Shown here: positions 1 to 64,000 of the stretch, piece by piece
Numbering within the stretch: position 1 is the stretch's first letter
Layout: each line of letters opens with the position of its first letter
Source: Streptomyces antimicrobicus
Lineage (GTDB): Bacteria; Actinomycetota; Actinomycetes; Streptomycetales; Streptomycetaceae
Assembly: GCF_020532625.1 (NCBI RefSeq)
Contig: NZ_JAJAUY010000006.1
Location: 1 to 64,000 of the forward strand
Length of the DNA: 64,000 nt
Direction: 5' to 3'
Position numbers and translations under genes: made by a program
The notes under the pieces: model-generated
Told to the model about the DNA's origin: nothing
The model's input: only the letters and a program-made list of their open reading frames with translations
The model's database searches: none

Positions 1-946
1 GCGTCCCCGGCCCGCCGCCGGGCCCGCCCTGCGGGCCCAGGGTGCCGGTGCGGCCGCCGTTGCGGTGGTTCTCGATGAGGGCGACCGCGCGCGAGGGCAG
101 CCACGCCGACGCGGTGCCGCTGTCGTCGCCGGCGGCGAACAGGTGCGGGGCCAGCTGCGCCTGGAGGTCGGCCGGCGTCGGCCGGGCCGTGGCGTCCATC
201 TGCATGCAGGAGTCGATCAGCGGGCGCAGCTCGTCGGGCAGGCCCTCCAGGTTCGGTCCCTCGCGCAGCAGCATGAAGACCGTCTCCACCGGGTTGGCCC
301 CGTGGTACGGCGGGTGGCCGGTCGCGGCGAAGACCAGGGTGGAGCCGAGCGAGAAGACGTCGCTGGAGCCCTTGACGCTGCGCGAGTCCTTGGCCTGCTC
401 GGGCGACATGTACGCGGGGGTGCCGACGGCGACGTTGGTCATGGTCAGCCGGGTGTTGGAGATACCGCTGGCGATGCCGAAGTCGATCACCCGCGGCCCG
501 TCCTCGACCACGAGCACGTTCGAGGGCTTGAGGTCGCGGTGGACCAGGCCCGCCCCGTGGATGGACTGCAGCGCCTCCGCGATCCCGGCGGCCAGCCAGC
601 GCACGGCCTGCGCGGGCATCGGCCCGCACTCGTTGACGATCTCCTCCAGGGAGGGCGCCGGGACGTACGCGGTCGCCAGCCACGGCACGGCGGCCCGCGG
701 GTCGGCGTCCACGACCGCGGCCGTGTAGAAGCCGGAGACGGCCCGGGCCGCCTCCACCTCCCGCGTGAAGCGCACGCGGAAGAGCTGGTCCTCGGCGAGC
801 TCGGTCCGTACCGTCTTGATCGCGACCCGCCGGCCGGACGCCGACCGCGCGAGATAGACCAGCCCCATGCCGCCGGCGCCGAGCCGTCCCAGCACCTCGA
901 AGGGGCCGATCCGTCTCGGGTCGTGCTGCGTCAGCTGCTCCACCAC
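1..946 (-). CDS. Serine/threonine protein kinase, C-terminus cut by window edge
   Basis: This is a eukaryotic-type protein kinase that phosphorylates Ser/Thr on target proteins. The visible part holds a whole catalytic domain read on the minus strand. It has the glycine loop GRLGAGGMG, the ATP lysine in VAIKTV, the catalytic loop HRDLKPSN, the DFG motif and an activation segment ending [11 protein letters not shown] Gly/Pro-rich linker begins just before the window edge, so a C-terminal sensor or propeller domain as in AfsK-type kinases is possible but unseen. The start is GTG at 946 or the adjacent GTG at 943, with GAGG at 957-960 as the likely ribosome site; a GTG at 955 is too close to that site. 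The kinase fold is certain, its substrate unknown. Confidence 0.9.
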
Positions 947-1049
947 TCGCCTCACACCTCCCCGTACGGACCCGAGCCGGGCCCGCCACACCAGCCCGTG
1001 CAGCGTCTCACCGCCGGGCGCCGCCCGGGGTCGCGCAACCCCGATTCTG

Positions 1050-1838
1050 TCAGGCCTTCCCGTCCCCGGTTTCGGAGAGCAGGGCGAAGGCCGCCCCCTG
1101 ATTGTCGGTGACCACCGCGATCCGCCCGTACGGGGTGTCGAAGGGGTCCGCCGTGACCCGTCCGCCCAGTCGGCGCACGTCCGCGGCGGTCCGGTCGCAG
1201 TCGGGGACCGCGAAGTAGACCAGGAAGTGCGCGGGCATCGCCTCGGGGAACGCGTCGGTGATCAGGCTACGGCCCATGACCGCGGTCTCGGGCCCCGGCA
1301 CGCTGCCGGGCGGGGACCAGGTGCGGTACTCGGTGCCGGCGTCGTCCTGGTCCTGGGGCACGTAGCCGAAGACGGTGGCGTAGAAGACGTCGACCGCGTC
1401 CCGCGCCCGGGTGTAGAGCTCGCTCCAGCAGTACGTGTACGGCTCCATGCTGGCCTCGAAGCCGTGGTGGGTGCCGGGCTGCCAGAGCCCGAACACGGCC
1501 CCGCCCGGATCGGCGGCCATGGCCGCGACGCCGTACGGGCCGACCGGCATCGGGTCCATGACCATCTGGCCGCCGGCGGCGCGGATCCGGGCGGCGGCCG
1601 CGTAGGCGTCGGCGGTGTAGAGGTAGACGCCCCAGACGGTGGGCATGCGCCCGTCGGGCTTGGGGGCGAGGGCCGCCACGTTGCGGCCGTCGCGGTAGGC
1701 CTGGGTGTAGCCGCCGTACTGCCCGGAGCTCTCGCTGAAGGTCCAGCCGAACAGTTCGCCGTAGAAGCGCTTGCCCGCCTCGACGTCCGGAAGCGAGGCG
1801 TCCACCCAGCAGGGCGTGCCTTCTGCGAATGCGGCCAT
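1050..1838 (-). CDS. Two-domain VOC (glyoxalase/bleomycin-resistance-like) protein
   Basis: The 262-residue protein is built from two tandem vicinal-oxygen-chelate modules, about residues 6-125 and 133-255. Each module has the beta-alpha-beta-beta-beta pattern and a closing [11 protein letters not shown] or [10 protein letters not shown] strand. The family includes metal-dependent isomerases and dioxygenases as well as binding proteins, and nothing here shows a substrate. The start ATG at 1838 follows a good ribosome site (GGAAGG). It is divergent from the TetR gene at 2058. A second protein of the same two-domain type lies at 18182. Expression may be governed by the 10-bp tandem repeats at 1870-1902, just upstream. 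Confidence 0.85.
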
Positions 1839-1869
1839 GGGCCCTTCCTTCCGTTCCGGGGCTGGTACC

Positions 1870-1902
1870 TACTGCTACGTACTGCTACCTACTGCCACGT
1901 AC
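1870..1902. repeat. Three 10-bp tandem repeats upstream of the VOC gene
   Basis: TACTGCTACG, TACTGCTACC and TACTGCCACG follow each other without a gap, then TAC. The 10-bp period puts each copy on the same face of the helix. The array sits 32 bp upstream of the VOC start in the VOC/TetR divergent region, so I infer a possible operator. Confidence 0.6.
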
Positions 1903-2057
1903 GCTGCTTATCCACCCTCCCGACATGATCTGCCCCCATATTGTCCACAGCCTGTTGACAGGCCTGTTCGGGGGACCCCGCCGCAGGCCAGGGGGCGGGT
2001 CACCCCATTTGCATGCGGCCGGATCGCGCCCCGATCACCCCTCGGTAAGCTGACGGC

Positions 2058-2705
2058 ATGACAGGACAAGTACGCACCGTCGACGGCCGTGTCGCCGGCC
2101 GGCGCGGTCAGGCGACGCGGCAGAAGCTGCTCGACTGCCTCAGCGAGATGCTCAGCACCTCGCCGTACCGCGACGTCAAGGTCATCGACGTCGCCAGGAA
2201 GGCCGGCACCTCGCCCGCGACCTTCTACCAGTACTTCCCGGACGTCGAGGGCGCCGTCCTGGAGATCGCCGAGCAAATGGCCGCCGAGGGCGCGCAGTTG
2301 ACCGCGCTCGTCGAGGGCCGCTCCTGGGCCGGCAAGTCGGGCTGGCAGGCCGCGGAGGAACTCGTCGACGGATTCCTGGACTTCTGGCGCCGCAACGACG
2401 CCATCCTGCGGGTCGTGGACCTCGGCGCGGCCGAGGGCGACAAGCGCTTCTACAAGATCCGCATGAAGATCCTGAACTCCGTCACCAACTCCCTCTCGGC
2501 GTCGATGCAGGAGCTCCAGGCCAAGGGCAGGCTCGACAAGGACCTCAGCCCCGCCGCCATGGCCGGCTCGATCGTCGCGATGCTCGCCGCGGTCGCCTCG
2601 CACCAGAAGGGGTTCCAGACCTGGGGCGTGAAGCAGGCCGAGCTCAAGCCGAACCTGGCGCTGCTCGTGCACCTGGGCATGACGGGCAAGAAGCCCTCCA
2701 AGTAA
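2058..2705 (+). CDS. TetR-family transcriptional regulator
   Basis: The protein has 215 residues. An N-terminal helix-turn-helix lies at about residues 15-60 (ATRQKLLDCLSEML, then VIDVARKAGTSPATFYQYF), followed by an all-helical ligand-binding domain. TetR proteins usually repress until an acyl-CoA or other ligand binds. It is divergent from the VOC gene and convergent with the nitroreductase/acyl-CoA dehydrogenase operon. A degenerate copy of the nearby lipid-gene operator (CTGACGGCATGACAG, 2050-2064) overlaps its start codon and has one perfect half-site. On position alone it is the best candidate for the regulator that reads the CTGACGGNNCGTCAG sites in this window. The family call is firm; the regulon link is inference. 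Confidence 0.9.
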   Translation: MTGQVRTVDGRVAGRRGQATRQKLLDCLSEMLSTSPYRDVKVIDVARKAGTSPATFYQYFPDVEGAVLEIAEQMAAEGAQLTALVEGRSWAGKSGWQAAEELVDGFLDFWRRNDAILRVVDLGAAEGDKRFYKIRMKILNSVTNSLSASMQELQAKGRLDKDLSPAAMAGSIVAMLAAVASHQKGFQTWGVKQAELKPNLALLVHLGMTGKKPSK

Positions 2706-2729
2706 CGGCGGACCCTGCCGGGTCCGCCG
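2706..2729. terminator. Bidirectional hairpin between convergent genes
   Basis: A perfect 10-bp stem (CGGCGGACCC with GGGTCCGCCG) encloses a TGCC loop. It begins one base after the TetR stop and ends 3 bp before the stop of the convergent nitroreductase gene, so it can serve both strands. Confidence 0.75.
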
Positions 2730-2732
2730 CGA

Positions 2733-3209
2733 TCAGCGCCGTTCCAGCCGGAACAGCCTGATCTCCCGCTCGATCCGCGCCTGGTACGCCGCGTACGGCG
2801 GCCAGAACCGCAGCACCGCCTCCCACGCCGCCGCGCGCTCCGCGCCCTGGAGCAGCCGGGCCCGGACGTCGATGTCCCGCCCCTTCCAGCTCACCCGGGC
2901 GTCCGGGTTCTTGAGCAGGTTCGCGGTCCAGGCCGGGTGCCCGGGCCGGCCGAAGTTGGACCCGACCAGGATCCAGCTCGTCCCGCCCTCCTCGGGCATG
3001 CACGCCAGCGGCGTGGTGCGGGGCTCCCCGGTCCTGGCGCCCTTGGCGGTGAGGACCACCCCGGGCAGCATCCGGGCGCTGAGCAGGACCTTGCCGCGGG
3101 TGAGCCGGTGCACCGCCTTGTCGAGGGCGGGGACGAAGTGCGGGGCGACCTTCGCGAAGAGCGGTGTGGAGGACAGCCACTGCATCAGCTTCACGCCGGG
3201 TGCGGCCAT
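2733..3209 (-). CDS. Deazaflavin (F420)-dependent nitroreductase-family protein
   Basis: The 158-residue protein belongs to the split-barrel DDN-type family. Members use cofactor F420 to reduce quinones or nitro compounds. It has the typical core: VVLTAKGARTGEPRTTPL, then WILVGSNFGRPGHPAW and NLLKNPDARV. Its ATG overlaps the stop of the upstream acyl-CoA dehydrogenase (TGATG), so the two are translationally coupled. Together they form a two-gene operon behind the palindrome at 4492. The reductase could recycle or modify a quinone or unsaturated intermediate of the acyl-CoA pathway. No substrate is visible. Confidence 0.85.
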   Translation of the reverse strand: MAAPGVKLMQWLSSTPLFAKVAPHFVPALDKAVHRLTRGKVLLSARMLPGVVLTAKGARTGEPRTTPLACMPEEGGTSWILVGSNFGRPGHPAWTANLLKNPDARVSWKGRDIDVRARLLQGAERAAAWEAVLRFWPPYAAYQARIEREIRLFRLERR

Positions 3210-4471
3210 CAGAGCACCACCCTCTCGCGGTGGACGCCGGTGGCGGTCGCGCCGGTGCTCGCGGCGACCGCGGCGCCGCCGGCCACGCCCGCCGGCCCCG
3301 GACCGAACAGCCCGGCCCGCTCGGCCGCGTGCGCGCGCAGCCGGTGGACCGGCCCGAACAGCAGCTCGTCGGCCGCCGCCCGCTTGAAGTACAGGTGCGC
3401 GTCGTGCTCCCAGGTGAAGCCGATCCCGCCGTGCAGCTGGATCGCCTCCCCGGCGCTCCCCCGCAGCGCCTGCAGCGCCTGGGCGAGCGCGAGCGGGCCC
3501 TGCTCGGGGTCCCAGGCCGCGTAGTACGCCGCCGAGCGGGCCGCCTGGACCTGTACGTAGAGGTCGGCCAGCCGGTGCTTGACCGCCTGGAACGAGCCGA
3601 CGGCCCGCCCGAACTGCTCGCGCCGGCCCACGTACTCCACCGTCCGGGCCAGCGCCTGCCCGGCCGCGCCGACGGCCTCGGCGGCGAGCGCGGCCGCCGC
3701 GGTCCGGCCGGTGGCGGCCAGCGCCGCGAGCGCGTCCGCGTCCTCCTCCCCCAGCGGTTCGGCGGGTACGTCGCGCAGCTGGACCCGGCCCTGGGCCCGG
3801 GTCTCGTCCAGCGCGGTCTGCCGGGTCCGCACCAGCCCGGGCACGTCGCCGTCGGTGTCCCGGGCCCGTACGAGGAACAGCGCGGTCCGGCTGCGCGCGA
3901 AGCCGCCGGTGTGCGCGGCGACCAGCAGCAGCCCGGCCCGGTGCCCGTCGAGGACCTGGGCGGCCTCGCCGTACAGCCGCCAGCCGTCCTCCGTCCGGCG
4001 GGCCTGCACGCCCCCGGCCCGTCCGCCGCCGGCCCAGTCGCCCTCGGTGTTCTCACCGGTCAGGGCGAGGGCGGTGGCCAGCGCGGTGCCGGGGACGGCG
4101 AGCGCGGCGGTGAGGGAGCCGTCGGCGAGCCCGGGCAGCAGGGCCGCCCGCTGGGCCGCGGTCCCCAGCGCCGTGACCAGCGGCGTCACCAGCACGGCGG
4201 TGGCCAGCAGCGGCGAGGGCAGCAGCACCCGCCCGGCCTCCTCGCAGGCGAGCGCCAGGTCGGTGGGGGTGCAGCCGACCCCGCCGTACTCCTCGGCGAC
4301 GGCCGTGCCGGGCAGCCCCAGCACCTGTGCGAGCTGCTGCCACAGCTCGCGGTCGTACCCGGCGGCGGTCCGTACGGCGGCCTTGACCTCGTCCGGTCCG
4401 CAGCGCTTGCCCAGGATCTCGCGCAGGGTGCGGCGCATCTCGTCCTGCTCCGCGGTGAAGGCGGCGTCCAT
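3209..4471 (-). CDS. Acyl-CoA dehydrogenase (FadE28-like type)
   Basis: The 420-residue flavoprotein is of the acyl-CoA dehydrogenase fold, which introduces an alpha-beta double bond into acyl-CoA. The helical N-domain and beta domain are weakly conserved. The C-domain has VGRREQFGRAVGSFQAVKHR and the signature IQLHGGIGFTWEHDAHLYF. The C-terminus lacks the RNIxAERxLGLP ending seen in the partner type. This resembles the subunits that pair into heteromeric dehydrogenases of steroid side-chain degradation, and the window holds partner-type genes at 21068 and 29756. The start at 4471 lies 20 bp downstream of the 4492 palindrome. The gene is divergent from the thiolase at 4588. Confidence 0.88.
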   Translation of the reverse strand: MDAAFTAEQDEMRRTLREILGKRCGPDEVKAAVRTAAGYDRELWQQLAQVLGLPGTAVAEEYGGVGCTPTDLALACEEAGRVLLPSPLLATAVLVTPLVTALGTAAQRAALLPGLADGSLTAALAVPGTALATALALTGENTEGDWAGGGRAGGVQARRTEDGWRLYGEAAQVLDGHRAGLLLVAAHTGGFARSRTALFLVRARDTDGDVPGLVRTRQTALDETRAQGRVQLRDVPAEPLGEEDADALAALAATGRTAAAALAAEAVGAAGQALARTVEYVGRREQFGRAVGSFQAVKHRLADLYVQVQAARSAAYYAAWDPEQGPLALAQALQALRGSAGEAIQLHGGIGFTWEHDAHLYFKRAAADELLFGPVHRLRAHAAERAGLFGPGPAGVAGGAAVAASTGATATGVHRERVVL

Positions 4472-4491
4472 CGGCGGGCTCCTCCCCGTAA

Positions 4492-4506
4492 CTGACGGGC
4501 CGTCAT
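4492..4506. promoter_or_regulatory. Lipid-regulon operator, copy a
   Basis: CTGACGGGCCGTCAT holds a perfect 13-bp palindrome around a single central base. It lies 20 bp upstream of the acyl-CoA dehydrogenase start and shares the 117-bp divergent region with copy b. It is one of nine such sites in the window. Confidence 0.75.
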
Positions 4507-4568
4507 ATTAGGCTCGGCCCCCACCGATGCCCAGAGGGCGGCCCCGGCCGATACCCGCACCGACAGAT

Positions 4569-4583
4569 CTGATGTACCGTCAG
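4569..4583. promoter_or_regulatory. Lipid-regulon operator, copy b
   Basis: CTGATGTACCGTCAG, with flanking A/T extending the dyad to ATCTGATG...CGTCAGAT. It ends 4 bp before the thiolase start codon, where a bound repressor would block transcription or ribosome loading. Confidence 0.75.
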
Positions 4584-4587
4584 ATTC

Positions 4588-5763
4588 ATGCCTGCACCCA
4601 CGCCCCGCCGCAAGGTCGCTGTCGTCGGCGTCGCCCTCTCGGACTGCGGCAAGGTCGACGGCCCGACCCCCTACGCCCTGCACGCCCAGGCCGCCCGCCG
4701 CGCCCTCGCCGACTCCGGCCTGGACCGCTCGGTGATCGACGGCCTCGCCTCCGCCGGGCTCGGCACCCTGGCCCCGATCGAGGTCGCCGAGTACCTGGGC
4801 CTGCGCCCCACCTGGGTGGACTCCACCTCGGTCGGCGGCTCCACCTGGGAGGTGATGGCCGCCCACGCGGCCGACGCCGTCGCGGCGGGCCACGCCGACG
4901 CGGTCCTGCTCGTCTACGGCTCCACCGCCCGCGCCGACATCAAGGCCCGCCGGCGCACCTCCAACCTCTCCTTCGGCGCCCGCGGCCCGCTCCAGTTCGA
5001 GGTGCCCTACGGCCACACGCTGGTGGCCAAGTACGCGATGGCGGCCCGGCGGCACATGCACGAGTACGGCACCACCCTGGAGCAGCTCGCCTCGGTGGCC
5101 GTCCAGGCCCGCGCGAACGCCGCCACCAACCCGCAGGCCATGTACCGCGACCCGATCACGGTCGAGGACGTGCTCGCCGCCGAGATGATCGCCGACCCCT
5201 TCACCAAGCTGCACTGCTGCATCCGCTCCGACGGCGGCTGCGCGGTCCTGCTCGCCGCCGAGGAGCTGGTCCCCGACACGGCCAGCACCCCCGTGTGGGT
5301 GCTCGGCCACGGCACCGCCGTCTCGCACACCACCATGTCCGAGTGGCCCGACTTCACCGTCTCCCCGGCGGCCGCCTCCGGCCGCCAGGCCTTCGCCCGG
5401 GCCGGCCTGACCCCGGCCGACGTGGACCTCGCCCAGATCTACGACGCCTTCACCTACATGACCCTGGTGACCCTGGAGGACCTCGGCTTCTGCGCCAAGG
5501 GCGAAGGCGGGGCCTTCGTGGAGAAGGGCCGCCTGCTGCGCGACGGCGACCTGCCGGTCAACACCGACGGCGGCGGCCTGTCCGCCTGCCACCCGGGCAT
5601 GCGGGGCCTGTTCCTCCTGGTCGAGGCCGTCCGCCAGCTGCGCGGCGAGGCGGGCGCCGGCCAGGTCCGCAGGCGCGACGGCAGCCTGCCCGAGGTCGCC
5701 GTCGCCTCCGGCACCGGCGGCTGGTTCTGCTCCTCGGGCACCCTCCTGCTCGGCCGCGGCTAG
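4588..5763 (+). CDS. SCP-x/lipid-transfer-type thiolase-fold protein lacking the usual nucleophile
   Basis: The 391-residue protein has the thiolase fold. Normal thiolases cleave 3-ketoacyl-CoA with a cysteine in a CxGG-like loop. Here the matching loop, about residues 71-80, reads STSVGGSTWE with no cysteine. The usual GHPxGATG histidine loop is ACHPGMRGLF. Loss of the nucleophile is known in the Ltp2 group, which acts as a retro-aldolase on steroid side chains and needs a DUF35 partner. A DUF35 protein with the same type of operator lies at 12276. The start ATG is 4 bp after operator copy b. The PNPOx gene follows 54 bp downstream. The fold is sure; the aldolase reading is inference. Confidence 0.82.
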   Translation: MPAPTPRRKVAVVGVALSDCGKVDGPTPYALHAQAARRALADSGLDRSVIDGLASAGLGTLAPIEVAEYLGLRPTWVDSTSVGGSTWEVMAAHAADAVAAGHADAVLLVYGSTARADIKARRRTSNLSFGARGPLQFEVPYGHTLVAKYAMAARRHMHEYGTTLEQLASVAVQARANAATNPQAMYRDPITVEDVLAAEMIADPFTKLHCCIRSDGGCAVLLAAEELVPDTASTPVWVLGHGTAVSHTTMSEWPDFTVSPAAASGRQAFARAGLTPADVDLAQIYDAFTYMTLVTLEDLGFCAKGEGGAFVEKGRLLRDGDLPVNTDGGGLSACHPGMRGLFLLVEAVRQLRGEAGAGQVRRRDGSLPEVAVASGTGGWFCSSGTLLLGRG

Positions 5764-5817
5764 ATCCCGCCGCGCACCGTCACCGCCGAGCACCGGCCAC
5801 CCGCCCCATGGTGTTCG

Positions 5818-6504
5818 ATGGACGCCATGAGCAGCGAAGAGCCCCTCGACGACTTCCACGCCGCCCTGCGCGCCGCCCGCGTGTGGGACATCGAACTCCC
5901 GCGCTTCGACCCGGCCGACGCCCCCGCCGACCCCGTCGCCCTCTTCCGGCAGTGGTTCGTGCACGCCGCGAAGGCGGGCCAGCCGGAGCCGCACACCATG
6001 TCCCTGGCCACGGCGGACGAGGCCGGCCGCCCCGACGTGCGCACGCTGATGCTGCACGACGCCGACGCCCGCGGCTGGCACTTCGCCTCGCACTCCACCA
6101 GCGCCAAGGGCCGCCAGCTGGCGGCCCGTCCGGAGGCGGCCCTCGGCTTCTACTGGCCGGCCGTCGCCCGCCAGGTGCGCGTCCGCGGCCGGGTCACCGC
6201 CGCCGGCCCCGAGGTCAGCCGCGCCGATCTGGCCGTCCGCTCGCGCGGCGCCCTGGCCGCCGCGCTGACCGGCCACCAGAGCGAGGTCCTGGACTCCCCC
6301 GAGGAACTGGCCCGCGCCTCGGCCGCCGCCTGGGAACGCGCCGGCGCCGAACCGGACGCACCGGCCCCGACCTGGACGGCGTACGTCCTGGAACCCGACC
6401 GCGTCGAGTTCTTCCAGGGCGACGCGATGCGCCGGCACGTACGGCTGCGCTACCGCCGCACACCCGACGGCCACGGCTGGGCCACGGAACTCCTCTGGCC
6501 CTAG
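5818..6504 (+). CDS. Pyridoxamine-phosphate-oxidase-like FMN protein
   Basis: The 228-residue split-barrel protein resembles PdxH. It has TMSLATADEAGRPDVRTLML, then GWHFASHSTSAKGRQLAARP, ALGFYWPAVARQVRVRGRV, and a C-terminal RVEFFQGD...LRYRR block. PdxH makes pyridoxal 5'-phosphate using FMN. The window has a better pdxH at 50495, so this copy may oxidise or reduce something else. It lies 54 bp behind the thiolase on the same strand and is probably cotranscribed from the operator-b promoter. A second in-frame ATG at 5827 is an equally possible start, as neither has a clear ribosome site. Confidence 0.8.
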   Translation: MDAMSSEEPLDDFHAALRAARVWDIELPRFDPADAPADPVALFRQWFVHAAKAGQPEPHTMSLATADEAGRPDVRTLMLHDADARGWHFASHSTSAKGRQLAARPEAALGFYWPAVARQVRVRGRVTAAGPEVSRADLAVRSRGALAAALTGHQSEVLDSPEELARASAAAWERAGAEPDAPAPTWTAYVLEPDRVEFFQGDAMRRHVRLRYRRTPDGHGWATELLWP

Positions 6505-6621
6505 CGGCACGTGGGACCAGTGCCATGTCACTCAATTCGGCCAACTCCCTCACAGAGCGTCGCCGGACCGTCCTACGCTGATTCCTCCGGTACGGGCTGT
6601 ACGGACGAGGGCGGATCAGCC

Positions 6622-7491
6622 ATGAACGACCTGTCACCACGCGAAGAACGACCCGAGCGCCCGCTGGAGGTGGATGGGACGGCCCATCTCTTCCGCACCC
6701 TGGGCAAACAGATCAAGACGCTGCGCGAACTGATGGGGCTCACCCAGAAGGAACTGGCGCAGCGGATGCACGTCAGCGAAGACCTCGTCGGCTCCATCGA
6801 GCGGGGCGTACGGCTCCCGCAGGTGGACTTCCTGGAACGGGCGGACGTGGTCCTGGAGGCCAGGGGGTTGCTCCTGGCGTCGGTGGAGGAGGTACGGGAG
6901 GCGCTCAAGAAGGCCCGGGCTCGGCACCCGGACTGGTTCCGGGACTATGCCAACGCGGAGGCCGAGGCCAAGGCCCTCCACTACTACGGCCACCAGGGCG
7001 TGCCTGGAATGCTCCAGACCGAAGCCCATGCAAGGGCGATCTTCACCGCGTATCGCCCACTGCTTGACGAGGCGACCATCGAGAAGCGCGTGGCAGACCG
7101 TCTCGACCGGCAGCAGCTCTTCGCACGCTGGCCCTCGCCCACCTTCAGCTTCGTGCTCGACGAGAACCTACTGATGCGCGAAGTGGGCGGCAGAGAGGCT
7201 CACATCGTGCAGCTGCACCGGTTTCTGGAGATCGGCCGTCTACGGACGGTCGAACTCCAGGTGATCCCGTTCGGGCGGGGTGTGCACGCCGCCATGGAGG
7301 GTTCATTCACCCTCCTGCACCCCAAGGGCCGTCATCAAGTGGCCTACACGGAGACGTATGGCTATCCCCGCCTTCTCACCGGTCCAGACGAGGTAAGGAT
7401 CTTCAGCGAGCGCTATGGAATCATCCGGGCAGGGGCGCTCAGCCCTGATGAGTCCCTCGCCCTGATTGAGAAGAAGCTGGGAGAGCTATGA
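6622..7491 (+). CDS. XRE-family helix-turn-helix regulator with DUF5753-type domain
   Basis: The 289-residue protein has an N-terminal XRE helix-turn-helix at about residues 27-80 (IKTLRELMGLTQKELAQRM, then VSEDLVGSIERGVRLP). A roughly 190-residue C-terminal domain of the DUF5753 type follows, with YYGHQGVPGMLQTEAHARAI, the FVLDENLLMREVGG core and the LQVIPFGRGVHAAMEGSF strand. Streptomyces carries dozens of these regulators paired with a small DUF397 protein, as here, where stop and start overlap (ATGA). Some pairs control development or antibiotic production. The target of this one is unknown. The start ATG at 6622 was chosen because upstream codons are not family-like. Confidence 0.92.
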   Translation: MNDLSPREERPERPLEVDGTAHLFRTLGKQIKTLRELMGLTQKELAQRMHVSEDLVGSIERGVRLPQVDFLERADVVLEARGLLLASVEEVREALKKARARHPDWFRDYANAEAEAKALHYYGHQGVPGMLQTEAHARAIFTAYRPLLDEATIEKRVADRLDRQQLFARWPSPTFSFVLDENLLMREVGGREAHIVQLHRFLEIGRLRTVELQVIPFGRGVHAAMEGSFTLLHPKGRHQVAYTETYGYPRLLTGPDEVRIFSERYGIIRAGALSPDESLALIEKKLGEL

Positions 7492-7724
7492 ACACCACCG
7501 AGCCGTCCTGGTTCAAGAGCAGCTACAGCGGCGGTGAAGGCGGCGAGTGCGTCGAAGTTGCTTACGCCTGGCGGAAGTCCAGCTACAGCGGCGGCTCCGG
7601 CGGCGAATGCGTAGAGGTGGCGGCCTGCCCCACCACCATCCACGTCCGCGACTCCAAGAACCCGGCAGGCCCCCGGCTGAATGTCTCGCCGGAGGCCTGG
7701 ACCGCCTTCGTCAGCGCCCGCTAG
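7488..7724 (+). CDS. DUF397 protein with duplicated core motif
   Basis: This is a 78-residue partner of the preceding XRE regulator, overlapping its stop by four bases. DUF397 proteins normally have one W-x-KSSYSGG-x-GGECVEVA core. This one has two, at residues 8-25 and 28-45, twenty codons apart, before the single conserved tail VRDSKNP...WTAFV. The family is thought to bind or antagonise its XRE partner, so a doubled core may alter stoichiometry. The gene ends 13 bp from the convergent CHAP gene. Confidence 0.9.
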   Translation: MNTTEPSWFKSSYSGGEGGECVEVAYAWRKSSYSGGSGGECVEVAACPTTIHVRDSKNPAGPRLNVSPEAWTAFVSAR

Positions 7725-7737
7725 GGGCGCGCCGGGT

Positions 7738-9225
7738 TCAGTTGTAGGTGCCGGTGATGGCGATGCCGGTGCGGGTGCCGGAGACCCCCGTCAGGTCGAC
7801 GGTGCCCGTGCCGGACCAGGTGGCGTTGGTGTGGCGGATGGTGTGCAGGACCCGGCCGTCCGCGGTGACCATGGCCACCTGGAGCTCGCCCTCGATCGCC
7901 GCCGCGGCGACGTCGGTCACGGTCGTGCTCGGCACGATCCCGGCGAGGCTGTTGAAGCCGGTCCAGGTACCGCTGCCGTAGCGGGCGCCGTGGAACTGCT
8001 GCGTGCCGCCGTTGGCGGTCACGACGAACTGGAGGTCGCCGTTCCCGGTCCCGGCGACCGCCACGTCGTCGATCCGGCTGATCCCGGCCGCCCCGGCACC
8101 CGCCGCGGCCGAGGCGTCGCCCCAGGCCGTCCACGTGCGGTCCGCGTGCCGGATCGCGTGCCGCAGCACACCCGTGTCCGACAGCGCCACCACCTGGAGC
8201 TCGTCGCCGGTGCGGCCGACGGCGACCTTGGTCACCGGGCTGCCTCCGGGCTGGCCGAGGGTGCCGAACTTGTCCCAGGTGCCGTCCGCGTGCCGGATCG
8301 TGTGGTAGGCCGTGCCGCCCGCGACGACCGCCACGTGCAGGTCGGAGCCGATGGAGACGGCCGTGACCTGGGTGACGCCGGTCAGCTCGCCCGCCTCGGT
8401 GTGGACGTCGCCGAAGCCAGCCCATTCCCGGTCGGCGAAGCGGATGGTGTGGTACAGGCGGCCGTCGTTGCTGACCGCGAGGACGTGGGTGTCGCCGTTG
8501 ACGCCCGCCTCGGCGATGCTCCGCACGCCGCTGGGGACCTCGCCCGCGACGTTCTCGACGTTGCCGAAGTCCGTCCAGGTGCGGTCGGCGTTGCGGACGG
8601 CGTGGAAGACGTTGCCGCCGGCCTCGACGGCGACCTGGGCCCGCCACTCCTTCGGCTCGGCCGGCGGCTTCGGCGCGGGCGGGGCCGTGTCGGGGATGCC
8701 CGTGGGCGAGACGAAGGCGAGGGCCCGGCCCGCGCCCGGGTTGGTGTACGTACGCCAGTTGAACCAGTCCTTGAACGAGACCTTGCCGCTCTCGTTGCCG
8801 CCGACCGTCTGGATCTTCGTACCGTCCGAGGAGACGCCGACCACGAGGCTGACGTGGTTCGCCTCGCCGGAGACCGAGCCGTCGTCGTCCCACAGGACGG
8901 CGTCGCCGACCTGGGGGCCGCTGGTGTGCAGGGTGCCGTTCTTCGAGCCGTACGAGTAGAAGCTCGCGGCGGCGGCGTTGAGGCCGGTGGTGTTGGCGCC
9001 GGCCTGCTTCCAGACCCACCGGGAGAACTCGGCGCACCAGGCGCGGGGGTAGGCACAGCCGTAGTACGGCGTGCAGTTGTTGCCGATCTGGCTGCGGGCT
9101 ATGTCGGCGACGCGGGGGGCGTCCGCCGCGGCCGAGCCGGCGGCGGCGATCCCGAGGACGGGCGCGAGGACCGAGACGGCGAGGAGGGCGCGGCCGCTGA
9201 GGTGGCGGGTGCGGGTGCGGGACAT
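7738..9225 (-). CDS. Secreted CHAP-domain peptidoglycan hydrolase with C-terminal propeller-like domain
   Basis: The 495-residue precursor begins with an RTRTRHLSGR...AAAGSAAA signal peptide cleaved near residue 35. A CHAP domain follows (about 38-168) with the catalytic cysteine in AWCAEFSRWVWK and the histidine in NHVSLVVG. CHAP enzymes cut peptide bonds or amide links in peptidoglycan. After a Pro-rich hinge, residues 190-495 form six repeats of about 50 residues. Typical elements are [23 protein letters not shown] and [12 protein letters not shown]. This resembles a PLL/DUF346-like propeller, probably a glycan-binding module. It is the third gene of a hydrolase operon, 34 bp after the M23 gene, with AAGGA ahead of its ATG. 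Confidence 0.88.
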   Translation of the reverse strand: MSRTRTRHLSGRALLAVSVLAPVLGIAAAGSAAADAPRVADIARSQIGNNCTPYYGCAYPRAWCAEFSRWVWKQAGANTTGLNAAAASFYSYGSKNGTLHTSGPQVGDAVLWDDDGSVSGEANHVSLVVGVSSDGTKIQTVGGNESGKVSFKDWFNWRTYTNPGAGRALAFVSPTGIPDTAPPAPKPPAEPKEWRAQVAVEAGGNVFHAVRNADRTWTDFGNVENVAGEVPSGVRSIAEAGVNGDTHVLAVSNDGRLYHTIRFADREWAGFGDVHTEAGELTGVTQVTAVSIGSDLHVAVVAGGTAYHTIRHADGTWDKFGTLGQPGGSPVTKVAVGRTGDELQVVALSDTGVLRHAIRHADRTWTAWGDASAAAGAGAAGISRIDDVAVAGTGNGDLQFVVTANGGTQQFHGARYGSGTWTGFNSLAGIVPSTTVTDVAAAAIEGELQVAMVTADGRVLHTIRHTNATWSGTGTVDLTGVSGTRTGIAITGTYN

Positions 9226-9259
9226 GGTGGAGGGAGTCCTTCGGGGCGGCGTGGTCGGG

Positions 9260-10735
9260 TCAGCTGTAGGTGCCGGTGACGGCGATGCCGGTGCGGGTGG
9301 CGGGGACGCCGGTGAGGTCGACGGTTCCGGTCTCCGACCAGGTGGCGTTGGTGTGGCGGATGGTGTGCAGGACGCGGCCGTCGGCCGTGACCATCGCCAC
9401 CTGGAGCTCGCCCTCGATCGCCGCCGCGGCGACGTCGGTCACGGTCGTGCTCGGCACGATCCCGGCGAGGGAGTTGAAGCCGGTCCAGGTGCCGCTGCCG
9501 TAGCGGGCGCCGTGGAACTGCTGCGCGCCGCCGTTGGCCGTCACGACGAGCTGGAGGTCGCCGTTGCCGGTCCCGGCCACGGCCACGTCGTCGATCCGCG
9601 CGATCCCGGCGGCGGTGGCACCCGCCGCGGCCGAGGCGTCGCCCCAGGCCGTCCAGGTGCGGTCCGCGTGCCGGATCGCGTGCCGCAGCACGCCCGTGTC
9701 CGACAGCGCCACCACCTGGAGCTGATCACCGGTCCGGGCGATCTCCACCTTCGCCACCGGAGCACCACCCGGCCGACCCAGGCTGCCGAACGCGTCCCAC
9801 GTGCCGTCCGCGTGCCGGATGGTGTGGTGGACCGTGCCGTCGGCGACGACGGCCACGTGCAGCTCGGTGCCGATCGAGGCCGCGGACACCTGCGTCACGT
9901 TCGCCAGCGCGCCCGCCACCGCGCCGACGTCACCGAAGTCGGTCCACGACCGGTCGTCGAAGCGGATGGAGTGGTACAGCTTGCCGTCGTTGCCGACCGC
10001 GAGCAGGTGGGTGTCGCCGTTGATGCCCGCCTCGGCGATGTCACGGGCGCCGCTGGGCACCTCGCCCGCCGCGCTCTCGACGTTGCCGAAGTCCGTCCAG
10101 GTGCGGTCCGCGTTGCGCAGGGCGTGGTAGAGGCCGCCGCCCGCCTGGACCGCCACCTGGGCCCGCCACTCCTTGGGCTGGGCGGGCGGCTGCGGGGGCT
10201 CCTGGGCGCAGTTCTGGCTGGTCAGGGTCGCACCGCCGGAGAACGGGCTGCCGTTGAAGACGGACTGCTTGACCTGGCCGTTGTAGCGCTGCTCGTAGTG
10301 CAGGTGCGGGCCGGTGGAGTTGCCGGTGCTGCCGACGACGCCGATCTTCTGGCCGCGCGTGACGCGGGTGCCGGCGGTGACGTCGTAGTCGTTGAGGTGC
10401 GCGTAGAGGGTGGTGTGGCCGCCGCCGTGGTCGATGACGACGTACTTGCCGTAACTGCCCGACAGCGTCACCGCCTTGGAGACGGTGCCGTCGGCGCTGG
10501 CGGTCACGGGCTGGTTCAGGGTGCCCTCGCGGCGCGTCCAGTCGATGGCGAGCGGGGAGGGGCTGTGACCGGCCCGGGTGACGCCGGTCCAGGACTGGCC
10601 GCAGCTGAAGGGCATCTGGTAGCCGGGCCCGGCGGCGTAGGAGGGCGTGGCGGCGAAGGCCAGCAGGCCGGAGGCGAAGACGGCGGCACCGGCGACGGAG
10701 GTCACGGCACGACGGGTGAAGGGGCGACGGGTCAT
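9260..10735 (-). CDS. Secreted M23 metallopeptidase with C-terminal propeller-like domain
   Basis: The 491-residue precursor has a signal peptide (TRRAVTSVAGAAVFASGLLA, cleaved near ATPSYA-A). An M23 endopeptidase domain spans about residues 40-175. Its zinc ligands are in GHSPSPLAIDW and GPHLHYEQR, and it has the GSYGKYVVIDHGGGHTTLYAHL core. M23 enzymes cleave peptidoglycan cross-bridges. The remaining 300 residues are the same six-repeat domain found in both neighbours. About 210 residues of it are identical to the Rpf-like protein at 10798, because 638 bp of DNA are identical. It is the middle gene of the operon, 62 bp after the Rpf-like gene. Confidence 0.9.
   Translation of the reverse strand: MTRRPFTRRAVTSVAGAAVFASGLLAFAATPSYAAGPGYQMPFSCGQSWTGVTRAGHSPSPLAIDWTRREGTLNQPVTASADGTVSKAVTLSGSYGKYVVIDHGGGHTTLYAHLNDYDVTAGTRVTRGQKIGVVGSTGNSTGPHLHYEQRYNGQVKQSVFNGSPFSGGATLTSQNCAQEPPQPPAQPKEWRAQVAVQAGGGLYHALRNADRTWTDFGNVESAAGEVPSGARDIAEAGINGDTHLLAVGNDGKLYHSIRFDDRSWTDFGDVGAVAGALANVTQVSAASIGTELHVAVVADGTVHHTIRHADGTWDAFGSLGRPGGAPVAKVEIARTGDQLQVVALSDTGVLRHAIRHADRTWTAWGDASAAAGATAAGIARIDDVAVAGTGNGDLQLVVTANGGAQQFHGARYGSGTWTGFNSLAGIVPSTTVTDVAAAAIEGELQVAMVTADGRVLHTIRHTNATWSETGTVDLTGVPATRTGIAVTGTYS
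9336..9973. repeat. 638-bp direct repeat, copy 1 (M23 gene)
   Basis: As read by eye, this stretch is identical base for base to 10874-11511, at an offset of 1538 bp. Both ends break abruptly inside the propeller-coding region. The CHAP copy is clearly more diverged, including at silent sites. Confidence 0.85.
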
Positions 10736-10797
10736 GGGTGGGGAAGTCCTTGAGCGAGAGGGGGTGGTGGTGGAGAGGCGCCGACGGGCGGAGGGCG

Positions 10798-12108
10798 TCA
10801 GCTGTAGGTGCCGGTGACGGCGATGCCGGTGCGGGTGCCGGGGACACCGGTCAGGTCGACCGTTCCGGCCGGGGACCAGGTGGCGTTGGTGTGGCGGATG
10901 GTGTGCAGGACGCGGCCGTCGGCCGTGACCATCGCCACCTGGAGCTCGCCCTCGATCGCCGCCGCGGCGACGTCGGTCACGGTCGTGCTCGGCACGATCC
11001 CGGCGAGGGAGTTGAAGCCGGTCCAGGTGCCGCTGCCGTAGCGGGCGCCGTGGAACTGCTGCGCGCCGCCGTTGGCCGTCACGACGAGCTGGAGGTCGCC
11101 GTTGCCGGTCCCGGCCACGGCCACGTCGTCGATCCGCGCGATCCCGGCGGCGGTGGCACCCGCCGCGGCCGAGGCGTCGCCCCAGGCCGTCCAGGTGCGG
11201 TCCGCGTGCCGGATCGCGTGCCGCAGCACGCCCGTGTCCGACAGCGCCACCACCTGGAGCTGATCACCGGTCCGGGCGATCTCCACCTTCGCCACCGGAG
11301 CACCACCCGGCCGACCCAGGCTGCCGAACGCGTCCCACGTGCCGTCCGCGTGCCGGATGGTGTGGTGGACCGTGCCGTCGGCGACGACGGCCACGTGCAG
11401 CTCGGTGCCGATCGAGGCCGCGGACACCTGCGTCACGTTCGCCAGCGCGCCCGCCACCGCGCCGACGTCACCGAAGTCGGTCCACGACCGGTCGTCGAAG
11501 CGGATGGAGTGCAGGAGCCGGCCGGTGCCGTTCACCGCGAGCACGTGCGTGTCGCCGTTGATCCCGGCCTCGGCGAGGTCGCGCACGCCGCCGGGCACGG
11601 AGCCGGCCGCGGCGGAGACGTCACCGAACCGGGTCCAGGTGCCGTTGTCGAACCGGCTCGCGTGGAACAGGCCCTGCCCGGCCTCGACCAGCACCTGCGT
11701 CTTCCACGACGGGGCCGGGGTGGGGACGGTCGGCGCGTCCGGGTAGGGGTCGGCGTGGTCGCGGCCGAGACCGGCCACCTGACCGCAGTGCGGCCAGGCC
11801 CCCGGCCCCTGGCCGGCCAGGACCCGCTCGGCGGTGAGGATCTGCTCCTTCTTGCTCGCCTGGTGCGGGTAGGCGGCGTACTGCGTGCCGCCGTACGCCC
11901 GCCAGGTGGACAGCGAGAACTGCAGCCCGCCGTAGTAGCCGTTGCCGGTGTTGATGCTCCAGTTGCCGGAGCTCTCGCACTGGGCGACCTTGTCCCACGT
12001 CGCCACGCTGGCGGCGGACGCGGGGCCGGTGCCGGCCGCGCAGAGCAGCAGGGTCGAGCCGACGGCCGCGGTGGCGGTGAGCGTGGCGAGGCGCCTGAAG
12101 GCAGGCAT
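10798..12108 (-). CDS. Secreted Rpf-like transglycosylase with C-terminal propeller-like domain
   Basis: The 436-residue precursor starts at ATG 12108 behind GGGGGA. The upstream in-frame extension is not signal-like. A signal peptide ([20 protein letters not shown], cleaved near ASA-ASV) leads into a resuscitation-promoting-factor fold at about residues 33-110. It has [15 protein letters not shown] with the catalytic Glu, then [17 protein letters not shown]. Rpf proteins cut glycan strands and help spores or dormant cells restart growth. The C-terminal 300 residues are the six-repeat domain shared with the next two genes. It is the first gene of the three-hydrolase operon and is preceded by an inverted repeat at 12123-12196 that may control it. 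Confidence 0.88.
10874..11511. repeat. 638-bp direct repeat, copy 2 (Rpf-like gene)
   Basis: This is the partner of 9336-9973 and encodes roughly repeats 3-6 of the propeller-like domain plus part of repeat 2. Exact identity including third codon positions points to recent gene conversion or duplication. Confidence 0.85.
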
Positions 12109-12122
12109 GCGGGTCCCCCGTA

Positions 12123-12196
12123 GATCTGTCACATGGTGGTGCGGATGCGGATGAGGTGCTGCGGGGCGCCTGCTGGCGGCGCCGGTGTGACAGATC
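12123..12196 (-). promoter_or_regulatory. Structured leader or operator upstream of the Rpf-like gene
   Basis: GATCTGTCACA (12123-12133) and TGTGACAGATC (12186-12196) form a perfect 11-bp inverted repeat. Between them lies a second small hairpin, GGCGCC...GGCGCC. The structure ends 14 bp before the start codon and could hide the ribosome site. The TGTGA...TCACA ends also resemble a CRP-type site, but the spacing is far too wide for one dimer. Confidence 0.55.
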
Positions 12197-12275
12197 ATCT
12201 CCGCAGGTCAGCGGGGTATCCAGGGTCGGCGGGTGGCCGGAACAGCCCTTGGCCGCAACCGTCCTGCCGCCGCGC

Positions 12276-12728
12276 TCAGGGGGTGGGCGCGGGCCGGAAG
12301 AGGGGGACGCTCACCCCCTCGGCGAGGTCCCGGAAGGTGACTTGTAGGGCCATGCCGACGCGGAGGGCGGCGGGGTCGGGGCAGTCGACCACCTCGGTCA
12401 TCATCCGCGGTCCCTCGGCGAGTTCCACGACGGCGGCGACGTACGGCACCCGCCCGCCGAACGGCGGCAGGTCGTTGCGGTGGACGACGGACCAGGTGTA
12501 CAGCGAGGCCAGTCCACTGGCCGGGCGCCACGTGACCTGCTCCTCCCCCGCCCAGCAGTGGGGGCAGAACTCGCGCGGGTAGTGGTGGGTCCGCCCGCAC
12601 GCGGCGCAGTACCGCAGCAGCAGCGCCCCCTCGCGGGCGGCGTCCCAGTAGGGCCGGGTGAACGCGTCGATCTCGGGCAGGTCGAAGGACGGGGCGGGGG
12701 CGGCGGCGCGCGCCGCGGGCGTGTTCAC
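12276..12728 (-). CDS. DUF35/OB-fold protein with zinc ribbon, acyl-CoA-associated
   Basis: The 150-residue protein has an N-terminal helix (FTRPYWDAAREGALLLRYC), a rubredoxin-like zinc ribbon CAAC...CPHC at about residues 41-60, and a C-terminal OB fold (LYTWSVVHRN, YVAAVVELAEGPRMMTEVV). DUF35 proteins partner thiolase-fold enzymes or hydratases, for example ChsH2 with the Ltp2 aldolase in steroid side-chain cleavage. Its GTG start overlaps the DoxX stop (GTGA), so the two genes are coupled and share the operator at 13213. The Cys-less thiolase at 4588, behind the same operator type, is its most likely partner. That pairing is inference. Confidence 0.87.
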   Translation of the reverse strand: MNTPAARAAAPAPSFDLPEIDAFTRPYWDAAREGALLLRYCAACGRTHHYPREFCPHCWAGEEQVTWRPASGLASLYTWSVVHRNDLPPFGGRVPYVAAVVELAEGPRMMTEVVDCPDPAALRVGMALQVTFRDLAEGVSVPLFRPAPTP

Positions 12729-13189
12729 AGGAAGAGCCCCGCCGCCGCGTCGAGGGACCAGACCTGCCAGCTCATGGTGAACAGCGAGACCACCGAGATG
12801 AGGGCCATCATCGCGTTCTGCCCCTGTTCGGCCCAGTCGTGGATCATCAGCACGAGGTAGAGCAGGTTCAGCAGCAGACCGCCGACCAGCGCGACGGGCG
12901 TGAGGAACCCGGCGACGAGACCGAGTCCGACGGCCAGCTCCGCGTACACGACGACGTACGCCATCAGCCGGGGCCGGGGCTCGACCACCTGCCGGAAGCC
13001 CCGGGTGACGAAGCCCCACCGGTGCTTGCCGGCCACCTCGGCGGCCCACGCGATGCCCGTGCCGCGCTCGAACCAGCCCTTCTTGTCCTTGTGCCGCCAG
13101 CTCTCCAGCCACCACAGCCCGAGCCCGATCCGGAGCACAGCGCCCCACTCGACCCCACTGAGCCACACGGTCCGCATCCCCGTCCCCAC
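12725..13189 (-). CDS. DoxX-family membrane protein
   Basis: The 154-residue protein has about four transmembrane helices, including VLRIGLGLWWLESW, YVVVYAELAVGLGLVAGFL and the LLLNLLYLVLMI stretch. A soluble loop with a run of charged residues (RHKDKKGWFERG) follows the first helix. DoxX proteins are small quinone- or electron-transfer-linked membrane proteins of ill-defined function. The ATG at 13189 is used, though an ATG four codons later is also possible. The start lies 23 bp from operator c at 13213. It is first in a two-gene operon with DUF35. Confidence 0.85.
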   Translation of the reverse strand: MGTGMRTVWLSGVEWGAVLRIGLGLWWLESWRHKDKKGWFERGTGIAWAAEVAGKHRWGFVTRGFRQVVEPRPRLMAYVVVYAELAVGLGLVAGFLTPVALVGGLLLNLLYLVLMIHDWAEQGQNAMMALISVVSLFTMSWQVWSLDAAAGLFL

Positions 13190-13212
13190 CGCCCTCCACC
13201 GCGCGCACTTAT

Positions 13213-13227
13213 CTGACGGTACGTCAG
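13213..13227. promoter_or_regulatory. Lipid-regulon operator, copy c
   Basis: CTGACGGTACGTCAG, a perfect palindrome apart from the central three bases. It lies 23 bp upstream of the DoxX/DUF35 operon. Confidence 0.78.
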
Positions 13228-13264
13228 TTCAGCCGATCGCGGCCGATCCCGCAAGGCCGGTGGG

Positions 13265-13392
13265 CGCGATCGGTCGGGGGATGCGATCGAGCGGGGGGAT
13301 GTGATCGAGCGGGGGAGGCGGGACCGACCGGGGAGTGCGATCGAGCGGGGGAGGCGCGATCGACCGGGGTGCCGATCAACCGGGAGGCGTGA
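13265..13392 (+). repeat. Degenerate 15-20-bp tandem repeats
   Basis: About seven imperfect copies of a unit like GCGATCGAGCGGGGGAGG fill most of the gap between the DoxX promoter and the FAD-oxidoreductase gene. Copies differ in length and sequence, as expected from slippage. No gene or hairpin is evident in it. Confidence 0.7.
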
Positions 13393-13460
13393 TCGATCCG
13401 CAATCGGATCCCCGCCCGACCGAGACCCAACGGCGCCCCACGCCGATACGCTCACTGCTC

Positions 13461-14627
13461 ATGCCTGGAGCGCCCACCGAGCCCGACCTGATGAGCACGC
13501 AGCCGCGTCCCGTGTACGTGATCGGTGCCGGGCCCGCCGGGCTCGCCGCGGCCGCCGCGCTGCGCGGGCGCGGGGTGCGCGCCGTGGTCGTGGAGAAGGC
13601 CGACGCCGTCGGCGACTCCTGGCGGCGCCACTACGACCGGCTGCGCCTGCACACCACCCGCCGGCTGTCCGCCCTGCCGGGGCTGGCGGTGCCGCGCCGG
13701 TTCGGGCGCTGGGTGGCCCGCGCCGACGTGGTCCGCTACCTGGAGAAGTACGCCGAGTTCCACGAGCTGGAGATCGTCACCGGCGTCGAGGTGCACCGCG
13801 TCGAACGCGCTGCCGACGGCGCCGGCTGGACCCTGTACGCCAGCGGCGGCCGGGAACTGGCCGCAAGTGCCGTGGTCGTGGCCACCGGCTTCAACCACAC
13901 CCCCCGCCTGCCGGACTGGCCCGGCCGCGACACCTTCACGGGCCGCCTCGTGCACGCGTCGGCGTACCGCAACGCCGCCCCCTACACCGGCCAGGACGTC
14001 CTGGTCGTCGGCGTCGGCAACACCGGCGCCGAGATCGCCGTCGACCTCGCCGAGGGGGGCGCCGCCCGCGTGCGGCTGGCCGTACGCACCGCCCCGCACA
14101 TCGTGCGCCGCTCCACCTTGGGCTGGCCCGCCCAGCGCACCGGCATCCTGGTGCGCCGCCTGCCGGTGCGCCTGGTGGACCGGCTCGGGGCGCTGGTGGC
14201 CCGGATCTCCGTGCCCGACCTGTCCGCGTACGGGCTCCCGCGGCCCACCACCGGCCTGTACAGCCGCGTCCGGCAGGGCGCGATACCCGTGCAGGACGTC
14301 GGCCTGATCGACGCCGTCCGCGCCCGCCGGGTGCTGCCGGTGGCCGCGGTGGAGGCCTTCGACGGCGCCGAGGTCGTCCTCGCCGACGGCTCCCGCGTCA
14401 CTGCGGACGCGGTGATCGCGGCCACCGGCTACGTCCGCGGGCTGGAGCCGCTCGTCGGCCACCTGGGCGTCCTGGACGGGCGCGGCCGCCCCACGGCCCA
14501 CGCCCCCCGCAGCCCGGCCGGGGCGCCGGGACTGTACTTCGTCGGGTACACCAATCCCATCTCGGGCATGTTCCGGGAACTGGCCCTGGACGCCCGCAAG
14601 CTCGCCCGGGCCCTCGCCCGCCGGTAG
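13461..14627 (+). CDS. Flavin-containing monooxygenase-like NAD(P)/FAD oxidoreductase
   Basis: The protein of about 388 residues has two dinucleotide-binding folds: VIGAGPAGLAAAAALRGRG near the N-terminus and VVGVGNTGAEIAVDLAEGG at mid-protein. It also has the ATGF and ATGY loops that close FAD domains. The pattern matches the class B monooxygenase group, which includes Baeyer-Villiger enzymes and FMOs that oxygenate ketones, amines or sulfides. I see no clear FxGxxxHxxxW fingerprint, so the exact subclass is open. The start may be ATG 13461 or 13491; neither has a convincing ribosome site. It stands alone between operator-bearing operons and has no such palindrome in front. Confidence 0.85.
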   Translation: MPGAPTEPDLMSTQPRPVYVIGAGPAGLAAAAALRGRGVRAVVVEKADAVGDSWRRHYDRLRLHTTRRLSALPGLAVPRRFGRWVARADVVRYLEKYAEFHELEIVTGVEVHRVERAADGAGWTLYASGGRELAASAVVVATGFNHTPRLPDWPGRDTFTGRLVHASAYRNAAPYTGQDVLVVGVGNTGAEIAVDLAEGGAARVRLAVRTAPHIVRRSTLGWPAQRTGILVRRLPVRLVDRLGALVARISVPDLSAYGLPRPTTGLYSRVRQGAIPVQDVGLIDAVRARRVLPVAAVEAFDGAEVVLADGSRVTADAVIAATGYVRGLEPLVGHLGVLDGRGRPTAHAPRSPAGAPGLYFVGYTNPISGMFRELALDARKLARALARR

Positions 14628-14711
14628 CGCGCGCCGGACCGGCCCGGCCAGGGGTCCCCGTCCGCGGCCCCTGCCCGCGGGCCGCGGCATCTTTCCCGCG
14701 CAGCCCTGTTC

Positions 14712-14726
14712 CTGACGGCGTGTCAG
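14712..14726. promoter_or_regulatory. Lipid-regulon operator, copy d1
   Basis: CTGACGGCGTGTCAG, first of two tandem sites upstream of the CoA-ligase operon. Its centre is 24 bp from the next site. Confidence 0.7.
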
Positions 14727-14735
14727 TTCAGTAAT

Positions 14736-14750
14736 CTGACTACGCGTCAG
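14736..14750. promoter_or_regulatory. Lipid-regulon operator, copy d2
   Basis: CTGACTACGCGTCAG, second tandem site, 41 bp upstream of the CoA-ligase start. This is the only promoter in the window with two copies. Confidence 0.72.
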
Positions 14751-14791
14751 TATACGAGTTGAGAGTCATCGAGCAGGAGCGGGCGGCAACG

Positions 14792-17026
14792 ATGCTTGGA
14801 TCTACTCACGGCACCCTCACCACCGACTTCCGCGCACGCGTCGAGGCCTGCGGGGAGACGCCCCGGACGGCCGTCCACTCCACGACGGGCCCGGCCGCCA
14901 CGGCCGACGGCGCCGTGGACGTCAGCGGACGGCCCCTGACCGCCGACGTGCCCGACCTGGACCGGTTCTTCCGGCCCGAGTCCGTGGCCGTCATCGGCGC
15001 CTCCGACGCCGAGGGCCGACCCAACACCGGCATCACCCGCCAGCTCATGGCCTGGGCCGAGCGCGTCGGCGCCCGGCTGCACCCCGTCCACCCCACCCGC
15101 GCCTCCGTGTTCGGGCTGCCCTGCCGCACCTCCGTGGCCGACCTGCCCGAACCCGTCGACCTCGCGGTCCTGCTCGTCGCCGACCCGCTTCCGGTGATCG
15201 AGGAGCTCGCCGAGGCCAAGGTCAAGTTCGCCGTCGCCTTCGCCTCCGGCTTCGCCGAGACCGGCGAGGCGGGCGCCGCCGCCCAGACCCGGCTGGCCGC
15301 CGCGGTCAGGCGCTCCGGGATGCGGCTGCTGGGCCCGAACACCAACCTCAACGCCTTCCAGGAGTTCCGCGAGGACCTCGACGGCCCCGCCATCGCCCTG
15401 ATCACCCAGTCCGGGCACCAGGGCCGGCCCCTCTACGCCCTCCAGGAACTCGGCATCCGGCTGTCCCACTGGGCCCCCACCGGCAACGAGGCCGACCTGG
15501 AGACCGCCGACTTCATCTCCTACTTCGCCGGGCGGCCCGAGGTCGGGGCGATCGCCTGCTACGTGGAAGGCCTCAAGGACGGCCGCTCCTTCCTGCTGGC
15601 CGCCGACCGGGCCGCGCGCAGCGGCGTACCCGTGGTGGCCGTCAAGGTCGGCCGCACCGAGGCGGGCGCCCGGACGGCCGCCTCCCACACCGGCAAGCTG
15701 ACCGGCGCGGACACCGTCGTGGACGCCGCCCTGCGGCAGTTCGGGGTGATCCGCGTCGACGGCCTGGACGAACTCCAGGACACCGCCGCCCTGCTGGCCC
15801 GCGCCCGGCGCCCGCAGGCGGACGGGGTGGTCGTCTACTCCATATCCGGCGGCACCGGCGCCCACTTCTGCGACCTCGCCACCGAGGCGGGTCTGCACCT
15901 GCCGACCCTCTCCCCGGCCAAGCAGGACGAACTGCACCAGTGGATCCCCGCGTACCTGAACGTGGCCAACCCCGTGGACAACGGCGGCCACCCCGTCGGC
16001 GACTGGCGCGGCCGCAAGATCATCGACGCGATCCTCGCCGACCCCGCCGTCGGCGTCCTGATCTGCCCCATCACCGGGCCCTTCCCCCCGATGAGCGACA
16101 AGCTGGCACAGGACCTGGTGGACGCGGCCGAGCAGACCGACAAGCTGATCTGCGTGGTGTGGGGCTCGCCCGTCGGCACCGAGGAGGCCTACCGCACCAC
16201 CCTCCTCGGCTCCTCCCGCGTGGCCACCTTCCGCACGTTCGCCAACTGCATCACCGCCGTCCGCGCCTACTTCGACCACCACCGCTTCACCAGCGGCTAC
16301 CGCTCCCCCTTCGCCGACGCCCCCCGCACGCCCTCGCCGTCGTACCGCAAGGCACAGGCCCTGATGCGGCCGGGCCAGCAGCTCAGCGAGCACGCCGCGA
16401 AGCAGCTGCTGCGCGCGTACGGCATCCGGGTGCCGCGCGAGCAACTGGTCACCAGCGCGGCCGCGGCCGTCCGCGCCGCCGGCCTGGTCGGCTACCCGGT
16501 CGTCATGAAGGCCTCGGGCCCGCAGCTGGCCCACAAGACCGAACTGGGCCTGGTGAAGGTGGGGCTCACCTCGGCCAGCCAGATCCGCGACGCCTACCGC
16601 GAACTGACCGACATCGCCCGCTACGAGGACGTCCCCCTGGACGGCATCCTCGTCTGCCAGATGGTCGAGCGCGGCGTGGAGATGGTCGTGGGCGTCACCC
16701 AGGACGAGCTGTTCGGCCCGACCGTGACCGTCGGCCTGGGCGGCGTGCTCGTGGAGGTCCTGCGCGACGCCGCCGTGCGCGTCCCGCCCTTCGGCGAGGA
16801 CCAGGCCCGGGCCATGCTGACCGAGCTGCGCGGGCACGCCCTCCTGGAGGGCGTCCGGGGAGCGCCCCCGGCCGACGTGGACGCCCTGGTCGAGGTGGTC
16901 CTGCGCGTCCAGCGCATGGCCCTGGAGCTCGGCGACTGCCTCAGCGAGCTCGACGTCAACCCCCTGATGGTCCTCCCCCGGGGCCAGGGCGCGGTCGCCC
17001 TGGACGCCCTGGCGATCTGCCGCTGA
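14792..17026 (+). CDS. ADP-forming acyl-CoA synthetase (fused alpha and beta subunits)
   Basis: The 744-residue protein activates an organic acid to its CoA thioester with ATP hydrolysis to ADP. The N-half has the CoA-binding Rossmann domain (FFRPESVAVIGASDAEGRPN), then a ligase domain with LITQSGHQGRPL and the phospho-histidine region ASHTGKLTGAD. The C-half is an ATP-grasp domain (AAKQLLRAYGIRVP, then YPVVMKASGPQLAHKTELG and LSELDVNPLMV). ATG 14792 is chosen because GGAG precedes it; a TTG at 14759 is in frame but lies against operator d2. An enoyl-CoA hydratase follows 31 bp downstream. The acid substrate is unknown. Confidence 0.9.
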   Translation: MLGSTHGTLTTDFRARVEACGETPRTAVHSTTGPAATADGAVDVSGRPLTADVPDLDRFFRPESVAVIGASDAEGRPNTGITRQLMAWAERVGARLHPVHPTRASVFGLPCRTSVADLPEPVDLAVLLVADPLPVIEELAEAKVKFAVAFASGFAETGEAGAAAQTRLAAAVRRSGMRLLGPNTNLNAFQEFREDLDGPAIALITQSGHQGRPLYALQELGIRLSHWAPTGNEADLETADFISYFAGRPEVGAIACYVEGLKDGRSFLLAADRAARSGVPVVAVKVGRTEAGARTAASHTGKLTGADTVVDAALRQFGVIRVDGLDELQDTAALLARARRPQADGVVVYSISGGTGAHFCDLATEAGLHLPTLSPAKQDELHQWIPAYLNVANPVDNGGHPVGDWRGRKIIDAILADPAVGVLICPITGPFPPMSDKLAQDLVDAAEQTDKLICVVWGSPVGTEEAYRTTLLGSSRVATFRTFANCITAVRAYFDHHRFTSGYRSPFADAPRTPSPSYRKAQALMRPGQQLSEHAAKQLLRAYGIRVPREQLVTSAAAAVRAAGLVGYPVVMKASGPQLAHKTELGLVKVGLTSASQIRDAYRELTDIARYEDVPLDGILVCQMVERGVEMVVGVTQDELFGPTVTVGLGGVLVEVLRDAAVRVPPFGEDQARAMLTELRGHALLEGVRGAPPADVDALVEVVLRVQRMALELGDCLSELDVNPLMVLPRGQGAVALDALAICR

Positions 17027-17057
17027 CACCCGCCCACACGACGGGAGCACCCTTGCC

Positions 17058-17858
17058 ATGACCGACTCCGCCCGGACGGTACGGCACACCACGGACCACG
17101 GGGTGGCGTGGATCACCCTCGACCGCCCCGAGGCCATGAACGCCCTGACCTGGGACCAGCGCGAACGCATCATCGCCCTGCTCGCCGACGCCTCCGCCGA
17201 CCCCGCCGTACGGGCCGTGGTGATCACCGGCACCGGCAAGGGCTTCTGCGCGGGCGCCGACCTGCGCGGAGCGCCCCGGACCGGCGGTGACCGGGTCGCC
17301 GGGGACGTCGCGCGGATGATCCGCGAGGGCGCCCAGCGCTTCATCACCGCGGTGCTGGACTGCGAGAAACCGGTGATCGCCGCGGTGAACGGCACGGCGG
17401 CCGGGATCGGCGCCCATCTGGCCTTCGCCTGCGACCTGGTCCTCGCGGCGGACAGCGCACGGTTCATCGAGGTCTTCGCCCGCCGCGGCCTGGTGCCCGA
17501 CGGCGCCGGCGCCTACCTGCTGACCCGCCTGGTCGGCCCGCAGAAGGCCAAGGAACTCATGTTCTTCGGCGACGCCCTGCCGGCCGCGGAGGCGGCCCGC
17601 ATCGGCCTGGTCAACGCCGTGGTCCCGGCCGCCGAGCTGCACGCCACCGCCACCGCCTGGGCCCACCGCCTGGCCGAGGGCCCCACCCGGGCCCTGGTGC
17701 TGACCAAGCAGCTGGTCAACGCCGCCCTGGACACCGACCGCACCACCGCCCTGGCGGCCGAGGCCACGGCCCAGGAACTGAACATGACCACGACCGACGC
17801 CACGGAGGGCATAGCGGCCTTCACGGAACGCCGCCCCCCGAAATTCCGCGGCACCTGA
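17058..17858 (+). CDS. Enoyl-CoA hydratase/isomerase (crotonase family)
   Basis: This 266-residue crotonase has the oxyanion-hole motifs GKGFCAGADLRG and GTAAGIGAHLAFACD. The catalytic region reads FARRGLVPDGAGAYLLTRLVG. The second acidic residue is Asp and the first glutamate position does not look conserved, which is more like PaaG-type isomerases than a plain hydratase. It is cotranscribed with the ADP-forming CoA ligase behind the double operator at 14712-14750. It probably hydrates or isomerises an unsaturated acyl-CoA of the same pathway. Confidence 0.88.
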   Translation: MTDSARTVRHTTDHGVAWITLDRPEAMNALTWDQRERIIALLADASADPAVRAVVITGTGKGFCAGADLRGAPRTGGDRVAGDVARMIREGAQRFITAVLDCEKPVIAAVNGTAAGIGAHLAFACDLVLAADSARFIEVFARRGLVPDGAGAYLLTRLVGPQKAKELMFFGDALPAAEAARIGLVNAVVPAAELHATATAWAHRLAEGPTRALVLTKQLVNAALDTDRTTALAAEATAQELNMTTTDATEGIAAFTERRPPKFRGT

Positions 17859-17888
17859 CCGCCCCCCGCCCCGGGCCGGGGCGCCGGG

Positions 17889-17910
17889 CCCCTGGGCCTC
17901 GGCCCAGGGC
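17889..17910 (+). terminator. Hairpin after the enoyl-CoA hydratase gene
   Basis: A stem of about 9 bp (CCCTGGGCC with GGCCCAGGG) has a two-base loop and sits in a very GC-rich run 31 bp past the stop codon. There is no U-tract, as usual in Streptomyces. Confidence 0.55.
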
Positions 17911-17949
17911 CGGGGCGCGGGGGCTCAACCTCCCCCCTGGACCCAGGCC

Positions 17950-18097
17950 GGGCCGGGGGCGCAGGGTGGGGGTGTCCGGGACGTAAAGCGTGATTTGTGG
18001 CGTGCCCGCTGCGCGTGATGTGGAATCGGCCGGGACCGCCATAAATCATGCAGTCCCGGATACCCCCACCCGGAGCCGCCGGCCCCCCGAAGCCACC
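17950..18097 (+). mobile_element. MITE-like palindromic element, copy A
   Basis: The 108-bp core at 17964-18071 starts GGGTGGGGGTGTCCGGGAC and ends with its inverse, matching at 18 of 19 positions. An inner pair of arms (GCGTGATTTGTGGCG with CGCCATAAATCATGC) continues the dyad, so the whole core can fold as a long hairpin. Copy B at 19805-19912 is the same core inverted, 105 of 108 bases identical, with another 14 bp and about 26 bp of shared flank. It encodes no protein. With the terminator at 17889 it accounts for the gap 17859-18181. Confidence 0.7.
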
Positions 18098-18181
18098 CAG
18101 ACCCTCAGGCGGCCAGACCCCAGGCCACACCACGCGGCAGGACCGGAGCCAAGCCCGGCCGGGCAGGAGCCCGAGCCAGGC

Positions 18182-18964
18182 CTAGGCCTGGCGAGGGTTC
18201 GGCTTGAGCACCGCGAACACGGCCCCCGCCGGATCCGCAAGCCACGAGATCCGCCCCACCTCCGGCACATCCGCCGGAGGCATCAGCACCTGCCCCCCGT
18301 GCACGGTCACCGCCGCCGCCACCGCATCGGCGTCCGCCACGGCGAAGTACGGCACCCACCGCGCGTCCCGCTGCCCCTCCTGCAGGGGTGCCACCCCGCC
18401 GAACGAGGCCTCCTCCAGCTCCCCGTCGGCCGTGCTCAGCACCCGGTACGTCATCCCGGGCGCGTCCATCTCCTGCGACCGCCACCCGAACAGCGCCCCG
18501 TAGAACCCGATCGCCGCCTCCGGCTCGGGCACGTGCAACTCGACCCACACCAGCGCGTCGTCCTCGGAGGCCCGCTCCAGCCCCTTGGTCCGGCCCGGCT
18601 GCCAGACGGCGAACTCGGCCCCCTGCGGGTCGGTGAACTGCGCCATCCAGCCCTCACCCATCACGTCCATCGGTTCGGCCCGTACGGCCCCGCCGCGCGC
18701 GACCACCTCGTTGCGGGTGGCCTGGACGTCGTCGGACCGGAAGTAGACCATCCACGCGGGCCGGGCCCCCTCCTCGCCGAGCTTGCCGAGCGCCCCGACG
18801 GTCCTGCCGCCCTTCTGCAGGAAGCCGTAGCCGCCGGCCTCGGGCCCGGCGCTCATGAACTCCCACCCGAACACCGCCGAGTAGAACGCGAACGCCCGGT
18901 CGATGTCGGGGCTGCCGAGGTCGATCCAGTTGGGTGAGCCGACCCGGAAATCGGTGCCGAGCAT
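18182..18964 (-). CDS. Two-domain VOC (glyoxalase-like) protein
   Basis: The 260-residue protein has two VOC modules (about 8-125 and 135-255). They begin GSPNWIDLGSPDIDRAFAFY and DALVWVELHVPEPEAAIGFY and close on DPQGAEFAVWQPG and DPAGAVFAVLKPN. Length and plan match the protein at 1050-1838, so the two are paralogues. The reaction is unknown. It is divergent from the flavin reductase at 19149, and operator e lies 154 bp upstream of its start. Gene and reductase together are bracketed by the inverted MITE-like copies A and B. Confidence 0.85.
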   Translation of the reverse strand: MLGTDFRVGSPNWIDLGSPDIDRAFAFYSAVFGWEFMSAGPEAGGYGFLQKGGRTVGALGKLGEEGARPAWMVYFRSDDVQATRNEVVARGGAVRAEPMDVMGEGWMAQFTDPQGAEFAVWQPGRTKGLERASEDDALVWVELHVPEPEAAIGFYGALFGWRSQEMDAPGMTYRVLSTADGELEEASFGGVAPLQEGQRDARWVPYFAVADADAVAAAVTVHGGQVLMPPADVPEVGRISWLADPAGAVFAVLKPNPRQA

Positions 18965-19117
18965 GCGATGCCTCCTACGGGTGACGGTTGCGCGACCTCC
19001 GCCACCATGCCGACACGCGGCCCGGGCCCCGGCGCAGCGGCCCCACCGCGACCTGCCGTTTCACCCGGGCGGCGCAACGGCGGGTCGCGGCGCGACCGGG
19101 CGCACGGCCCTTCCTAT

Positions 19118-19132
19118 CTGACGCACCGTCAG
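19118..19132. promoter_or_regulatory. Lipid-regulon operator, copy e
   Basis: CTGACGCACCGTCAG, 16 bp upstream of the likely flavin reductase start, in the region divergent from the VOC gene. Confidence 0.77.
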
Positions 19133-19148
19133 CTTCAATGGCGGTGTG

Positions 19149-19766
19149 ATGGGACACGCAGGGATGGCGGCCACCGTCGTCCGATACCTCAGGTCCGCCG
19201 GTCGGCCGACCACGCAGCCCGGGGCGGTCGACCCGCACCCCCGGCCCGATCTGCGGGCCGTGCGGGAGGACGAGCGGGCCCCCGTCGGCCCGGCCGAGTT
19301 CCGGTCGGTGCTCGGCAACTTCGCCAGCGGCGTCACCGTGATCACCGCCCCGGCGGCCGAGGGCGAGGACGGCCCGGCGGGCTTCGCCTGCCAGTCCTTC
19401 GCCTCGCTGTCCCTGGACCCCCCGCTCGTGACGTTCATGGTGGCCCGTACGTCGACCACCTGGCCGCGGATCGCCCGCGCGGGCGTGTTCTGCGTCAACA
19501 TCCTCGGGGCCGAACAGGGGGAGCTGTGCCGCGCGTTCGCGGTGAGCGGGGCCGACAAGTTCGCGGGCGTGGAGCACGGTCCGGCGCCGGCGACCGGCGC
19601 GCCCCGCCTGGACGCCGTACCGGCCTGGATCGACTGCCGCATCCACGCCGTCCACACCGGCGGGGACCACCTCATCGTGGTGGGGCGGGTGGAGGCGATG
19701 GGGGCCAGCGGCGAGGGGGAGCCGCTGGTGTTCCACAAGGGGCGGTTCGGGCGGTTCGTGCCGTAG
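19149..19766 (+). CDS. Flavin reductase-like protein (HsaB/HpaC type)
   Basis: The protein of about 205 residues has the FMN-binding split barrel typical of reductases that feed reduced flavin to two-component monooxygenases. It has FRSVLGNFASGVTVITAP, then FACQSFASLSLDPPLVTFMV, CVNILGAEQGELCRAF and a C-terminal GGDHLIVVGRVEA. HsaB plays this part in steroid ring degradation. No matching large oxygenase lies beside it, so the partner may be elsewhere. GTG 19146, ATG 19149 and ATG 19164 are all possible starts; none has a strong ribosome site. Operator e directly precedes it, which ties it to the lipid regulon. Confidence 0.85.
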   Translation: MGHAGMAATVVRYLRSAGRPTTQPGAVDPHPRPDLRAVREDERAPVGPAEFRSVLGNFASGVTVITAPAAEGEDGPAGFACQSFASLSLDPPLVTFMVARTSTTWPRIARAGVFCVNILGAEQGELCRAFAVSGADKFAGVEHGPAPATGAPRLDAVPAWIDCRIHAVHTGGDHLIVVGRVEAMGASGEGEPLVFHKGRFGRFVP

Positions 19767-19777
19767 CTCCGGCGGGC

Positions 19778-19926
19778 GGCGGCTTCGGGTGGGCCGGCGG
19801 CTCCGGGTAGGGGTGTCCGGGACTGCATGATTTATGGCGGTCCCAGCCGATTCCACATCACGCGCAGCGGGCACGCCACAAATCACGCTTTACGTCCCGG
19901 ACACCCCCACCCTGCGCCCCCGGCCC
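19778..19926 (-). mobile_element. MITE-like palindromic element, copy B
   Basis: This is the inverted partner of 17950-18097. The core is 19805-19912, again with 19-bp terminal inverted repeats, and differs from copy A at three positions. The shared flanks extend on both sides. No target-site duplication is obvious, because the flanks are themselves part of the repeat. Confidence 0.7.
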
Positions 19927-20003
19927 CGCGGCGGGAACCAGCCCCCGGCACAGCCCCCCGCCCCCGCGGCGGGAGCCGGGGGCGCCGGGCCGGCCGGGGG
20001 CGG

Positions 20004-21071
20004 TCAGAAGGTCAGGACCGCGCGGGCCACTCGGCCCGCCTTGGCGTCGGCCGCCGCCTTGGTGAAGTCCTCCATCGTGTAGACCTGGGTCACCAGCTCG
20101 TCCAGCAGCAGGCGGCCCTCCCGGTAGAGCCGGGCGTACAGCGCGATGTCGTGCTGGGGGCGGGAGGAGCCGTAGCGGCAGCCCAGGACGGACTTGTCCA
20201 GGTACAGGGAGGAGACCTGGAAGGACGCCTCCTCGGTGAAGCCGGGTACGCCCAGCAGGACCGCCTGGCCGTGCCGGTCCAGGAGGTCGATCGCCCGGCG
20301 GATGAGCTCGACGTGGCCCACGCACTCGAACGTGTGGTCCGCCCCGGTCGGCAGGACCTCCTTCACCGCCGCCACGCTGTCCGCCACCGCCGAGGCGTCC
20401 ACGAAGTGCGTCGCCCCGAACTGCCGGGCCACCGCCTCCTTCGCCGGGTTGGCGTCCACCGCCACGATCACCGAGGCACCGGCCAGGCGGGCGCCCTGGA
20501 GGACGTTGAGGCCGATGCCGCCGGTGCCGATGACCACGACCGTCTCGCCGTGGCCGACCCGGGCCCGGTTGAGGACCGCCCCGACGCCCGTCAGCACCCC
20601 GCAGCCGATCAGCGCGGCGGACGTCAGCGGGATGTCGGACGGGATCTTCACGGCCTGGACCGCCTTGACGATCGTCCGCTCCGCGAAGGCCGAGTTCGAG
20701 GCGAACTGGAACAACGGCTTCCCGCCTCGCGAGAACGGCTGTCCCGGCATGCCGATCGCCTTGCGGCACATCGTCGGCCGGCCCCGGTCGCAGTCGGCGC
20801 AGGCGCCGCAGTTGGCCAAGGTGGACAGCGACACATGGTCACCGGGCGCCACGTGCGTCACGCCCGCACCCACCGCTTCCACCACGCCCGCGCCCTCGTG
20901 CCCCAGCACCACCGGCGGCGGGAACGGGATCGTCCCGTCCATCACCGACAGGTCGCTGTGGCACAGCCCCGCCGCCGCGATCGCGACGAGCACCTCCCCC
21001 GGCCCCGGTTCCCGGATCTCCAGATCGTCGACCACCTGCGCCTGCTTGCCGTCGAACACGACGCCTCTCAC
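20004..21071 (-). CDS. Zinc-dependent alcohol dehydrogenase
   Basis: The 355-residue medium-chain dehydrogenase has the catalytic zinc ligands in GLCHSDL and GHEGAGVVEAVG and the structural zinc cysteines CGACADC...C. The Rossmann motif is VVIGTGGIGLNVLQG. It oxidises an alcohol to an aldehyde or ketone with NAD(P). Its ATG overlaps the stop of the upstream acyl-CoA dehydrogenase (ATGA), making it the last gene of the SDR, dehydrogenase, ADH operon behind operator f. The substrate is probably a hydroxylated intermediate of the same pathway. Confidence 0.9.
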   Translation of the reverse strand: MRGVVFDGKQAQVVDDLEIREPGPGEVLVAIAAAGLCHSDLSVMDGTIPFPPPVVLGHEGAGVVEAVGAGVTHVAPGDHVSLSTLANCGACADCDRGRPTMCRKAIGMPGQPFSRGGKPLFQFASNSAFAERTIVKAVQAVKIPSDIPLTSAALIGCGVLTGVGAVLNRARVGHGETVVVIGTGGIGLNVLQGARLAGASVIVAVDANPAKEAVARQFGATHFVDASAVADSVAAVKEVLPTGADHTFECVGHVELIRRAIDLLDRHGQAVLLGVPGFTEEASFQVSSLYLDKSVLGCRYGSSRPQHDIALYARLYREGRLLLDELVTQVYTMEDFTKAAADAKAGRVARAVLTF

Positions 21072-22270
21072 CTGGGCTCCTTCGGCAGGCCGAGCACCCG
21101 CTCGGCGATGATGTTGCGCTGGATCTCGTCCGAGCCGCCGTAGATCGTGTCGGCGCGGGTGAAGAGGAACAGCCGCTGGGCCTCGTCCAGCGGGTAGGGG
21201 TCCTGCGGTGTCCAGTCGCGGGGGCCGGCGGTCGCCGCCGCCCCCCGGACCGCCACCGCCAGTTCACCCAGGCGCCGGTGCCAGCCGCCCCACAGCAGCT
21301 TGGCCACGCTGGGCGCCCCCGGGTCCTCGGGGCCGCCGCCGAGGGTGCGCAGCGCGTTCCAGCGCATGGTGCGCAGCTCCGCCCACTGCCGCACCAGCCG
21401 CTCCCGCAGCACCGGGTCGGCGGAGGTGGGCGAGGCGAGGAAGGCGCCGACGACGCGTTCGAGTTCGGCGGCGAAGCCGATCTGCTGGACCAGGGTGGAC
21501 ACGCCGCGTTCCAGGGCCAGCAGCCCCATGGCGACGGTCCAGCCGTTGCCCTCGCCGCCGACCACCTCCTCGGCCACCGCCCCGTCGAGGAACACCTCGT
21601 TGAACTCGCTGGTCCCCGACATCTGCCGGATCGGCCGGACCTCGATCCGGCCCGGCTGGTCCATGGGGACGAGCAGGAAGGACAGCCCGTGGTGGCGCCG
21701 GGAGCCCGGCTCGGTGCGGGCCAGGACGAAGCACCAGTCGGCCTCCCGGGCGAGCGAGGTCCAGATCTTCTGGCCGGTCACCCGGTAGGTGCCGGCCGCC
21801 GTGCGCCGCGCGGCCGTACGGATCCCGGCCAGGTCCGAGCCGGCGTCGGGTTCGCTGTAGCCCTGGCACCACAGCTCCTCGCCGCGCGCGACGGGCGGCA
21901 GGAAGCGGCTGCGCTGCTCCTGGCTGCCGTACGCCAGCAGGGTCGGGGCGAGCAGGTTCTCGCCGATGTGGCCGACCCGGGCAGGGGCGCGCAGCCGGGC
22001 GTACTCCTCGGCCCACACGACCTGCTGGGTCAGGCTCGCGCGCCGCTGGCCGTACGCGCCCTCGGGCGCCTGCCAGCCCAGTCCGATCCAGCCGGCCCGC
22101 CCCAGTTCGCGTTCCCACTCCCGGCGGGCGCCGCCGCCCTCGTGCTCGCTGCCGGGGCCGCCGAGCCCGGCCGCGTGGGCGTACGGGCCGCCGCCGGTCA
22201 GCCGTTCGGCGAGCCAGTCACGGGCCCGCCGCCGGAACTGCTCCTCCTCCGCACCGAACCCGAAGTCCAC
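21068..22270 (-). CDS. Acyl-CoA dehydrogenase (FadE29-like type)
   Basis: The 400-residue flavoprotein has GEELWCQGYSEPDAGSDLAG (FAD/substrate contact), GQKIWTSLAREADWCFVLART, the beta-domain LSFLLVPMDQPG, and the C-terminal block TIYGGSDEIQRNIIAERVLGLP. That ending marks the partner type that pairs with HGGxGFTWE-type subunits in heteromeric dehydrogenases. No such partner is in this operon; the closest are at 3209 and 28686. It starts 13 bp after the SDR stop and overlaps the alcohol dehydrogenase start. Confidence 0.9.
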   Translation of the reverse strand: MDFGFGAEEEQFRRRARDWLAERLTGGGPYAHAAGLGGPGSEHEGGGARREWERELGRAGWIGLGWQAPEGAYGQRRASLTQQVVWAEEYARLRAPARVGHIGENLLAPTLLAYGSQEQRSRFLPPVARGEELWCQGYSEPDAGSDLAGIRTAARRTAAGTYRVTGQKIWTSLAREADWCFVLARTEPGSRRHHGLSFLLVPMDQPGRIEVRPIRQMSGTSEFNEVFLDGAVAEEVVGGEGNGWTVAMGLLALERGVSTLVQQIGFAAELERVVGAFLASPTSADPVLRERLVRQWAELRTMRWNALRTLGGGPEDPGAPSVAKLLWGGWHRRLGELAVAVRGAAATAGPRDWTPQDPYPLDEAQRLFLFTRADTIYGGSDEIQRNIIAERVLGLPKEPR

Positions 22271-22283
22271 CGGGCCGCCCCCT

Positions 22284-23195
22284 CTACGCGTTGGGGCGGT
22301 CCTTGGCGGCCGCCGCCTTCGCCATGGCCTCCAGCTGGGCCAGCATCGGCATGGGGTCGGTGCCCACCGTGCCCGGGAGGAAGTCGGCGATCTTCTGCGG
22401 GGTCCAGGAGCCCTCCGCGTAGCCGGCGCGCAGCTCGCGCGGCTGGGCCCAGACGGCGATCTTGGGGCCGGCGATCGTGTAGACCTGCCCGGTGATGCCC
22501 TCGGCGCGGGCGCGTTCGCTGAGCAGGTACGTCACCAGCGCGGCCACGTCCTCCGGCTCGCCGATCTCCTTGAGCTCCATGGGGACGTTGGCGGACATCC
22601 GGGTCCGGGCCACCGGCGCCACGGCGTTGGCGGTGACCCCGTACTTGTGCAGGCCGAGCGCCGCGGAGCGGACCAGGGAGATGATCCCGCCCTTGGCGGC
22701 GGAGTAGTTGGCCTGGGCCACCGAGCCCTGGTGGTTGCCGCTGGTGAAGCCGATGAGGGTGCCGGTGCCCTGCTTGCGCATGACGGCGGAGGCGGCGCGG
22801 AAGACGGTGAAGGTGCCCTTGAGGTGGGTGGCGACGACGGGGTCCCACTCCTCCTCGGTCATGTTGAACAGCATCCGCTCGCGCAGGATGCCCGCCACGC
22901 ACACGACCCCGTCGAGGCGTCCGTAGTGCTCGACGGCGGTGTCCACCACGCGCCGGCCGCCCGCCATGGTGGAGATGTCGTCGGCGACCGCGAGGGCCTG
23001 CCCGCCCGCCGCGAGGATCTCCTTCACCACGCCGTCGGCGATCTCGCTGGTCGGCTCGCCGCCCTCGATCGAGACGCCGTAGTCGTTGACGACGACCTTG
23101 GCGCCCTCGGCGGCGGCGGCCAGCGCGACGGCCCGGCCGATGCCGCGGCCGGCGCCGGTGACGGCCACGACCTTGTCTGCCAAGAAGTTCCCCAC
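22284..23195 (-). CDS. Short-chain dehydrogenase/reductase, 3-hydroxyacyl-CoA dehydrogenase-like
   Basis: The 303-residue SDR has the cofactor motif VTGAGRGIGRAVALAAAAEG and the active-site YSAAKGG. The long loop after the first strand (VNDYGVSIEGGEPTSEIAD) is like that of MFE-2/17-beta-hydroxysteroid dehydrogenase 4 proteins, which oxidise 3-hydroxyacyl-CoA. It is the first gene of a three-gene operon. Its start lies 22 bp from operator f, shared with the divergent cyclase. Confidence 0.9.
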   Translation of the reverse strand: MGNFLADKVVAVTGAGRGIGRAVALAAAAEGAKVVVNDYGVSIEGGEPTSEIADGVVKEILAAGGQALAVADDISTMAGGRRVVDTAVEHYGRLDGVVCVAGILRERMLFNMTEEEWDPVVATHLKGTFTVFRAASAVMRKQGTGTLIGFTSGNHQGSVAQANYSAAKGGIISLVRSAALGLHKYGVTANAVAPVARTRMSANVPMELKEIGEPEDVAALVTYLLSERARAEGITGQVYTIAGPKIAVWAQPRELRAGYAEGSWTPQKIADFLPGTVGTDPMPMLAQLEAMAKAAAAKDRPNA

Positions 23196-23217
23196 GTCCC
23201 GCCCCTTCCCGGGTTTT

Positions 23218-23232
23218 CTGACGGACCGTTAG
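23218..23232. promoter_or_regulatory. Lipid-regulon operator, copy f
   Basis: CTGACGGACCGTTAG with A/T-rich flanks, in the 90-bp region between the divergent SDR operon and the cyclase gene. It may control both. Confidence 0.75.
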
Positions 23233-23285
23233 ATTTTAGGGGCAGTGCGACGGCCGCGCACAAGCCCCCGAACCGCAAGGAGCTG

Positions 23286-24221
23286 ATGAGACCCATGCCG
23301 CTGCCTCCCGAGTTCCACGACATCGCCAAGCGCGTCAACAACTGGGGTCGCTGGGGCGCCGACGACGAGAGGGGCACGCTGAACCTGGTCACCGACGAGG
23401 TCGTACGGGCGGCCGCGGCCGAGATCCGCACCGGGCGCCGGATCCCGCTGGCGCTGCCGCTGAAGGAGGACGGGGTGCAGGCCGGGATGATCCCGGGCCG
23501 GATCAACCCGCTGCACACGATGGTGCAGATCAACCAGGAGATCTTCGGTCCGGGCACGGTGGCGTGCAGCGACGACGCGGTGACCATGGGCCTGCAGGCG
23601 GCCACCCACTGGGACGCCCTCACGCATGTCTCCCACTCGGGGAAGATCTGGAACGGCCGCCCCGCGGACACCGTCACGGCGCACACCCGGGCCCAGTACA
23701 GCGGCATCGACAAGGCGGGCCCGATCGTCTCCCGCGGGGTGCTGCTGGACGTGGCGGCGGCCAAGGGCCTGGACCGGCTGCCGGGCGGGCACGCGGTGAC
23801 CCCGGCGGACCTGGCGGAGGCCGAGGAGTTCGGGCGGGTGACGGTCCGCCCCGGCGACATCGTCCTGGTCCGCACCGGCCAGATGCAGGTCTACCTGGCC
23901 GGGGACAAGCACGGCTACGGCTTCCCGTCCCCCGGCCTGTCGATCCGCACGCCGGAGTGGTTCCACGCGCGGGACGTGGCGGCGGTCGCGAACGACACGC
24001 TCACCTTCGAGATCTTCCCGCCCGAGATCGAGAACCTGTGGCTGCCGGTGCACGCGCTGGACCTGGTCGAGATGGGCATGCACCAGGGCCAGAACTGGAA
24101 TCTCGAAACCTTGTCCACAGCCTGTGGAGAAGCCCGGCGGTACAGCTTCCTGCTGTCGGCCATGCCGGAGCCGTTCGTGGGCGGCACCGGGACCCCGGTG
24201 GCCCCGGTGGCGATCCTCTGA
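23286..24221 (+). CDS. Cyclase-family (kynurenine formamidase-like) metal hydrolase
   Basis: The 311-residue protein has the family metal motif as ATHWDALTHVSHSG, at about residues 101-114. The core strands RGVLLDVAAAKG and VRPGDIVLVRTGQM are also present. Relatives include KynB, isatin hydrolase and polyketide-cyclase-like enzymes that open cyclic amides or lactones. Here the acyl-CoA setting suggests lactone or ring hydrolysis. ATG 23286 follows AAGGAG at 3 bp; ATG 23295 would have a 12-bp gap, so the start is uncertain by three codons. It is divergent from the SDR across operator f. Confidence 0.85.
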   Translation: MRPMPLPPEFHDIAKRVNNWGRWGADDERGTLNLVTDEVVRAAAAEIRTGRRIPLALPLKEDGVQAGMIPGRINPLHTMVQINQEIFGPGTVACSDDAVTMGLQAATHWDALTHVSHSGKIWNGRPADTVTAHTRAQYSGIDKAGPIVSRGVLLDVAAAKGLDRLPGGHAVTPADLAEAEEFGRVTVRPGDIVLVRTGQMQVYLAGDKHGYGFPSPGLSIRTPEWFHARDVAAVANDTLTFEIFPPEIENLWLPVHALDLVEMGMHQGQNWNLETLSTACGEARRYSFLLSAMPEPFVGGTGTPVAPVAIL

Positions 24222-24222
24222 C

Positions 24223-24310
24223 GGGACCGGGACCGGGACCGGGACCGGGGAGCCGGGGCCGGGCGCGGGGCCGGGTGCGGGGAGCCGGGGCCGGGCGCGG
24301 GCTGCCGCCG
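24223..24310 (+). repeat. GGGACC and GGGGAGCCGGGGCCGGGCGCG repeats between convergent genes
   Basis: Four GGGACC hexamers (24223-24246) are followed by two copies of a roughly 21-bp unit about 31 bp apart. The tract fills the space between the cyclase stop and the convergent small membrane-protein gene. Slippage-type repeat with no gene. Confidence 0.7.
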
Positions 24311-24314
24311 GGCC

Positions 24315-24662
24315 TCAGCCGGTCTGCTCCTGCGTGACGTCCCCCCGCACCGTGGTCCGCCGTACGACCTGCTCCCCCGGCCCGGGCAGCCGCTGCGTCA
24401 GGGAGCCGCCCTCGACCTCCAGGTCGGTCAGCTCCTGCCGGCGCACGGGGGCGGGAGCGGGGGCGGAGGCCACCGCCTCGGCCGCGCCGTCCAGCCGGGC
24501 CAGCCACACGGTCAGGACCGCGGCCACCGCGACCGCCACCACCGTGCACAGCACCCAGGCCAGCGCCCACTTCTGGGTGAGCATGCCGGTCGTGACGTTC
24601 ACGACGGCCCCCGCCACGGCCGAACCCCCCGAGACCACCATGCGCTTGGTCGCCGTCGTCAT
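24315..24662 (-). CDS. Small two-helix membrane protein next to NACHT gene
   Basis: This is a 115-residue protein I do not recognise. Residues 8-25 and 30-55 are two hydrophobic segments (VVSGGSAVAGAVVNV, then WALAWVLCTVVAVAVAAVL). A 60-residue soluble tail follows, ending EQVVRRTTVRGDVTQEQTG. That ending loosely resembles the N-terminal ENVVQ...VDGDVVT segment of the divergent NACHT protein. ATG 24662 was chosen for its GGGGGAG ribosome site. The two genes are back to back, 80 bp apart, which suggests a joint function. I would not assign one. Confidence 0.7.
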   Translation of the reverse strand: MTTATKRMVVSGGSAVAGAVVNVTTGMLTQKWALAWVLCTVVAVAVAAVLTVWLARLDGAAEAVASAPAPAPVRRQELTDLEVEGGSLTQRLPGPGEQVVRRTTVRGDVTQEQTG

Positions 24663-24742
24663 CGCGCAACTCCCCCCGATTTCCGTACCATTGCGGACCG
24701 AACTCACGTTCCGACCACTACTACCACGGGGGACGGCGCCAC

Positions 24743-26995
24743 ATGCGCGGTAGTCGCTGGAAGCAAGAGATCAGGGGGGTGCAGGCCGAGAATGTGGTCC
24801 AGAGCCAGACCAACATCCAGATCGTGGACGGCGACGTCGTCACCGACACCGATCGCGCCGCACGCCGGCTGCACGTCCGTGTGAAGACCCGGCTGGACGG
24901 CGAGGTCGGGCGGCTCCGGCTGGAACGCCCGGGCCGGATCCCGGTCCGCTGGTCCCGCTCCGGGCGGCCCGTGCAACCGCCGGCCCGGGCCCTCGGCATC
25001 GAGGGGCACCCCCTGGACGGCGACGTGCGGGCGGTCCCGGAGTTCCTGCGCAGCCTGCCCCGGCGCCAGCTCATGGTGCTGGGGGCGCCCGGCTCCGGCA
25101 AGAGCGTCCTCGCGCTGCTGCTGGCCAAGGACCTCCTGGCGGCCTGGCAGCCCGACGAGCCGGTCCCGGTCCTGATGGCGCTGTCCTCCTGGCGGCCGAC
25201 GGTCGGGTTGCGGGACTGGATGATCCAGCACGTGCGCGAGAGCGGCGGAGCCGACCTCGCGCAGGCCCTGTTCGACGAGCACCGGGTGATGCCCGTGCTC
25301 GACGGCCTGGACGAACTGCCCGCCCCCTTGCACTCCCTCGCCGTGGAGGCGATCGACACGGCCGTCGCCGACGGCCTCCCGCTGCTGGTGACCTGCCGGG
25401 CCCACGAGTACGAACAGGCCGTCAGGAACAGCGGCCAGTACCTGACGCGGGCCGCGGTCGTGGAACTGGAGAAGGTGGGGACGGCCGACGCGGTCGGCTA
25501 CCTCCAGGAGTCGACGCTCGCCGGCGACACCCGCTGGGACCCGGTCCACGAGGCCCTGCGCAACCGGCCCGACACCGCCCTGGCCACCGTGCTGTCCTCA
25601 CCGCTGATGCTGTACCTGGTGCTGACGGCGTACCGGGGAAGGTCGACCGACCCCGCCGAACTGCTGGACGGGGCCAGGTTCCCCACCCCCGAGGCGATCG
25701 AGTCCCACCTGCTGACGCGCTACCTCCCGGCGGCGTTCGGACCGCTGTCCGACGCGCGCTTCGACGCGGAGCAGGCCGAGCTGTACCTGACCACGATCGC
25801 ACGGCAGATGAACCGCGACGAGACGCACGAGTTCGCCTGGTGGCAGATCCACTCCCCGGTCACCGCGGCGGCCGTGGGGCTCGCCTTCGCCTGCTCGTAC
25901 GGCTGGTTCCTCTCCCTGCTGATCGGTCCGGTGCTGGGTCTGGCCTCCGGGCTGGTGACGGGCGGCGCGGGCTTCTTCGTCCACATGGCCGTCCGGGAGA
26001 AGCGGATCCAGGTGCACGTCACCGAGGACGTGCTGCACGGCCCGCGGGGCGTGCTGCGCCGGTACGCGGTCCTCGCCTGGCTGTCGGCCCTGCTCGTGGG
26101 GACGCTGATGGGAGCCGCCGTCGGCGGCTGGCTGAGCATGGTGCTGGACGTCCCTAGCAGGCCCCTGCTCTCCTTCAGCCTGTTCGTGGGCGGGGCGGCG
26201 GGGCTCGCCGCGCTCTTCGGCTCGACCTGGGGCTCGTACCTGGTGTCCCGGATCTGGCTCAGCCTGACCGGGCGGCTGCCCTGGCGGTTCTGGACGTTCG
26301 TGGACACCGCGCACGCGCTGGGAGTGCTGCGGCAGACCGGCGCCGTCCACCAGTTCCGCCACCTGCGGGTCCAGGAGCAGCTGAGCGGCGGAAGGAAGCC
26401 CGTCAGGCGGTCCGTCTACAGCAGGGCGAGCGCGGCACGGCGCTGGAAGCTGCTGCTGCCGGTGCTGCCCGTCGCCGCCCAGACCCTGGTGGCGCTGGCG
26501 TGGCTCGTGCTCGCGGGCGCGCTCAGCGCCGGCAACGGGATCGGCGAGAACCTGCGCTACCGCTCGGGTGACGAGCCGGTGCGGGAGTACGAATTCTGCG
26601 AGACCGCGTGCACGAGCACCGAGACCTGGACCTGGCGCCTGCCGCCGGGCGGGGCGCGGCGGACGGTGACGACCCCGGACCGGCCCAGCGGGACCGCTGT
26701 CGCGCAGTGGGGCGGCAGCGTCGCCGCCCACGGGTGCCCCGGGGCCGCAGTCGAGGTGACGCTGCGGCCGGGCGACCACCCCTCGGTGTCCTTCGTCCTA
26801 CGGGCCGGTGCGGGGGTGGACGCGCTGAGGGACGTGGCCCGGCTGCCCGAGCCCGTCCACCTGGAGGGTGCTCCGGTCACGATCACGCTGCGCAGGACGG
26901 ACGCGGAGTCCTGCGAGACCCGCTTCAGCTGGACCGGGCCGGGACTGGTGAAGGACGGCATGGAGCCGGTCAGAAAGTACTTCGGCCTCGACTGA
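24743..26995 (+). CDS. NACHT-type NTPase with transmembrane region and Cys-containing C-terminal domain
   Basis: The 750-residue protein has Walker A GAPGSGKS at 114-121 and Walker B VLDGLDELP at about 186-193, the NACHT form of the STAND ATPases. A short N-terminal segment (ENVVQ...IQIVDGDVVT) precedes it. Residues 370-420, 440-505 and 570-600 are hydrophobic, about five to seven membrane helices. The last 150 residues are soluble with four cysteines and may lie outside the membrane. Bacterial NACHT proteins include antiphage sensors (Avs and bNACHT types) and developmental regulators. A membrane-bound form with an external domain is unusual. No effector nuclease or protease is fused. The start has GGGGGA upstream. 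Confidence 0.85.
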   Translation: MRGSRWKQEIRGVQAENVVQSQTNIQIVDGDVVTDTDRAARRLHVRVKTRLDGEVGRLRLERPGRIPVRWSRSGRPVQPPARALGIEGHPLDGDVRAVPEFLRSLPRRQLMVLGAPGSGKSVLALLLAKDLLAAWQPDEPVPVLMALSSWRPTVGLRDWMIQHVRESGGADLAQALFDEHRVMPVLDGLDELPAPLHSLAVEAIDTAVADGLPLLVTCRAHEYEQAVRNSGQYLTRAAVVELEKVGTADAVGYLQESTLAGDTRWDPVHEALRNRPDTALATVLSSPLMLYLVLTAYRGRSTDPAELLDGARFPTPEAIESHLLTRYLPAAFGPLSDARFDAEQAELYLTTIARQMNRDETHEFAWWQIHSPVTAAAVGLAFACSYGWFLSLLIGPVLGLASGLVTGGAGFFVHMAVREKRIQVHVTEDVLHGPRGVLRRYAVLAWLSALLVGTLMGAAVGGWLSMVLDVPSRPLLSFSLFVGGAAGLAALFGSTWGSYLVSRIWLSLTGRLPWRFWTFVDTAHALGVLRQTGAVHQFRHLRVQEQLSGGRKPVRRSVYSRASAARRWKLLLPVLPVAAQTLVALAWLVLAGALSAGNGIGENLRYRSGDEPVREYEFCETACTSTETWTWRLPPGGARRTVTTPDRPSGTAVAQWGGSVAAHGCPGAAVEVTLRPGDHPSVSFVLRAGAGVDALRDVARLPEPVHLEGAPVTITLRRTDAESCETRFSWTGPGLVKDGMEPVRKYFGLD

Positions 26996-27122
26996 GGGCA
27001 TGAAACCATGAGGTGTCCATGCCGCGTCGTAGGGGACGTACACCCTGCGCCTGCGCGCCTCTTCCGGCATCCCGTACGGCACGCCCACGTCCTTCCCTCC
27101 CTCGCCCAGAACGGAGCAGTCC

Positions 27123-27812
27123 ATGTCCCAGTACGGTGGCGGCCCGATCCCTCCGCCGCCCCCCGCCGCGCCGACCCCGCCGCGGCGCTCGGGCGGCTGC
27201 CTGACGACGCTCGTCGTCCTCGGCCTGCTCCTGGGCGGCGGCTACGCGGCGTCCAAGGTGTTCGGCGGCAAGGACTCCTCGTCGTCGTCCTCGTCCAAGT
27301 CCCCCTCCGCCTCGGCCTCCCCGTCGAAGAACACCTCCAGCTCCTGGCAGGTCGGCGACTGCGGCGGCCCCGACCCGGACGACAGGCCCGACGGCTACAA
27401 GGCGCTGAAGTGCTCCGACCCCGGGGCGACGTTCAAGGCGCTGGAGATCAAGGAGGCCGGGATCCTGCCCGGTTCGATCCAGTGCCCGGCCGGCACCGAC
27501 ATCATGATCAAGGTGAGCATCTCCTACGGCTCCTCCAAGGGCGGCGGCATCCCGACGAACACGGTGTGCGGACGCAACCTCTCGGGCGACCACCCCGGCG
27601 ACGCCGGCGCGGGCGGCGGCCAGCTGGTCAAGGGCGACTGCATCACCGACCAGGCCCAGGAAGTGGCCTGCGCCTCGGCCGGCAAGGGCTCCTACAAGGT
27701 GCTCGACCTGGTCAAGACGAAGTCCGAATGCCCGTCGGGCACCACGGAGCCCATGCAGCTGACCCTGTCCGTCGGCCGCCCGTACGACGTCATCTGCGCC
27801 ACCGACGTCTAG
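27123..27812 (+). CDS. Membrane-anchored extracellular protein, function unknown
   Basis: The 229-residue protein has a Pro-rich cytoplasmic head (PIPPPPPAAPTPP), one transmembrane helix (CLTTLVVLGLLLGGGYAA), a Ser/Lys-rich stalk and a 150-residue outer domain. The outer domain has eight cysteines, as in VGDCGG, LKCSDPG, VCGRN, DCITD and ECPSG. This plan is common in Streptomyces surface proteins, where the outer domain is probably disulfide-linked. I cannot name the fold. It follows the NACHT gene on the same strand after 127 bp, so cotranscription is possible but not shown. Confidence 0.8.
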   Translation: MSQYGGGPIPPPPPAAPTPPRRSGGCLTTLVVLGLLLGGGYAASKVFGGKDSSSSSSSKSPSASASPSKNTSSSWQVGDCGGPDPDDRPDGYKALKCSDPGATFKALEIKEAGILPGSIQCPAGTDIMIKVSISYGSSKGGGIPTNTVCGRNLSGDHPGDAGAGGGQLVKGDCITDQAQEVACASAGKGSYKVLDLVKTKSECPSGTTEPMQLTLSVGRPYDVICATDV

Positions 27813-27979
27813 TCGGCGCGGTTCTGTGGGTGGCGGCGCACGGTTCGTGCGCGCCCCGAGCGCGGCACGGCAGCCGCCACCCCACGACCCGCACTCGTCA
27901 AGGTCGACCCTTGGCGTCCCCTCGCGACGAATCGCTCCACTCCAGGGTGATCAACGCATGACGGTCCGTCAACACCTCG

Positions 27980-28429
27980 TTAGAGGTACACGCGCGGTTC
28001 CCGGGCCGGGGCGGTTTTTTCGGAGCGCTGCGCGCAGTCCTTCCGGGCGCGGTCGATCTCGCACCAGATCCGCTTGCCCGCACCCTCGCGCTGCCAGCCC
28101 CACCGGTCCGCGAGGCCGTCCACCAGCTCCAGGCCGCGCCCGCCGGTGTCGTCCCCGGAGGCGTGCCGGGGGGCGGGCGGGCGGTCGCTGGCGTCGGTGA
28201 CCTCGACCCGGACGCCCGGGCCGCCGAACAGCATGCGCAGGACCGCCGGACAGCCGGTGTGGACCACGGCGTTGGTGACGAGCTCCGAGATCAGCAGGAT
28301 CAGCGTCTCGGTGAGCGACTCGTCGTCCCCTATGCCCGATCCCGCCAGCCGGGAGCGCGCCCATCGGCGGGCCCGGCCGACCTCCGCGGGATCCGGCCCT
28401 ACCTCCAGCTGAACCTGAAGCACCTGCAC
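27980..28429 (-). CDS. RsbW-like ATP-binding anti-sigma/regulatory kinase
   Basis: The 149-residue protein is a single HATPase_c domain of the RsbW/SpoIIAB type. The N box is LLISELVTNAVVHTG, then VEVTDASDRPP and the G box GGRGLELVDGLADRWGW. Streptomyces has many such orphan kinases. Some control sigma factors through anti-sigma antagonists; others act with XRE/DUF397 pairs. None of those partners is adjacent. A 13-bp palindrome lies 51 bp upstream and overlaps a likely -10 element. Confidence 0.88.
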   Translation of the reverse strand: MQVLQVQLEVGPDPAEVGRARRWARSRLAGSGIGDDESLTETLILLISELVTNAVVHTGCPAVLRMLFGGPGVRVEVTDASDRPPAPRHASGDDTGGRGLELVDGLADRWGWQREGAGKRIWCEIDRARKDCAQRSEKTAPAREPRVYL

Positions 28430-28479
28430 CGCTCACACCATCCGAACCGGCGGACACTTCGCCTCGCGACAGACTAGGA

Positions 28480-28492
28480 TCACGGTCCGTGA
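28480..28492. promoter_or_regulatory. Palindrome in the RsbW-like gene promoter
   Basis: TCACGGTCCGTGA is a perfect 13-bp palindrome. On the minus strand it is followed by TAGTCT, a plausible -10 element, so a bound protein would cover the promoter. The rest of the gap 28430-28685 holds no gene I can support. A 19-codon reading frame at 28510 on the plus strand lacks a ribosome site. Confidence 0.4.
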
Positions 28493-28685
28493 CCCCCTTG
28501 TGGAGCAGCATGGTTGACCTACAGTCACCACAACAAGCGCTTCGGGCATATTCCAGCGCGAAGGAGTAGGCGTGGTGCATACTGTGCGACGCCCTCGCCG
28601 CTGAACCACTCGTACCGAGGGAGCGTACCGGAGCCCGCCCTCCACTCCCCTGCGTAGCGAGTCGGGCGAAGGACACGAAGCGATA

Positions 28686-29747
28686 TCAACTCTCCGTCAG
28701 GTCCGCCGCCAGCGCCTCCTCCGCCTCCGCCGCCGTGAGCCACTGCTCGGCGCGCAGCCAGGCCCGCTTGAGGTGCAGGTGGACCTCGGCCTCCCAGGTG
28801 AAGCCCATGCCGCCGTGCACCTGGAGGCAGTCCCGGGCGCCCCGCACCGCCGCCTCGTCGGCCAGCAGCTTGGCCGCCGCGGTCTCCACCGGGTCGCCGG
28901 TCACCGCTGCCGCGTAGACCGCCGTACGGGCCAGCTCGGCGCGGACCAGCATCTGCGCGCACAGGTGCTTGACCGCCTGGAAGGCGCCGATGGGCCGGCC
29001 GAACTGCTCGCGGCGGCCGGCGTACGCCACCGCCAGCTCGGTCGTGCGCAGCGCGCTGCCGACCTGGAGCGCGGCGGTCAGCAAGGCCCCTTCGCGCCGG
29101 TACGGGGCCGGCTCCCCGGGCCCGCCCGCACCCCCCGGCCCGGCCGCCGCGGGCCGGGCGGTCCCGGCGCTCCCGGCGCTCCCAGGAGTCCCGGCGGTCC
29201 CGGCGGTCCCGACGCTCCCGGCGGTCCCGGGGGCCTCGGCCGTCCCCTCCGAGCGGGCCGCCCGGCCGAGCGGCGTGAGCGGGTCCACCGATGCCGCCGG
29301 CCCGGCCGCGACGGCGGGGCGTCCGGCCGCGACCGCGGCCGGGCCGGACCCGCCGAGCACCGCGTCCGCCTCGGCCGGGTAGGTCACCAGGCCGTCGCCG
29401 AGGTCGTACGCGGTGACCAGCACCCGGCCCTCCGCCGCCCCCGGCACCGTCCCGGCGGCCAGCCAGGTCGCCACCAGCGGCCCCGGCAGCAGGGCCCGGC
29501 CGGCCTCCTCGAAGAGCAGGACCGCCTCCGGCAGGCCCAGCCCGACCCCGCCCGCCTCCTCCGGCAGCCCGAGCGCGAAGAACCCGGTGTCGCCGAGCTC
29601 CCGCCACAGCCGCCGGTCCACCACCGGCGCGCCGGCCTCGGCCGCCGCCACGGCCGCGCGGAGCGCGTCCTGACCGAAGCGGGCGGCCAGCACCTCGCGC
29701 AGGCCCGCCCGCAGGGCCCGCTGCTCCTCCGTCGGCTGGAAGTCCAC
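28686..29747 (-). CDS. Acyl-CoA dehydrogenase (FadE28-like type) with Ala/Gly-rich insert
   Basis: The protein of about 353 residues is the second dehydrogenase of a pair. It starts VDFQPTEEQRALRAGLREVL and ends with AYAGRREQFGRPIGAFQAVK and CLQVHGGMGFTWEAEVHLH. Between about residues 155 and 210 lies an insert built from Gly-Thr-Ala-Gly-like repeats, encoded by 9-bp repeats near 29150-29240. It is unlike the rest of the family and probably a surface loop. GTG 29747 is used; a GTG at 29759 overlapping the upstream stop is an alternative. With the gene at 29756 it likely forms a heteromeric enzyme like ChsE1-ChsE2. Confidence 0.86.
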   Translation of the reverse strand: MDFQPTEEQRALRAGLREVLAARFGQDALRAAVAAAEAGAPVVDRRLWRELGDTGFFALGLPEEAGGVGLGLPEAVLLFEEAGRALLPGPLVATWLAAGTVPGAAEGRVLVTAYDLGDGLVTYPAEADAVLGGSGPAAVAAGRPAVAAGPAASVDPLTPLGRAARSEGTAEAPGTAGSVGTAGTAGTPGSAGSAGTARPAAAGPGGAGGPGEPAPYRREGALLTAALQVGSALRTTELAVAYAGRREQFGRPIGAFQAVKHLCAQMLVRAELARTAVYAAAVTGDPVETAAAKLLADEAAVRGARDCLQVHGGMGFTWEAEVHLHLKRAWLRAEQWLTAAEAEEALAADLTES

Positions 29748-29755
29748 GGCCGCCC

Positions 29756-30901
29756 TCACCCGCCCTTCGGGAGGCCGAGGATCCGCTCGGCGACGATGTT
29801 GCGCTGGATCTGCGAGGTGCCGGCGGCGATCGTGTACGACAGCGAGGACAGCCGGTCGGCCACCCAGGGCCCGCCCTCCCCGTCCAGCACCAGCGCCCGC
29901 GCGCCCAGCACCTCGGCCGCCGCGTCGTACAGCTCCTGGCGGGCGTGGGAGTAGCGCAGCTTGAACACCGAGCCGCCCACCCCCGGCACCCCGCCCGGGG
30001 AGCGCTGCGCCTCGCTGACGTTCCACTGGGTGAGCCGCCACAGCGCGCCGAACTCGGCGTGCAGCCGCCCCAGCCGGCGCCGCAGCGCCGGATCGTCCCA
30101 GCGCCCGCTGCGCCGGGCGGCCCGCGCCAGCTCGGCCAGGACCCGGCGGCAGGCCACCACCTCGCCGACGAACGCGGTGCCGCGCTCGAAGGACAGCGTC
30201 ACCATGGTCACGCGCCAGCCGTCGTTCTCGTCGCCGACCCGGTTGCGGACCGGGACCCGGACCTCGTCGAGGAACACCTCGGCGAACTCGGCGGACCCGG
30301 CGAGCGTCCGCAGCGGCCGTACGGTCACCCCGGGGGCGTCCATGGGCATCGCCAGCCAGGAGATCCCCCGGTGCCGGGGCGCGCGCGGATCGGTGCGCAC
30401 CAGCAGTTCGCACCAGTCGGCGACCTCGGCGTGGGAGGTCCAGATCTTCGAGCCGGTCACCACGTAGTCGTCCCCGTCGCGCACCGCCCGGGTGCGCAGG
30501 GCCGCGAGGTCGGAGCCGGCGTCGGGCTCGCTGAAGCCCTGGCACCAGATCTCCTCGCCCCGCAGGATCGGCGGCAGCCATCGCTCGCGCTGCTCGGGGG
30601 TGCCCTCGGCGGCGATGGTCGGTCCGGCGTGCAGCAGTCCGACGAAGTTGGCCCCGACGTACGGCGCCCCGGCCCGCTCGGTCTCCTCCAGGAAGATCAG
30701 CCGCTGCGTCGGGGACGCGTCCCAGTGCAGGTCGGCGTAGCCCGCGTCGTACAGGGCCCGCTGCCAGCCGGCGTCGTAGGCGCGGCGGCCCGGCCAGTCG
30801 CCGGGCGAGGGCTTCGGCGGCAGCTTCGCCAGCGCCCCGGCGAGCCAGTCCCGCAGCCGTGCGCGGAAGGCCTCTTCCTCCTCGGTGTACGTCAGGTCCA
30901 T
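29756..30901 (-). CDS. Acyl-CoA dehydrogenase (FadE29-like type)
   Basis: The 381-residue flavoprotein has GEEIWCQGFSEPDAGSDLAA, GSKIWTSHAEVADWCELLVR and the C-terminal TSQIQRNIVAERILGLPKG. It overlaps the stop of the amidohydrolase (TGATG) and is followed at once by the FadE28-like gene. The tight order alpha-type then beta-type mirrors heteromeric dehydrogenases acting on steroid or other bulky side chains. All three genes are expected to run from the promoter with operator g. Confidence 0.9.
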   Translation of the reverse strand: MDLTYTEEEEAFRARLRDWLAGALAKLPPKPSPGDWPGRRAYDAGWQRALYDAGYADLHWDASPTQRLIFLEETERAGAPYVGANFVGLLHAGPTIAAEGTPEQRERWLPPILRGEEIWCQGFSEPDAGSDLAALRTRAVRDGDDYVVTGSKIWTSHAEVADWCELLVRTDPRAPRHRGISWLAMPMDAPGVTVRPLRTLAGSAEFAEVFLDEVRVPVRNRVGDENDGWRVTMVTLSFERGTAFVGEVVACRRVLAELARAARRSGRWDDPALRRRLGRLHAEFGALWRLTQWNVSEAQRSPGGVPGVGGSVFKLRYSHARQELYDAAAEVLGARALVLDGEGGPWVADRLSSLSYTIAAGTSQIQRNIVAERILGLPKGG

Positions 30902-32088
30902 CAGACGAGGTCCAGGCCGAGCATCCGGATCGCGTTGCCCCGCATCAGCTTGTGGACGGTCTCCTCGTCCAGCCCCTCGACGTGGTCGAGGGCGACCTGC
31001 TTGGTGTGCGGGAAGGTGGAGTCCACGTGCGGGTAGTCGGTCTCGAAGGTGGCGTTGTCGCGACCGACGACGTCGAGCGAGGCGATGCCGTGCTTGTCGC
31101 GGAAGAAGCAGCAGAAGATCTGCCGGTAGTAGTACGTCGACGGCGGCTCGGGGACCAGGTCGCGCACCCCGCCCCAGGCCCGGTGCTCGCGCCAGACGTC
31201 GTCGGCGCGCTCCAGGGCGTACGGGATCCAGCCCATCTGGCCCTCGCTGTAGGCCAGCTTGAGCCGCGGGAACTTCACCAGCACCCCGCTGAACAGGAAG
31301 TCCATCATCGAGGCCATGGCGTTGTTGAAGCTCAGCGAGGCCTGCACGGCGGGCGGCGCGTCCGGGGAGGCGGCGGGCATCTGCGAGGAGGACCCGATGT
31401 GCATGTTGACCACCGTCCCGGTCTCCTGGCAGACGGCGAAGAACGGGTCCCAGTAGCCGGAGTGGATCGAGGGCAGGCCGAGGTAGGTGGGGATCTCCGA
31501 GAAGGTCACCGCCCGCACCCCGCGCGCGGCGTTGCGCCGGATCTCCGCGACCGCCAGGTCGATGTCCCACAGCGGGATGATGCACAGCGGGATCAGCCGG
31601 CCGCCGCTGTCGCCGCACCACTCCTCGACCATCCAGTCGTTGTACGCGCGCACGCACGCCAGCGCGACCTCCTTGTCGTGCGCCTCGGCGAAGGTCTGGC
31701 CGCAGAACCGCGGGAAGGTGGGGAAGCACAAGGAGGCCTCGACGTGGTTGAGGTCCATGTCGGCCAGCCGCGCCTTGGGGTCCCAGCAGCCCCGCCGCAT
31801 CTCCTCGCGGGTGATGCCCTCCAGGGTCATCTCGTCGCGGTCGAAGCCGACGGCGGCGATGTTGCGCTTGTACGGGAACTTCAGGTCCTCGTAGATCCAC
31901 CAGTCGGTCGGGGGGCCGTCGGGGTCCATCGTGATCTGGTACTTGCCCCCGACGTACGCCAGCTCGCCGATGCCCGCCGTGACGGCCCGGGGGCCCCGGT
32001 CCCGGTACTTGGCCGGCAGCCAGGTGTCGAAGAGGTGGGCGGGCTCGATCACGTGGTCGTCGACGCTGATGATCCGGGGCAGTTCCAT
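30901..32088 (-). CDS. Amidohydrolase-2 family metal-dependent hydrolase
   Basis: This TIM-barrel protein of about 395 residues begins with ISVDDHVIEP, the metal-binding DxH of the family. It contains NHVEASLCFPTFPRFCGQTF and the late metal/acid region FETDYPHVDSTFPHTK. Members hydrolyse or decarboxylate cyclic substrates (ACMSD-like decarboxylases, ring hydrolases). ATG 32088 follows GAGGGG; ATG 32103 lies upstream of that site and is less likely. It is first in an operon with two acyl-CoA dehydrogenases, downstream of operator g. Confidence 0.88.
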   Translation of the reverse strand: MELPRIISVDDHVIEPAHLFDTWLPAKYRDRGPRAVTAGIGELAYVGGKYQITMDPDGPPTDWWIYEDLKFPYKRNIAAVGFDRDEMTLEGITREEMRRGCWDPKARLADMDLNHVEASLCFPTFPRFCGQTFAEAHDKEVALACVRAYNDWMVEEWCGDSGGRLIPLCIIPLWDIDLAVAEIRRNAARGVRAVTFSEIPTYLGLPSIHSGYWDPFFAVCQETGTVVNMHIGSSSQMPAASPDAPPAVQASLSFNNAMASMMDFLFSGVLVKFPRLKLAYSEGQMGWIPYALERADDVWREHRAWGGVRDLVPEPPSTYYYRQIFCCFFRDKHGIASLDVVGRDNATFETDYPHVDSTFPHTKQVALDHVEGLDEETVHKLMRGNAIRMLGLDLV

Positions 32089-32139
32089 GGGTTCCCCTCG
32101 CATGGTCCCTGAGCGTTCCTGGGCAACGGCTCACAGTTT

Positions 32140-32154
32140 CTGATGGATCGTCAG
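32140..32154. promoter_or_regulatory. Lipid-regulon operator, copy g
   Basis: CTGATGGATCGTCAG, dyad extended to TTTCTGA...TCAGAAA. It lies upstream of the amidohydrolase/acyl-CoA dehydrogenase operon. Confidence 0.77.
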
Positions 32155-32217
32155 AAACAAGCTAGCCCCGCCACCCCTGGACCGACAAGCGGCAGCGCCC
32201 TACGCTCTCCAGTCGAT

Positions 32218-32232
32218 CTGACGGAACGTCAG
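32218..32232. promoter_or_regulatory. Lipid-regulon operator, copy h
   Basis: CTGACGGAACGTCAG, 16 bp upstream of the AMP-ligase start. Copies g and h are 78 bp apart and serve divergent genes. Confidence 0.78.
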
Positions 32233-32248
32233 GACTTGGAGGTCCCCG

Positions 32249-33781
32249 ATGTCCGCACCCGAGCAGCTGAGCGGCTCCCCCACCCTGTGGTCCCTGGTCG
32301 CCGCGCGCGCCGCGCTCACCCCGGACACCCCCGCGCTGATCGAGGCCGAGACCGGCCGCACCCTCACCTTCGGGGCCCTGCGCGAGCGCGGCGAGCGGGT
32401 GGCGGCCGGGCTGTACGGCCTCGGCGTACGGCCCGGCACGGTGGTCGCCTGGCAGCTGCCCACCCGGATCGAGACGGTGCTGTTCTCGGTCGCCCTCGCC
32501 CGGCTGGGCGCCGTCCAGTCCCCGGTGATCCCCTTCTACCGGGACCGCGAGGTCGCCTTCGCGCTGCGCTCCTCCCGCGCCGAGTTCTTCGCCGTACCGG
32601 GCGTCTGGCGCGGGTTCGACCACACGCAGATGGCCCACCGGCTCGGCGCCCGCGGCGTCCTCCAGGTCTACGCCGACCTGCCCGGCGGCGACCCGGCCGT
32701 GCTGCCCCCGCCCCCGGCGGACGGCACGGCGGTCCGCTGGATCTACTGGACCTCCGGCACCACCTCCGACCCCAAGGGCGTCCTGCACACCGACCGCTCG
32801 CTGCTCGCCGGCGGCTCCTGCCTGGCCCACGCGCTGCGCCTGCGACCCACCGACGTCGGCTCGATCGCCTTCCCGTACGCGCACATAGGCGGGCCCGACT
32901 ACCTGGTGATGCTGCTGCTGTACGGGTTCCCGGCGGTCCTGTTCGAGACGTTCGCCCTGCCGGAGGCGGTGGCCGCCTACCGGCGGCACGGGGTCACCGT
33001 GGCGGGCGGCTCCACCGCCTTCTACTCCATGTTCCTCGCCGAGCAGCGCAGGACGCCCGGCGAGAAACTGATCCCCAGCCTGCGGCTGCTGGCCGGCGGC
33101 GGCGCGCCCAAGCCGCCGGAGATCTACCACGCGGTGGTCCGTGAGCTGCGCTGCCAGCTCACCCACGGCTACGGCATGACCGAGGTCCCGATGATCACCA
33201 TGAACTCGCCCGACGACACCGCCGAGCACCTGGCCACCACCGAGGGCCGGCCGCCCGCGGGCATGTCGGTCCGGATCACCGACGCCGACGGCAAGCCGCT
33301 GCCGGCCGGCACCGAGGGCGAGGTCCGGCTGCGCGGCGAGGCCGTGTGCCAGGGCTATCTGGATCCGGCCCAGACGGCGCAGGCGTTCGACGCGGACGGC
33401 TACCTGATCACCGGCGACCTCGGCCACCTCACCGCACAGGGGCACCTGGTGCTGACCGGGCGCACCAAGGACGTGATCATCCGCAAGGGCGAGAACGTCT
33501 CGGCCAAGGAGATCGAGGACCTGCTGCACCGGCTGCCGGGGGTCGGCGACGCCGCCGTGATCGGGCTGCCCGACCCCGAGCGCGGCGAGCGGGTGTGCGC
33601 GGTGGTCGAACAGCCGCCGGGAGCCGCGCCGCTGACGCTGGCGGAGGTCACGGCGTACCTGCGCGGCGAGGGCCTGGCCACCCACAAACTGCCGGAGCAG
33701 CTGGAGGTGGTCGAGGCCCTCCCCCGCAACGAGACGCTCCGCAAGGTCCTGAAACACAAACTCCGCGAACGCTTCACCTGA
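32249..33781 (+). CDS. AMP-forming acyl-CoA ligase
   Basis: The 510-residue protein is a class I adenylate-forming enzyme. It makes acyl-AMP and then acyl-CoA. Motifs in order: phosphate-binding WTSGTTSDPKGVLHTD, HGYGMTEVP, GYLITGDLGHL, hinge GRTKDVIIRKGENVSAKEIED, and the C-terminal catalytic lysine in NETLRKVLKHKLRERF. It is related to FadD and cyclohexanecarboxylate-CoA ligases. Divergent from the amidohydrolase operon with its own operator h, it probably performs the entry step of the regulon's pathway. The substrate cannot be read from the sequence. Confidence 0.92.
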   Translation: MSAPEQLSGSPTLWSLVAARAALTPDTPALIEAETGRTLTFGALRERGERVAAGLYGLGVRPGTVVAWQLPTRIETVLFSVALARLGAVQSPVIPFYRDREVAFALRSSRAEFFAVPGVWRGFDHTQMAHRLGARGVLQVYADLPGGDPAVLPPPPADGTAVRWIYWTSGTTSDPKGVLHTDRSLLAGGSCLAHALRLRPTDVGSIAFPYAHIGGPDYLVMLLLYGFPAVLFETFALPEAVAAYRRHGVTVAGGSTAFYSMFLAEQRRTPGEKLIPSLRLLAGGGAPKPPEIYHAVVRELRCQLTHGYGMTEVPMITMNSPDDTAEHLATTEGRPPAGMSVRITDADGKPLPAGTEGEVRLRGEAVCQGYLDPAQTAQAFDADGYLITGDLGHLTAQGHLVLTGRTKDVIIRKGENVSAKEIEDLLHRLPGVGDAAVIGLPDPERGERVCAVVEQPPGAAPLTLAEVTAYLRGEGLATHKLPEQLEVVEALPRNETLRKVLKHKLRERFT

Positions 33782-33837
33782 CCAGGACCGAAGCCCACCC
33801 CCAGGGGCACACCCCCGCCCCCACCGAAGCCCCACCC

Positions 33838-34002
33838 CAGGGGCGCGAGGAACGGCGCGCCCAGCCAAGAACCGGCCCGCAGCCCGCCGGACGGCACCCA
33901 CACCCACGGCGAAGCCCCACACCGCCACCACCGCGCGGATCACCCACGTCGCGGCGGTGCGAGCCGTCGGGCCTTGCCCGCGCAGTTCCCCGCGCCCCCA
34001 AG
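33838..34002. repeat. Pair of inverted REP-like palindromes between convergent genes
   Basis: GGGCGCGAGGAACGGCGCGCCC (33841-33862) and, inverted, GCGCAGTTCCCCGCGCCCC (near 33980-33998) are variants of a GC-rich hairpin that I know to be common after Streptomyces genes. The first can fold with a 7-bp stem and may terminate the AMP-ligase transcript; the second faces the EF-hand gene. Confidence 0.55.
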
Positions 34003-34051
34003 GGCCCGGCCCGGCCGGGGCCGGTTTCGTCGGTCGGTCGCGCCGGAGGCG

Positions 34052-34573
34052 CTACGCGTCCGGCAGGGCCACGCCGCAGTACGCCGCGAAGGCGGTCAGG
34101 ATCTCCTCCTCCGAGATCCGGCCGTCCCCGTCGGCGTCCAGGTGGCGCGCCACCGTCTCGGCCAGCTCCGGCGTGCTCCCCAGCACCCGCAGCACCCGGG
34201 CCGTCGCCTCCCGCGTCGGCCCGGCGCCGACCCCGTCCCACGCCACCGCGATGACCGCGTGCAGGAACGGGCGGGCGATCTCGGCGAAGCCCTGCGGGTT
34301 GTCCCGCAGCCGCTTGACCGCGCCGGTGACGAACTCCTCGCGGGTCACCCGCTGGTCGCCGTCCACGTCGGCGATCCCGGCCAGGCCCTGCCAGAAGAAC
34401 TCGGCGCCGCCCAGCACGGCCTGCCCGTGGTCGGAACGCGCGGTGGTACCGAATTCGGCCAGCACCGCTTGCGCCGCGACGCTGAAGTCCTCCCGGTCGA
34501 TGTATCCGTTGCCGTCCTGGTCGAAGGTGGCGAATCGGGCGGCGATCTTGCGCTCGTACTCTGCGCTGTCCAT
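34052..34573 (-). CDS. EF-hand calcium-binding protein (calerythrin-like)
   Basis: The 173-residue protein has three readable EF-hand loops: DQDGNGYIDRED near residue 18, DVDGDQRVTREE at mid-protein and DADGDGRISEEE near the C-terminus. A degenerate fourth lies between the second and third. This matches sarcoplasmic/calerythrin-type buffers and sensors known from actinobacteria. It has no signal peptide or enzyme domain, so it acts in the cytoplasm as a calcium buffer or sensor. The gene stands alone between the AMP-ligase and the sigma factor. Confidence 0.92.
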   Translation of the reverse strand: MDSAEYERKIAARFATFDQDGNGYIDREDFSVAAQAVLAEFGTTARSDHGQAVLGGAEFFWQGLAGIADVDGDQRVTREEFVTGAVKRLRDNPQGFAEIARPFLHAVIAVAWDGVGAGPTREATARVLRVLGSTPELAETVARHLDADGDGRISEEEILTAFAAYCGVALPDA

Positions 34574-34829
34574 CTCGGCGTTCCGCCTTCACATGTGCGG
34601 TGGGGTTCAGATCAAGACAGGCCGAAGCGTACGGCTTCGGTGGCCCGCGCGTTAAGGAAAGGCGGCAAGGGGGTGGCCGCATCGAACCCGCGCACGAGGA
34701 GCGCGCCGGGGCGCGTCCCCCGCCCGCCTAGCACGAGGCGTCCTCGTCCGAGGGGACGTTCCCGTAAAACAGGCGCGAACGCGTATGTGCCCACTACATT
34801 CGAGGAGTCGACACACGGCTGGGGGCACG

Positions 34830-35393
34830 ATGCCTAAGGACGTACCACCGCGCTGGGACCGCCGCATGCAGCAACGCCTCGCCCGCGGCGAGGCCGCCGC
34901 GCTCGGGGAGCTGTACGACCGGTTCGCGTCACTGGTGCACAGCCTGGCGCACCGGGTGCTGGGCGACGAGACGGCGGCGGACCGGATCACCCGCGAGGTG
35001 TTCGGCTACATCTGGGAGAACCCCGACGCCTACGACCCCAAGCAGGGGTCCATGCGCTCCTGGGTGGCCCGGATCACCCAGGGCCAGGCGGTGGCCCGGC
35101 TGCGCCAGGCCGAACTGGGGCGCGGCTCGCGCGAGGAGCTCGAACGCAAGGTGGCCACGGCCAACGCCGCGGCCCGCGCCGACTTCATCGTCACCTCCAT
35201 GCCCGCCCCGCTGCGGGCCGCGCTGGAGCTGGCGTACTTCAAGCGGCGCGACTACCGCCAGGCCGCCGCCGACCTCAAGATCAGCGAGGACGAGGCGCGC
35301 CGCCGGCTGCGCCTCGGGCTCCAGCTGCTGTCGACCGCCAACGTCCTCCCGCACGAGGACACCGCACCGCCCGGATACGGAAGTTCTCGATGA
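34830..35393 (+). CDS. ECF-type RNA polymerase sigma factor
   Basis: The 187-residue protein has a region 2 helix (ALGELYDRFASLVHSLAHRV, then FGYIWENPDAYDPKQGS) and a region 4 helix-turn-helix (LRAALELAYFKRRDYRQAAA, then ISEDEARRRLRLGLQLL). It overlaps the downstream anti-sigma gene by four bases (ATGA). ATG 34830 follows GGGGGC; the in-frame ATG at 34785 gives an unlikely Arg/His-rich head. The sigma factor probably directs its own operon. The gap 34574-34829 holds its promoter, but no ECF-type -35/-10 pair is obvious by eye. Confidence 0.88.
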   Translation: MPKDVPPRWDRRMQQRLARGEAAALGELYDRFASLVHSLAHRVLGDETAADRITREVFGYIWENPDAYDPKQGSMRSWVARITQGQAVARLRQAELGRGSREELERKVATANAAARADFIVTSMPAPLRAALELAYFKRRDYRQAAADLKISEDEARRRLRLGLQLLSTANVLPHEDTAPPGYGSSR

Positions 35394-36631
35394 ACGACCC
35401 CGCGGAGTTCCCCGACTCCCCCGACTCCCCCGACGACGGACCCGAGGCCCGGGGCGGGGGCGCCCGGATACCGGGTCCCCGCGCGGCGGCGGACGACTGG
35501 GACGTGCTGCCCGAACCCCGCCCGGCGCCCGCCCCGCCCACGCACGACGTGCTGAAGTCCCTGCTGGGCGCGTGGGCGCTGTCGGCGTGTTCGGTGGAGG
35601 AGACCCAGGCCGTCGAGGACCACCTCACCGAGTGCGCGCCGTGCGCCGAGGAGGCGTTGCGGCTGCGGGACGCGGTCGGGCTGCTGCACCCCGACGAGAG
35701 CCTCGACCTCAAACCGCTGCTGCGCTCGCGGGTGCTGGAGGACTGCCTGGGCAAGCGCCCGGCGCGGATCCCGGTGCCGTCCTGGGCGACGCCGTACGAC
35801 ACCGAGACGGCCCGGCTGGACGCGCTGCTGCAGGACTTCGGCGACGCGGAGTGGCACACTCCGGTGCGGCTGAAGTGGTTCCAGGAGGACCGGCACACCT
35901 CCCGCCGGACCACCGTGGCCGGTGTCATCGGCCATCTGCTGACGGTGGACGGGCTGATCGCGACCGCGCTGGGCCTGGCCGATCCGCTCGGCGCCCACGC
36001 GGGCAGCGACCCGACGGCGCGCACCGAGCAGTTCTGGTCCTCGTCCCCGTACCCGGTGACCCGGCAGGTGCGGGAGCCGTGGCGGGAGCAGGGCCACACC
36101 CTGGTGCGGACGGTGTCGTTCGCCGGTCGCGGGGTGGCCGACCTGTGCGTGGGCTACGGCGACTTCTCGCTGCCGCTCGGCGACGCCTTCCTGGAGCGGG
36201 CCTTCGAGTGCTGGGTGCACGCCTGGGACATCGCCGAGGCGGTGGACTACCCGTACGAGCCGCCGTCGGGCGCCCATCTGCACCGGATGATCGACCTGGC
36301 GGCCCGGCTGCTGCCGACGGTCCTCGCCGTACGCCGCCGGGGCGGGCTCGCGGCCCCGGCGCAGGAGCTGGTCGCGGCCGGGGCGCCGGGCCGGACCCTG
36401 CACCTGGAGATCGAGGGCGCGGGCGGCGGCAGCTGGGACATCGCCCTGGACTCCCCGGCGGCGGCGACCTCCGCCGACCGGACGGTGGCGGAGATCGCCC
36501 TGGACGGGCTGGAGTTCTGCCAGCTCGCCGCGGGCCACATCGCCCCGGACGACGCGGCCGCCGGCCAGCACGGCGACCGGGAGGCCATCCGCGACGTCCT
36601 GTACGCGGCGGCCTCCCTCAGCCGGCTGTGA
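35390..36631 (+). CDS. Zinc-finger anti-sigma factor fused to mycothiol-type MDMPI domain
   Basis: The 413-residue protein has an acidic, Pro-rich head and then a zinc-binding anti-sigma motif, VEDHLTECAPCAEEAL (H-x3-C-x2-C) at about residues 80-90. Its last 270 residues form a DinB/MDMPI-like domain: LDALLQDFGDAEWHTPV, then VIGHLLTVDGLIA, and a late WVHAWDIAEAVD. MDMPI domains bind mycothiol and a metal, so this anti-sigma factor could sense thiol state. No membrane helix is seen. It is translationally coupled to the ECF sigma factor, its expected target. Confidence 0.88.
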   Translation: MNDPAEFPDSPDSPDDGPEARGGGARIPGPRAAADDWDVLPEPRPAPAPPTHDVLKSLLGAWALSACSVEETQAVEDHLTECAPCAEEALRLRDAVGLLHPDESLDLKPLLRSRVLEDCLGKRPARIPVPSWATPYDTETARLDALLQDFGDAEWHTPVRLKWFQEDRHTSRRTTVAGVIGHLLTVDGLIATALGLADPLGAHAGSDPTARTEQFWSSSPYPVTRQVREPWREQGHTLVRTVSFAGRGVADLCVGYGDFSLPLGDAFLERAFECWVHAWDIAEAVDYPYEPPSGAHLHRMIDLAARLLPTVLAVRRRGGLAAPAQELVAAGAPGRTLHLEIEGAGGGSWDIALDSPAAATSADRTVAEIALDGLEFCQLAAGHIAPDDAAAGQHGDREAIRDVLYAAASLSRL

Positions 36632-36664
36632 CCGGCGCGCCCGTACCCGTCGCCTGTGCCCGTA

Positions 36665-36708
36665 CCCGTGCCCGGGTGCCCGGCCCGCCCCGGCCACCCG
36701 GGCACGGG
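36665..36708. terminator. Strong hairpin between anti-sigma gene and purU
   Basis: A perfect 14-bp stem (CCCGTGCCCGGGTG with CACCCGGGCACGGG) carries a 16-base GC-rich loop. It lies between convergent genes and can act on both strands. Confidence 0.75.
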
Positions 36709-36748
36709 CACGCAGGCGCGGGCGCAGGCGCAGTCCCGGGCGGGCGGG

Positions 36749-37621
36749 CTACGCGAAGACGACGGTGCGGGAGCCGTTGAGCAGGACCCGGTGCTCGCTG
36801 TGCCACTTCACCGCGCGGGCCAGGGCCTGGCACTCCACGTCGCGGCCGATGGCCACCAGCTGGTCGGGGGTGACGTCGTGGCCGACCCGCTCGACCTCCT
36901 GCTCGATGATCGGGCCCTCGTCGAGGTCGGCCGTCACGTAGTGGGCGGTGGCGCCGATGAGCTTCACCCCGCGCGCGTGCGCCTGGTGGTACGGCTTCGC
37001 GCCCTTGAAGCTCGGCAGGAAGGAGTGGTGGATGTTGATGATCCGGCCGCTGAGCTCCTTACACAGGGCGTCGGAGAGCACCTGCATGTAGCGGGCCAGC
37101 ACGACCAGTTCCACGTTCTCCGAGCGGACCAGCTCCAGCAGCGCCGCCTCGGCCTCCGCCTTCGTCTCCCGGGTGACCGGAATGTGGTGGAACGGGATGT
37201 CGTAGGAGGCGACGAGCTCGGCGAAGTCCGTGTGGTTGGAGACCACCGCCGCGATCTCCACCGGCAGCGCCCCGATCCGGCTACGGAAGAGCAGGTCGTT
37301 GAGGCAGTGCCCGAACTTCGACACCATCAGGATGATCCGCATCCGCTCGTCGGAGCGGTGGATCTGCCAGTCCATCCGGAACGAGTCGCCGATCGCCGCG
37401 AAGCTCGCCCGCAGCTTCTCCAGGGTCACCGGCTCGTCCGCCGAGAAGTGGACCCGCATGAAGAACAGCCCGGTGTCGTGGTCGCCGAACTGCTGGCTGT
37501 CCTCGATGTTGCACCCGGTCATGAACAGGTAGCTCGACACGGCGTGCACGATGCCCTGCTTGTCCGGGCAGGAGAGGGTCAGGACGTACTGGTGGGACTG
37601 CGGCTGCGGGTCTTCGCTCAT
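36749..37621 (-). CDS. purU: Formyltetrahydrofolate deformylase
   Basis: The 290-residue enzyme hydrolyses 10-formyltetrahydrofolate to formate and tetrahydrofolate, balancing one-carbon pools. An N-terminal ACT domain (LTLSCPDKQGIVHAVSSYL, about residues 12-90) precedes the formyl-transferase-like domain. That has the substrate loop INIHHSFLPSFKGAKPYHQA and the catalytic region IGATAHYVTADLDEGPII. ATG 37621 is preferred; the frame opens at 37639. It lies 14 bp after the SCO4402-family gene and is probably cotranscribed. Confidence 0.93.
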   Translation of the reverse strand: MSEDPQPQSHQYVLTLSCPDKQGIVHAVSSYLFMTGCNIEDSQQFGDHDTGLFFMRVHFSADEPVTLEKLRASFAAIGDSFRMDWQIHRSDERMRIILMVSKFGHCLNDLLFRSRIGALPVEIAAVVSNHTDFAELVASYDIPFHHIPVTRETKAEAEAALLELVRSENVELVVLARYMQVLSDALCKELSGRIINIHHSFLPSFKGAKPYHQAHARGVKLIGATAHYVTADLDEGPIIEQEVERVGHDVTPDQLVAIGRDVECQALARAVKWHSEHRVLLNGSRTVVFA

Positions 37622-37635
37622 GACCCCACAGCCTT

Positions 37636-38082
37636 TCACACCGCGCGGGTCAGGATCCGCAGGACTTCGAGCGAGCGCGGGCGGGCGTCGGGGTCGTCGC
37701 CGTCGGCCGTGGCCAGCCGCACGTGCGCCTCGCGGGCCGCGCGGACCGCCTCGGGCCAGCCGTGGTGGTCCAGGTACGCCGAGACGGGCGCGTCGGGGCC
37801 GATCTGGTGCAGGATCCGCAGCACGCGCAGCACGGCGACGTCGACGAGGGCGGCCTCCTGGGAGTCACGGAAGATCGTGCCGACGTACTTCTCGGCGGAC
37901 CAGCTGTCGAGCCAGGTGTCCTCCACCAGGCGGTACACGGCGTCGGTGACGTCCCCGAAGCCCTCGACCCCGGCCAGCCAGGTGTCCTCCTGGAAGACCG
38001 GGTCGGAAAGCATGTGCAGCGCCGAGCGCACATTGCTGCGCCAGCGCCACCACGGCATGTCGTTGAGCGGCATGCCGCCCAT
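37636..38082 (-). CDS. SCO4402-family conserved protein
   Basis: The protein of about 148 residues has the conserved block PLNDMPWWRWRSNVRSALHM, then FGDVTDAVYRLVEDTWLDSW and ALVDVAVLRVLRILHQIG. It matches a Streptomyces family known to me as SCO4402, of no established function. It is soluble, mostly helical, and rich in Trp and Asp. ATG 38082 is a guess; ATG 38073 and GTG 38139 are also in frame, the latter adding an extra head ending in RRGRRSST. It precedes purU by 14 bp. Confidence 0.75.
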   Translation of the reverse strand: MGGMPLNDMPWWRWRSNVRSALHMLSDPVFQEDTWLAGVEGFGDVTDAVYRLVEDTWLDSWSAEKYVGTIFRDSQEAALVDVAVLRVLRILHQIGPDAPVSAYLDHHGWPEAVRAAREAHVRLATADGDDPDARPRSLEVLRILTRAV

Positions 38083-38303
38083 GGTGGAGGAGCGGCGGCC
38101 GCGGCGGGAGGGGTTATTCGGAGCTTGGACGAATGTCACGCTTTCGATCGTACGTTCCGCCTCTGACACGATCTTGACGACCCCGGACGCGGGCCCGTAC
38201 GGCCGGGACGACCCCGGACCACCCCGGATGTTCACCTGGCCGTCACTGCCCGTTGCGAACCGCCCACATCCCCGTTACCGACGGCGCGGCATGGTGCAGG
38301 TCC

Positions 38304-39611
38304 ATGAGCGAAAGGCGACGCACGACTCGACTCCGATCCCTGCTGGCCGTGACGACGGGCGTGTGCCTCCTCGCCGGGTGCGGCGTGCTCCCCGGGACCT
38401 CGGGGGGATCCGGGGAGACCCTCACGGTCGTCACCTTCGCCCCTGAAGGCACGAAAGCCACCAACATGAGCGGTATGACCGCCATGGCCAAGGCCTACGC
38501 ACGCTGGGTGAACAGCAAGGGCGGCATCAACGGCCACAAACTGCGCGTCCTGACCTGCAACGAGCGCAACACCCCCACCGGGGCCGCCGACTGCGCCCGC
38601 CAGGCCGTCGCCGAGAAGGCCGTCGCCGTGGTCGGCTCCTACAGCCAGCACGGCCGCGCCTTCATGGCCCCGCTGGAGGCCGCCGGCATCCCGTTCATCG
38701 GCGGCTACGGCGTCTCCGCCGAGGAGTTCCAGAGCACCCTGTCCTTCCCCGTCAACGGCGGCCAGCCGGCGTTGCTGGCCGGCGCCGGGCACCAGCTGGC
38801 CCGCACCTGCGAGCAGGTCGCCCTGGTCCGGCCCGACACCCTCGTCGGCGACTCCATGCCGGTGCTGCTCAACGCCGGGCTGCGCGCCACCCGCCAGATG
38901 CAGGCCGCCGACATCCGGGCCGCCGAGGACGCCGGGGACTACGGGCCGCAGGCCCGCGAGGCGATGGCCGAGGTCGGCCGGACCAAGGACCGCGGCCGCA
39001 GCTGCGTCACGGCGGTGCTCGGCGCCCGCACCGAGACCTTCTTCGACTCCTTCCGCCGGGTCGACCAGGGGCAGGGCCCGGTTCAGGCCTCCGGCCCCCA
39101 GGCGCCGCGCAAGCCGCAGATCGCGTCGGTCCTCGGCAGTGTCAGCCAGGCGCTGGTGGACCGGACCGGCGGCAAGGAGAGCCCGTTCGAGGGCGCGTAC
39201 GTCACCGGCTGGTACCCGGTGGCCACCGACCCGCTGTGGGACCACATGCGCAAGGTGGTGGCCGACTTCGCCTTCGGCGACGACGACGCCGATCCCGCCG
39301 ACGACGGCACCCAGACCACCTGGATCGCGTACACCGTGCTCAGCGAGATCCTGAAGCAGCTCGGCGGCCAGGACGTCACCGCCCGCAGCGTGGCCCGGGC
39401 GCTGAACCGGACCGAGGGCGTCAGCACCGGCGGCCTCACCCCGGACCTGCGCTGGCGCTTCCAGGACCTGCGCGCCGTCGGCGGCTACCCGCGGCTGACG
39501 AACGCCCGCGTCAGCTTCCAGCTCGTCCAGGCCGGCCGGCTGGTCGCCCAGCCGGGCGACCAGCCCTCTATGGACATGACGCAGACCTTGGAGGCGGCAC
39601 CGCGCAGCTAG
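38304..39611 (+). CDS. Substrate-binding lipoprotein of ABC-transporter type
   Basis: The 435-residue precursor has a lipoprotein signal with the lipobox LLAGC (Cys26). The fold is periplasmic-binding type I, like branched-chain amino-acid receptors. Typical elements are AYARWVNSKGGINGHKLRVL, CNERNTPTGAADCARQAVAE and AVVGSYSQHGRAFMAPLEAA. No permease or ATPase gene is adjacent, so it may work with a transporter elsewhere or as a sensor. The ATG at 38304 starts the basic signal head. The ligand is unknown. Confidence 0.85.
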   Translation: MSERRRTTRLRSLLAVTTGVCLLAGCGVLPGTSGGSGETLTVVTFAPEGTKATNMSGMTAMAKAYARWVNSKGGINGHKLRVLTCNERNTPTGAADCARQAVAEKAVAVVGSYSQHGRAFMAPLEAAGIPFIGGYGVSAEEFQSTLSFPVNGGQPALLAGAGHQLARTCEQVALVRPDTLVGDSMPVLLNAGLRATRQMQAADIRAAEDAGDYGPQAREAMAEVGRTKDRGRSCVTAVLGARTETFFDSFRRVDQGQGPVQASGPQAPRKPQIASVLGSVSQALVDRTGGKESPFEGAYVTGWYPVATDPLWDHMRKVVADFAFGDDDADPADDGTQTTWIAYTVLSEILKQLGGQDVTARSVARALNRTEGVSTGGLTPDLRWRFQDLRAVGGYPRLTNARVSFQLVQAGRLVAQPGDQPSMDMTQTLEAAPRS

Positions 39612-39637
39612 GGCCTGGCTTCCGGATCAGGCCCTAG
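39608..39637. terminator. Hairpin formed across two convergent stop codons
   Basis: CTAGGGCCTG pairs perfectly with CAGGCCCTAG around a 10-base loop. The TAG stops of both flanking genes are inside the stem, a compact two-way terminator. Confidence 0.75.
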
Positions 39638-40758
39638 AGCTGCGACTTGTCGCGCTTGGTGAGGCCGTACTGGGTCGCGATCCGGTTCCACAGGGTCGCG
39701 GCCGTCTCCTTGGCCCGGGTCGCCTCGGCGCTCGCCTTGTTGCCGTCGACGGCATGGCCCGACGGCTTGGCGTGGCCGTCCTTGCAGTCCTTCTTCTTGC
39801 CGTCCAGCTCGTCGGCCCAGGCCGCGTAGTGCTTGTCGGCGGCGGCCGAGGACTGCCAGCCCTTGGTCAGGGCGGCGGACAGCTGGGCGCTGTCCTTCAG
39901 CTTGTCGATCTTCAACTCGCCGAGCCGGGTGACCATCTCCTCGCGCTGGCGCGCCGCGTCCCGCAGGTCCGACGCCGCGTCGTCGAGGTTCTTGCAGCTC
40001 TTGATGTGCTCCACGGCCTGGAGCACCGAGGACCGGCTGTCGTTGCTGTCGGCGAGGAGCTTGTCCAGCTGGACGGCCTGCGAGCGGGCCGGGTCCACCG
40101 GGGTCTCGCCGGCGGCCGAGGAGGACGGCCCCGGGGTGGGCGTGGCGGCCACGGCCGCCGGGTCGTCGTTGCGCGCCGGGGCGTCGTCCCCGAGCAAGGT
40201 CCCCACCCCGAGCCCGATCACGGCCAGCCCGAACACGGCCGCCGCGATGACGGGCGCGGACGGCCGCCGCGACACGTCCTCCTCCGGGTACGGGGTGAAC
40301 GGCTGGGGCTGCGGCTGCTGGTGCGGCTGCCGCACCCCGGCCCCCGGCTGCGGCCGACCCCGACCGTACGGCCCGGGCGCCACGGGCTCGGCGATCGGCG
40401 GCAACACCTGCGTGTGGCCGCCCGCACTGTCCCGGAACAGCCCGTCGTAGTCCGCCGCGGCCCCGCCCGGAACGGGCGGGATGTACTGAGTGGCGGCGTC
40501 GTCGGCGGAAGCCGCGGGCACGGGCGGAATGTACTGGGTGGCCGCTTCACCGGCGTTCGCCCCGGCAACAGGGGGAATGTACTGGGTGGCGGCGTCGCCG
40601 TCGTTCGCCCCGGGCACCGGGGGGATGTACTGGGTGACGGCGTCGGGCAGCGGCGGGTAGCCCTGGCCGTGGGGCGCGCCCGGCCCCTCGTAACCCGGGC
40701 CCAGGACATGGCCGGGCGGCGGCCCCCAGGGCTCGCCCCCTTGTCCGCTCTGCGTCAC
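39634..40758 (-). CDS. Single-pass membrane protein with TQYIPP repeats
   Basis: The 374-residue protein has a Pro/Gly-rich cytoplasmic head with four 16-residue repeats of VTQYIPPV (residues 41-98) and a related HTQVLPPI further on. One membrane helix (VIAAAVFGLAVIGLGVGTLL, about 175-195) follows. The outer helical domain (LDKLLADSNDSRSSVLQAVE to the Lys-rich end) looks like a coiled coil with a Cys pair. Threonine before QYIPP is a plausible kinase target and FHA-binding site, as such motifs recur in Streptomyces membrane proteins. I cannot assign a function. Confidence 0.8.
   Translation of the reverse strand: MTQSGQGGEPWGPPPGHVLGPGYEGPGAPHGQGYPPLPDAVTQYIPPVPGANDGDAATQYIPPVAGANAGEAATQYIPPVPAASADDAATQYIPPVPGGAAADYDGLFRDSAGGHTQVLPPIAEPVAPGPYGRGRPQPGAGVRQPHQQPQPQPFTPYPEEDVSRRPSAPVIAAAVFGLAVIGLGVGTLLGDDAPARNDDPAAVAATPTPGPSSSAAGETPVDPARSQAVQLDKLLADSNDSRSSVLQAVEHIKSCKNLDDAASDLRDAARQREEMVTRLGELKIDKLKDSAQLSAALTKGWQSSAAADKHYAAWADELDGKKKDCKDGHAKPSGHAVDGNKASAEATRAKETAATLWNRIATQYGLTKRDKSQL
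40465..40638 (-). repeat. Four 48-bp coding repeats (TQYIPP units)
   Basis: Four in-frame copies of a 48-bp unit encode (V/A)TQYIPPV followed by a variable Ala/Gly/Asp linker. The last copy is cut short. TQYIPP is invariant while linkers vary, which suggests selection on that motif. Confidence 0.8.
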
Positions 40759-40939
40759 CGGGACTCCTCACCGACGTTCGTACAAACCGTCGGCCACGCT
40801 ACCCCGTCCCCCCACCCGACGGCAGGCCCGGCCGGAGCCCCCGGCCGGAGCCCCCGGCCCGACGGCCGGGCCGCCCGGCCCGCCCCGGCCGCCAGGCCGC
40901 TCGCCCGCCAGGCGGCTCGCCCGCCAGGCCGCTCGCCCG

Positions 40940-42325
40940 TCAGGCCGCCGCCCGCGCCTCCAACCCGGCGGTGAACTCCCGCACCGCCGCCTCCTCCCGG
41001 TACGGCTCCAGCCGCGCCCGGAAGTCGTCGAGGTACTCCGCCCCCCGGTTCGAGCGCAGCGACCCCAGCACCTCGGCCGCCGTCGCGGCCGTCCGGCACG
41101 CCTCCTCCACCTCGCGCTGCTGCACCTGCGCGGCCGCGAGCAGCAGCATCCCGATGGCTCGTCTGCGCGCCTTGCCCTCGGGCAGGGCGCGCAGCGCGGT
41201 CTGCGCCTGCCGCGCCGCGGCCTCGGCCTGCCCGAGGTCGCGGTGGCAGTGCGCGAGCTCGTCCGCCAGGTACGCCTCGTCGAAGTGCCGGATCCACACC
41301 GGGTCGTCGCCGGACTCCGGCCGGGCCCGCTCCAGCGCGGACACCGCCCGCGCGGACAGCACGGCCGTGGCCCGGGCGTCGCCCAGCAAGGCGTGGCCGC
41401 GGGCCTCCGCCGCGTAGAACATCGCCTCGGCCCGCGGCGTGACCTGCCCCCGCGTGCCCTCCTGCGCGGCCCGCGCGAGCTGCGCGATCTCCCGCGGGTT
41501 GCCGAGCTCGGCGGCCAGGTGGCTCATCGAGGCGGCCAGGACGTAGCCCCCGTACGCCCGGTCACCGGCGGCCTGGGCCAGCCGCAGCGCCTGGATGTAG
41601 TAGCGCTGGGCGAGCCCGGGCTGCCCGGTGTCCACCGCCATGTATCCGGCGAGTTCGGTCAGCCGGGCCACGGCCGCGAACAGCTCCCGACCCACCTGCT
41701 CCCGGTACGAGCCGCCGATCAGGCCGGACACCACGCTGTTGAGGTAGTGCACGACGACGGGCCGGACGTGGCCGCTGCCGAACCGGTGGTCGAGGTCCAC
41801 CAGCGCCTCGGTGGTGGCCCGGACCGCGTCCACGTCGGACATGCCGACCCGCGCTCCGCCCGACCGGGCGACCTGGCTGTCCGCCCCGGTGATCAGCCAG
41901 TCCCGGCTGGGCTCGACCAGCGCGGACGCGGCGACACTGGACCCGGCGAGGAAGTCCCGCCGGCCCACGTCGCTGCGCCACAGCTCGCAGACCTGCTCGA
42001 TGGCCCCGAGGACGGTCGGGGAGAACTGCAGCCCGACGCCGGAGGCGAGGTTCTTGCCGTTGGCCATGCCGATCTCGTCGATGGTGACGGTACGGCCGAG
42101 CTTGCGGCCCAGCGCCTCGGCGATGATCCCTGGGGCCCGGCCGCGCGGCTGCTGCCCGCGCAACCACCGGGCGACGGACGTCTTGTCGTAACGGAGATCG
42201 AGGCCGTGCTCGGCGCCGCACATGTTGACGCGGCGGGCGAGCCCGGCGTTGGAGCACCCGGCTTCCTGGATGAGCGCCTGCAGCCGTTCGTTCGGCTGGC
42301 GGGCGACGAGAGGCCTGGCTGCCAT
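40940..42325 (-). CDS. NsdA-like regulator: helix-turn-helix plus TPR domain
   Basis: The 461-residue protein starts with a DNA-binding region (LQALIQEAGCSNAGLARRVN, then KTSVARWLRGQQPRGRAPGI). The rest is a helical TPR-like domain (ELAGYMAVDTGQPGLAQRYY, AEARGHALLGDARATAVLSA, CHRDLGQAEAAARQAQTALR). This layout matches Streptomyces regulators of the NsdA/NsdB group, some of which repress sporulation and antibiotic synthesis. ATG 42325 follows AGGGGG. An 18-bp palindrome at 42348-42365 sits 22 bp upstream and may be an autoregulatory site. It is divergent from the prim-pol gene. Confidence 0.85.
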   Translation of the reverse strand: MAARPLVARQPNERLQALIQEAGCSNAGLARRVNMCGAEHGLDLRYDKTSVARWLRGQQPRGRAPGIIAEALGRKLGRTVTIDEIGMANGKNLASGVGLQFSPTVLGAIEQVCELWRSDVGRRDFLAGSSVAASALVEPSRDWLITGADSQVARSGGARVGMSDVDAVRATTEALVDLDHRFGSGHVRPVVVHYLNSVVSGLIGGSYREQVGRELFAAVARLTELAGYMAVDTGQPGLAQRYYIQALRLAQAAGDRAYGGYVLAASMSHLAAELGNPREIAQLARAAQEGTRGQVTPRAEAMFYAAEARGHALLGDARATAVLSARAVSALERARPESGDDPVWIRHFDEAYLADELAHCHRDLGQAEAAARQAQTALRALPEGKARRRAIGMLLLAAAQVQQREVEEACRTAATAAEVLGSLRSNRGAEYLDDFRARLEPYREEAAVREFTAGLEARAAA

Positions 42326-42347
42326 GAAAACCCCCTGTGGCCGCGGG

Positions 42348-42365
42348 TGATCGTTCGAATGATCA
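42348..42365. promoter_or_regulatory. 18-bp palindrome upstream of the TPR regulator
   Basis: TGATCGTTCGAATGATCA is a palindrome with one mismatched pair. In GC-rich surroundings its AT-rich dyad stands out. Its location 22 bp from the regulator start suggests an operator. Confidence 0.6.
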
Positions 42366-42521
42366 CTTCCCGGCGGATTGGCGGAGAATCTTCCGCTCTG
42401 CGACGTGTCGCTACCCACTCCCCGCTCACCGTCCTCCCACGCGCCCCCGTCCGTGCACCGATGCGCCCCGCGTGCAGGATCGATGCACCGCCCACCGGCG
42501 GGTCGAGGACCGTAACCCCCC

Positions 42522-43229
42522 GTGACCGCGGAAGTTGTGAAGGACGTGGAAGAGACGATCGGAGTCACGGAGACCGCGCCCATCCCCCAGCAGCGTGGTG
42601 AGCAGCTGCTGGACCATGCCGTGCGGTACGCGGAAGAGCGGCACTGGGATGTGTTCGCCGGCACCTGGCTGGAGGCCGGTGACGGAAGGGAACTGTGCTC
42701 CTGCGGGGGCGGTGAGGGCTGCACGGTGCCGGGCGCCCACCCGGCCGTGAAGGACTGGGCGGCGCAGGCCACGGGCAGCGCCGTGCAGGTCCGGCGGATG
42801 TGGTCCCGCCACCCCCACGCGTCGATCCTGCTGCCCACGGGCCGCACCTTCGACGCGATCGACGTCCCCGAGACCGCCGGTTTCCTGGCGCTGGCGCGCA
42901 TGAAGCGGCTGGAGCTGACCGTGGGCCCGGTCACCCGCACCCCGGACCGGCGGACGCTGTTCTTCGTGCTGCCCGGCGCCGGTGCGAAACTGCCGGACCT
43001 CATCCGCAAGCTCGGCTGGCCGCCCGCCTCGCTGGACCTGGTGGTACGCGGCGAGGGCGAGTACGTCGCGGCGCCGCCCACCCGGTACGGGGTGCAGGGC
43101 TCGGTGCAGTGGGCTATGCGCCCGACGCCCGCCAACCGCTGGCTGCCCGACATCGACGAGCTCATCGACGCGCTGGCCTACGCCTGCGGCCGGGACGCGG
43201 CGGCGGCCCGGGCGGCGCAGCGCGCGTGA
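42522..43229 (+). CDS. Bifunctional DNA primase/polymerase-like domain protein
   Basis: The 235-residue protein resembles stand-alone prim-pol (D5-N associated) domains. It has LLDHAVRYAEERHWDVFAGT, the CSCGGGEGC...PGAHPA loop, LLPTGRTFDAIDVPETAGF and GEGEYVAAPPTRYG. Usual catalytic acids are partly visible as DAID. It is not joined to a helicase, so a replication role is doubtful, and Streptomyces carries several such orphans. The start is GTG 42522; GTG 42546 is in frame too. It is divergent from the NsdA-like regulator. Confidence 0.8.
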   Translation: MTAEVVKDVEETIGVTETAPIPQQRGEQLLDHAVRYAEERHWDVFAGTWLEAGDGRELCSCGGGEGCTVPGAHPAVKDWAAQATGSAVQVRRMWSRHPHASILLPTGRTFDAIDVPETAGFLALARMKRLELTVGPVTRTPDRRTLFFVLPGAGAKLPDLIRKLGWPPASLDLVVRGEGEYVAAPPTRYGVQGSVQWAMRPTPANRWLPDIDELIDALAYACGRDAAAARAAQRA

Positions 43230-43367
43230 CGGCACGCGAAGGACGCCGGGGTGTACCCGTGTGAAAAACGCCGGGTGAACTCATGACATAAGTAACTGCT
43301 CGACCCTCGTGACCTGGCCCTATGGTGATGGCGACCAACGGGGACGGACGAGAGGCAGGGCTGGCTG

Positions 43368-44171
43368 ATGGCCGGTGCCGGTGGAACGGGTGGTGCGGTC
43401 CAGGCCGCACCGGCGGTACGGATAGAAGGTCTGTGGAAGCGCTTCGGTGAGCAGATCGCCGTGTCGGGGATCGACCTGGAGCTGCCCGCGGGCAGGTTCG
43501 TCGGCCTGGTCGGGCCCAACGGCGCGGGCAAGACGACCACCTTGTCGATGGTGACCGGGCTGCTGCGCCCGGACCAGGGCCGGGTGGAGGTCGCCGGGCA
43601 CGACGTGTGGCGCGACCCGGCCGCGGTGAAGTCCCGGATCGGGGTGCTCCCCGAGGGCATGCGCTTCTTCGAGCGGCTCTCCGGCCGGGAACTGCTCGGC
43701 TACATGGGCCGTTTGCGCGGGCTGCCGGGCGACGAGGTCGACAAGCGCGCGACGCAGCTGCTGGACGTCCTGGACCTGGCCGGTTCCCAGCACAAGCTGG
43801 TCGTGGACTACTCCACGGGCATGCGGAAGAAGATCGGCCTGGCGGCCGCGCTCCTGCACAACCCGGAAGTGCTGTTCCTCGACGAGCCGTTCGAGGGCGT
43901 GGACCCGGTCTCGGCGCAGATCATCCGCGGTGTGCTGGAGCGCTACACCGCCTCCGGCGCCACGGTCGTGTTCTCCTCGCACGTGATGGAGCTCGTGGAG
44001 TCGCTGTGCGACTGGGTCGCCGTGATGGCGGGCGGCCGGATCCGGGCCGCCGGCCCGCTGGCCGACGTACGGGGTGCGGCGCCCTCGCTGCAGAACGCGT
44101 TCCTCGAACTGGTCGGCGCGCACGGCCGCGACGCCGGTGAGGCGCTGGACTGGCTGGGCGGCGCACGATGA
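43368..44171 (+). CDS. ABC transporter ATP-binding protein
   Basis: The 267-residue ATPase has Walker A VGPNGAGKTTTLS, signature YSTGMRKKIGLAAALLHNP and Walker B VLFLDEPFEGVDP. It is of the exporter type related to multidrug and antibiotic-resistance ATPases. The next gene, overlapping by four bases, encodes the membrane partner, so the pair forms a complete exporter. The 138-bp leader 43230-43367 carries the promoter region; nothing specific is readable. The transported compound is unknown. Confidence 0.93.
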   Translation: MAGAGGTGGAVQAAPAVRIEGLWKRFGEQIAVSGIDLELPAGRFVGLVGPNGAGKTTTLSMVTGLLRPDQGRVEVAGHDVWRDPAAVKSRIGVLPEGMRFFERLSGRELLGYMGRLRGLPGDEVDKRATQLLDVLDLAGSQHKLVVDYSTGMRKKIGLAAALLHNPEVLFLDEPFEGVDPVSAQIIRGVLERYTASGATVVFSSHVMELVESLCDWVAVMAGGRIRAAGPLADVRGAAPSLQNAFLELVGAHGRDAGEALDWLGGAR

Positions 44172-45814
44172 CCACGGCCACTCCCGCGGCCCCGGCCGCC
44201 CCGGTGGCCGCCGACCCGGCCGCCGCGCCCTCGCTGACCTCGACGTTCGTCCGGCTGAAGCTGGCGCTGCTGCGCAACGGGCTCAGGGGATCGACCAAGC
44301 GCAAGGCCGCCTTCGTCAGTTCGGCCGTGTTCGCGCTGCTGGCCGCCGCGGTGGTGGTGCTCGTGCTGGCGCTGCTGCGCGGGCACGCGCACGCGGGCAC
44401 CGCGGTGGTGGTGCTGGCCGCGATCCTCGGTCTGAGCTGGGCGTTCATGCCGTTGTTCTTCGCGGCGGGGGACGAGACGCTCGACCCGTCGCGGCTGGTG
44501 ATGCTGCCGTTGCGGCCGCGGCCGATGGTGCGGGCGCTGCTCGTGTCGTCGTTGGTGGGCATCGGCCCGTTCTTCACGCTCTGTCTGGCCGTCGGTTCGG
44601 TGGTGGCGGTGGCGGACGACGGGGCCGCCGTCGCGGCGGGGGTGCTCGCCGTGCCGCTGCTGCTGCTGGTGTGCGTGGCGCTGGCGCGGGCCGTCGCCAC
44701 GGCCAACGTGCGGCTGCTGAACAGCCGCAAGGGACGGGACCTGGCGCTGCTCAGCGGTCTGCTGATCGCGGTCGGCGCGCAGCTGGCCAACTTCGCCAGC
44801 CAGCGGCTGACCCAGGCCGGCGGTCTGACCGCGCTGGAGCCGGTCGAGGCGGTCGTGCGCTGGCTGCCGCCGGCCACCGCCATCGGCATGGTGGACTCCG
44901 TGAGCGCGGGCGCGTACGGGCGGGCGGCGGTCCAGCTGGCCCTGACCCTGGCGGCGCTGGTGCTGCTGCTGTGGGGCTGGGAGCGCGGGCTGACCAACCT
45001 GATGGTCACCCCCGACGGCTCGACCCTCGCCGCGGCCGGGCCGGAGAAGGAGCGGGCGACCGGCGGCGGGCTGTGGGCCCTGCTGCCGGGGGGCCGCACC
45101 GGCACGGTGATGCAGCGCACCCTGCGCTACGTCGTGCGGGACCCCAAGACCAAGTCGGCGTGGGTGACGGCGCTGGCCGTCGGCCTGATCGTGCCGGTCT
45201 TCAACGCCCTCCAGGGCACCGGCTCCGTGTACCTGGCGTGCTTCGGCGCGGGCATGCTGGGCGTGCAGATGTACAACCAGTTCGGCCAGGACACCTCGGC
45301 GTTCTGGATGGTCGCCCAGACCATGTCGTCCTCCCGGGACGCGTTCGTCGAACTGCGCGGCCGGGCCTACGCGCTGGGGCTGGTCACCGTGCCGTACACC
45401 GTCCTGGTCACGGCGGTCACGGCCGGGCTCGTGGGTGACTGGTCCGCGCTGCCGGAGGCCCTCGGCCTGGCGCTGGGGCTGCTCGGCGCGATGCTCTGCA
45501 CGGGCGCGCTGGCCTCGGCGTACTACCCGTACTCGATCCCGTCGGAAGGCGCCTTCAAGAACGTCGCCCCCGGGCAGGCGGGGCTGGCGTGGGCCGGGAT
45601 CTTCGGCGGCATGCTGTCGGCGGCGGTGCTGTGCCTGCCGCTGATCGCGCTGACGATCACGCTGCACGTGACGGATCTGCACGCGCTGCTGTGGCTGCTG
45701 CTCCCGGTGGGCGTCCTGTACGGGCTGCTCGCGACCTGGGTGGGGCTGAGGCTCGGCGCCCGGAAGGTCGCGACGAGCCTGCCGGAGATCCTGCAGGCCG
45801 TCAGCAAGGGATAG
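44168..45814 (+). CDS. ABC transporter permease
   Basis: The 548-residue protein has about 12 hydrophobic helices in two clusters (for example VFALLAAAVVVLVLALLRGH, PLLLLVCVALARAVATANVR, LGLALGLLGAMLCTGALASA and LLWLLLPVGVLYGLLATWVG). A central cytoplasmic loop lies around residues 285-320. It belongs to the large ABC-2-like permeases that pair with a single ATPase. Overlap with the ATPase gene (ATGA) indicates coupled translation. Confidence 0.88.
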   Translation: MTTATPAAPAAPVAADPAAAPSLTSTFVRLKLALLRNGLRGSTKRKAAFVSSAVFALLAAAVVVLVLALLRGHAHAGTAVVVLAAILGLSWAFMPLFFAAGDETLDPSRLVMLPLRPRPMVRALLVSSLVGIGPFFTLCLAVGSVVAVADDGAAVAAGVLAVPLLLLVCVALARAVATANVRLLNSRKGRDLALLSGLLIAVGAQLANFASQRLTQAGGLTALEPVEAVVRWLPPATAIGMVDSVSAGAYGRAAVQLALTLAALVLLLWGWERGLTNLMVTPDGSTLAAAGPEKERATGGGLWALLPGGRTGTVMQRTLRYVVRDPKTKSAWVTALAVGLIVPVFNALQGTGSVYLACFGAGMLGVQMYNQFGQDTSAFWMVAQTMSSSRDAFVELRGRAYALGLVTVPYTVLVTAVTAGLVGDWSALPEALGLALGLLGAMLCTGALASAYYPYSIPSEGAFKNVAPGQAGLAWAGIFGGMLSAAVLCLPLIALTITLHVTDLHALLWLLLPVGVLYGLLATWVGLRLGARKVATSLPEILQAVSKG

Positions 45815-45821
45815 GCCGGCC

Positions 45822-45886
45822 GCTGCCCGCGGGGCGCTCGGGCCACCCGTCACGGGGGTGGGGTGGAACGGGCGACCGCGGGCAGC
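45822..45886. terminator. Large convergent terminator structure
   Basis: An 11-bp stem (GCTGCCCGCGG with CCGCGGGCAGC) encloses a second small hairpin (CCACCC...GGGTGG). It lies between the permease and the convergent hydrolase gene. Confidence 0.65.
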
Positions 45887-45903
45887 CGCGTCGGGGCGGA
45901 AGG

Positions 45904-46845
45904 TCAGGGGCCGGTCGGCACGGCCGTCAGGAAGGGTTCCAGGGCGGCGCGCCAGGCGGCCGGCTGGTCGTAGTGGAGGTAGTGGCCGGCGTCGGGGACC
46001 TCGGCGTACTGGCCGGCGGGCAGGACCCGGACCATCTCCTGGGCCTCGGCGCGGCCCAGCTCGCCGTCGAGGCCGCGGACGACCAGGGTCGGGCAGCGGA
46101 CCTGGGCGAGCTCCTCCCAGTGCGCGTCGTGCACCCATGTCTCGCGGGCGACGAGCATCTGACGGCGGGAGAACAGCGGGCGCCAGCCGTCCTCGGCCTG
46201 GTGCATCACCTCGGCGAAGAAGGCGCCGCGGCCGGGGTTGGGGCGCTCCACCCAGGGGTCGTCCTCGCCGAACCAGCGGCGGGCGGCGTCCCGTGTGGGG
46301 AAGGGCAGCGGCCAGCGGCTGAACCACTCCTCCCACTGACGCTGCGAGGCCGCGCCGAGCGCGGAGGCCCGCATGTCGCAGATGACCAGGGCCCGGACGA
46401 GGTCGGGGCGGCGGGCGGCCAGCTGCCAGGCGGTCAGGGCGCCCATGGAGTGGCCGACGAGGGTGACGGGGGCCAGGCCCAGCTGCTCGACGGTGGCCTC
46501 GGCGTCGGCGACGAAGGCCTCACGCGTGTACGGGCCGGCTGCGGGCCGCTCGCTCTGGCCGTGCCCGCGCTGGTCGAGGGCGACGACGCGGTGGCCGGCG
46601 GCGAGCCAGCTCGCGGTGCCGGCCCAGTGGAAGGCGCGGCCCATCAGACCGTGGAGTAAGAGGACGGCCGGGCGCGGGTCACCGGCCGCGTCGGGCGGCT
46701 CCGCCCGGGCCGGGAGGCCGGCCGCGGCGGGCTTGCGCAGGCCCGGCCCCGTGGCCTGGCGGGGTGGCGCGGAGTCCGCTTCACGGAACTCCCAGGCCGC
46801 CAGGCGCACGCCGTCGGCCCCTGTCACATCGAAGCGCTGTACCAC
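45904..46845 (-). CDS. Alpha/beta-fold hydrolase
   Basis: The 313-residue protein has the hydrolase core: oxyanion strand AVLLLHGLMGRAFHWAGT, LDQRGHGQSERP, the nucleophile elbow GHSMGALTAW and the C-terminal histidine in DAGHYLHYDQP. It also has the acid-bearing LVVRGLDGELG. Such enzymes act as esterases, lactonases or thioesterases. GTG 46845 is chosen because AAGGGGG precedes it; the open frame runs on to a TTG at 46944 with no homology-like sequence. It has a Pro/Ala-rich insert at residues 25-55. The substrate is unknown. Confidence 0.86.
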   Translation of the reverse strand: MVQRFDVTGADGVRLAAWEFREADSAPPRQATGPGLRKPAAAGLPARAEPPDAAGDPRPAVLLLHGLMGRAFHWAGTASWLAAGHRVVALDQRGHGQSERPAAGPYTREAFVADAEATVEQLGLAPVTLVGHSMGALTAWQLAARRPDLVRALVICDMRASALGAASQRQWEEWFSRWPLPFPTRDAARRWFGEDDPWVERPNPGRGAFFAEVMHQAEDGWRPLFSRRQMLVARETWVHDAHWEELAQVRCPTLVVRGLDGELGRAEAQEMVRVLPAGQYAEVPDAGHYLHYDQPAAWRAALEPFLTAVPTGP

Positions 46846-47058
46846 CGCAGATGCACCCCCTTGGCTCCCGCCCAGACTATCGAACCCGCATTCGAAAACG
46901 GCTTTCTCGCCGCCAACACCGCTCTTTCGAGTGACCTTGCTCAAGGATTGGCCGCCGCTGCCGAGGGGAGATCTTCATCGGGAGGCGGGCCGCTCGGGGA
47001 AGACGGTCCGAGGGGAAGACCCTGAGAGCTCGGGGCTCCGGGTCGACTGGGGAGGACC

Positions 47059-47086
47059 GGTCCCGGCGCCGCAAGGCGCCGGGACC
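47059..47086 (-). terminator. Terminator downstream of dmdR1
   Basis: A perfect 12-bp stem (GGTCCCGGCGCC with GGCGCCGGGACC) is closed by a GCAA tetraloop, 24 bp past the repressor stop codon. It is among the strongest hairpins in the window. Confidence 0.85.
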
Positions 47087-47110
47087 ATCACTACCCACAA
47101 ATGCGCCGGC

Positions 47111-47803
47111 TCAGCGCTTCGCCACGAAAACGTGCGAGGCGATCTCGGGCTCCAGCTCGGCGGCCTCGCCGCCACTGCCCACGAGCACCCCGCCGGGCGA
47201 CTCGGTCACGCTGACCACCGACCCGGGCTGCACGCCCGCCCGGCGCAGCGTGTACATCAGCTGGGCGTCCGTCTGGATCGGCTCGCCGATCCGGCGCACG
47301 ACCACGGTCTTGCCCTCCGTGCCGGGGTCCAGCTCCGACAGGCTGACCATGCTGTCGTCGAGGAACGGGTCGGCCTCGGCCTTCTCGCCGAGCTCCTCCA
47401 GGCCCGGGATCGGGTTGCCGTACGGCGACTCGGTCGGGTGGCGCAGCAGCTCCAGCACCCGCCGCTCCACCGCCTCGCTCATCACGTGCTCCCACCGGCA
47501 CGCCTCGGCGTGGACCTGCTCCCACTCCAGGCCGATCACGTCGACGAGCAGGCATTCCGCCAGGCGGTGCTTGCGCATGACGCGGGTGGCCAGGCGGCGG
47601 CCCTCCTCGGTCAGCTCCAGGTGCCGGTCGCTGGCCACGGCCACCAGGCCGTCGCGCTCCATGCGGGCGACCGTCTGGCTGACCGTCGGCCCGCTCTGGT
47701 CGAGCCGCTCGGCGATCCGGGCGCGCATGGGGACCACACCTTCCTCCTCCAGCTCAAGGATGGTGCGGAGATACATCTCCGTGGTGTCGATCAGTCCGGA
47801 CAT
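47111..47803 (-). CDS. dmdR1: Iron-dependent repressor DmdR1 (DtxR/IdeR family)
   Basis: The 230-residue protein is a DtxR-family repressor that binds DNA when loaded with Fe(II) and shuts off siderophore and iron-uptake genes. It has the winged helix (IAERLDQSGPTVSQTVARME), the metal-site helix RHRLAECLLVDVIGLEW with VHAEACRWEH (Cys and His ligands), and a C-terminal SH3-like domain (TVVVRRIGEPIQTD to the end). Length and sequence match DmdR1 of S. coelicolor. ATG 47803 follows GAGGGG. I found no iron box in its own promoter. In S. coelicolor an antiparallel gene, adm, overlaps dmdR1. Confidence 0.93.
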   Translation of the reverse strand: MSGLIDTTEMYLRTILELEEEGVVPMRARIAERLDQSGPTVSQTVARMERDGLVAVASDRHLELTEEGRRLATRVMRKHRLAECLLVDVIGLEWEQVHAEACRWEHVMSEAVERRVLELLRHPTESPYGNPIPGLEELGEKAEADPFLDDSMVSLSELDPGTEGKTVVVRRIGEPIQTDAQLMYTLRRAGVQPGSVVSVTESPGGVLVGSGGEAAELEPEIASHVFVAKR

Positions 47804-47994
47804 TCGTGCCCCTCGGATTTTTCGTGCGCTGGCCCTGCCCCAATTCTGACGCATCGGGCCGACAACCGTCCCGAGCCTGAGCGGTCCGGGCCGTCGGTCC
47901 ACGGATTGACGTCCGTATTGACACGCCCTTGGTACAGACCGCACGGTGAGCGGCGGACCGCGACGCACCCGATCACTGGAAGGACCCTCGGCGC

Positions 47995-48750
47995 ATGGGC
48001 GAGAGCAAGCTGGCCGGTCAGTTCTTCGACGCCGCCATCGGGCTGCTGCAGCGGGTCCGCGAGGAGGAGGAGGCGGCGATCGCCGCCGCCGGGGCGGCCG
48101 TGGCGGACGCCGTCGCCGCCGGCAACCGGCTGTTCGCCTTCGGCGCCGGCCACTCGTCGCTGCCCGCGCAGGACGTGGTGTACCGGGCCGGCGGGCTGGC
48201 CGTGATGAACTTCCTGGCCGTGCCCGGCACCGCCGGGGTCGACGTCATGCCCGCCACCCTCGGCAGCGCGCTGGAACGGGTGGACGGACTGGCCGGGGCG
48301 GTGCTGGACAGCAGCCCGGCCGGGGCGGGCGACGTCCTCGTGGTCATCTCGCTGTCCGGGCGCAACGCCCTGCCGGTGGAGATGGCGATGAACGCGCGGG
48401 CGCTGGGCCTGAAGGTCATCGGGGTGACGTCGCTGGCGTACGCCGAGGGCACGCGGTCGCGGCACGTGTCGGGGACGTTCCTGAAGGACCACTGCGACAT
48501 CGTCGTCGACAGCAAGATCGCGGTCGGCGACGCCGAACTGACCGCGGACGGCATCGACGCGCCGTTCGCCCCGGCGTCGACCGTGGTCACGAGCGCCATC
48601 ATGCAGGCGGTCATGGCCGCGGCCGCGGGCGACCTGGCCGCCCGGGGCCTGGAACCGCCGCTGCTGCGCTCGGGCAACGTCGACGGCGGCCACGAATGGA
48701 ACGGCCGCGTGATGTCCCAGTACCGCGACCGCATCTTCTTCCGGCACTGA
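47995..48750 (+). CDS. SIS-domain sugar-isomerase-like protein (UPF0309 type)
   Basis: The 251-residue protein has one SIS domain: LFAFGAGHSSLPAQDVVYRA, then VLVVISLSGRNALPVEMAMN and LKVIGVTSLAYAEG. SIS domains bind phosphosugars. UPF0309 members lie near amino-sugar catabolism genes, but none is adjacent here, so the role is open. It is divergent from dmdR1, as in S. coelicolor, and faces the PAS sensor at its end. Confidence 0.9.
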   Translation: MGESKLAGQFFDAAIGLLQRVREEEEAAIAAAGAAVADAVAAGNRLFAFGAGHSSLPAQDVVYRAGGLAVMNFLAVPGTAGVDVMPATLGSALERVDGLAGAVLDSSPAGAGDVLVVISLSGRNALPVEMAMNARALGLKVIGVTSLAYAEGTRSRHVSGTFLKDHCDIVVDSKIAVGDAELTADGIDAPFAPASTVVTSAIMQAVMAAAAGDLAARGLEPPLLRSGNVDGGHEWNGRVMSQYRDRIFFRH

Positions 48751-48769
48751 TCCGCCGCGGCCCCGCCCG

Positions 48770-50098
48770 TCAGGGGCCCGGGGGGCGCGGGGAGAGGGAG
48801 GAGGCGAGGTCCATGTCCTCGGCCACTCGGGCCGCCACCTCCTCGGCGTAGGCGGCGTCCGCGCGGTCGAAGACGGGGCGGGAGGCCGCCCGGGCGAAGG
48901 TGAGGACGCCCAGGGTGCGGCCGCGGCTGCGCAGGACCGTGCACAGGGCGTGGACGGTGCCCGCGGGCCAGTGGCGGGTACCGGCCCAGGCGGGGGCGTC
49001 CTCCCCGCGCGGGACGCTGCTGCGGACCGGGCCCAGGCGGTCCAGGGCCTGGAGGGCGGGATGCCCCTCGGGGTAGCGGACCGGGATGGCGCCGGGCTCC
49101 GGCAGGAGGGACACGGGCCCGGCCGAGCCCGAGGGCCAGTCGGCCACCCTGACCAGCCGTTCGCCGCAGACCGAGTCGACGAGGGCGTGGTCGGCGAACC
49201 CGGCCAGCGCGAACTCCAGCCGGACGGCCGCGGCCTCGGCCGGGTCCTCGCACTCGGCGGCGGCCCGCCCGGACCGGTGCAGCTGCTGGGAACGGAACCG
49301 CAGCTGGGCGGCGTCCAGCTGGACCTGCCGGGCCTCGGTGACGTCCTGGAACAGCCAGCCCACCCCGAGCGGGACGGGCTCCTCCGCCAGCGGCGAGGCC
49401 AGCCGCAGGAACCCGCACCGCCAGCAGCGCCTGCGTTCGCCCTCCGGCGTGCGGACCGACACCCACAGCTCCACCGGCGCCGGCGGCGCCCCCTCGGCCA
49501 GCACGTGCTGCAGCGCGCCCTCCAGCTCCTCCACGCCCTGCGCCAGCAGCTCGCCCAGCGGCCGGCCCAGCAGGGCCGTGCGCCCCATCCCGAAGGCCCG
49601 CGCCGCGTGCGTGTTGACCACCGCCGGCCGCAGGTCCACGTCGACGAGCACCACGCCCCAGGACGCGTCGTCCATCAGGGCCTCGCTCAGCGCGATCGAC
49701 CGCTCCAGGTCGATCTGCGCGTGCACCTCGCTGAAGGCGCAGTACACCCCGGCCGGCTTCCCGTCGGCCCCGGGCACCCCGGCCGACTGGGTCCGTACCA
49801 GCACCCGCCCGCCGTCCTTGGTGACCAGCGCGAACTCGTGCACCTGCCGCCCGGGGCCCTCCTGGGCGGCCATCAGCTGGGCCTCGACCTCCTGGGCGTC
49901 GGCCTCCCGAGCCGCCCAGCCCGCGAACCCGCGGCGCCCGACCGCCTCCGCGGCCGTCCAGCCCAGGATCCGCTCCGCCTCCCGGTTCCAGTGCGTGACC
50001 ACGCCGTCGGCGTCGAACGCGCACAGCGCCGCGTCCATGCCGTCCAGCAGCGCGGCCAGCAGTTCCTCGGTGGTCTCACTACGTCCGGAAGCACTCAC
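48770..50098 (-). CDS. PAS-PAS-GAF sensory protein without output domain
   Basis: The 442-residue protein has PAS domains at about 10-125 (MDAALCAFDADGVVTHWNRE, then ILGWTAAEAVGR) and 135-255 (VVLVDVDLRPAVVNTHAARA). A GAF-like domain spans about 265-430 (VHALCTVLRSRGRTLGVLTF). Proteins of this plan in Streptomyces usually end in a PP2C (RsbU-like) phosphatase or a histidine kinase. This one has neither, so it may signal through a partner. GTG 50098 follows AGGGGG. No membrane segment is present. Confidence 0.85.
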   Translation of the reverse strand: MSASGRSETTEELLAALLDGMDAALCAFDADGVVTHWNREAERILGWTAAEAVGRRGFAGWAAREADAQEVEAQLMAAQEGPGRQVHEFALVTKDGGRVLVRTQSAGVPGADGKPAGVYCAFSEVHAQIDLERSIALSEALMDDASWGVVLVDVDLRPAVVNTHAARAFGMGRTALLGRPLGELLAQGVEELEGALQHVLAEGAPPAPVELWVSVRTPEGERRRCWRCGFLRLASPLAEEPVPLGVGWLFQDVTEARQVQLDAAQLRFRSQQLHRSGRAAAECEDPAEAAAVRLEFALAGFADHALVDSVCGERLVRVADWPSGSAGPVSLLPEPGAIPVRYPEGHPALQALDRLGPVRSSVPRGEDAPAWAGTRHWPAGTVHALCTVLRSRGRTLGVLTFARAASRPVFDRADAAYAEEVAARVAEDMDLASSLSPRPPGP

Positions 50099-50202
50099 CT
50101 GGCACCCCCTGCAGGTGTTCGCGTGTGCGGCACGTCAGATCATTGAACTGGAACGTGACGCAGCCCACACCGCATTCCCCCGATTCCCCCAGAATAAATC
50201 GG

Positions 50203-50231
50203 TTGAGGCCCCCGGAACGGGCTCCTAGTGT
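50203..50231 (+). promoter_or_regulatory. HrdB-type promoter of an orphan transcript
   Basis: TTGAGG (50203-50208) and TAGTGT (50226-50231) are separated by exactly 17 bp, a good fit to the main Streptomyces sigma factor. It points away from the PAS gene toward a short ORF and a long hairpin, with no larger gene on that strand before 51357. Confidence 0.65.
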
Positions 50232-50264
50232 GGGGCGTACACGAGAAGGGAGGTGGTTCCGGAA

Positions 50265-50303
50265 ATGTATGGCAACCGGACGCGTGAGGTGGCTGCGGGC
50301 TAG
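50265..50303 (+). CDS. Candidate 12-residue small ORF or leader peptide
   Basis: ATG 50265 lies 11 bp after a GGGAGG ribosome site and reads MYGNRTREVAAG before a TAG. It is 27 bp downstream of the expected start point of the HrdB-type promoter. ATG 50269, in another frame, would give a longer Arg-rich reading and cannot be excluded. I recognise neither. Together with the promoter and hairpin it accounts for the gap 50099-50494. Confidence 0.35.
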   Translation: MYGNRTREVAAG

Positions 50304-50370
50304 GGCCCGTCGTCTCAACGCACCCAGTGCTGTGCCGGCGGAAACCGCTGGCCAATCCCAAGCAGTCACC

Positions 50371-50442
50371 CGACCCGCGGGCTCGCCGGTACGTCCGGCC
50401 GGCTCCTCTTTCCTGCAGGAGAGGACCCGAGCCCGCGGGTCG
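50371..50442 (+). terminator. Long stem closing the orphan transcript
   Basis: A perfect 15-bp stem (CGACCCGCGGGCTCG with CGAGCCCGCGGGTCG) encloses two smaller hairpins, one of them CTCCT...AGGAG. It could be a terminator for the 50203 promoter or part of a structured RNA of about 200 nt. Confidence 0.6.
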
Positions 50443-50456
50443 TCTGCGTCTCCGGG

Positions 50457-50514
50457 ACAGGCGCTCGCCGTCTACGGGCACAGGCGCTCGCCGTCTAGGG
50501 GCACAGGCGCTCGA
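50457..50514 (-). repeat. 23-bp tandem repeat over the pdxH stop codon
   Basis: Two exact-length units and part of a third repeat the last codons and stop of pdxH (GAGCGCCTGTGCCC then TAG). The real stop is at 50495. The downstream copies repeat the stop out of use, a small slippage duplication. Confidence 0.8.
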
Positions 50515-51148
50515 CGCGCCACGCGTCGTCGTCGCGGACGTAGCGCAGCCGGTCGTGCAGCCGGTTCTCGTGGCCCTGCCAGAACTCGACCTCGTGCGGG
50601 ACGACGCGCAGTCCGCCCCACTCCGGCGGCACCGGCACCTGCTCCCCCTCCGGGTAGCGCTCCGCGAGCTCGGCGTAGCGCCGGTCCAGCTCCGCGCGCG
50701 AGGCGATGACCCGCGACTGCTCGCTGGCCCACGCCCCCAGCTGGGAGCCGTGCGGCCGGGAACGGAAGTACGCGGCGGTCTCGTCGCGGCCGGTGCGGGC
50801 GGCGGTGCCCCTCACCACGACCTGGCGGGCGATGGAGTGCCAGGGGAAGAGCAGGGCGACGTGCGGGTTCTCGGCGATCTCCCGCGCCTTGCGGGAACCG
50901 TAGTTGGTGAAGAAGACGAACCCGCGGTGGTCGAACTGCTTCAGCAGCACGGTGCGGGAGCTGGGCCGGCCGTCCGCGGTCGCGGTCGAGACGACCATGG
51001 CGTTGGGCTCGAAGACGTGCGCGTTGGCTGCCTGCCGGAACCACAGGGCGAACTGCTCCATGGGGTCCGCGGCGAGCCCGTCCTCGCCGAGGATCTCGGA
51101 GCGGTACTGCTTGCGCATGACGGCGGGGTCAAGGTCGTGGGCGGTCAC
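50495..51148 (-). CDS. pdxH: Pyridoxamine 5'-phosphate oxidase
   Basis: The 217-residue FMN enzyme makes pyridoxal 5'-phosphate from pyridoxine or pyridoxamine phosphate. It has [20 protein letters not shown], the FMN-binding [40 protein letters not shown] and RQVVVRGTA. The C-terminal block is [20 protein letters not shown]...NRLHDR, and it ends RVERLCP. Length and motifs fit the family better than the PNPOx protein at 5818. GTG 51148 is chosen over ATG 51118 because family members begin just before LDPAxMRKQY. It is divergent from citrate synthase. Confidence 0.93.
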
Positions 51149-51356
51149 CCGGCCATCCTGCCGTAGGGCCGACCGATGGGGTGTGCCGTATGTCACGCTT
51201 CCGCACATCAAGCGGAACCGACAAAATCTTGGGGCCGGTCCGCTGGTCCCCGCACGGGTGACGGGCGGCCCTGCCGGGCATCAACGGGGATGACCGCGCC
51301 GGACCGCGAATCACGCCGGGAGCCGCGCGTGTTCGCACTACCTGAGGAGCCGCCTG

Positions 51357-52457
51357 ATGTCCGACTTCGTACCCGGACTCGAAGGGGTCGTCGCGTTCGA
51401 GACGGAGATCGCCGAGCCCGACAAGGAAGGCGGAGCCCTCCGCTACCGGGGCGTCGACATCGAAGACCTGGTCGGTCACGTCTCCTTCGGGAACGTGTGG
51501 GGCCTGCTGGTCGACGGTGCCTTCAACCCCGGCCTGCCGGCCGCCGAGCCCTTCCCGATCCCCGTGCACTCCGGGGACATCCGTGTGGACGTGCAGTCCG
51601 CCCTCGCGATGCTCGCCCCGGTGTGGGGCCTGAAACCGCTGCTGGACATCGACGAGGCCACCGCCCGCGACAACCTGGCGCGGGCCGCGGTCATGGCACT
51701 GTCCTACGTCGCCCAGTCGGCCCGCGGCCAGGGACTGCCGATGGTGCCGCAGCGCGAGATCGACAAGGCCGAGTCCGTCGTGGAGCGGTTCATGATCCGC
51801 TGGCGCGGGGAGCCGGACCCGGCGCACGTCAAGGCGGTCGACGCCTACTGGACCTCCGCGGCCGAGCACGGCATGAACGCCAGCACCTTCACCGCCCGGG
51901 TCATCGCCTCGACCGGCGCCGACGTCGCGGCCGCCCTGTCGGGTGCGGTCGGCGCCATGTCGGGCCCGCTGCACGGCGGCGCGCCCTCGCGTGTGCTGGG
52001 CATGATCGAGGAGATCGAGCGCACCGGCGACGCCGAGGCGTGGGTGAAGAAGGCCCTGGACCGCGGCGAGCGCCTGATGGGCTTCGGGCACCGCGTCTAC
52101 CGCGCCGAGGACCCGCGCGCCCGGGTGCTGCGCCGTACGGCCAAGGAGCTGAACGCGCCGCGCTACGAGGTCGCGGCGGCGCTGGAGAAGGCGGCGCTGG
52201 CCGAGCTGCACGCCCGCCGGCCCGACCGGGTGCTCGCCACCAACGTGGAGTTCTGGGCGGCGATCATGCTGGACTTCGCCGAGGTCCCGGCGCACATGTT
52301 CACCTCGATGTTCACCTGCGCCCGCACCGCGGGCTGGTCGGCGCACATCCTGGAGCAGAAGCGCACCGGCCGCCTGGTGCGTCCCTCGGCCCGCTACGTC
52401 GGCCCGGGCAAGCGCGACCCGCGCGACATCGAGGGCTACGCCGACATCGCCGGCTGA
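51357..52457 (+). CDS. Citrate synthase 2
   Basis: The 366-residue protein condenses oxaloacetate with acetyl-CoA or a similar acyl-CoA. Family motifs include the histidine loops MSGPLHGGAPSRVLGMIEEI and MGFGHRVYRAEDPRARVL, and the late FTCARTAGWSAHILEQKRTG. The N-terminus has GVVAFETEIAEPDKEGGALR and YRGVDIEDLV. The length is that of short citrate-synthase-2 proteins, some of which prefer propionyl-CoA (methylcitrate synthase). The position between pdxH and an acyl-CoA operon matches the S. coelicolor arrangement as I recall it. Confidence 0.92.
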   Translation: MSDFVPGLEGVVAFETEIAEPDKEGGALRYRGVDIEDLVGHVSFGNVWGLLVDGAFNPGLPAAEPFPIPVHSGDIRVDVQSALAMLAPVWGLKPLLDIDEATARDNLARAAVMALSYVAQSARGQGLPMVPQREIDKAESVVERFMIRWRGEPDPAHVKAVDAYWTSAAEHGMNASTFTARVIASTGADVAAALSGAVGAMSGPLHGGAPSRVLGMIEEIERTGDAEAWVKKALDRGERLMGFGHRVYRAEDPRARVLRRTAKELNAPRYEVAAALEKAALAELHARRPDRVLATNVEFWAAIMLDFAEVPAHMFTSMFTCARTAGWSAHILEQKRTGRLVRPSARYVGPGKRDPRDIEGYADIAG

Positions 52458-52474
52458 GCCGGCCGCACCCCAGG

Positions 52475-52511
52475 GCCCGTCCCGCACCGGACCTCCCGGC
52501 GCGGGGCGGGC
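52475..52511. terminator. Hairpin between citrate synthase and TetR genes
   Basis: GCCCGTCCCGC pairs with GCGGGGCGGGC over 11 positions with one G-T pair and a 15-base loop, between convergent genes. Confidence 0.65.
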
Positions 52512-52529
52512 TCCCTGCGTCGGGTGGGC

Positions 52530-53195
52530 TCAGGGCCGCCCGAGGGCCGTCTCGACGATGCGCGACCACTGGGCGACCACCCGGGCGCGGCGGCCGGCGT
52601 CGTCGGTGAGGACGTTGGCCAGGCCGAGCCCTCGGGCCATGTCGAGCAGGCCCTGGACGGTCTCGCGGACCCCGGGCACCGACTCGTCGGCGCCGAGCAG
52701 CTCGACGGCGATGCGGTGGGTCTCCCGGCCCACCTTGGCCTCCAGCTCGACGACGCGGGGACGCAGCTGCTCCTCGTTGGAGGCGGCCACCCACAGCTGC
52801 AGGGCGGCCCGGAACAGCGCCCCGGTGTAGAGGTCCACGAGCGCCTCGACCACGGCGGGGCGGGCGGCGGGACCGGCCGCGAAGAGCTCGCGCAGGGCGG
52901 CCGAGCGCTCCTCGGCGACGTGCTCGACGGCGGCGGTGAACAGGTCCTCGCGGGTCGGGAAGTGGTACTGGGCCGCGCCCCGGGAGACCCCGGCGCGCTC
53001 GGCGACGACGGCGACGGTGGAACCGGCCCAGCCCTGCTCGGCCAGGCACGAGACCGCCGCCTCCAGCAGGTGCCGGCGCGTCACCCGGCTCCGGGCCTGC
53101 TTGGGCGAGGACCCCTGCTTGGGCGAGGATCCCTGCTTCGCCCCCGCCACCTGCGGGCCGCCACTGCCCTGCCGCGCGTCGGTCACCGTGCCCAT
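52530..53195 (-). CDS. TetR-family regulator of the carboxylase operon
   Basis: The 221-residue protein has a helix-turn-helix at about residues 37-85 (RVTRRHLLEAAVSCLAEQGW, then VAERAGVSRGAAQYHFPTRE) and a helical ligand domain. The head holds a QGSSPKQGSSPKQ duplication coded by an 18-bp tandem repeat at 53097-53138. It overlaps the enoyl-CoA hydratase gene by 13 bp and is the last gene of the seven-gene operon starting at 61425. Its natural operator would be the palindrome GCAAGCATGCTTGC at 61497, giving self-repression of the whole operon. Confidence 0.88.
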   Translation of the reverse strand: MGTVTDARQGSGGPQVAGAKQGSSPKQGSSPKQARSRVTRRHLLEAAVSCLAEQGWAGSTVAVVAERAGVSRGAAQYHFPTREDLFTAAVEHVAEERSAALRELFAAGPAARPAVVEALVDLYTGALFRAALQLWVAASNEEQLRPRVVELEAKVGRETHRIAVELLGADESVPGVRETVQGLLDMARGLGLANVLTDDAGRRARVVAQWSRIVETALGRP

Positions 53196-53920
53196 GACGG
53201 GTCCCGGCGCTCGAAGCGGGCGGTGAGGCCCTCCCGGGCCTCGGCGGAGCCGAAGACCCGCGCGGACAGCTCGGCCAGGGCCGCGCCGTCGCGGGCGAGG
53301 GCTTCCCGCACCGGCGCGGTGACCAGGCGCTTGGTCTCGGCCAGGGCCTCCGGGCCGGCTTTGCCCAGCCCGGCGAGGACCGGGGCCAGGGCCGCGTCGA
53401 CGTCCTGCGCGTGCAGGGTGAGCAGGCCGATCCGGACCGCCTCGGCCGCGTCGAACGGCTCGGCGGTCAGGAAGTAGCGGGCCGCCGCGCGGGGGTCGAG
53501 GCGGGGCAGCAGCGGCGCGGAGATCACGGCCGGGACCAGGCCCAGGTGCGTCTCCGTGAAGGCGTACGTCGAACCGGGCCCCGCGGCGGCGAGGTCGCAG
53601 ACGCCGAGCAGGCCGAGGCCGCCGGCCCGGACATGGCCGGTGACCCGGGCGACCACCGGCTTCGGCAGGTCGGTGATCTCGCGCAGCAGCGCCAGGAAGT
53701 CGGCCGGGTCGCAGGGCGAGGCGAGGTCGGCGCCCGCGCAGAAGGTGCCCCCGGTGTGGGTGAGCACGACCGCCCGGGCCTGCGGGTCCGCCCCCGCCGC
53801 GGCCAGGGCGGCGCGCAGCTCGCCGACGAGGGTCGCGGAGAGCGCGTTGCGGTTGGCCGGTGAGTCGAGCGTGAGCGTGGTGATGCCGTGCGCGTGCGCG
53901 GCGTTGACGACCGATTCCAC
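53183..53920 (-). CDS. Enoyl-CoA hydratase/isomerase family protein
   Basis: This 245-residue crotonase has the oxyanion motifs HTGGTFCAGADLASPCD and GHVRAGGLGLLGVCDLAAA. The catalytic region is AFTETHLGLVPAVISAPLLP. In liu/atu pathways a crotonase hydrates or lyses the carboxylated product, so this enzyme probably acts after the carboxylase coded upstream. GTG 53920 follows GGGAGGAG at a good distance; the open frame reaches 53971 but lacks a ribosome site. It overlaps the TetR start. Confidence 0.88.
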   Translation of the reverse strand: MESVVNAAHAHGITTLTLDSPANRNALSATLVGELRAALAAAGADPQARAVVLTHTGGTFCAGADLASPCDPADFLALLREITDLPKPVVARVTGHVRAGGLGLLGVCDLAAAGPGSTYAFTETHLGLVPAVISAPLLPRLDPRAAARYFLTAEPFDAAEAVRIGLLTLHAQDVDAALAPVLAGLGKAGPEALAETKRLVTAPVREALARDGAALAELSARVFGSAEAREGLTARFERRDPSWAR

Positions 53921-54007
53921 GGCCGCTCCTCCCTTGCGGTCCGGGCCGGCCGGGACGGTGGCGGCTGCCACCGCCCCGGCGGGCGGGTGCGGTGCCGGGC
54001 CGTACGC

Positions 54008-55174
54008 CTAGTACGACTTGGGCAGGCCCAGGGTCTGGTGCGAGACGAAGTTGAGGATCATCTCGCGGCTGACGGGGGCGATCCGGGCGACCCGGGCGGC
54101 GGTCACCAGGGCGCCCAGTCCGTACTCACGGGTGAGGCCGTTGCCGCCCAGCGTGTGGACGGCCTGGTCCACCGCCCTCGCACAGGCCTCGCCGGCAGCG
54201 TACTTGGCCATGTTCGCGGCCTCGCCCGCGCCCATGTCGTCCCCGCTGTCGTAGAGGTGGGCGGCCTTCGCCATCATCAGGCGGGCCAGTTCGAGCTCGA
54301 TGTGCGCCTGCGCCAGCGGGTGGGCCACGGCCTGGTGGGCGCCGATGGGCTCCTTCCACACCTGCCGGGTACGGGCGTAGTCCACGGCCCGGCCCAGGGC
54401 GTAGCGGCCCATGCCGATGGCGAAGGCGGCGGTCATGATCCGCTCCGGGTTCAGCCCGGCGAACAGCTGCAGCAGCCCCGCGTCCTCTTCGCCGACCAGC
54501 GCGTCGGCGGGCAGCCGTACGTCGTCCAGGACGAGCTCGAACTGCTTCTCGGCAGCCTGGATCTCCATGTCGATCACCGAACGGGTGAATCCCGGAGCGT
54601 CCCGCGGGACGATGAACAGGCACGGCTTGAGCGCGCCCGTGCGGGCGTCCTCGGTCCGGCCGACGATCAGGGTGGCATCGGCGATGTCCACCCCGGAGAC
54701 GAACACCTTGCGCCCGCTCAGCAGCCAGTCGTCGCCGTCGCGGCGGGCGGTGGTGGTGATCCGGTGGGAGTTCGAGCCCGCGTCCGGCTCGGTGATGCCG
54801 AAGGCCATGGTGCGGCTGCCGTCGGCCAGACCCGGCAGCCAGGCGCGCTTTTGCTCCTCGGTCCCGAACCGGGCGATGACCGTGCCGCAGATCGCGGGCG
54901 AGACGACCAGCATCAGCAGCGGGGAGCCGGCGGCGCCCAGCTCTTCGAGCACGATGGCGAGTTCGGCGATGCCGCCGCCCCCGCCGCCGTACTCCTCGGG
55001 CAGGTTGACGCCGAGGTAGCCGAGCTTGGCGGCGTCGGCCCACAGCTCGTCCGGATGGCGGCCCTCGCGGGCGGTCCGGGCCAGGTACTCACGGCCGTAG
55101 CGCCGGCCGAGGGCGGCGACGGCGGCGCGCAGGGCGGCGTGCTCTTCGGATTCGATGCCGGGTGTGGTGCTCAT
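54008..55174 (-). CDS. Acyl-CoA dehydrogenase
   Basis: The 388-residue flavoprotein has LGYLGVNLPEEYGGGGGGIA, TMAFGITEPDAGSNSHRITT, WLLSGRKVFVSGVDIADATL and the C-terminal HTLGGNGLTREYGLGALVTA. It resembles the citronellyl- or isovaleryl-CoA dehydrogenases of liu/atu clusters, which make the unsaturated substrate for the biotin carboxylase. Its ATG overlaps the stop of the carboxylase alpha gene (TGATG). It is distinct in sequence from the four dehydrogenases of the CTGACGG regulon. Confidence 0.9.
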   Translation of the reverse strand: MSTTPGIESEEHAALRAAVAALGRRYGREYLARTAREGRHPDELWADAAKLGYLGVNLPEEYGGGGGGIAELAIVLEELGAAGSPLLMLVVSPAICGTVIARFGTEEQKRAWLPGLADGSRTMAFGITEPDAGSNSHRITTTARRDGDDWLLSGRKVFVSGVDIADATLIVGRTEDARTGALKPCLFIVPRDAPGFTRSVIDMEIQAAEKQFELVLDDVRLPADALVGEEDAGLLQLFAGLNPERIMTAAFAIGMGRYALGRAVDYARTRQVWKEPIGAHQAVAHPLAQAHIELELARLMMAKAAHLYDSGDDMGAGEAANMAKYAAGEACARAVDQAVHTLGGNGLTREYGLGALVTAARVARIAPVSREMILNFVSHQTLGLPKSY

Positions 55175-57144
55175 GCGTGCGGTTCCTCCTGGACGACGGC
55201 GAGCAGGGCACCGACCTCGACCTGGTGGCCGGGTGCGGCGTGGAGCGCGGTGAGCGTGCCGGAGGCGGGCGCGAGGATGCGGTGCTCCATCTTCATGGCC
55301 TCCAGCCAGAGCAGCGGCTGTCCGGCGCTGACCGGGACCCCGGGGGCGAGGCCCTCGGCGACCCGGACGACGGTGCCGGGCATGGGAGCGAGCAGGGAGC
55401 CGGGTTCGGTGCGGTCCTGGGGGTCGGCGAACCGCGGCTGTGGAAGCAGGGTGTGGGCGCCGAACGGCGAGTCGACGTAGACCTCCGTCCTGTTCGAATT
55501 TTGTTTCACGTGGAACACCCGCTGGACGCCGTCCTGTTCGAGCACCACGCGGTCGGCGGAGACGCCCAGGACGCGCACGTCGTCCCGCCCCTCGGGGCGC
55601 GGCCCCTGCCGGGTGTGCCGGTACGCCACCTCGTACGAGCTGCCGTCGGCGGTCCGGTAGTGGCGGGTCTGCGGCTGGGAGGGGACGTTGCGCCAGCCGC
55701 CGAGCCGGGCGGTGAGCGGGGCGTCCGGCGCCGGGACGGTGCCGGCGAGGGCGGCGGCCAGGGCGGCGAGAGCGGTGCCGCCCGCCGCGTCCGGGGCCTC
55801 GGCGGTGAGGGCGTCGAGGTGGCGGTCGTAGAAGCCGGTGTCCAGGTGCGCGGCCACGAACTCCGGGTGGCGCAGGGAGCGGACGAGCAACTCGCGGTTG
55901 GTGGTCAGGCCGTGCACCCGCGCCCGGGACAGCGCGCGGGCCAGGACCCGGACGGCCTCGGCCCGGGTGGGGGCATGGGCGACGACCTTGGCGAGCAACG
56001 GGTCGTAGTGGACGCCCACGGTGTCCCCGGCGGCGAACCCGGTGTCCACGCGGACCCCGCCCGGGACGTCCAGGGTGTGCAGGACACCGGTCTGCGGGCG
56101 CCAGTCCCGGGCCGGGTCCTCGGCGTACAGACGGGCCTCGACGGCGTGCCCGAAGGGCTGCGGCGGCCGCGCCGGCAGCGGCTCGCCCTCGGCGATCCGC
56201 AGTTGCAGGGCCACGAGGTCCACGCCGAAGACGGCCTCGGTGACGGGGTGTTCCACCTGCAGGCGGGTGTTCATCTCCAGGAAGTACGGGCGCCCGTCGG
56301 CGGTGACGAGGAACTCGACGGTGCCCGCCCCCCGGTACGACACCGCGCGGGCGGCCGCGACGGCGGCCTCGTGCAGGGTGGCGCGCAGGGCCTCGGACAG
56401 GCCGGGGGCCGGGGCTTCCTCGACGACCTTCTGGTGGCGCCGCTGGAGGGAGCAGTCGCGGGTGCCCAGGGCCCAGACGGTGCCGTGGGCGTCGGCGAGG
56501 ACCTGCACCTCCACGTGCCGGCCGCGTTCGACGTAGGGCTCGGCGAAGACCTCGCCGTCGCCGAAGGCGGAGCGGGCCTCGGCGGCCGCCGCCGCCAACT
56601 CGTCCTCCAGCGCCTCCAGCTCCCGTACGACGCGCATCCCGCGGCCCCCGCCGCCCGCGGCGGCCTTGAGCAGCAGCGGGAGGTCGGACGCGGTTGCGGC
56701 CAGCGGGTCCACGGGATCGAGCAGGGGCACCCCGGCGGCCCGCATCAGCTTCTTGGCACGGGTCTTGGAGGCCATGGCCTCGATCGCCTCGGGCGGCGGG
56801 CCGACCCAGACCAGCCCGGCGTCCTGGACGGCCCGGGCGAAGGCGGCGTTCTCGGAGAGGAAGCCGTAGCCCGGGTGCACGGCGTCGGCGCCGGCGGCGA
56901 GGGCCGCCGCGATCACCAGGTCGCCGCGCAGATAGGTGTCGGCGGGGGCCGCGCCGGGCAGCCGGACCGCCGCGTCGGCCTCGCGTACGTGCAGGGCGGT
57001 GGCGTCCGGGTCGGAGTGCACGGCGACGGTGTCCAGGCCCAGGGCACGGGCGGTGCGCAGGACGCGGACGGCGATCTCCCCGCGGTTGGCGACGAGCAGC
57101 CGGGACAAGGGGGTGGCCGGGTTCGGGTTCGGGTTCGCGGTCAT
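55171..57144 (-). CDS. Acyl-CoA carboxylase alpha subunit (biotin carboxylase plus biotin carrier)
   Basis: The 657-residue protein carboxylates its own biotin with ATP and bicarbonate. The biotin carboxylase N-domain (LLVANRGEIAVRVLRTARAL) and ATP-grasp (LLLKAAAGGGGRGMRVV, EMNTRLQVEHPVTEAVFGVD) fill residues 10-450. A linker and a C-terminal biotin domain follow, with the modified lysine in EAMKMEH. It is of the methylcrotonyl/geranyl-CoA carboxylase type. The linker region coding VFHVKQNSN contains a parS-like DNA site (55502-55517). The beta subunit gene precedes it by 5 bp. Confidence 0.93.
   Translation of the reverse strand: MTANPNPNPATPLSRLLVANRGEIAVRVLRTARALGLDTVAVHSDPDATALHVREADAAVRLPGAAPADTYLRGDLVIAAALAAGADAVHPGYGFLSENAAFARAVQDAGLVWVGPPPEAIEAMASKTRAKKLMRAAGVPLLDPVDPLAATASDLPLLLKAAAGGGGRGMRVVRELEALEDELAAAAAEARSAFGDGEVFAEPYVERGRHVEVQVLADAHGTVWALGTRDCSLQRRHQKVVEEAPAPGLSEALRATLHEAAVAAARAVSYRGAGTVEFLVTADGRPYFLEMNTRLQVEHPVTEAVFGVDLVALQLRIAEGEPLPARPPQPFGHAVEARLYAEDPARDWRPQTGVLHTLDVPGGVRVDTGFAAGDTVGVHYDPLLAKVVAHAPTRAEAVRVLARALSRARVHGLTTNRELLVRSLRHPEFVAAHLDTGFYDRHLDALTAEAPDAAGGTALAALAAALAGTVPAPDAPLTARLGGWRNVPSQPQTRHYRTADGSSYEVAYRHTRQGPRPEGRDDVRVLGVSADRVVLEQDGVQRVFHVKQNSNRTEVYVDSPFGAHTLLPQPRFADPQDRTEPGSLLAPMPGTVVRVAEGLAPGVPVSAGQPLLWLEAMKMEHRILAPASGTLTALHAAPGHQVEVGALLAVVQEEPHA
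55502..55517. promoter_or_regulatory. parS-like ParB-binding site inside the carboxylase gene
   Basis: TGTTTCACGTGGAACA matches the parS core GTTTCACGTGAAAC at 13 of 14 positions and is a palindrome with one mismatched pair. It lies in an AT-rich patch of the linker between the carboxylase and biotin domains, where protein sequence is poorly constrained. I know Streptomyces parS sites as tolerating this G variant. Confidence 0.65.
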
Positions 57145-57149
57145 GGGCC

Positions 57150-58744
<1,595 letters not shown>

Positions 58745-58748
<4 letters not shown>

Positions 58749-60583
58749 GGGCCGACCTCCGGGTGCGGGAGCAGGTGGGTGGGGATGTCGAGGTGGCGGG
58801 CCCGCAGCCACTCGGCCAGGGCCTTGGCCTGCGGGTCGAAGCGGGGCGCCGAGGCCGCGCCGGCGCCGAGCAGGCCGGGCAGGAGGAAGTTCAGGGCGCG
58901 CAGGCCGGGCAGGGCGTGGCGCTCGACGGGCAGGAGGCGGGCCTCGGGGAGCAGTTCCTTGAGCGCGGCGGGCGTGAGCGTGGCCTCCAGCCAGGCGTAG
59001 GCCTCGTCCGTCTCGACCCAGACGCCGAGGTTGGCGTCGCCGCCCTTGTCGCCGCTGCGGGCTCCGGCCACCAGGCCCAGCGGGGCGCGGGTGGTCTCCG
59101 GGGCTCCGCCCCCGTGCCGCCGCGCCGGTGGGGCGGGCGGGTCGGGCGGGTGCGGGAGGCGGGGCGGGTGCGGGTGCGGGAGGGGCTGGGGCTGGGGCTG
59201 GGGCTGGGGGCCCGGCCGGGCCGCCGGCCCCCCGGGAAGCCCGTCCCCGGGAAGCCCGTCCCCGGACCTTCCGGCGACCGCGTCCCCCGCCCCCCGGGTG
59301 GCGATGGCCAGCCTGGTCCCGTCCGCCAGGACCACGGTGTGGGGCACGGTCCCCACCGGGACGTGGGCGGTGTCGAAGACGCCGTATGGCTGGGGCGGGG
59401 CCGGCGGGGCGGTGACGTGGAAGCCCGGGTAGCTGGCCAGGGCCAGTTCGACGGCGGAGGAGGTCAGGGCGCGGCCCACGCGGTCGGGGTCGGGGTCGCG
59501 GACGACCAGGCGGAGCAGGGCGCTGGCCGTCTCCTCGGTCCGGGCGTCCGGACGGTCGGTGCGGGCCAGGGTCCATTCGGCCGTGGCCAGGCCTTCCAGG
59601 GCCGGGGCGAGCTGGGCGCGCACCAGGGCCGCCTTCGCCTCGATGTCCAGGCCGGTCAGGACGAACGTGACCTCGTTGCGGTGGCCGCCGATCCGGGTGA
59701 TGCCCACCTTGAGGGTGCCGGGCGGGGCCTCGCCGCGTACGCCCTCGATCCGGACCCGGTCCGGTCCGTCCGGCCGGAGCCGGACCGTGTCGAGCCGGGC
59801 GGTGACGTCGGGGCCGAGGTAGCGCGGGCCCTGGGTCTCGTACAGCAGTTGGGCGGTGACGGTGCCGACGGTCACCGCTCCCCCGGTGCCCGGGTGCTTG
59901 GTGATCACCGCGCTGCCGTCGGCCTCGATCTCGGCGAGCGGGAAGCCGGGGCGGCGCACGTCGTGCCGTGTGAAGAAGGCGTAGTTGCCGCCCGTGGCCT
60001 GGGTGCCGCACTCCAGCACGTGCCCGGCGACCACGGCGCCCGCCAGCCGGTCGTGGTCGTCCGGCGACCAGTCGAACCACCAGGCCGCGGGCCCCGACAC
60101 CAGCGCCGCGTCGGTGACGCGGCCGGTGACGACGACGTCCGCGCCGGCGCGCAGGGCCGCCGTGATGCCGGCGCCCCCGAGGTAGGCGTTGGCGGTGAGG
60201 GCGCCCGCGCCGTACGGCATCAGGTCGTCGCCCTCGACGTGGGCGACGGTCACGGGCAGCTGCAGCTTCGCGGCCAGCGCGCGGACGGCGTCGGCCAGTC
60301 CGGCCGGGTTGAGCCCGCCCGCGTTGGTCACCAGGCGCACGCCCCGCTCGTGGGCGAGGCCGAGGGTGTCCTCCAGCTGGCGCAGGAAGGTGCGGGCGTA
60401 CCCGAGTTCGGGGTTCTTCAGCCGGTCGCGGCCGAGGATGAGCATCGTCAGCTCGGCGAGGTAGTCGCCGGTCAGGACGTCCAGCGGGCCGTCCTCCAGC
60501 ATCTCGCGCACGGCGCAGAAGCGGTCGCCGTAGAAACCCGAGGCGTTGCCGATCCGCAGCACCCCGCGCGCTCCGCCCGTCAT
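58745..60583 (-). CDS. AtuA-family protein with fused C-terminal domain
   Basis: The 612-residue protein matches the acyclic-terpene-utilisation AtuA family. It has [60 protein letters not shown] and [20 protein letters not shown]. After about residue 450 comes a long Pro/Gln/His/Gly-rich linker, then a smaller AtuA-associated domain ([20 protein letters not shown]). The two parts are separate genes in some bacteria. AtuA's reaction is not settled; it is needed for citronellol and geraniol use in Pseudomonas. Its ATG overlaps the stop of the TIGR03084 gene (ATGA). Confidence 0.88.
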
Positions 60584-61425
60584 CGGGCCGCTCCCGGCTC
60601 CCGGCCGGTGCCGGGCGGACCCGCGAAGGCCTGGGCGAGGTCGAGCCAGCGGTCGGCGTCCGCGCCGGTGGCCTCGACGGCGAGGTCGGCGCGGTGGGCC
60701 CGCCGAGTGACCAGGAGGCAGAAGTCGAGGGCGGGGCCGGTGACGCGCTGGGCCGCGTCCGGCGGCCCGTACGCCCAGACTTCGGCCGAGCCGGGCGCGG
60801 TGAGCTCCACCCGGAACTCCTCGGCGGGCGCGGGCAGTCCGCGCACCGAGAAGGCGTAGTCGCGGGTCCGTACGCCGATCCGGGCGACGTGGCGCAGCCG
60901 GTCGGTGGGCGTACGGCGCACCCCGAGGGCGTCGGCGACGTCCTGGCCGTGCGCCCAGGTCTCCATCAGTCGGGCGCCGGCCATCGACGCGGCCTTCATC
61001 GGCGGCCCGTACCAGGGGTACCGGACGTCCGGCGAGGCCGCGGCCAGCGCCGCGTCCAGGGCCGCGCGGCCGGCGCGCCAGCGGGCGAGCAGCTCGGCGG
61101 GCGGGAGGGCGGCGCCCTCGGCGGCCCCGTCGTCCACGAAGGTCTCGGGCGAGCGGAGGGCCTCGGCCACCATCGCGCCGAAGGCGTCGGCGTCGGTGAG
61201 CGCGAGCCGCGCGGCCCGGTCGGTCCAGGCCAGGTGGGCGATCTGGTGCGCGACCTGCCAGCCGGGGGCCGGGGTCGGGCGGGCCCAGTCGCCCGGCGGC
61301 AGGTCCGCCACGAGGCGGTCGAGCTCCTGGCTCTCCGCGCGCAGATCGGCGTAGACGGCCAGGGCCGCAGGGGCGGGCGGGGCGGACGGTGCGGACGGTG
61401 CTGGTGGTACGAGCGGTTCGGGCAC
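60580..61425 (-). CDS. TIGR03084-family DinB/MDMPI metal-binding protein
   Basis: The 281-residue protein has a DinB-like four-helix bundle: [20 protein letters not shown] (first His ligand), [20 protein letters not shown] (second His), and a small C-terminal domain ending before an Arg/Ala tail. Family members accompany AtuA and carboxylase genes in actinobacteria; mycothiol-linked chemistry is likely but unproven. GTG 61425 follows GGGGAG. It opens the seven-gene operon TIGR03084, AtuA, beta, alpha, dehydrogenase, hydratase, TetR, each pair overlapping or closely spaced. Confidence 0.86.
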
Positions 61426-61496
61426 GGATGTGCTCCCCTCGGTGACCCCGGGACACGACGGCGTGAGGGGCAGCGTGGCAGCGCCCGAGAAAACAA

Positions 61497-61510
61497 GCAA
61501 GCATGCTTGC
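61497..61510. promoter_or_regulatory. Operator of the carboxylase/AtuA operon
   Basis: GCAAGCATGCTTGC is a perfect 14-bp palindrome with further dyad-like flanks (AAGCAAGC...GCTTGCAT). It lies 71 bp upstream of the first gene. The TetR at the operon's end is the likely binder. Confidence 0.7.
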
Positions 61511-61584
61511 ATGATTTCGGCCGCGGGACCGGCCCTGGAGGCGACCTCGGAGTGACCGTCGGAGGCGGAATTCCCGAGCGGGCC

Positions 61585-61735
61585 TCAGGACCGGACTTCC
61601 GGAGCAGGCCTCAGGAACGGACCGCCGGAGCAGACCTCAGGGGCAGACCTCAAGGGCAGACCTCAGGAACGGACCCCCGGAGCAGACCTCAGGGGCAGGC
61701 CTCAGGAACGGACCGCCCGAGCGGGCCTCAGGAGC
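61585..61735. repeat. Degenerate GCCTCAGGAACGGACC repeats downstream of the EamA gene
   Basis: About ten imperfect copies of CCTCAGG(A/G)(A/G)C(G/A)GACC with variable spacers run from the carboxylase promoter region into the last codons of the EamA gene. No hairpin or gene is evident. With the operator at 61497 they account for the gap 61426-61727. Confidence 0.65.
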
Positions 61736-62666
61736 GGACCGCGCCCATGCTGGCCGCGACGACCAGGGCGATCGCCAGGGCGTCCGTGGCGGACAGGGCC
61801 TGGTGCAGGACCAGGAAGCCGGCCGTCGCCGCGATGGCCGGCTCCAGGCTCATCATGATCGCGAAGGTCGGCGCCGGGAGCCGGCGCAGCGCCAGCATCT
61901 CCAGCGTGTACGGCAGGACGGACGACAGCACCGCGACACCCGCGCCCAGCGCCAGCGTGCCGGGCACCAGCAGTTCGGCCCCGGCCTCGGCGATGCCGAA
62001 CGGCAGCGAGAGCACGGCCGCCACCGCCATCGCCAGGGCGAGGCCGTCGGCCTGCGGGAAGCGGCGGCCGGTGCGCGCGCTGAAGACGATGTACGCCGCC
62101 CACATCGCGCCCGCGGCCACGGCGAAGGCCGCGCCGACCAGGTCCAGCGAGCCGAATCCGCCGCCGTGCCCGGACAGCAGGGCCACGCCCGCCAGGGCGA
62201 GGGCGGCCCACAGGAGGTTGACCAGCCGGCGGGAGACGAGCACGGACAGGGCCAGCGGGCCGAGGACCTCCAGGGTGACGGCGGCGCCGAGCGGAATGCG
62301 GTCGACAGCCTGGTAGAAGAAACCGTTCATCGCGGCCATCGCCACGCCGAAGGCCACCACCGTGCCCCAGTCGGCGCGGCTGTGTCCCCGCAGCTTCGGA
62401 CGGCACACCAGCAGCAGGACCACGGCGGCCGCGGCGAGCCGCAGGGTGACCACGCCGGTGGCGCCGGCCTTCGGCATGATCAGGACCGCGAGGGCGGCGC
62501 CGAACTGCACCGAGACGCCCGCGGCGAGCACCAGTCCGACCGGGCCGAGCGCGGCCACCGCGGCACGCCGCGGCGCCGGGCCGGCCGCGGGTGCGGGCGG
62601 GGCCGGGGCCAGGGCCGGACTGGCGGTCGTCTCGGGGGGCTGCGCGGCGGATACGGATCGGGCCAT
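61728..62666 (-). CDS. EamA/DMT-superfamily exporter
   Basis: The 312-residue protein has ten membrane helices in two EamA repeats. Examples are GLVLAAGVSVQFGAALAVLI, LRLAAAAVVLLLVCRPKLRG, AVTLEVLGPLALSVLVSRRL and FAIMMSLEPAIAATAGFLVL. The family exports amino acids and metabolites (RhtA-like). A Pro/Ala-rich cytoplasmic head of about 30 residues comes first. Two near-palindromes at 62716-62751 lie upstream. Confidence 0.9.
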   Translation of the reverse strand: MARSVSAAQPPETTASPALAPAPPAPAAGPAPRRAAVAALGPVGLVLAAGVSVQFGAALAVLIMPKAGATGVVTLRLAAAAVVLLLVCRPKLRGHSRADWGTVVAFGVAMAAMNGFFYQAVDRIPLGAAVTLEVLGPLALSVLVSRRLVNLLWAALALAGVALLSGHGGGFGSLDLVGAAFAVAAGAMWAAYIVFSARTGRRFPQADGLALAMAVAAVLSLPFGIAEAGAELLVPGTLALGAGVAVLSSVLPYTLEMLALRRLPAPTFAIMMSLEPAIAATAGFLVLHQALSATDALAIALVVAASMGAVRS

Positions 62667-62715
62667 TCCACTAGGTTACGGCCGACGTAAGGACCATGAG
62701 CGCGTGTTTTGCCTT

Positions 62716-62751
62716 ACATCGACGTGTCCCGGTCCCCCTCACGTCGACGTG
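62716..62751. promoter_or_regulatory. Two near-palindromes upstream of the EamA gene
   Basis: ACATCGACGTGT (62716-62727) and CACGTCGACGTG (62740-62751, perfect) have centres 24 bp apart. Each is followed by YCCCG, so the unit is a direct repeat of a palindrome. This could be a double operator for the EamA gene. Confidence 0.45.
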
Positions 62752-62793
62752 CCCCGCTCCCCGCGCCCGCCCGCCGGCCGCCGCGCCTTCGCC

Positions 62794-64000
62794 CTACGCC
62801 CGCCCGCCCGGGCCGTCCAGCGCCTCGGCCAGGAGTTCCGCGAGGTGGCGGGGCCGGTGGTCGGTGAGGCCCGTGATCTGGGTCCGGCAGGAGAAGCCGT
62901 CGGCGAGGACCGCCGCCTCCGGGGCGGCCGCGCGCAGGGACGGCAGCAGTTGCTCCTCCGCGCAGGCCACCGAGACCTCGTAGTGGCCGGGCTCGAAGCC
63001 GAAGTTGCCCGCGAGGCCGCAGCAGCCCCCGCTGAGCGCGCCGGTCAGGCCGGCCCGGGCCCGCAGCCGGCGCTCGGCCGCGTCGCCCAGGACGGCGTGC
63101 TGGTGGCAGTGGGTCTGGCCGACGACCGGGCGGTCCAGGACGGGCGGGTCCCAGTGGGGGGCGTACTCCTCCAGGGTCTGGGCGAGGGTGCGGACCCGGG
63201 CGGCGAGGCGCGCTGCGCGGGGGTCGTCGGGCAGGAGGCGGGGGAGGTCGGTGCGCAGGGCCGCGGCGCAGCTGGGTTCGAGGACGACGACGGCCCCGGC
63301 CGGGTCGGCGTCCCCGAGGACGTCCAGGGTGCGCCGCAGGACGGACCGGGCGCGGTCCAGGCGGCCGGTGGACACGTAGGTCAGCCCGCAGCAGGGTCTG
63401 GCCGGAGGCAGGGCGGGGGTCAGGCCGGCCGCGGTCAGCACGCGGACCGCCGCGTGGCCGACCTCGGGAACGAGGTACTCCGTGAAGGTGTCCGGCCACA
63501 GCAGCACGCCGTGAGGAGCCGGGCCCGCGGCACCCGAGCGGCCCGCGGCACCCGAGCGGCGCGCCGCGACCGGCGGCGGCGCCGGGAAGGACCGGGTGAA
63601 CGGCACCCGCGCCAGCCGCGGCAGCCTCCGCTGCGGTGTCAGCCCCGCCAGCCGGGCCGCGCCCGGCAGGCGGGCCGCCGCGTCGGCGAGGCGGGCCGCG
63701 CGAAGGGCGGAGATCAGGCGGAGCCAGGCGGGCAGACCGCCCAGGGTCCAGTGGGACAGCGGGCGCAGGCGGTGCTGGAAGTGGTGGTGGAGGAACTCCG
63801 CCTTGTAGGACGCCATGTCCACGCCCACCGGGCAGTCCCGGTGGCAGCCCTTGCAGGCCAGGCACAGGTCCAGCGCCTCGGCCACCTCCGCCGAGCGCCA
63901 GCCGTCGGTGATCACCTCGCCCGCGAGCATCTCGTGCAGCAGCCGGGCCCGGCCCCGCGTGGAGTGCCGCTCCTCCCGGGTGACCCGGTAGGACGGGCAC
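62794..64000 (-). CDS. FAD/Fe-S oxidoreductase (D-lactate/glycolate dehydrogenase-like), N-terminus outside the window
   Basis: Only the C-terminal 401 residues are present. They hold the iron-sulfur motif CLACKGCHRDCPVGVD, preceded by CPSYRVTREERHSTRGRAR and part of a ferredoxin-like domain. Two cysteine-rich CCG domains follow, with CCGLTYVSTGRL, HCHQHAVLGDAAERR and GGCCGLAGNFGFEPGHYE. This is the tail of the long FAD-binding plus Fe-S proteins that oxidise 2-hydroxyacids and pass electrons to quinone. The FAD domain should lie beyond position 64000. An Arg/Gly/Ala stretch near 63520-63570 is a variable linker. Confidence 0.88.
   Translation of the reverse strand, partial: CPSYRVTREERHSTRGRARLLHEMLAGEVITDGWRSAEVAEALDLCLACKGCHRDCPVGVDMASYKAEFLHHHFQHRLRPLSHWTLGGLPAWLRLISALRAARLADAAARLPGAARLAGLTPQRRLPRLARVPFTRSFPAPPPVAARRSGAAGRSGAAGPAPHGVLLWPDTFTEYLVPEVGHAAVRVLTAAGLTPALPPARPCCGLTYVSTGRLDRARSVLRRTLDVLGDADPAGAVVVLEPSCAAALRTDLPRLLPDDPRAARLAARVRTLAQTLEEYAPHWDPPVLDRPVVGQTHCHQHAVLGDAAERRLRARAGLTGALSGGCCGLAGNFGFEPGHYEVSVACAEEQLLPSLRAAAPEAAVLADGFSCRTQITGLTDHRPRHLAELLAEALDGPGGRA

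Follow-up and report, generated by a model that had tools for sequence, protein, structure and literature searches.

Streptomyces antimicrobicus carries, within one window (the whole 64-kb stretch analysed here), a scattered set of acyl-CoA catabolism genes whose arrangement raises the question of whether they obey one regulator, and if so, which one and in response to what. An original prediction, made from the letters alone, had joined these genes through nine palindromic sites into a single regulon, proposed the TetR-family gene at 2058 as its regulator, and compared the gene set with steroid side-chain catabolism.

The palindrome and the genes behind it

All nine sites were found at the positions predicted for them. 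The pattern by which they had been defined, with up to three mismatches, shows no excess over chance (62 matches in the window against a mean of 60.4 in shuffles) and was dropped as a statistic in favour of the symmetric palindrome CTGACGNNNCGTCAG, which is flanked by A/T-rich sequence. The window holds three exact and six one-mismatch copies of it, precisely the nine named sites, while 60 dinucleotide shuffles of the window gave means of 0.0 and 0.4, respectively. A flank-aware matrix scores the nine sites at 19-38 bits, values that are partly circular because the matrix was trained on these sites together with 69 exact sites from 80 Streptomyces TetR loci; the other contigs and the family f14 (see below) are independent of the training set. 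Two-mismatch sites at 6118, 24387 and 27958 (-5.3, -12.7 and 4.6 bits) were discarded. The operator-type sites, which have no strand, are:

4492..4506: 26.9 bits, ACAD (acyl-CoA dehydrogenase) side of a divergent promoter
4569..4583: 32.2 bits, thiolase side of the same divergent promoter
13213..13227: exact copy, 38.2 bits, the top score
14712..14726: 19.2 bits
14736..14750: 20.0 bits, 24 bp from site 14712
19118..19132: exact copy, 27.5 bits
23218..23232: 28.5 bits
32140..32154: 27.5 bits
32218..32232: exact copy, 28.4 bits

These sites fall at six places and precede ACADs, a thiolase, DoxX-like and DUF35 genes, an FMO-type oxidase and an ADP-forming CoA ligase, with an HsaB-like flavin reductase, an SDR/ACAD group, a cyclase, an amidohydrolase/ACAD pair and a FadD behind others:

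2733..3209, minus strand: F420H2-dependent quinone reductase-type protein, encoded directly after the ACAD (PF04075)
3209..4471, minus strand: ACAD, IpdE2-like subunit (NF050027, 193 bits, under the cut-off of 450)
4588..5763, plus strand: thiolase-like protein (PF22691; PRK06158, 423.6 bits against a cut-off of 421)
5818..6504, plus strand: PNPOx-type flavoprotein downstream of the thiolase
12276..12728, minus strand: DUF35 / ChsH2 C-terminal-type protein (PF01796 and PF12172 on the longer ORF 12276-13208)
12725..13177, minus strand: predicted small membrane protein, on inspection DoxX-like, without Pfam match
13512..14627, plus strand: FMO-like flavin oxidoreductase (PF13738, PF00743; start possibly 13335)
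14792..17026, plus strand: ADP-forming acyl-CoA ligase (PF13549, PF13607; start possibly 14759)
17058..17858, plus strand: enoyl-CoA hydratase/isomerase (crotonase; PF00378)
18182..18964, minus strand: glyoxalase-fold protein, divergent, 153 bp from a site, membership uncertain
19164..19766, plus strand: HsaB-like flavin reductase (NF045630, 186 bits, under the cut-off of 230)
20004..21071, minus strand: zinc alcohol dehydrogenase
21068..22270, minus strand: ACAD, PimC-like
22284..23195, minus strand: SDR oxidoreductase (PF00106)
23295..24221, plus strand: putative cyclase (PF04199)
28686..29747, minus strand: ACAD, IpdE2/small-subunit type
29756..30901, minus strand: ACAD, large-subunit type
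30901..32103, minus strand: amidohydrolase-fold protein, relative of DitZ (8uyr, 194.6 bits) and PtmU3 (6omp, 139.1 bits)
32249..33781, plus strand: AMP-forming acyl-CoA ligase, FadD type (PF00501; best NCBIfam cyclohexanecarboxylate-CoA ligase, 317.9 bits, under the cut-off of 792)

The predicted inventory of four ACADs, two CoA ligases, an SDR, a crotonase, a DUF35 protein, a flavin reductase, a cyclase and an amidohydrolase was borne out, and the thiolase that had been called Cys-less carries, when compared by eye, VGGSTWE where FadA5 has CQCGS. A MaoC reading of 12725-13177 was dropped, the product being a small membrane protein that lacks a Pfam match. The window genes are no more than relatives of steroid enzymes.

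Distribution of the site in the genome and the genus

The scan of the genome and of related Streptomyces that had been suggested with the prediction returned 89 sites with at most one mismatch in the genome, against 12 for the reversed control, and 439 exact sites in 40 sampled Streptomyces genomes, against 17 reversed-control copies. When 80 of the 89 genome sites were read and scored, 42 distinct ones reached 14 bits or more; 40 of these proved intergenic (genes being called with our own codon-usage caller, and "intergenic" tolerating a 12-bp overlap with a gene end), and 37 of the 40 have a start codon 0-111 bp away. They are distributed over about 34 places (genes or gene groups), an arrangement that supports the claim of a single regulon and extends it past the window. 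Many of the genes concerned are relatives of enzymes that degrade steroids and terpenes. In Streptomyces the motif does not occur at random without link to lipid genes, though at 10 of the 34 places the genes that follow (those for an NlpC/P60-like protein, for transporters and secreted proteins, and unknowns) have no obvious link.

The same arrangement recurs in related genomes. In 80 Streptomyces TetR loci (the best 80 of 563, closely related to one another), all 69 exact copies are intergenic, compared with 15 of 71 copies of 179 permuted half-sites pooled; sites scoring 14 bits or more number 271, in front of the same genes and never inside a gene, and each of the 65 intact orthologous ACAD/thiolase divergent promoters keeps a site. 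Six of the 40 sampled genomes have the TetR gene but no more than three exact sites (G277, 0; G153 and G234, 1 each; G243 and G285, 2 each; G133, 3). In family f14, from which the sites of genomes G109 and G013 were read, together with the TetR locus alone of G036, all 36 sites read are intergenic; 25 precede recognisable relatives, including four genes at 58-66% identity, and 11 precede genes for which no relation was found. Besides Streptomyces, part of one other family shows conservation of the site.

Outside the window, the site-linked genes include, by phmmer comparison to PDB sequences, a CYP125 (514 bits), a FadA5 (507 bits) and igr-type genes resembling Ltp2 (564 bits), ChsE2 (359-405 bits) and ChsH2 (100-166 bits); by sequence, the cholesterol side-chain gene types CYP125, FadA5 and ChsE/ChsH/Ltp2 are all represented. 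A FadD3-family ligase (788.6 bits against a cut-off of 657) and DitZ-like hydrolases also belong to the set. One five-gene operon on contig C39 (ACAD, ChsH2, ACAD, MaoC and Ltp2-type genes, one after another) has a gene run like that of the igr operon, ChsE1-ChsE2-ChsH1-ChsH2-Ltp2, but lies behind the new site, and the 14 kb read there contain no KstR core motif; the igr gene set and the names ChsE3/FadE34, ipd and FadA6 are used here as we take them to apply. Mce-type import at C68 was considered, and the three proteins tested there gave no Pfam match and are secreted- or membrane-like in appearance. The steroid side-chain analogy gains strength over the original prediction, because CYP125, FadA5 and the igr-type operon lie behind the motif; it is also incomplete, and the organism has a KstR and a KstR2 of its own. 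Complete sterol degradation is not supported, because KshA (PF19298) and HsaC (TIGR03213) had no match in the genome, in a search of unproven sensitivity that gave none over the cut-off in 14 control genomes either.

The TetR protein at 2058 and known regulators

Two features concern the candidate regulator itself:

2050..2064, no strand: palindrome across the TetR start codon, two mismatches, found at all 80 Streptomyces orthologous loci, proposed autoregulation
2058..2705, plus strand: TetR-family regulator, proposed repressor (TetR_N and TetR_C_38; PF19352, 240 bits; PF00440, 27 bits), EthR-like fold

The protein has both a TetR_N DNA-binding domain and a TetR-type helical ligand domain, has one close match in its own genome, and is encoded in all 40 Streptomyces genomes sampled. 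Dyad-symmetric sites lie at its own gene as well as at the proposed targets, though the start-codon site overlaps coding sequence over half its length. Of 19 loci outside Streptomyces, 8 have sites with at most one mismatch no farther than 150 bp from the TetR match, at other positions. With Streptomyces and family f13 excluded, at least five exact sites are found in 12 of 24 TetR-positive genomes versus 2 of 325 TetR-negative ones, a co-occurrence on which Fisher's test takes no account of phylogeny; 11 of the 24, mostly with distant TetR homologues, have 0-3 exact sites. Family f13 was left out since its copies are often intragenic, and its inclusion gives 17 of 29 TetR-positive genomes with at least five sites. 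Because a site overlies its start in all 80 Streptomyces orthologous loci, it is present throughout the sampled genus, and it tracks motif abundance outside the genus, the 2058 TetR is the best candidate regulator of the palindrome on comparative grounds, and its selection in the original prediction is well supported.

The fold search placed EthR of M. tuberculosis at the top, and EthR made up most of the matches listed, at about 19% identity, which is too low for an orthologue call, and no acyl-CoA regulon was encountered for EthR; neither KstR nor KstR2 was among the 10 PDB sequence matches listed, nor was KstR among the fold matches listed. The genome encodes a separate KstR-like protein (C12:19614+, 92 bits over 113 residues), so the 2058 TetR is not orthologous to Rv3574, and a separate KstR2-like protein on C254 (193 bits) adjoining ipd-like genes (labels that are partly our assumption), so neither is it the orthologue of the ipd-linked KstR2, Rv3557c. 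Because the genome encodes both of these, the 2058 TetR is best read as a third, separate regulator. Gene order suggests that it is the counterpart of SCO4421 of S. coelicolor: the window has a kinase (1-946, which we take to be AfsK), a glyoxalase and the TetR gene in this order. SCO4421 is described as a TetR gene near afsK with whiA-dependent, spore-chain expression, whose deletion had no detected phenotype, and the accessible part of that account names neither targets nor operator (PMC3878966). Among the papers listed in our literature search, which covered open literature, we could connect none with the motif or the targets of the 2058 TetR.

Comparison with described systems sharpens the distinction. 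As in the KstR regulon, for which 16 and 31 intergenic motif instances are given in M. tuberculosis and M. smegmatis (PMC1995591), a TetR repressor (here proposed) would control itself and many lipid-degradation promoters through a dyad operator; the protein, the operator and the enzyme core differ, and the KstR operator TnnAACnnGTTnnA has no match in the 64-kb window. A FadD3-type ligase is shared with the KstR2 regulon (PMC5380842), and the IpdE2-like ACADs behind the sites show similarity to steroid-ring ACADs, with scores under the IpdE2 cut-off. The KstR2 and ipd-like cluster is separate here and has no site of at least 14 bits, for which reason the HIP (KstR2) pathway was dropped as the whole answer; the KstR2 core motif, in the form we take it to have, was not found in the loci read. 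AcrT was ruled out as the same system, since its operator differs and its targets are carboxylase and polyketide genes (PMC8546615).

Proposed mechanism and competing readings

The window palindromes are copies of a site present at about 34 places, to which, in our judgement, the 2058 TetR probably binds as a repressor, with predicted release on a bulky, ring-bearing acyl-CoA; binding, repression, the acyl-CoA ligand and the substrate class are what we infer. A TetR dimer on each 15-bp palindrome near a promoter or start codon would block transcription, including that of its own gene. An incoming acid would be converted to its thioester by a CoA ligase (FadD, FadD3-family or ADP-forming), and the thioester would be the inducer: on build-up of acyl-CoA from a steroid- or terpenoid-type acid, the TetR would leave the DNA, and the scattered genes for activation, dehydrogenation, hydration, retro-aldol cleavage or thiolysis, and F420/flavin redox reactions would be induced together.

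It is unlikely that another regulator binds the palindrome and that the 2058 TetR is a mere neighbour or a target. Its role is predicted from sequence, and other TetR-like genes exist (one on C130 starts 7 bp from a site), but the site over its start in all 80 orthologous loci, the additional upstream sites at 8 of 19 loci with divergent orthologues and the co-occurrence of gene and motif across the class point to the TetR itself. An ordinary actinobacterial steroid regulon under KstR or KstR2 would account for CYP125, FadA5, the igr-type operon and the FadD3-family ligase, and three site-bearing promoters (CYP125/FadA5, a fused ACAD and a MaoC operon) also carry a KstR-like site, five such sites being taken seriously in the genome; with a different palindrome, both regulators encoded separately and a KstR2 cluster devoid of strong sites, this reading is very improbable.

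A general fatty-acid beta-oxidation regulon of the FadR/FasR type, with unusual paralogues by chance, would fit the presence of FadD, ACAD, ECH and thiolase families and a fold that resembles DesT and FadR, ranked under EthR. However, among 33 ACAD domain matches in the genome, none of the 16 scoring at least 100 bits (those nearest to the family model) is in a site-linked operon, versus 9 of the 17 scoring lower, and neither DUF35/Ltp-type and DitZ-like proteins nor CYP125 are enzymes for straight chains; we regard this reading as improbable. Family f13, with 109-218 exact copies per genome, of which 8 of 15 inspected lie inside genes and 3 at convergent stops, indicates that the palindrome can be abundant for another reason, such as a terminator-like hairpin or a highly iterated palindrome that serves as a structural DNA or RNA element without a regulator. 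For the present sites such an element is hardly credible, as every exact copy examined at the 80 Streptomyces loci or in f14 is intergenic and upstream of particular genes, with extra A/T flanks.

A wider proposal, which we advance as a long shot, is that the regulon is a genus-wide programme that degrades the polycyclic isoprenoids of Streptomyces itself, for example hopanoids, around sporulation, with the TetR (likely SCO4421) as sensor. CYP125, ChsE, ChsH and Ltp2-type enzymes would then act on a CH(CH3) side chain that is sterol-like in shape. We know of no hopanoid-degrading pathway.

A third TetR circuit of the kind favoured here, beside KstR and KstR2, would provide a large block of acyl-CoA genes that lack an assigned role with a site, a specific regulator candidate and a list of targets, and would suggest what SCO4421, deleted without detected phenotype (PMC3878966), is likely to do. 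The set bears on a genus whose published genomes, in the accessible text of PMC4810484, are mostly judged to be without steroid pathways, the cholesterol pathway being found in 1 of over 50 Streptomyces. According to a 1977 report (cited in PMC5380842), MOODA accumulated when a streptomycete was grown on HIP, a steroid fragment, and for HIP/MOODA-type work the regulon may supply both candidate genes and a route to deregulation.

The palindrome in the window and beyond

All nine palindromes named in the original prediction are present in the window. The rule of up to three mismatches by which they had been defined does not exceed chance, giving 62 matches versus 60.4 expected; the symmetric form CTGACGNNNCGTCAG, however, occurs in three exact and six one-mismatch copies, exactly the nine named, while shuffled windows contained on average 0.0 and 0.4, respectively. 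A NACHT-domain protein (24743-26995) is encoded between regulon operons and has no site.

The window is part of contig C241 of a 6.5-Mb genome. Genome-wide, copies with zero or one mismatch number 89, versus 12 for the pattern read backwards (control), and exact copies 14 versus 1. For 80 of the 89, genes in the surrounding DNA were called by codon usage, and the copies were scored with a 25-bp matrix. Its training set, the nine window sites plus 69 exact ones from relatives, revealed additional A/T positions on both flanks (roughly AT-CTGACG-NNN-CGTCAG-AT). At 14 bits or more, 42 distinct sites were obtained, 40 intergenic and two inside genes (one each at loci L108 and L150). This genome-wide scan, proposed with the original prediction, extends the sites well beyond the window, the 40 intergenic ones falling at 34 places; the observation is real and larger than described. 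Of these 40, 37 have a start codon within 0-111 bp; two of the remaining three are located before a luciferase-like gene that is truncated at the edge of the DNA read.

Among the best 80 of 563 Streptomyces loci found, a site overlies the start of the tetR gene in every case (one half coding, the upstream CTGACG half non-coding), and all 65 intact divergent pairs of acyl-CoA dehydrogenase (ACAD) and thiolase genes carry a site; the remaining 15 loci showed no intact pair in the DNA examined or in the alignment. These 80 loci hold 69 exact copies, all intergenic, whereas 179 other half-site permutations pooled gave 71 copies, 15 intergenic. The matrix identified 271 sites, none inside genes, which mainly precede the counterparts of ACAD 3209, of thiolase 4588, of the ADP-forming ligase, of the DoxX-like gene and FMO, and, 46 times each, of the FadD3-family ligase and the Ltp gene on contig C179.

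The candidate regulator

The proposed repressor is encoded at:
2058..2705, + strand: TetR

The TetR was found in 69 of 394 genomes of the class (E <= 1e-20), including all 40 Streptomyces, which together contain 439 exact sites versus 17 control copies. Six of these 40 have three or fewer exact sites. Three (G153, G234, and G277) carry the TetR yet have 0-1 exact sites, G277 retaining the site over the start codon plus one copy with a single mismatch close to the TetR; in these three the regulon may have shrunk. Outside Streptomyces and family f13, at least five exact sites occur in 12 of 24 TetR-positive versus 2 of 325 TetR-negative genomes (Fisher p ~4e-14, phylogeny ignored); of these two TetR-negative genomes, G150 has a completeness of just 68%. 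Orthologues of the TetR with 36-61% identity have their own sites at other distances; at 8 of 19 loci a site with zero or one mismatch lies no more than 150 bp from the TetR match. In parts of three genomes of family f14, all 36 sites are intergenic and 25 precede a recognisable relative, three of these being the TetR itself; the most similar ones correspond to the C179 amidohydrolase (65-66% identity), SDR 22284 (65%), ACAD 29756 (64%), and ACAD 21068 (58%). Co-occurrence across the class, the sites at divergent orthologues, and the f14 sites provide strong evidence, at the level of sequence, for the TetR at 2058 as the predicted reader of the palindrome.

Five f13 genomes (G012, G035, G053, G069, and G085) contain 109-218 exact CTGACGNNNCGTCAG copies each (control 0-1). 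Of 15 copies inspected in G012 (loci L181-L195), eight lie inside genes and three at convergent stop codons; the f13 copies are an iterated palindrome, perhaps unrelated to the TetR.

A partial serine/threonine kinase (N-terminal portion, HRDLKPSN), by synteny probably AfsK, opens the window and is followed by a glyoxalase and the TetR. In S. coelicolor, according to PMC3878966, SCO4421 encodes a TetR protein and is a near neighbour of afsK (SCO4423); whiA-dependent SCO4421 expression in spore chains and a deletion without detected phenotype are reported there. Given this proximity and the kinase-glyoxalase-TetR order, SCO4421 is the likely orthologue of the window's TetR.

Proposed target genes and possible substrate type

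Classed by what is encoded downstream, 16 of the 34 places precede runs with ACADs, CoA ligases, thiolase/DUF35 proteins, ECH/MaoC hydratases, DitZ-related amidohydrolases, or CYP125; seven precede redox enzymes only (HsaB-like flavin reductase, SDRs, a ferredoxin-reductase-like protein, and three luciferase-like proteins, one meeting the NCBIfam F420 subfamily cut-off); one precedes a branched-chain-type ABC transporter; and ten precede other or unknown genes. Three target sets (C240, C39, and C179) closely match steroid enzymes.

Loci in the S. antimicrobicus genome (C, contigs; L, loci read)
C240, common divergent promoter: CYP125 (514 bits) and FadA5 (507 bits)
C39, operon: ChsE2-type ACAD, ChsH2, second ACAD, MaoC protein, Ltp2
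C179, opposite an Ltp-DUF35-ECH run: FadD3-family ligase (788.6 bits, cut-off 657)
L144 (C35), site at 6280 (25.5 bits), 28 bp upstream: protein whose C-terminus looks NlpC/P60-like by eye; not an acyl-CoA gene
L138 (C130), 1744-2385, start 7 bp from a 19-bit site: protein with TetR-like N-terminus (by eye)
L114 (C12), 6855/6918 and 10695/10711, and L123 (C240), 7566/7717: three sterol-type promoters, each with a KstR-like site next to a new-type one
L216 (C254:12000-28000): KstR2-like TetR with genes tentatively labelled ipdA/B/C-like, FadA6-like, and an ACAD pair

The L138 protein, which could be a local second regulator, lies opposite an acetoacetate decarboxylase-SDR-amidohydrolase run. 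The paired sites at L114 and L123 suggest dual control at these three promoters; no new-type site of at least 14 bits was found in the KstR2-like cluster.

Plain fatty-acid oxidation is disfavoured because the genome's 33 ACAD domain matches are unevenly placed: site-linked operons hold none of the 16 best-scoring versus 9 of the 17 others. CYP125, FadA5, the igr-type operon, the FadD3-family ligase, IpdE2-like ACADs, and DitZ relatives speak for a possible substrate of the steroid or terpenoid type. Complete sterol degradation is disfavoured, since KshA and HsaC had no match in the genome (control genomes likewise gave none over the cut-off) and PMC4810484 reports the cholesterol pathway in only 1 of >50 Streptomyces. 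PMC5380842 cites a streptomycete in which MOODA builds up on HIP. The site and regulator of this regulon did not turn up in searches of an open full-text library; in kind, it belongs to the known TetR-controlled acyl-CoA catabolic regulons, and the favoured substrate would be a bulky alicyclic acid that enters in the form of a CoA ester, sterol side chains being one accessory branch.
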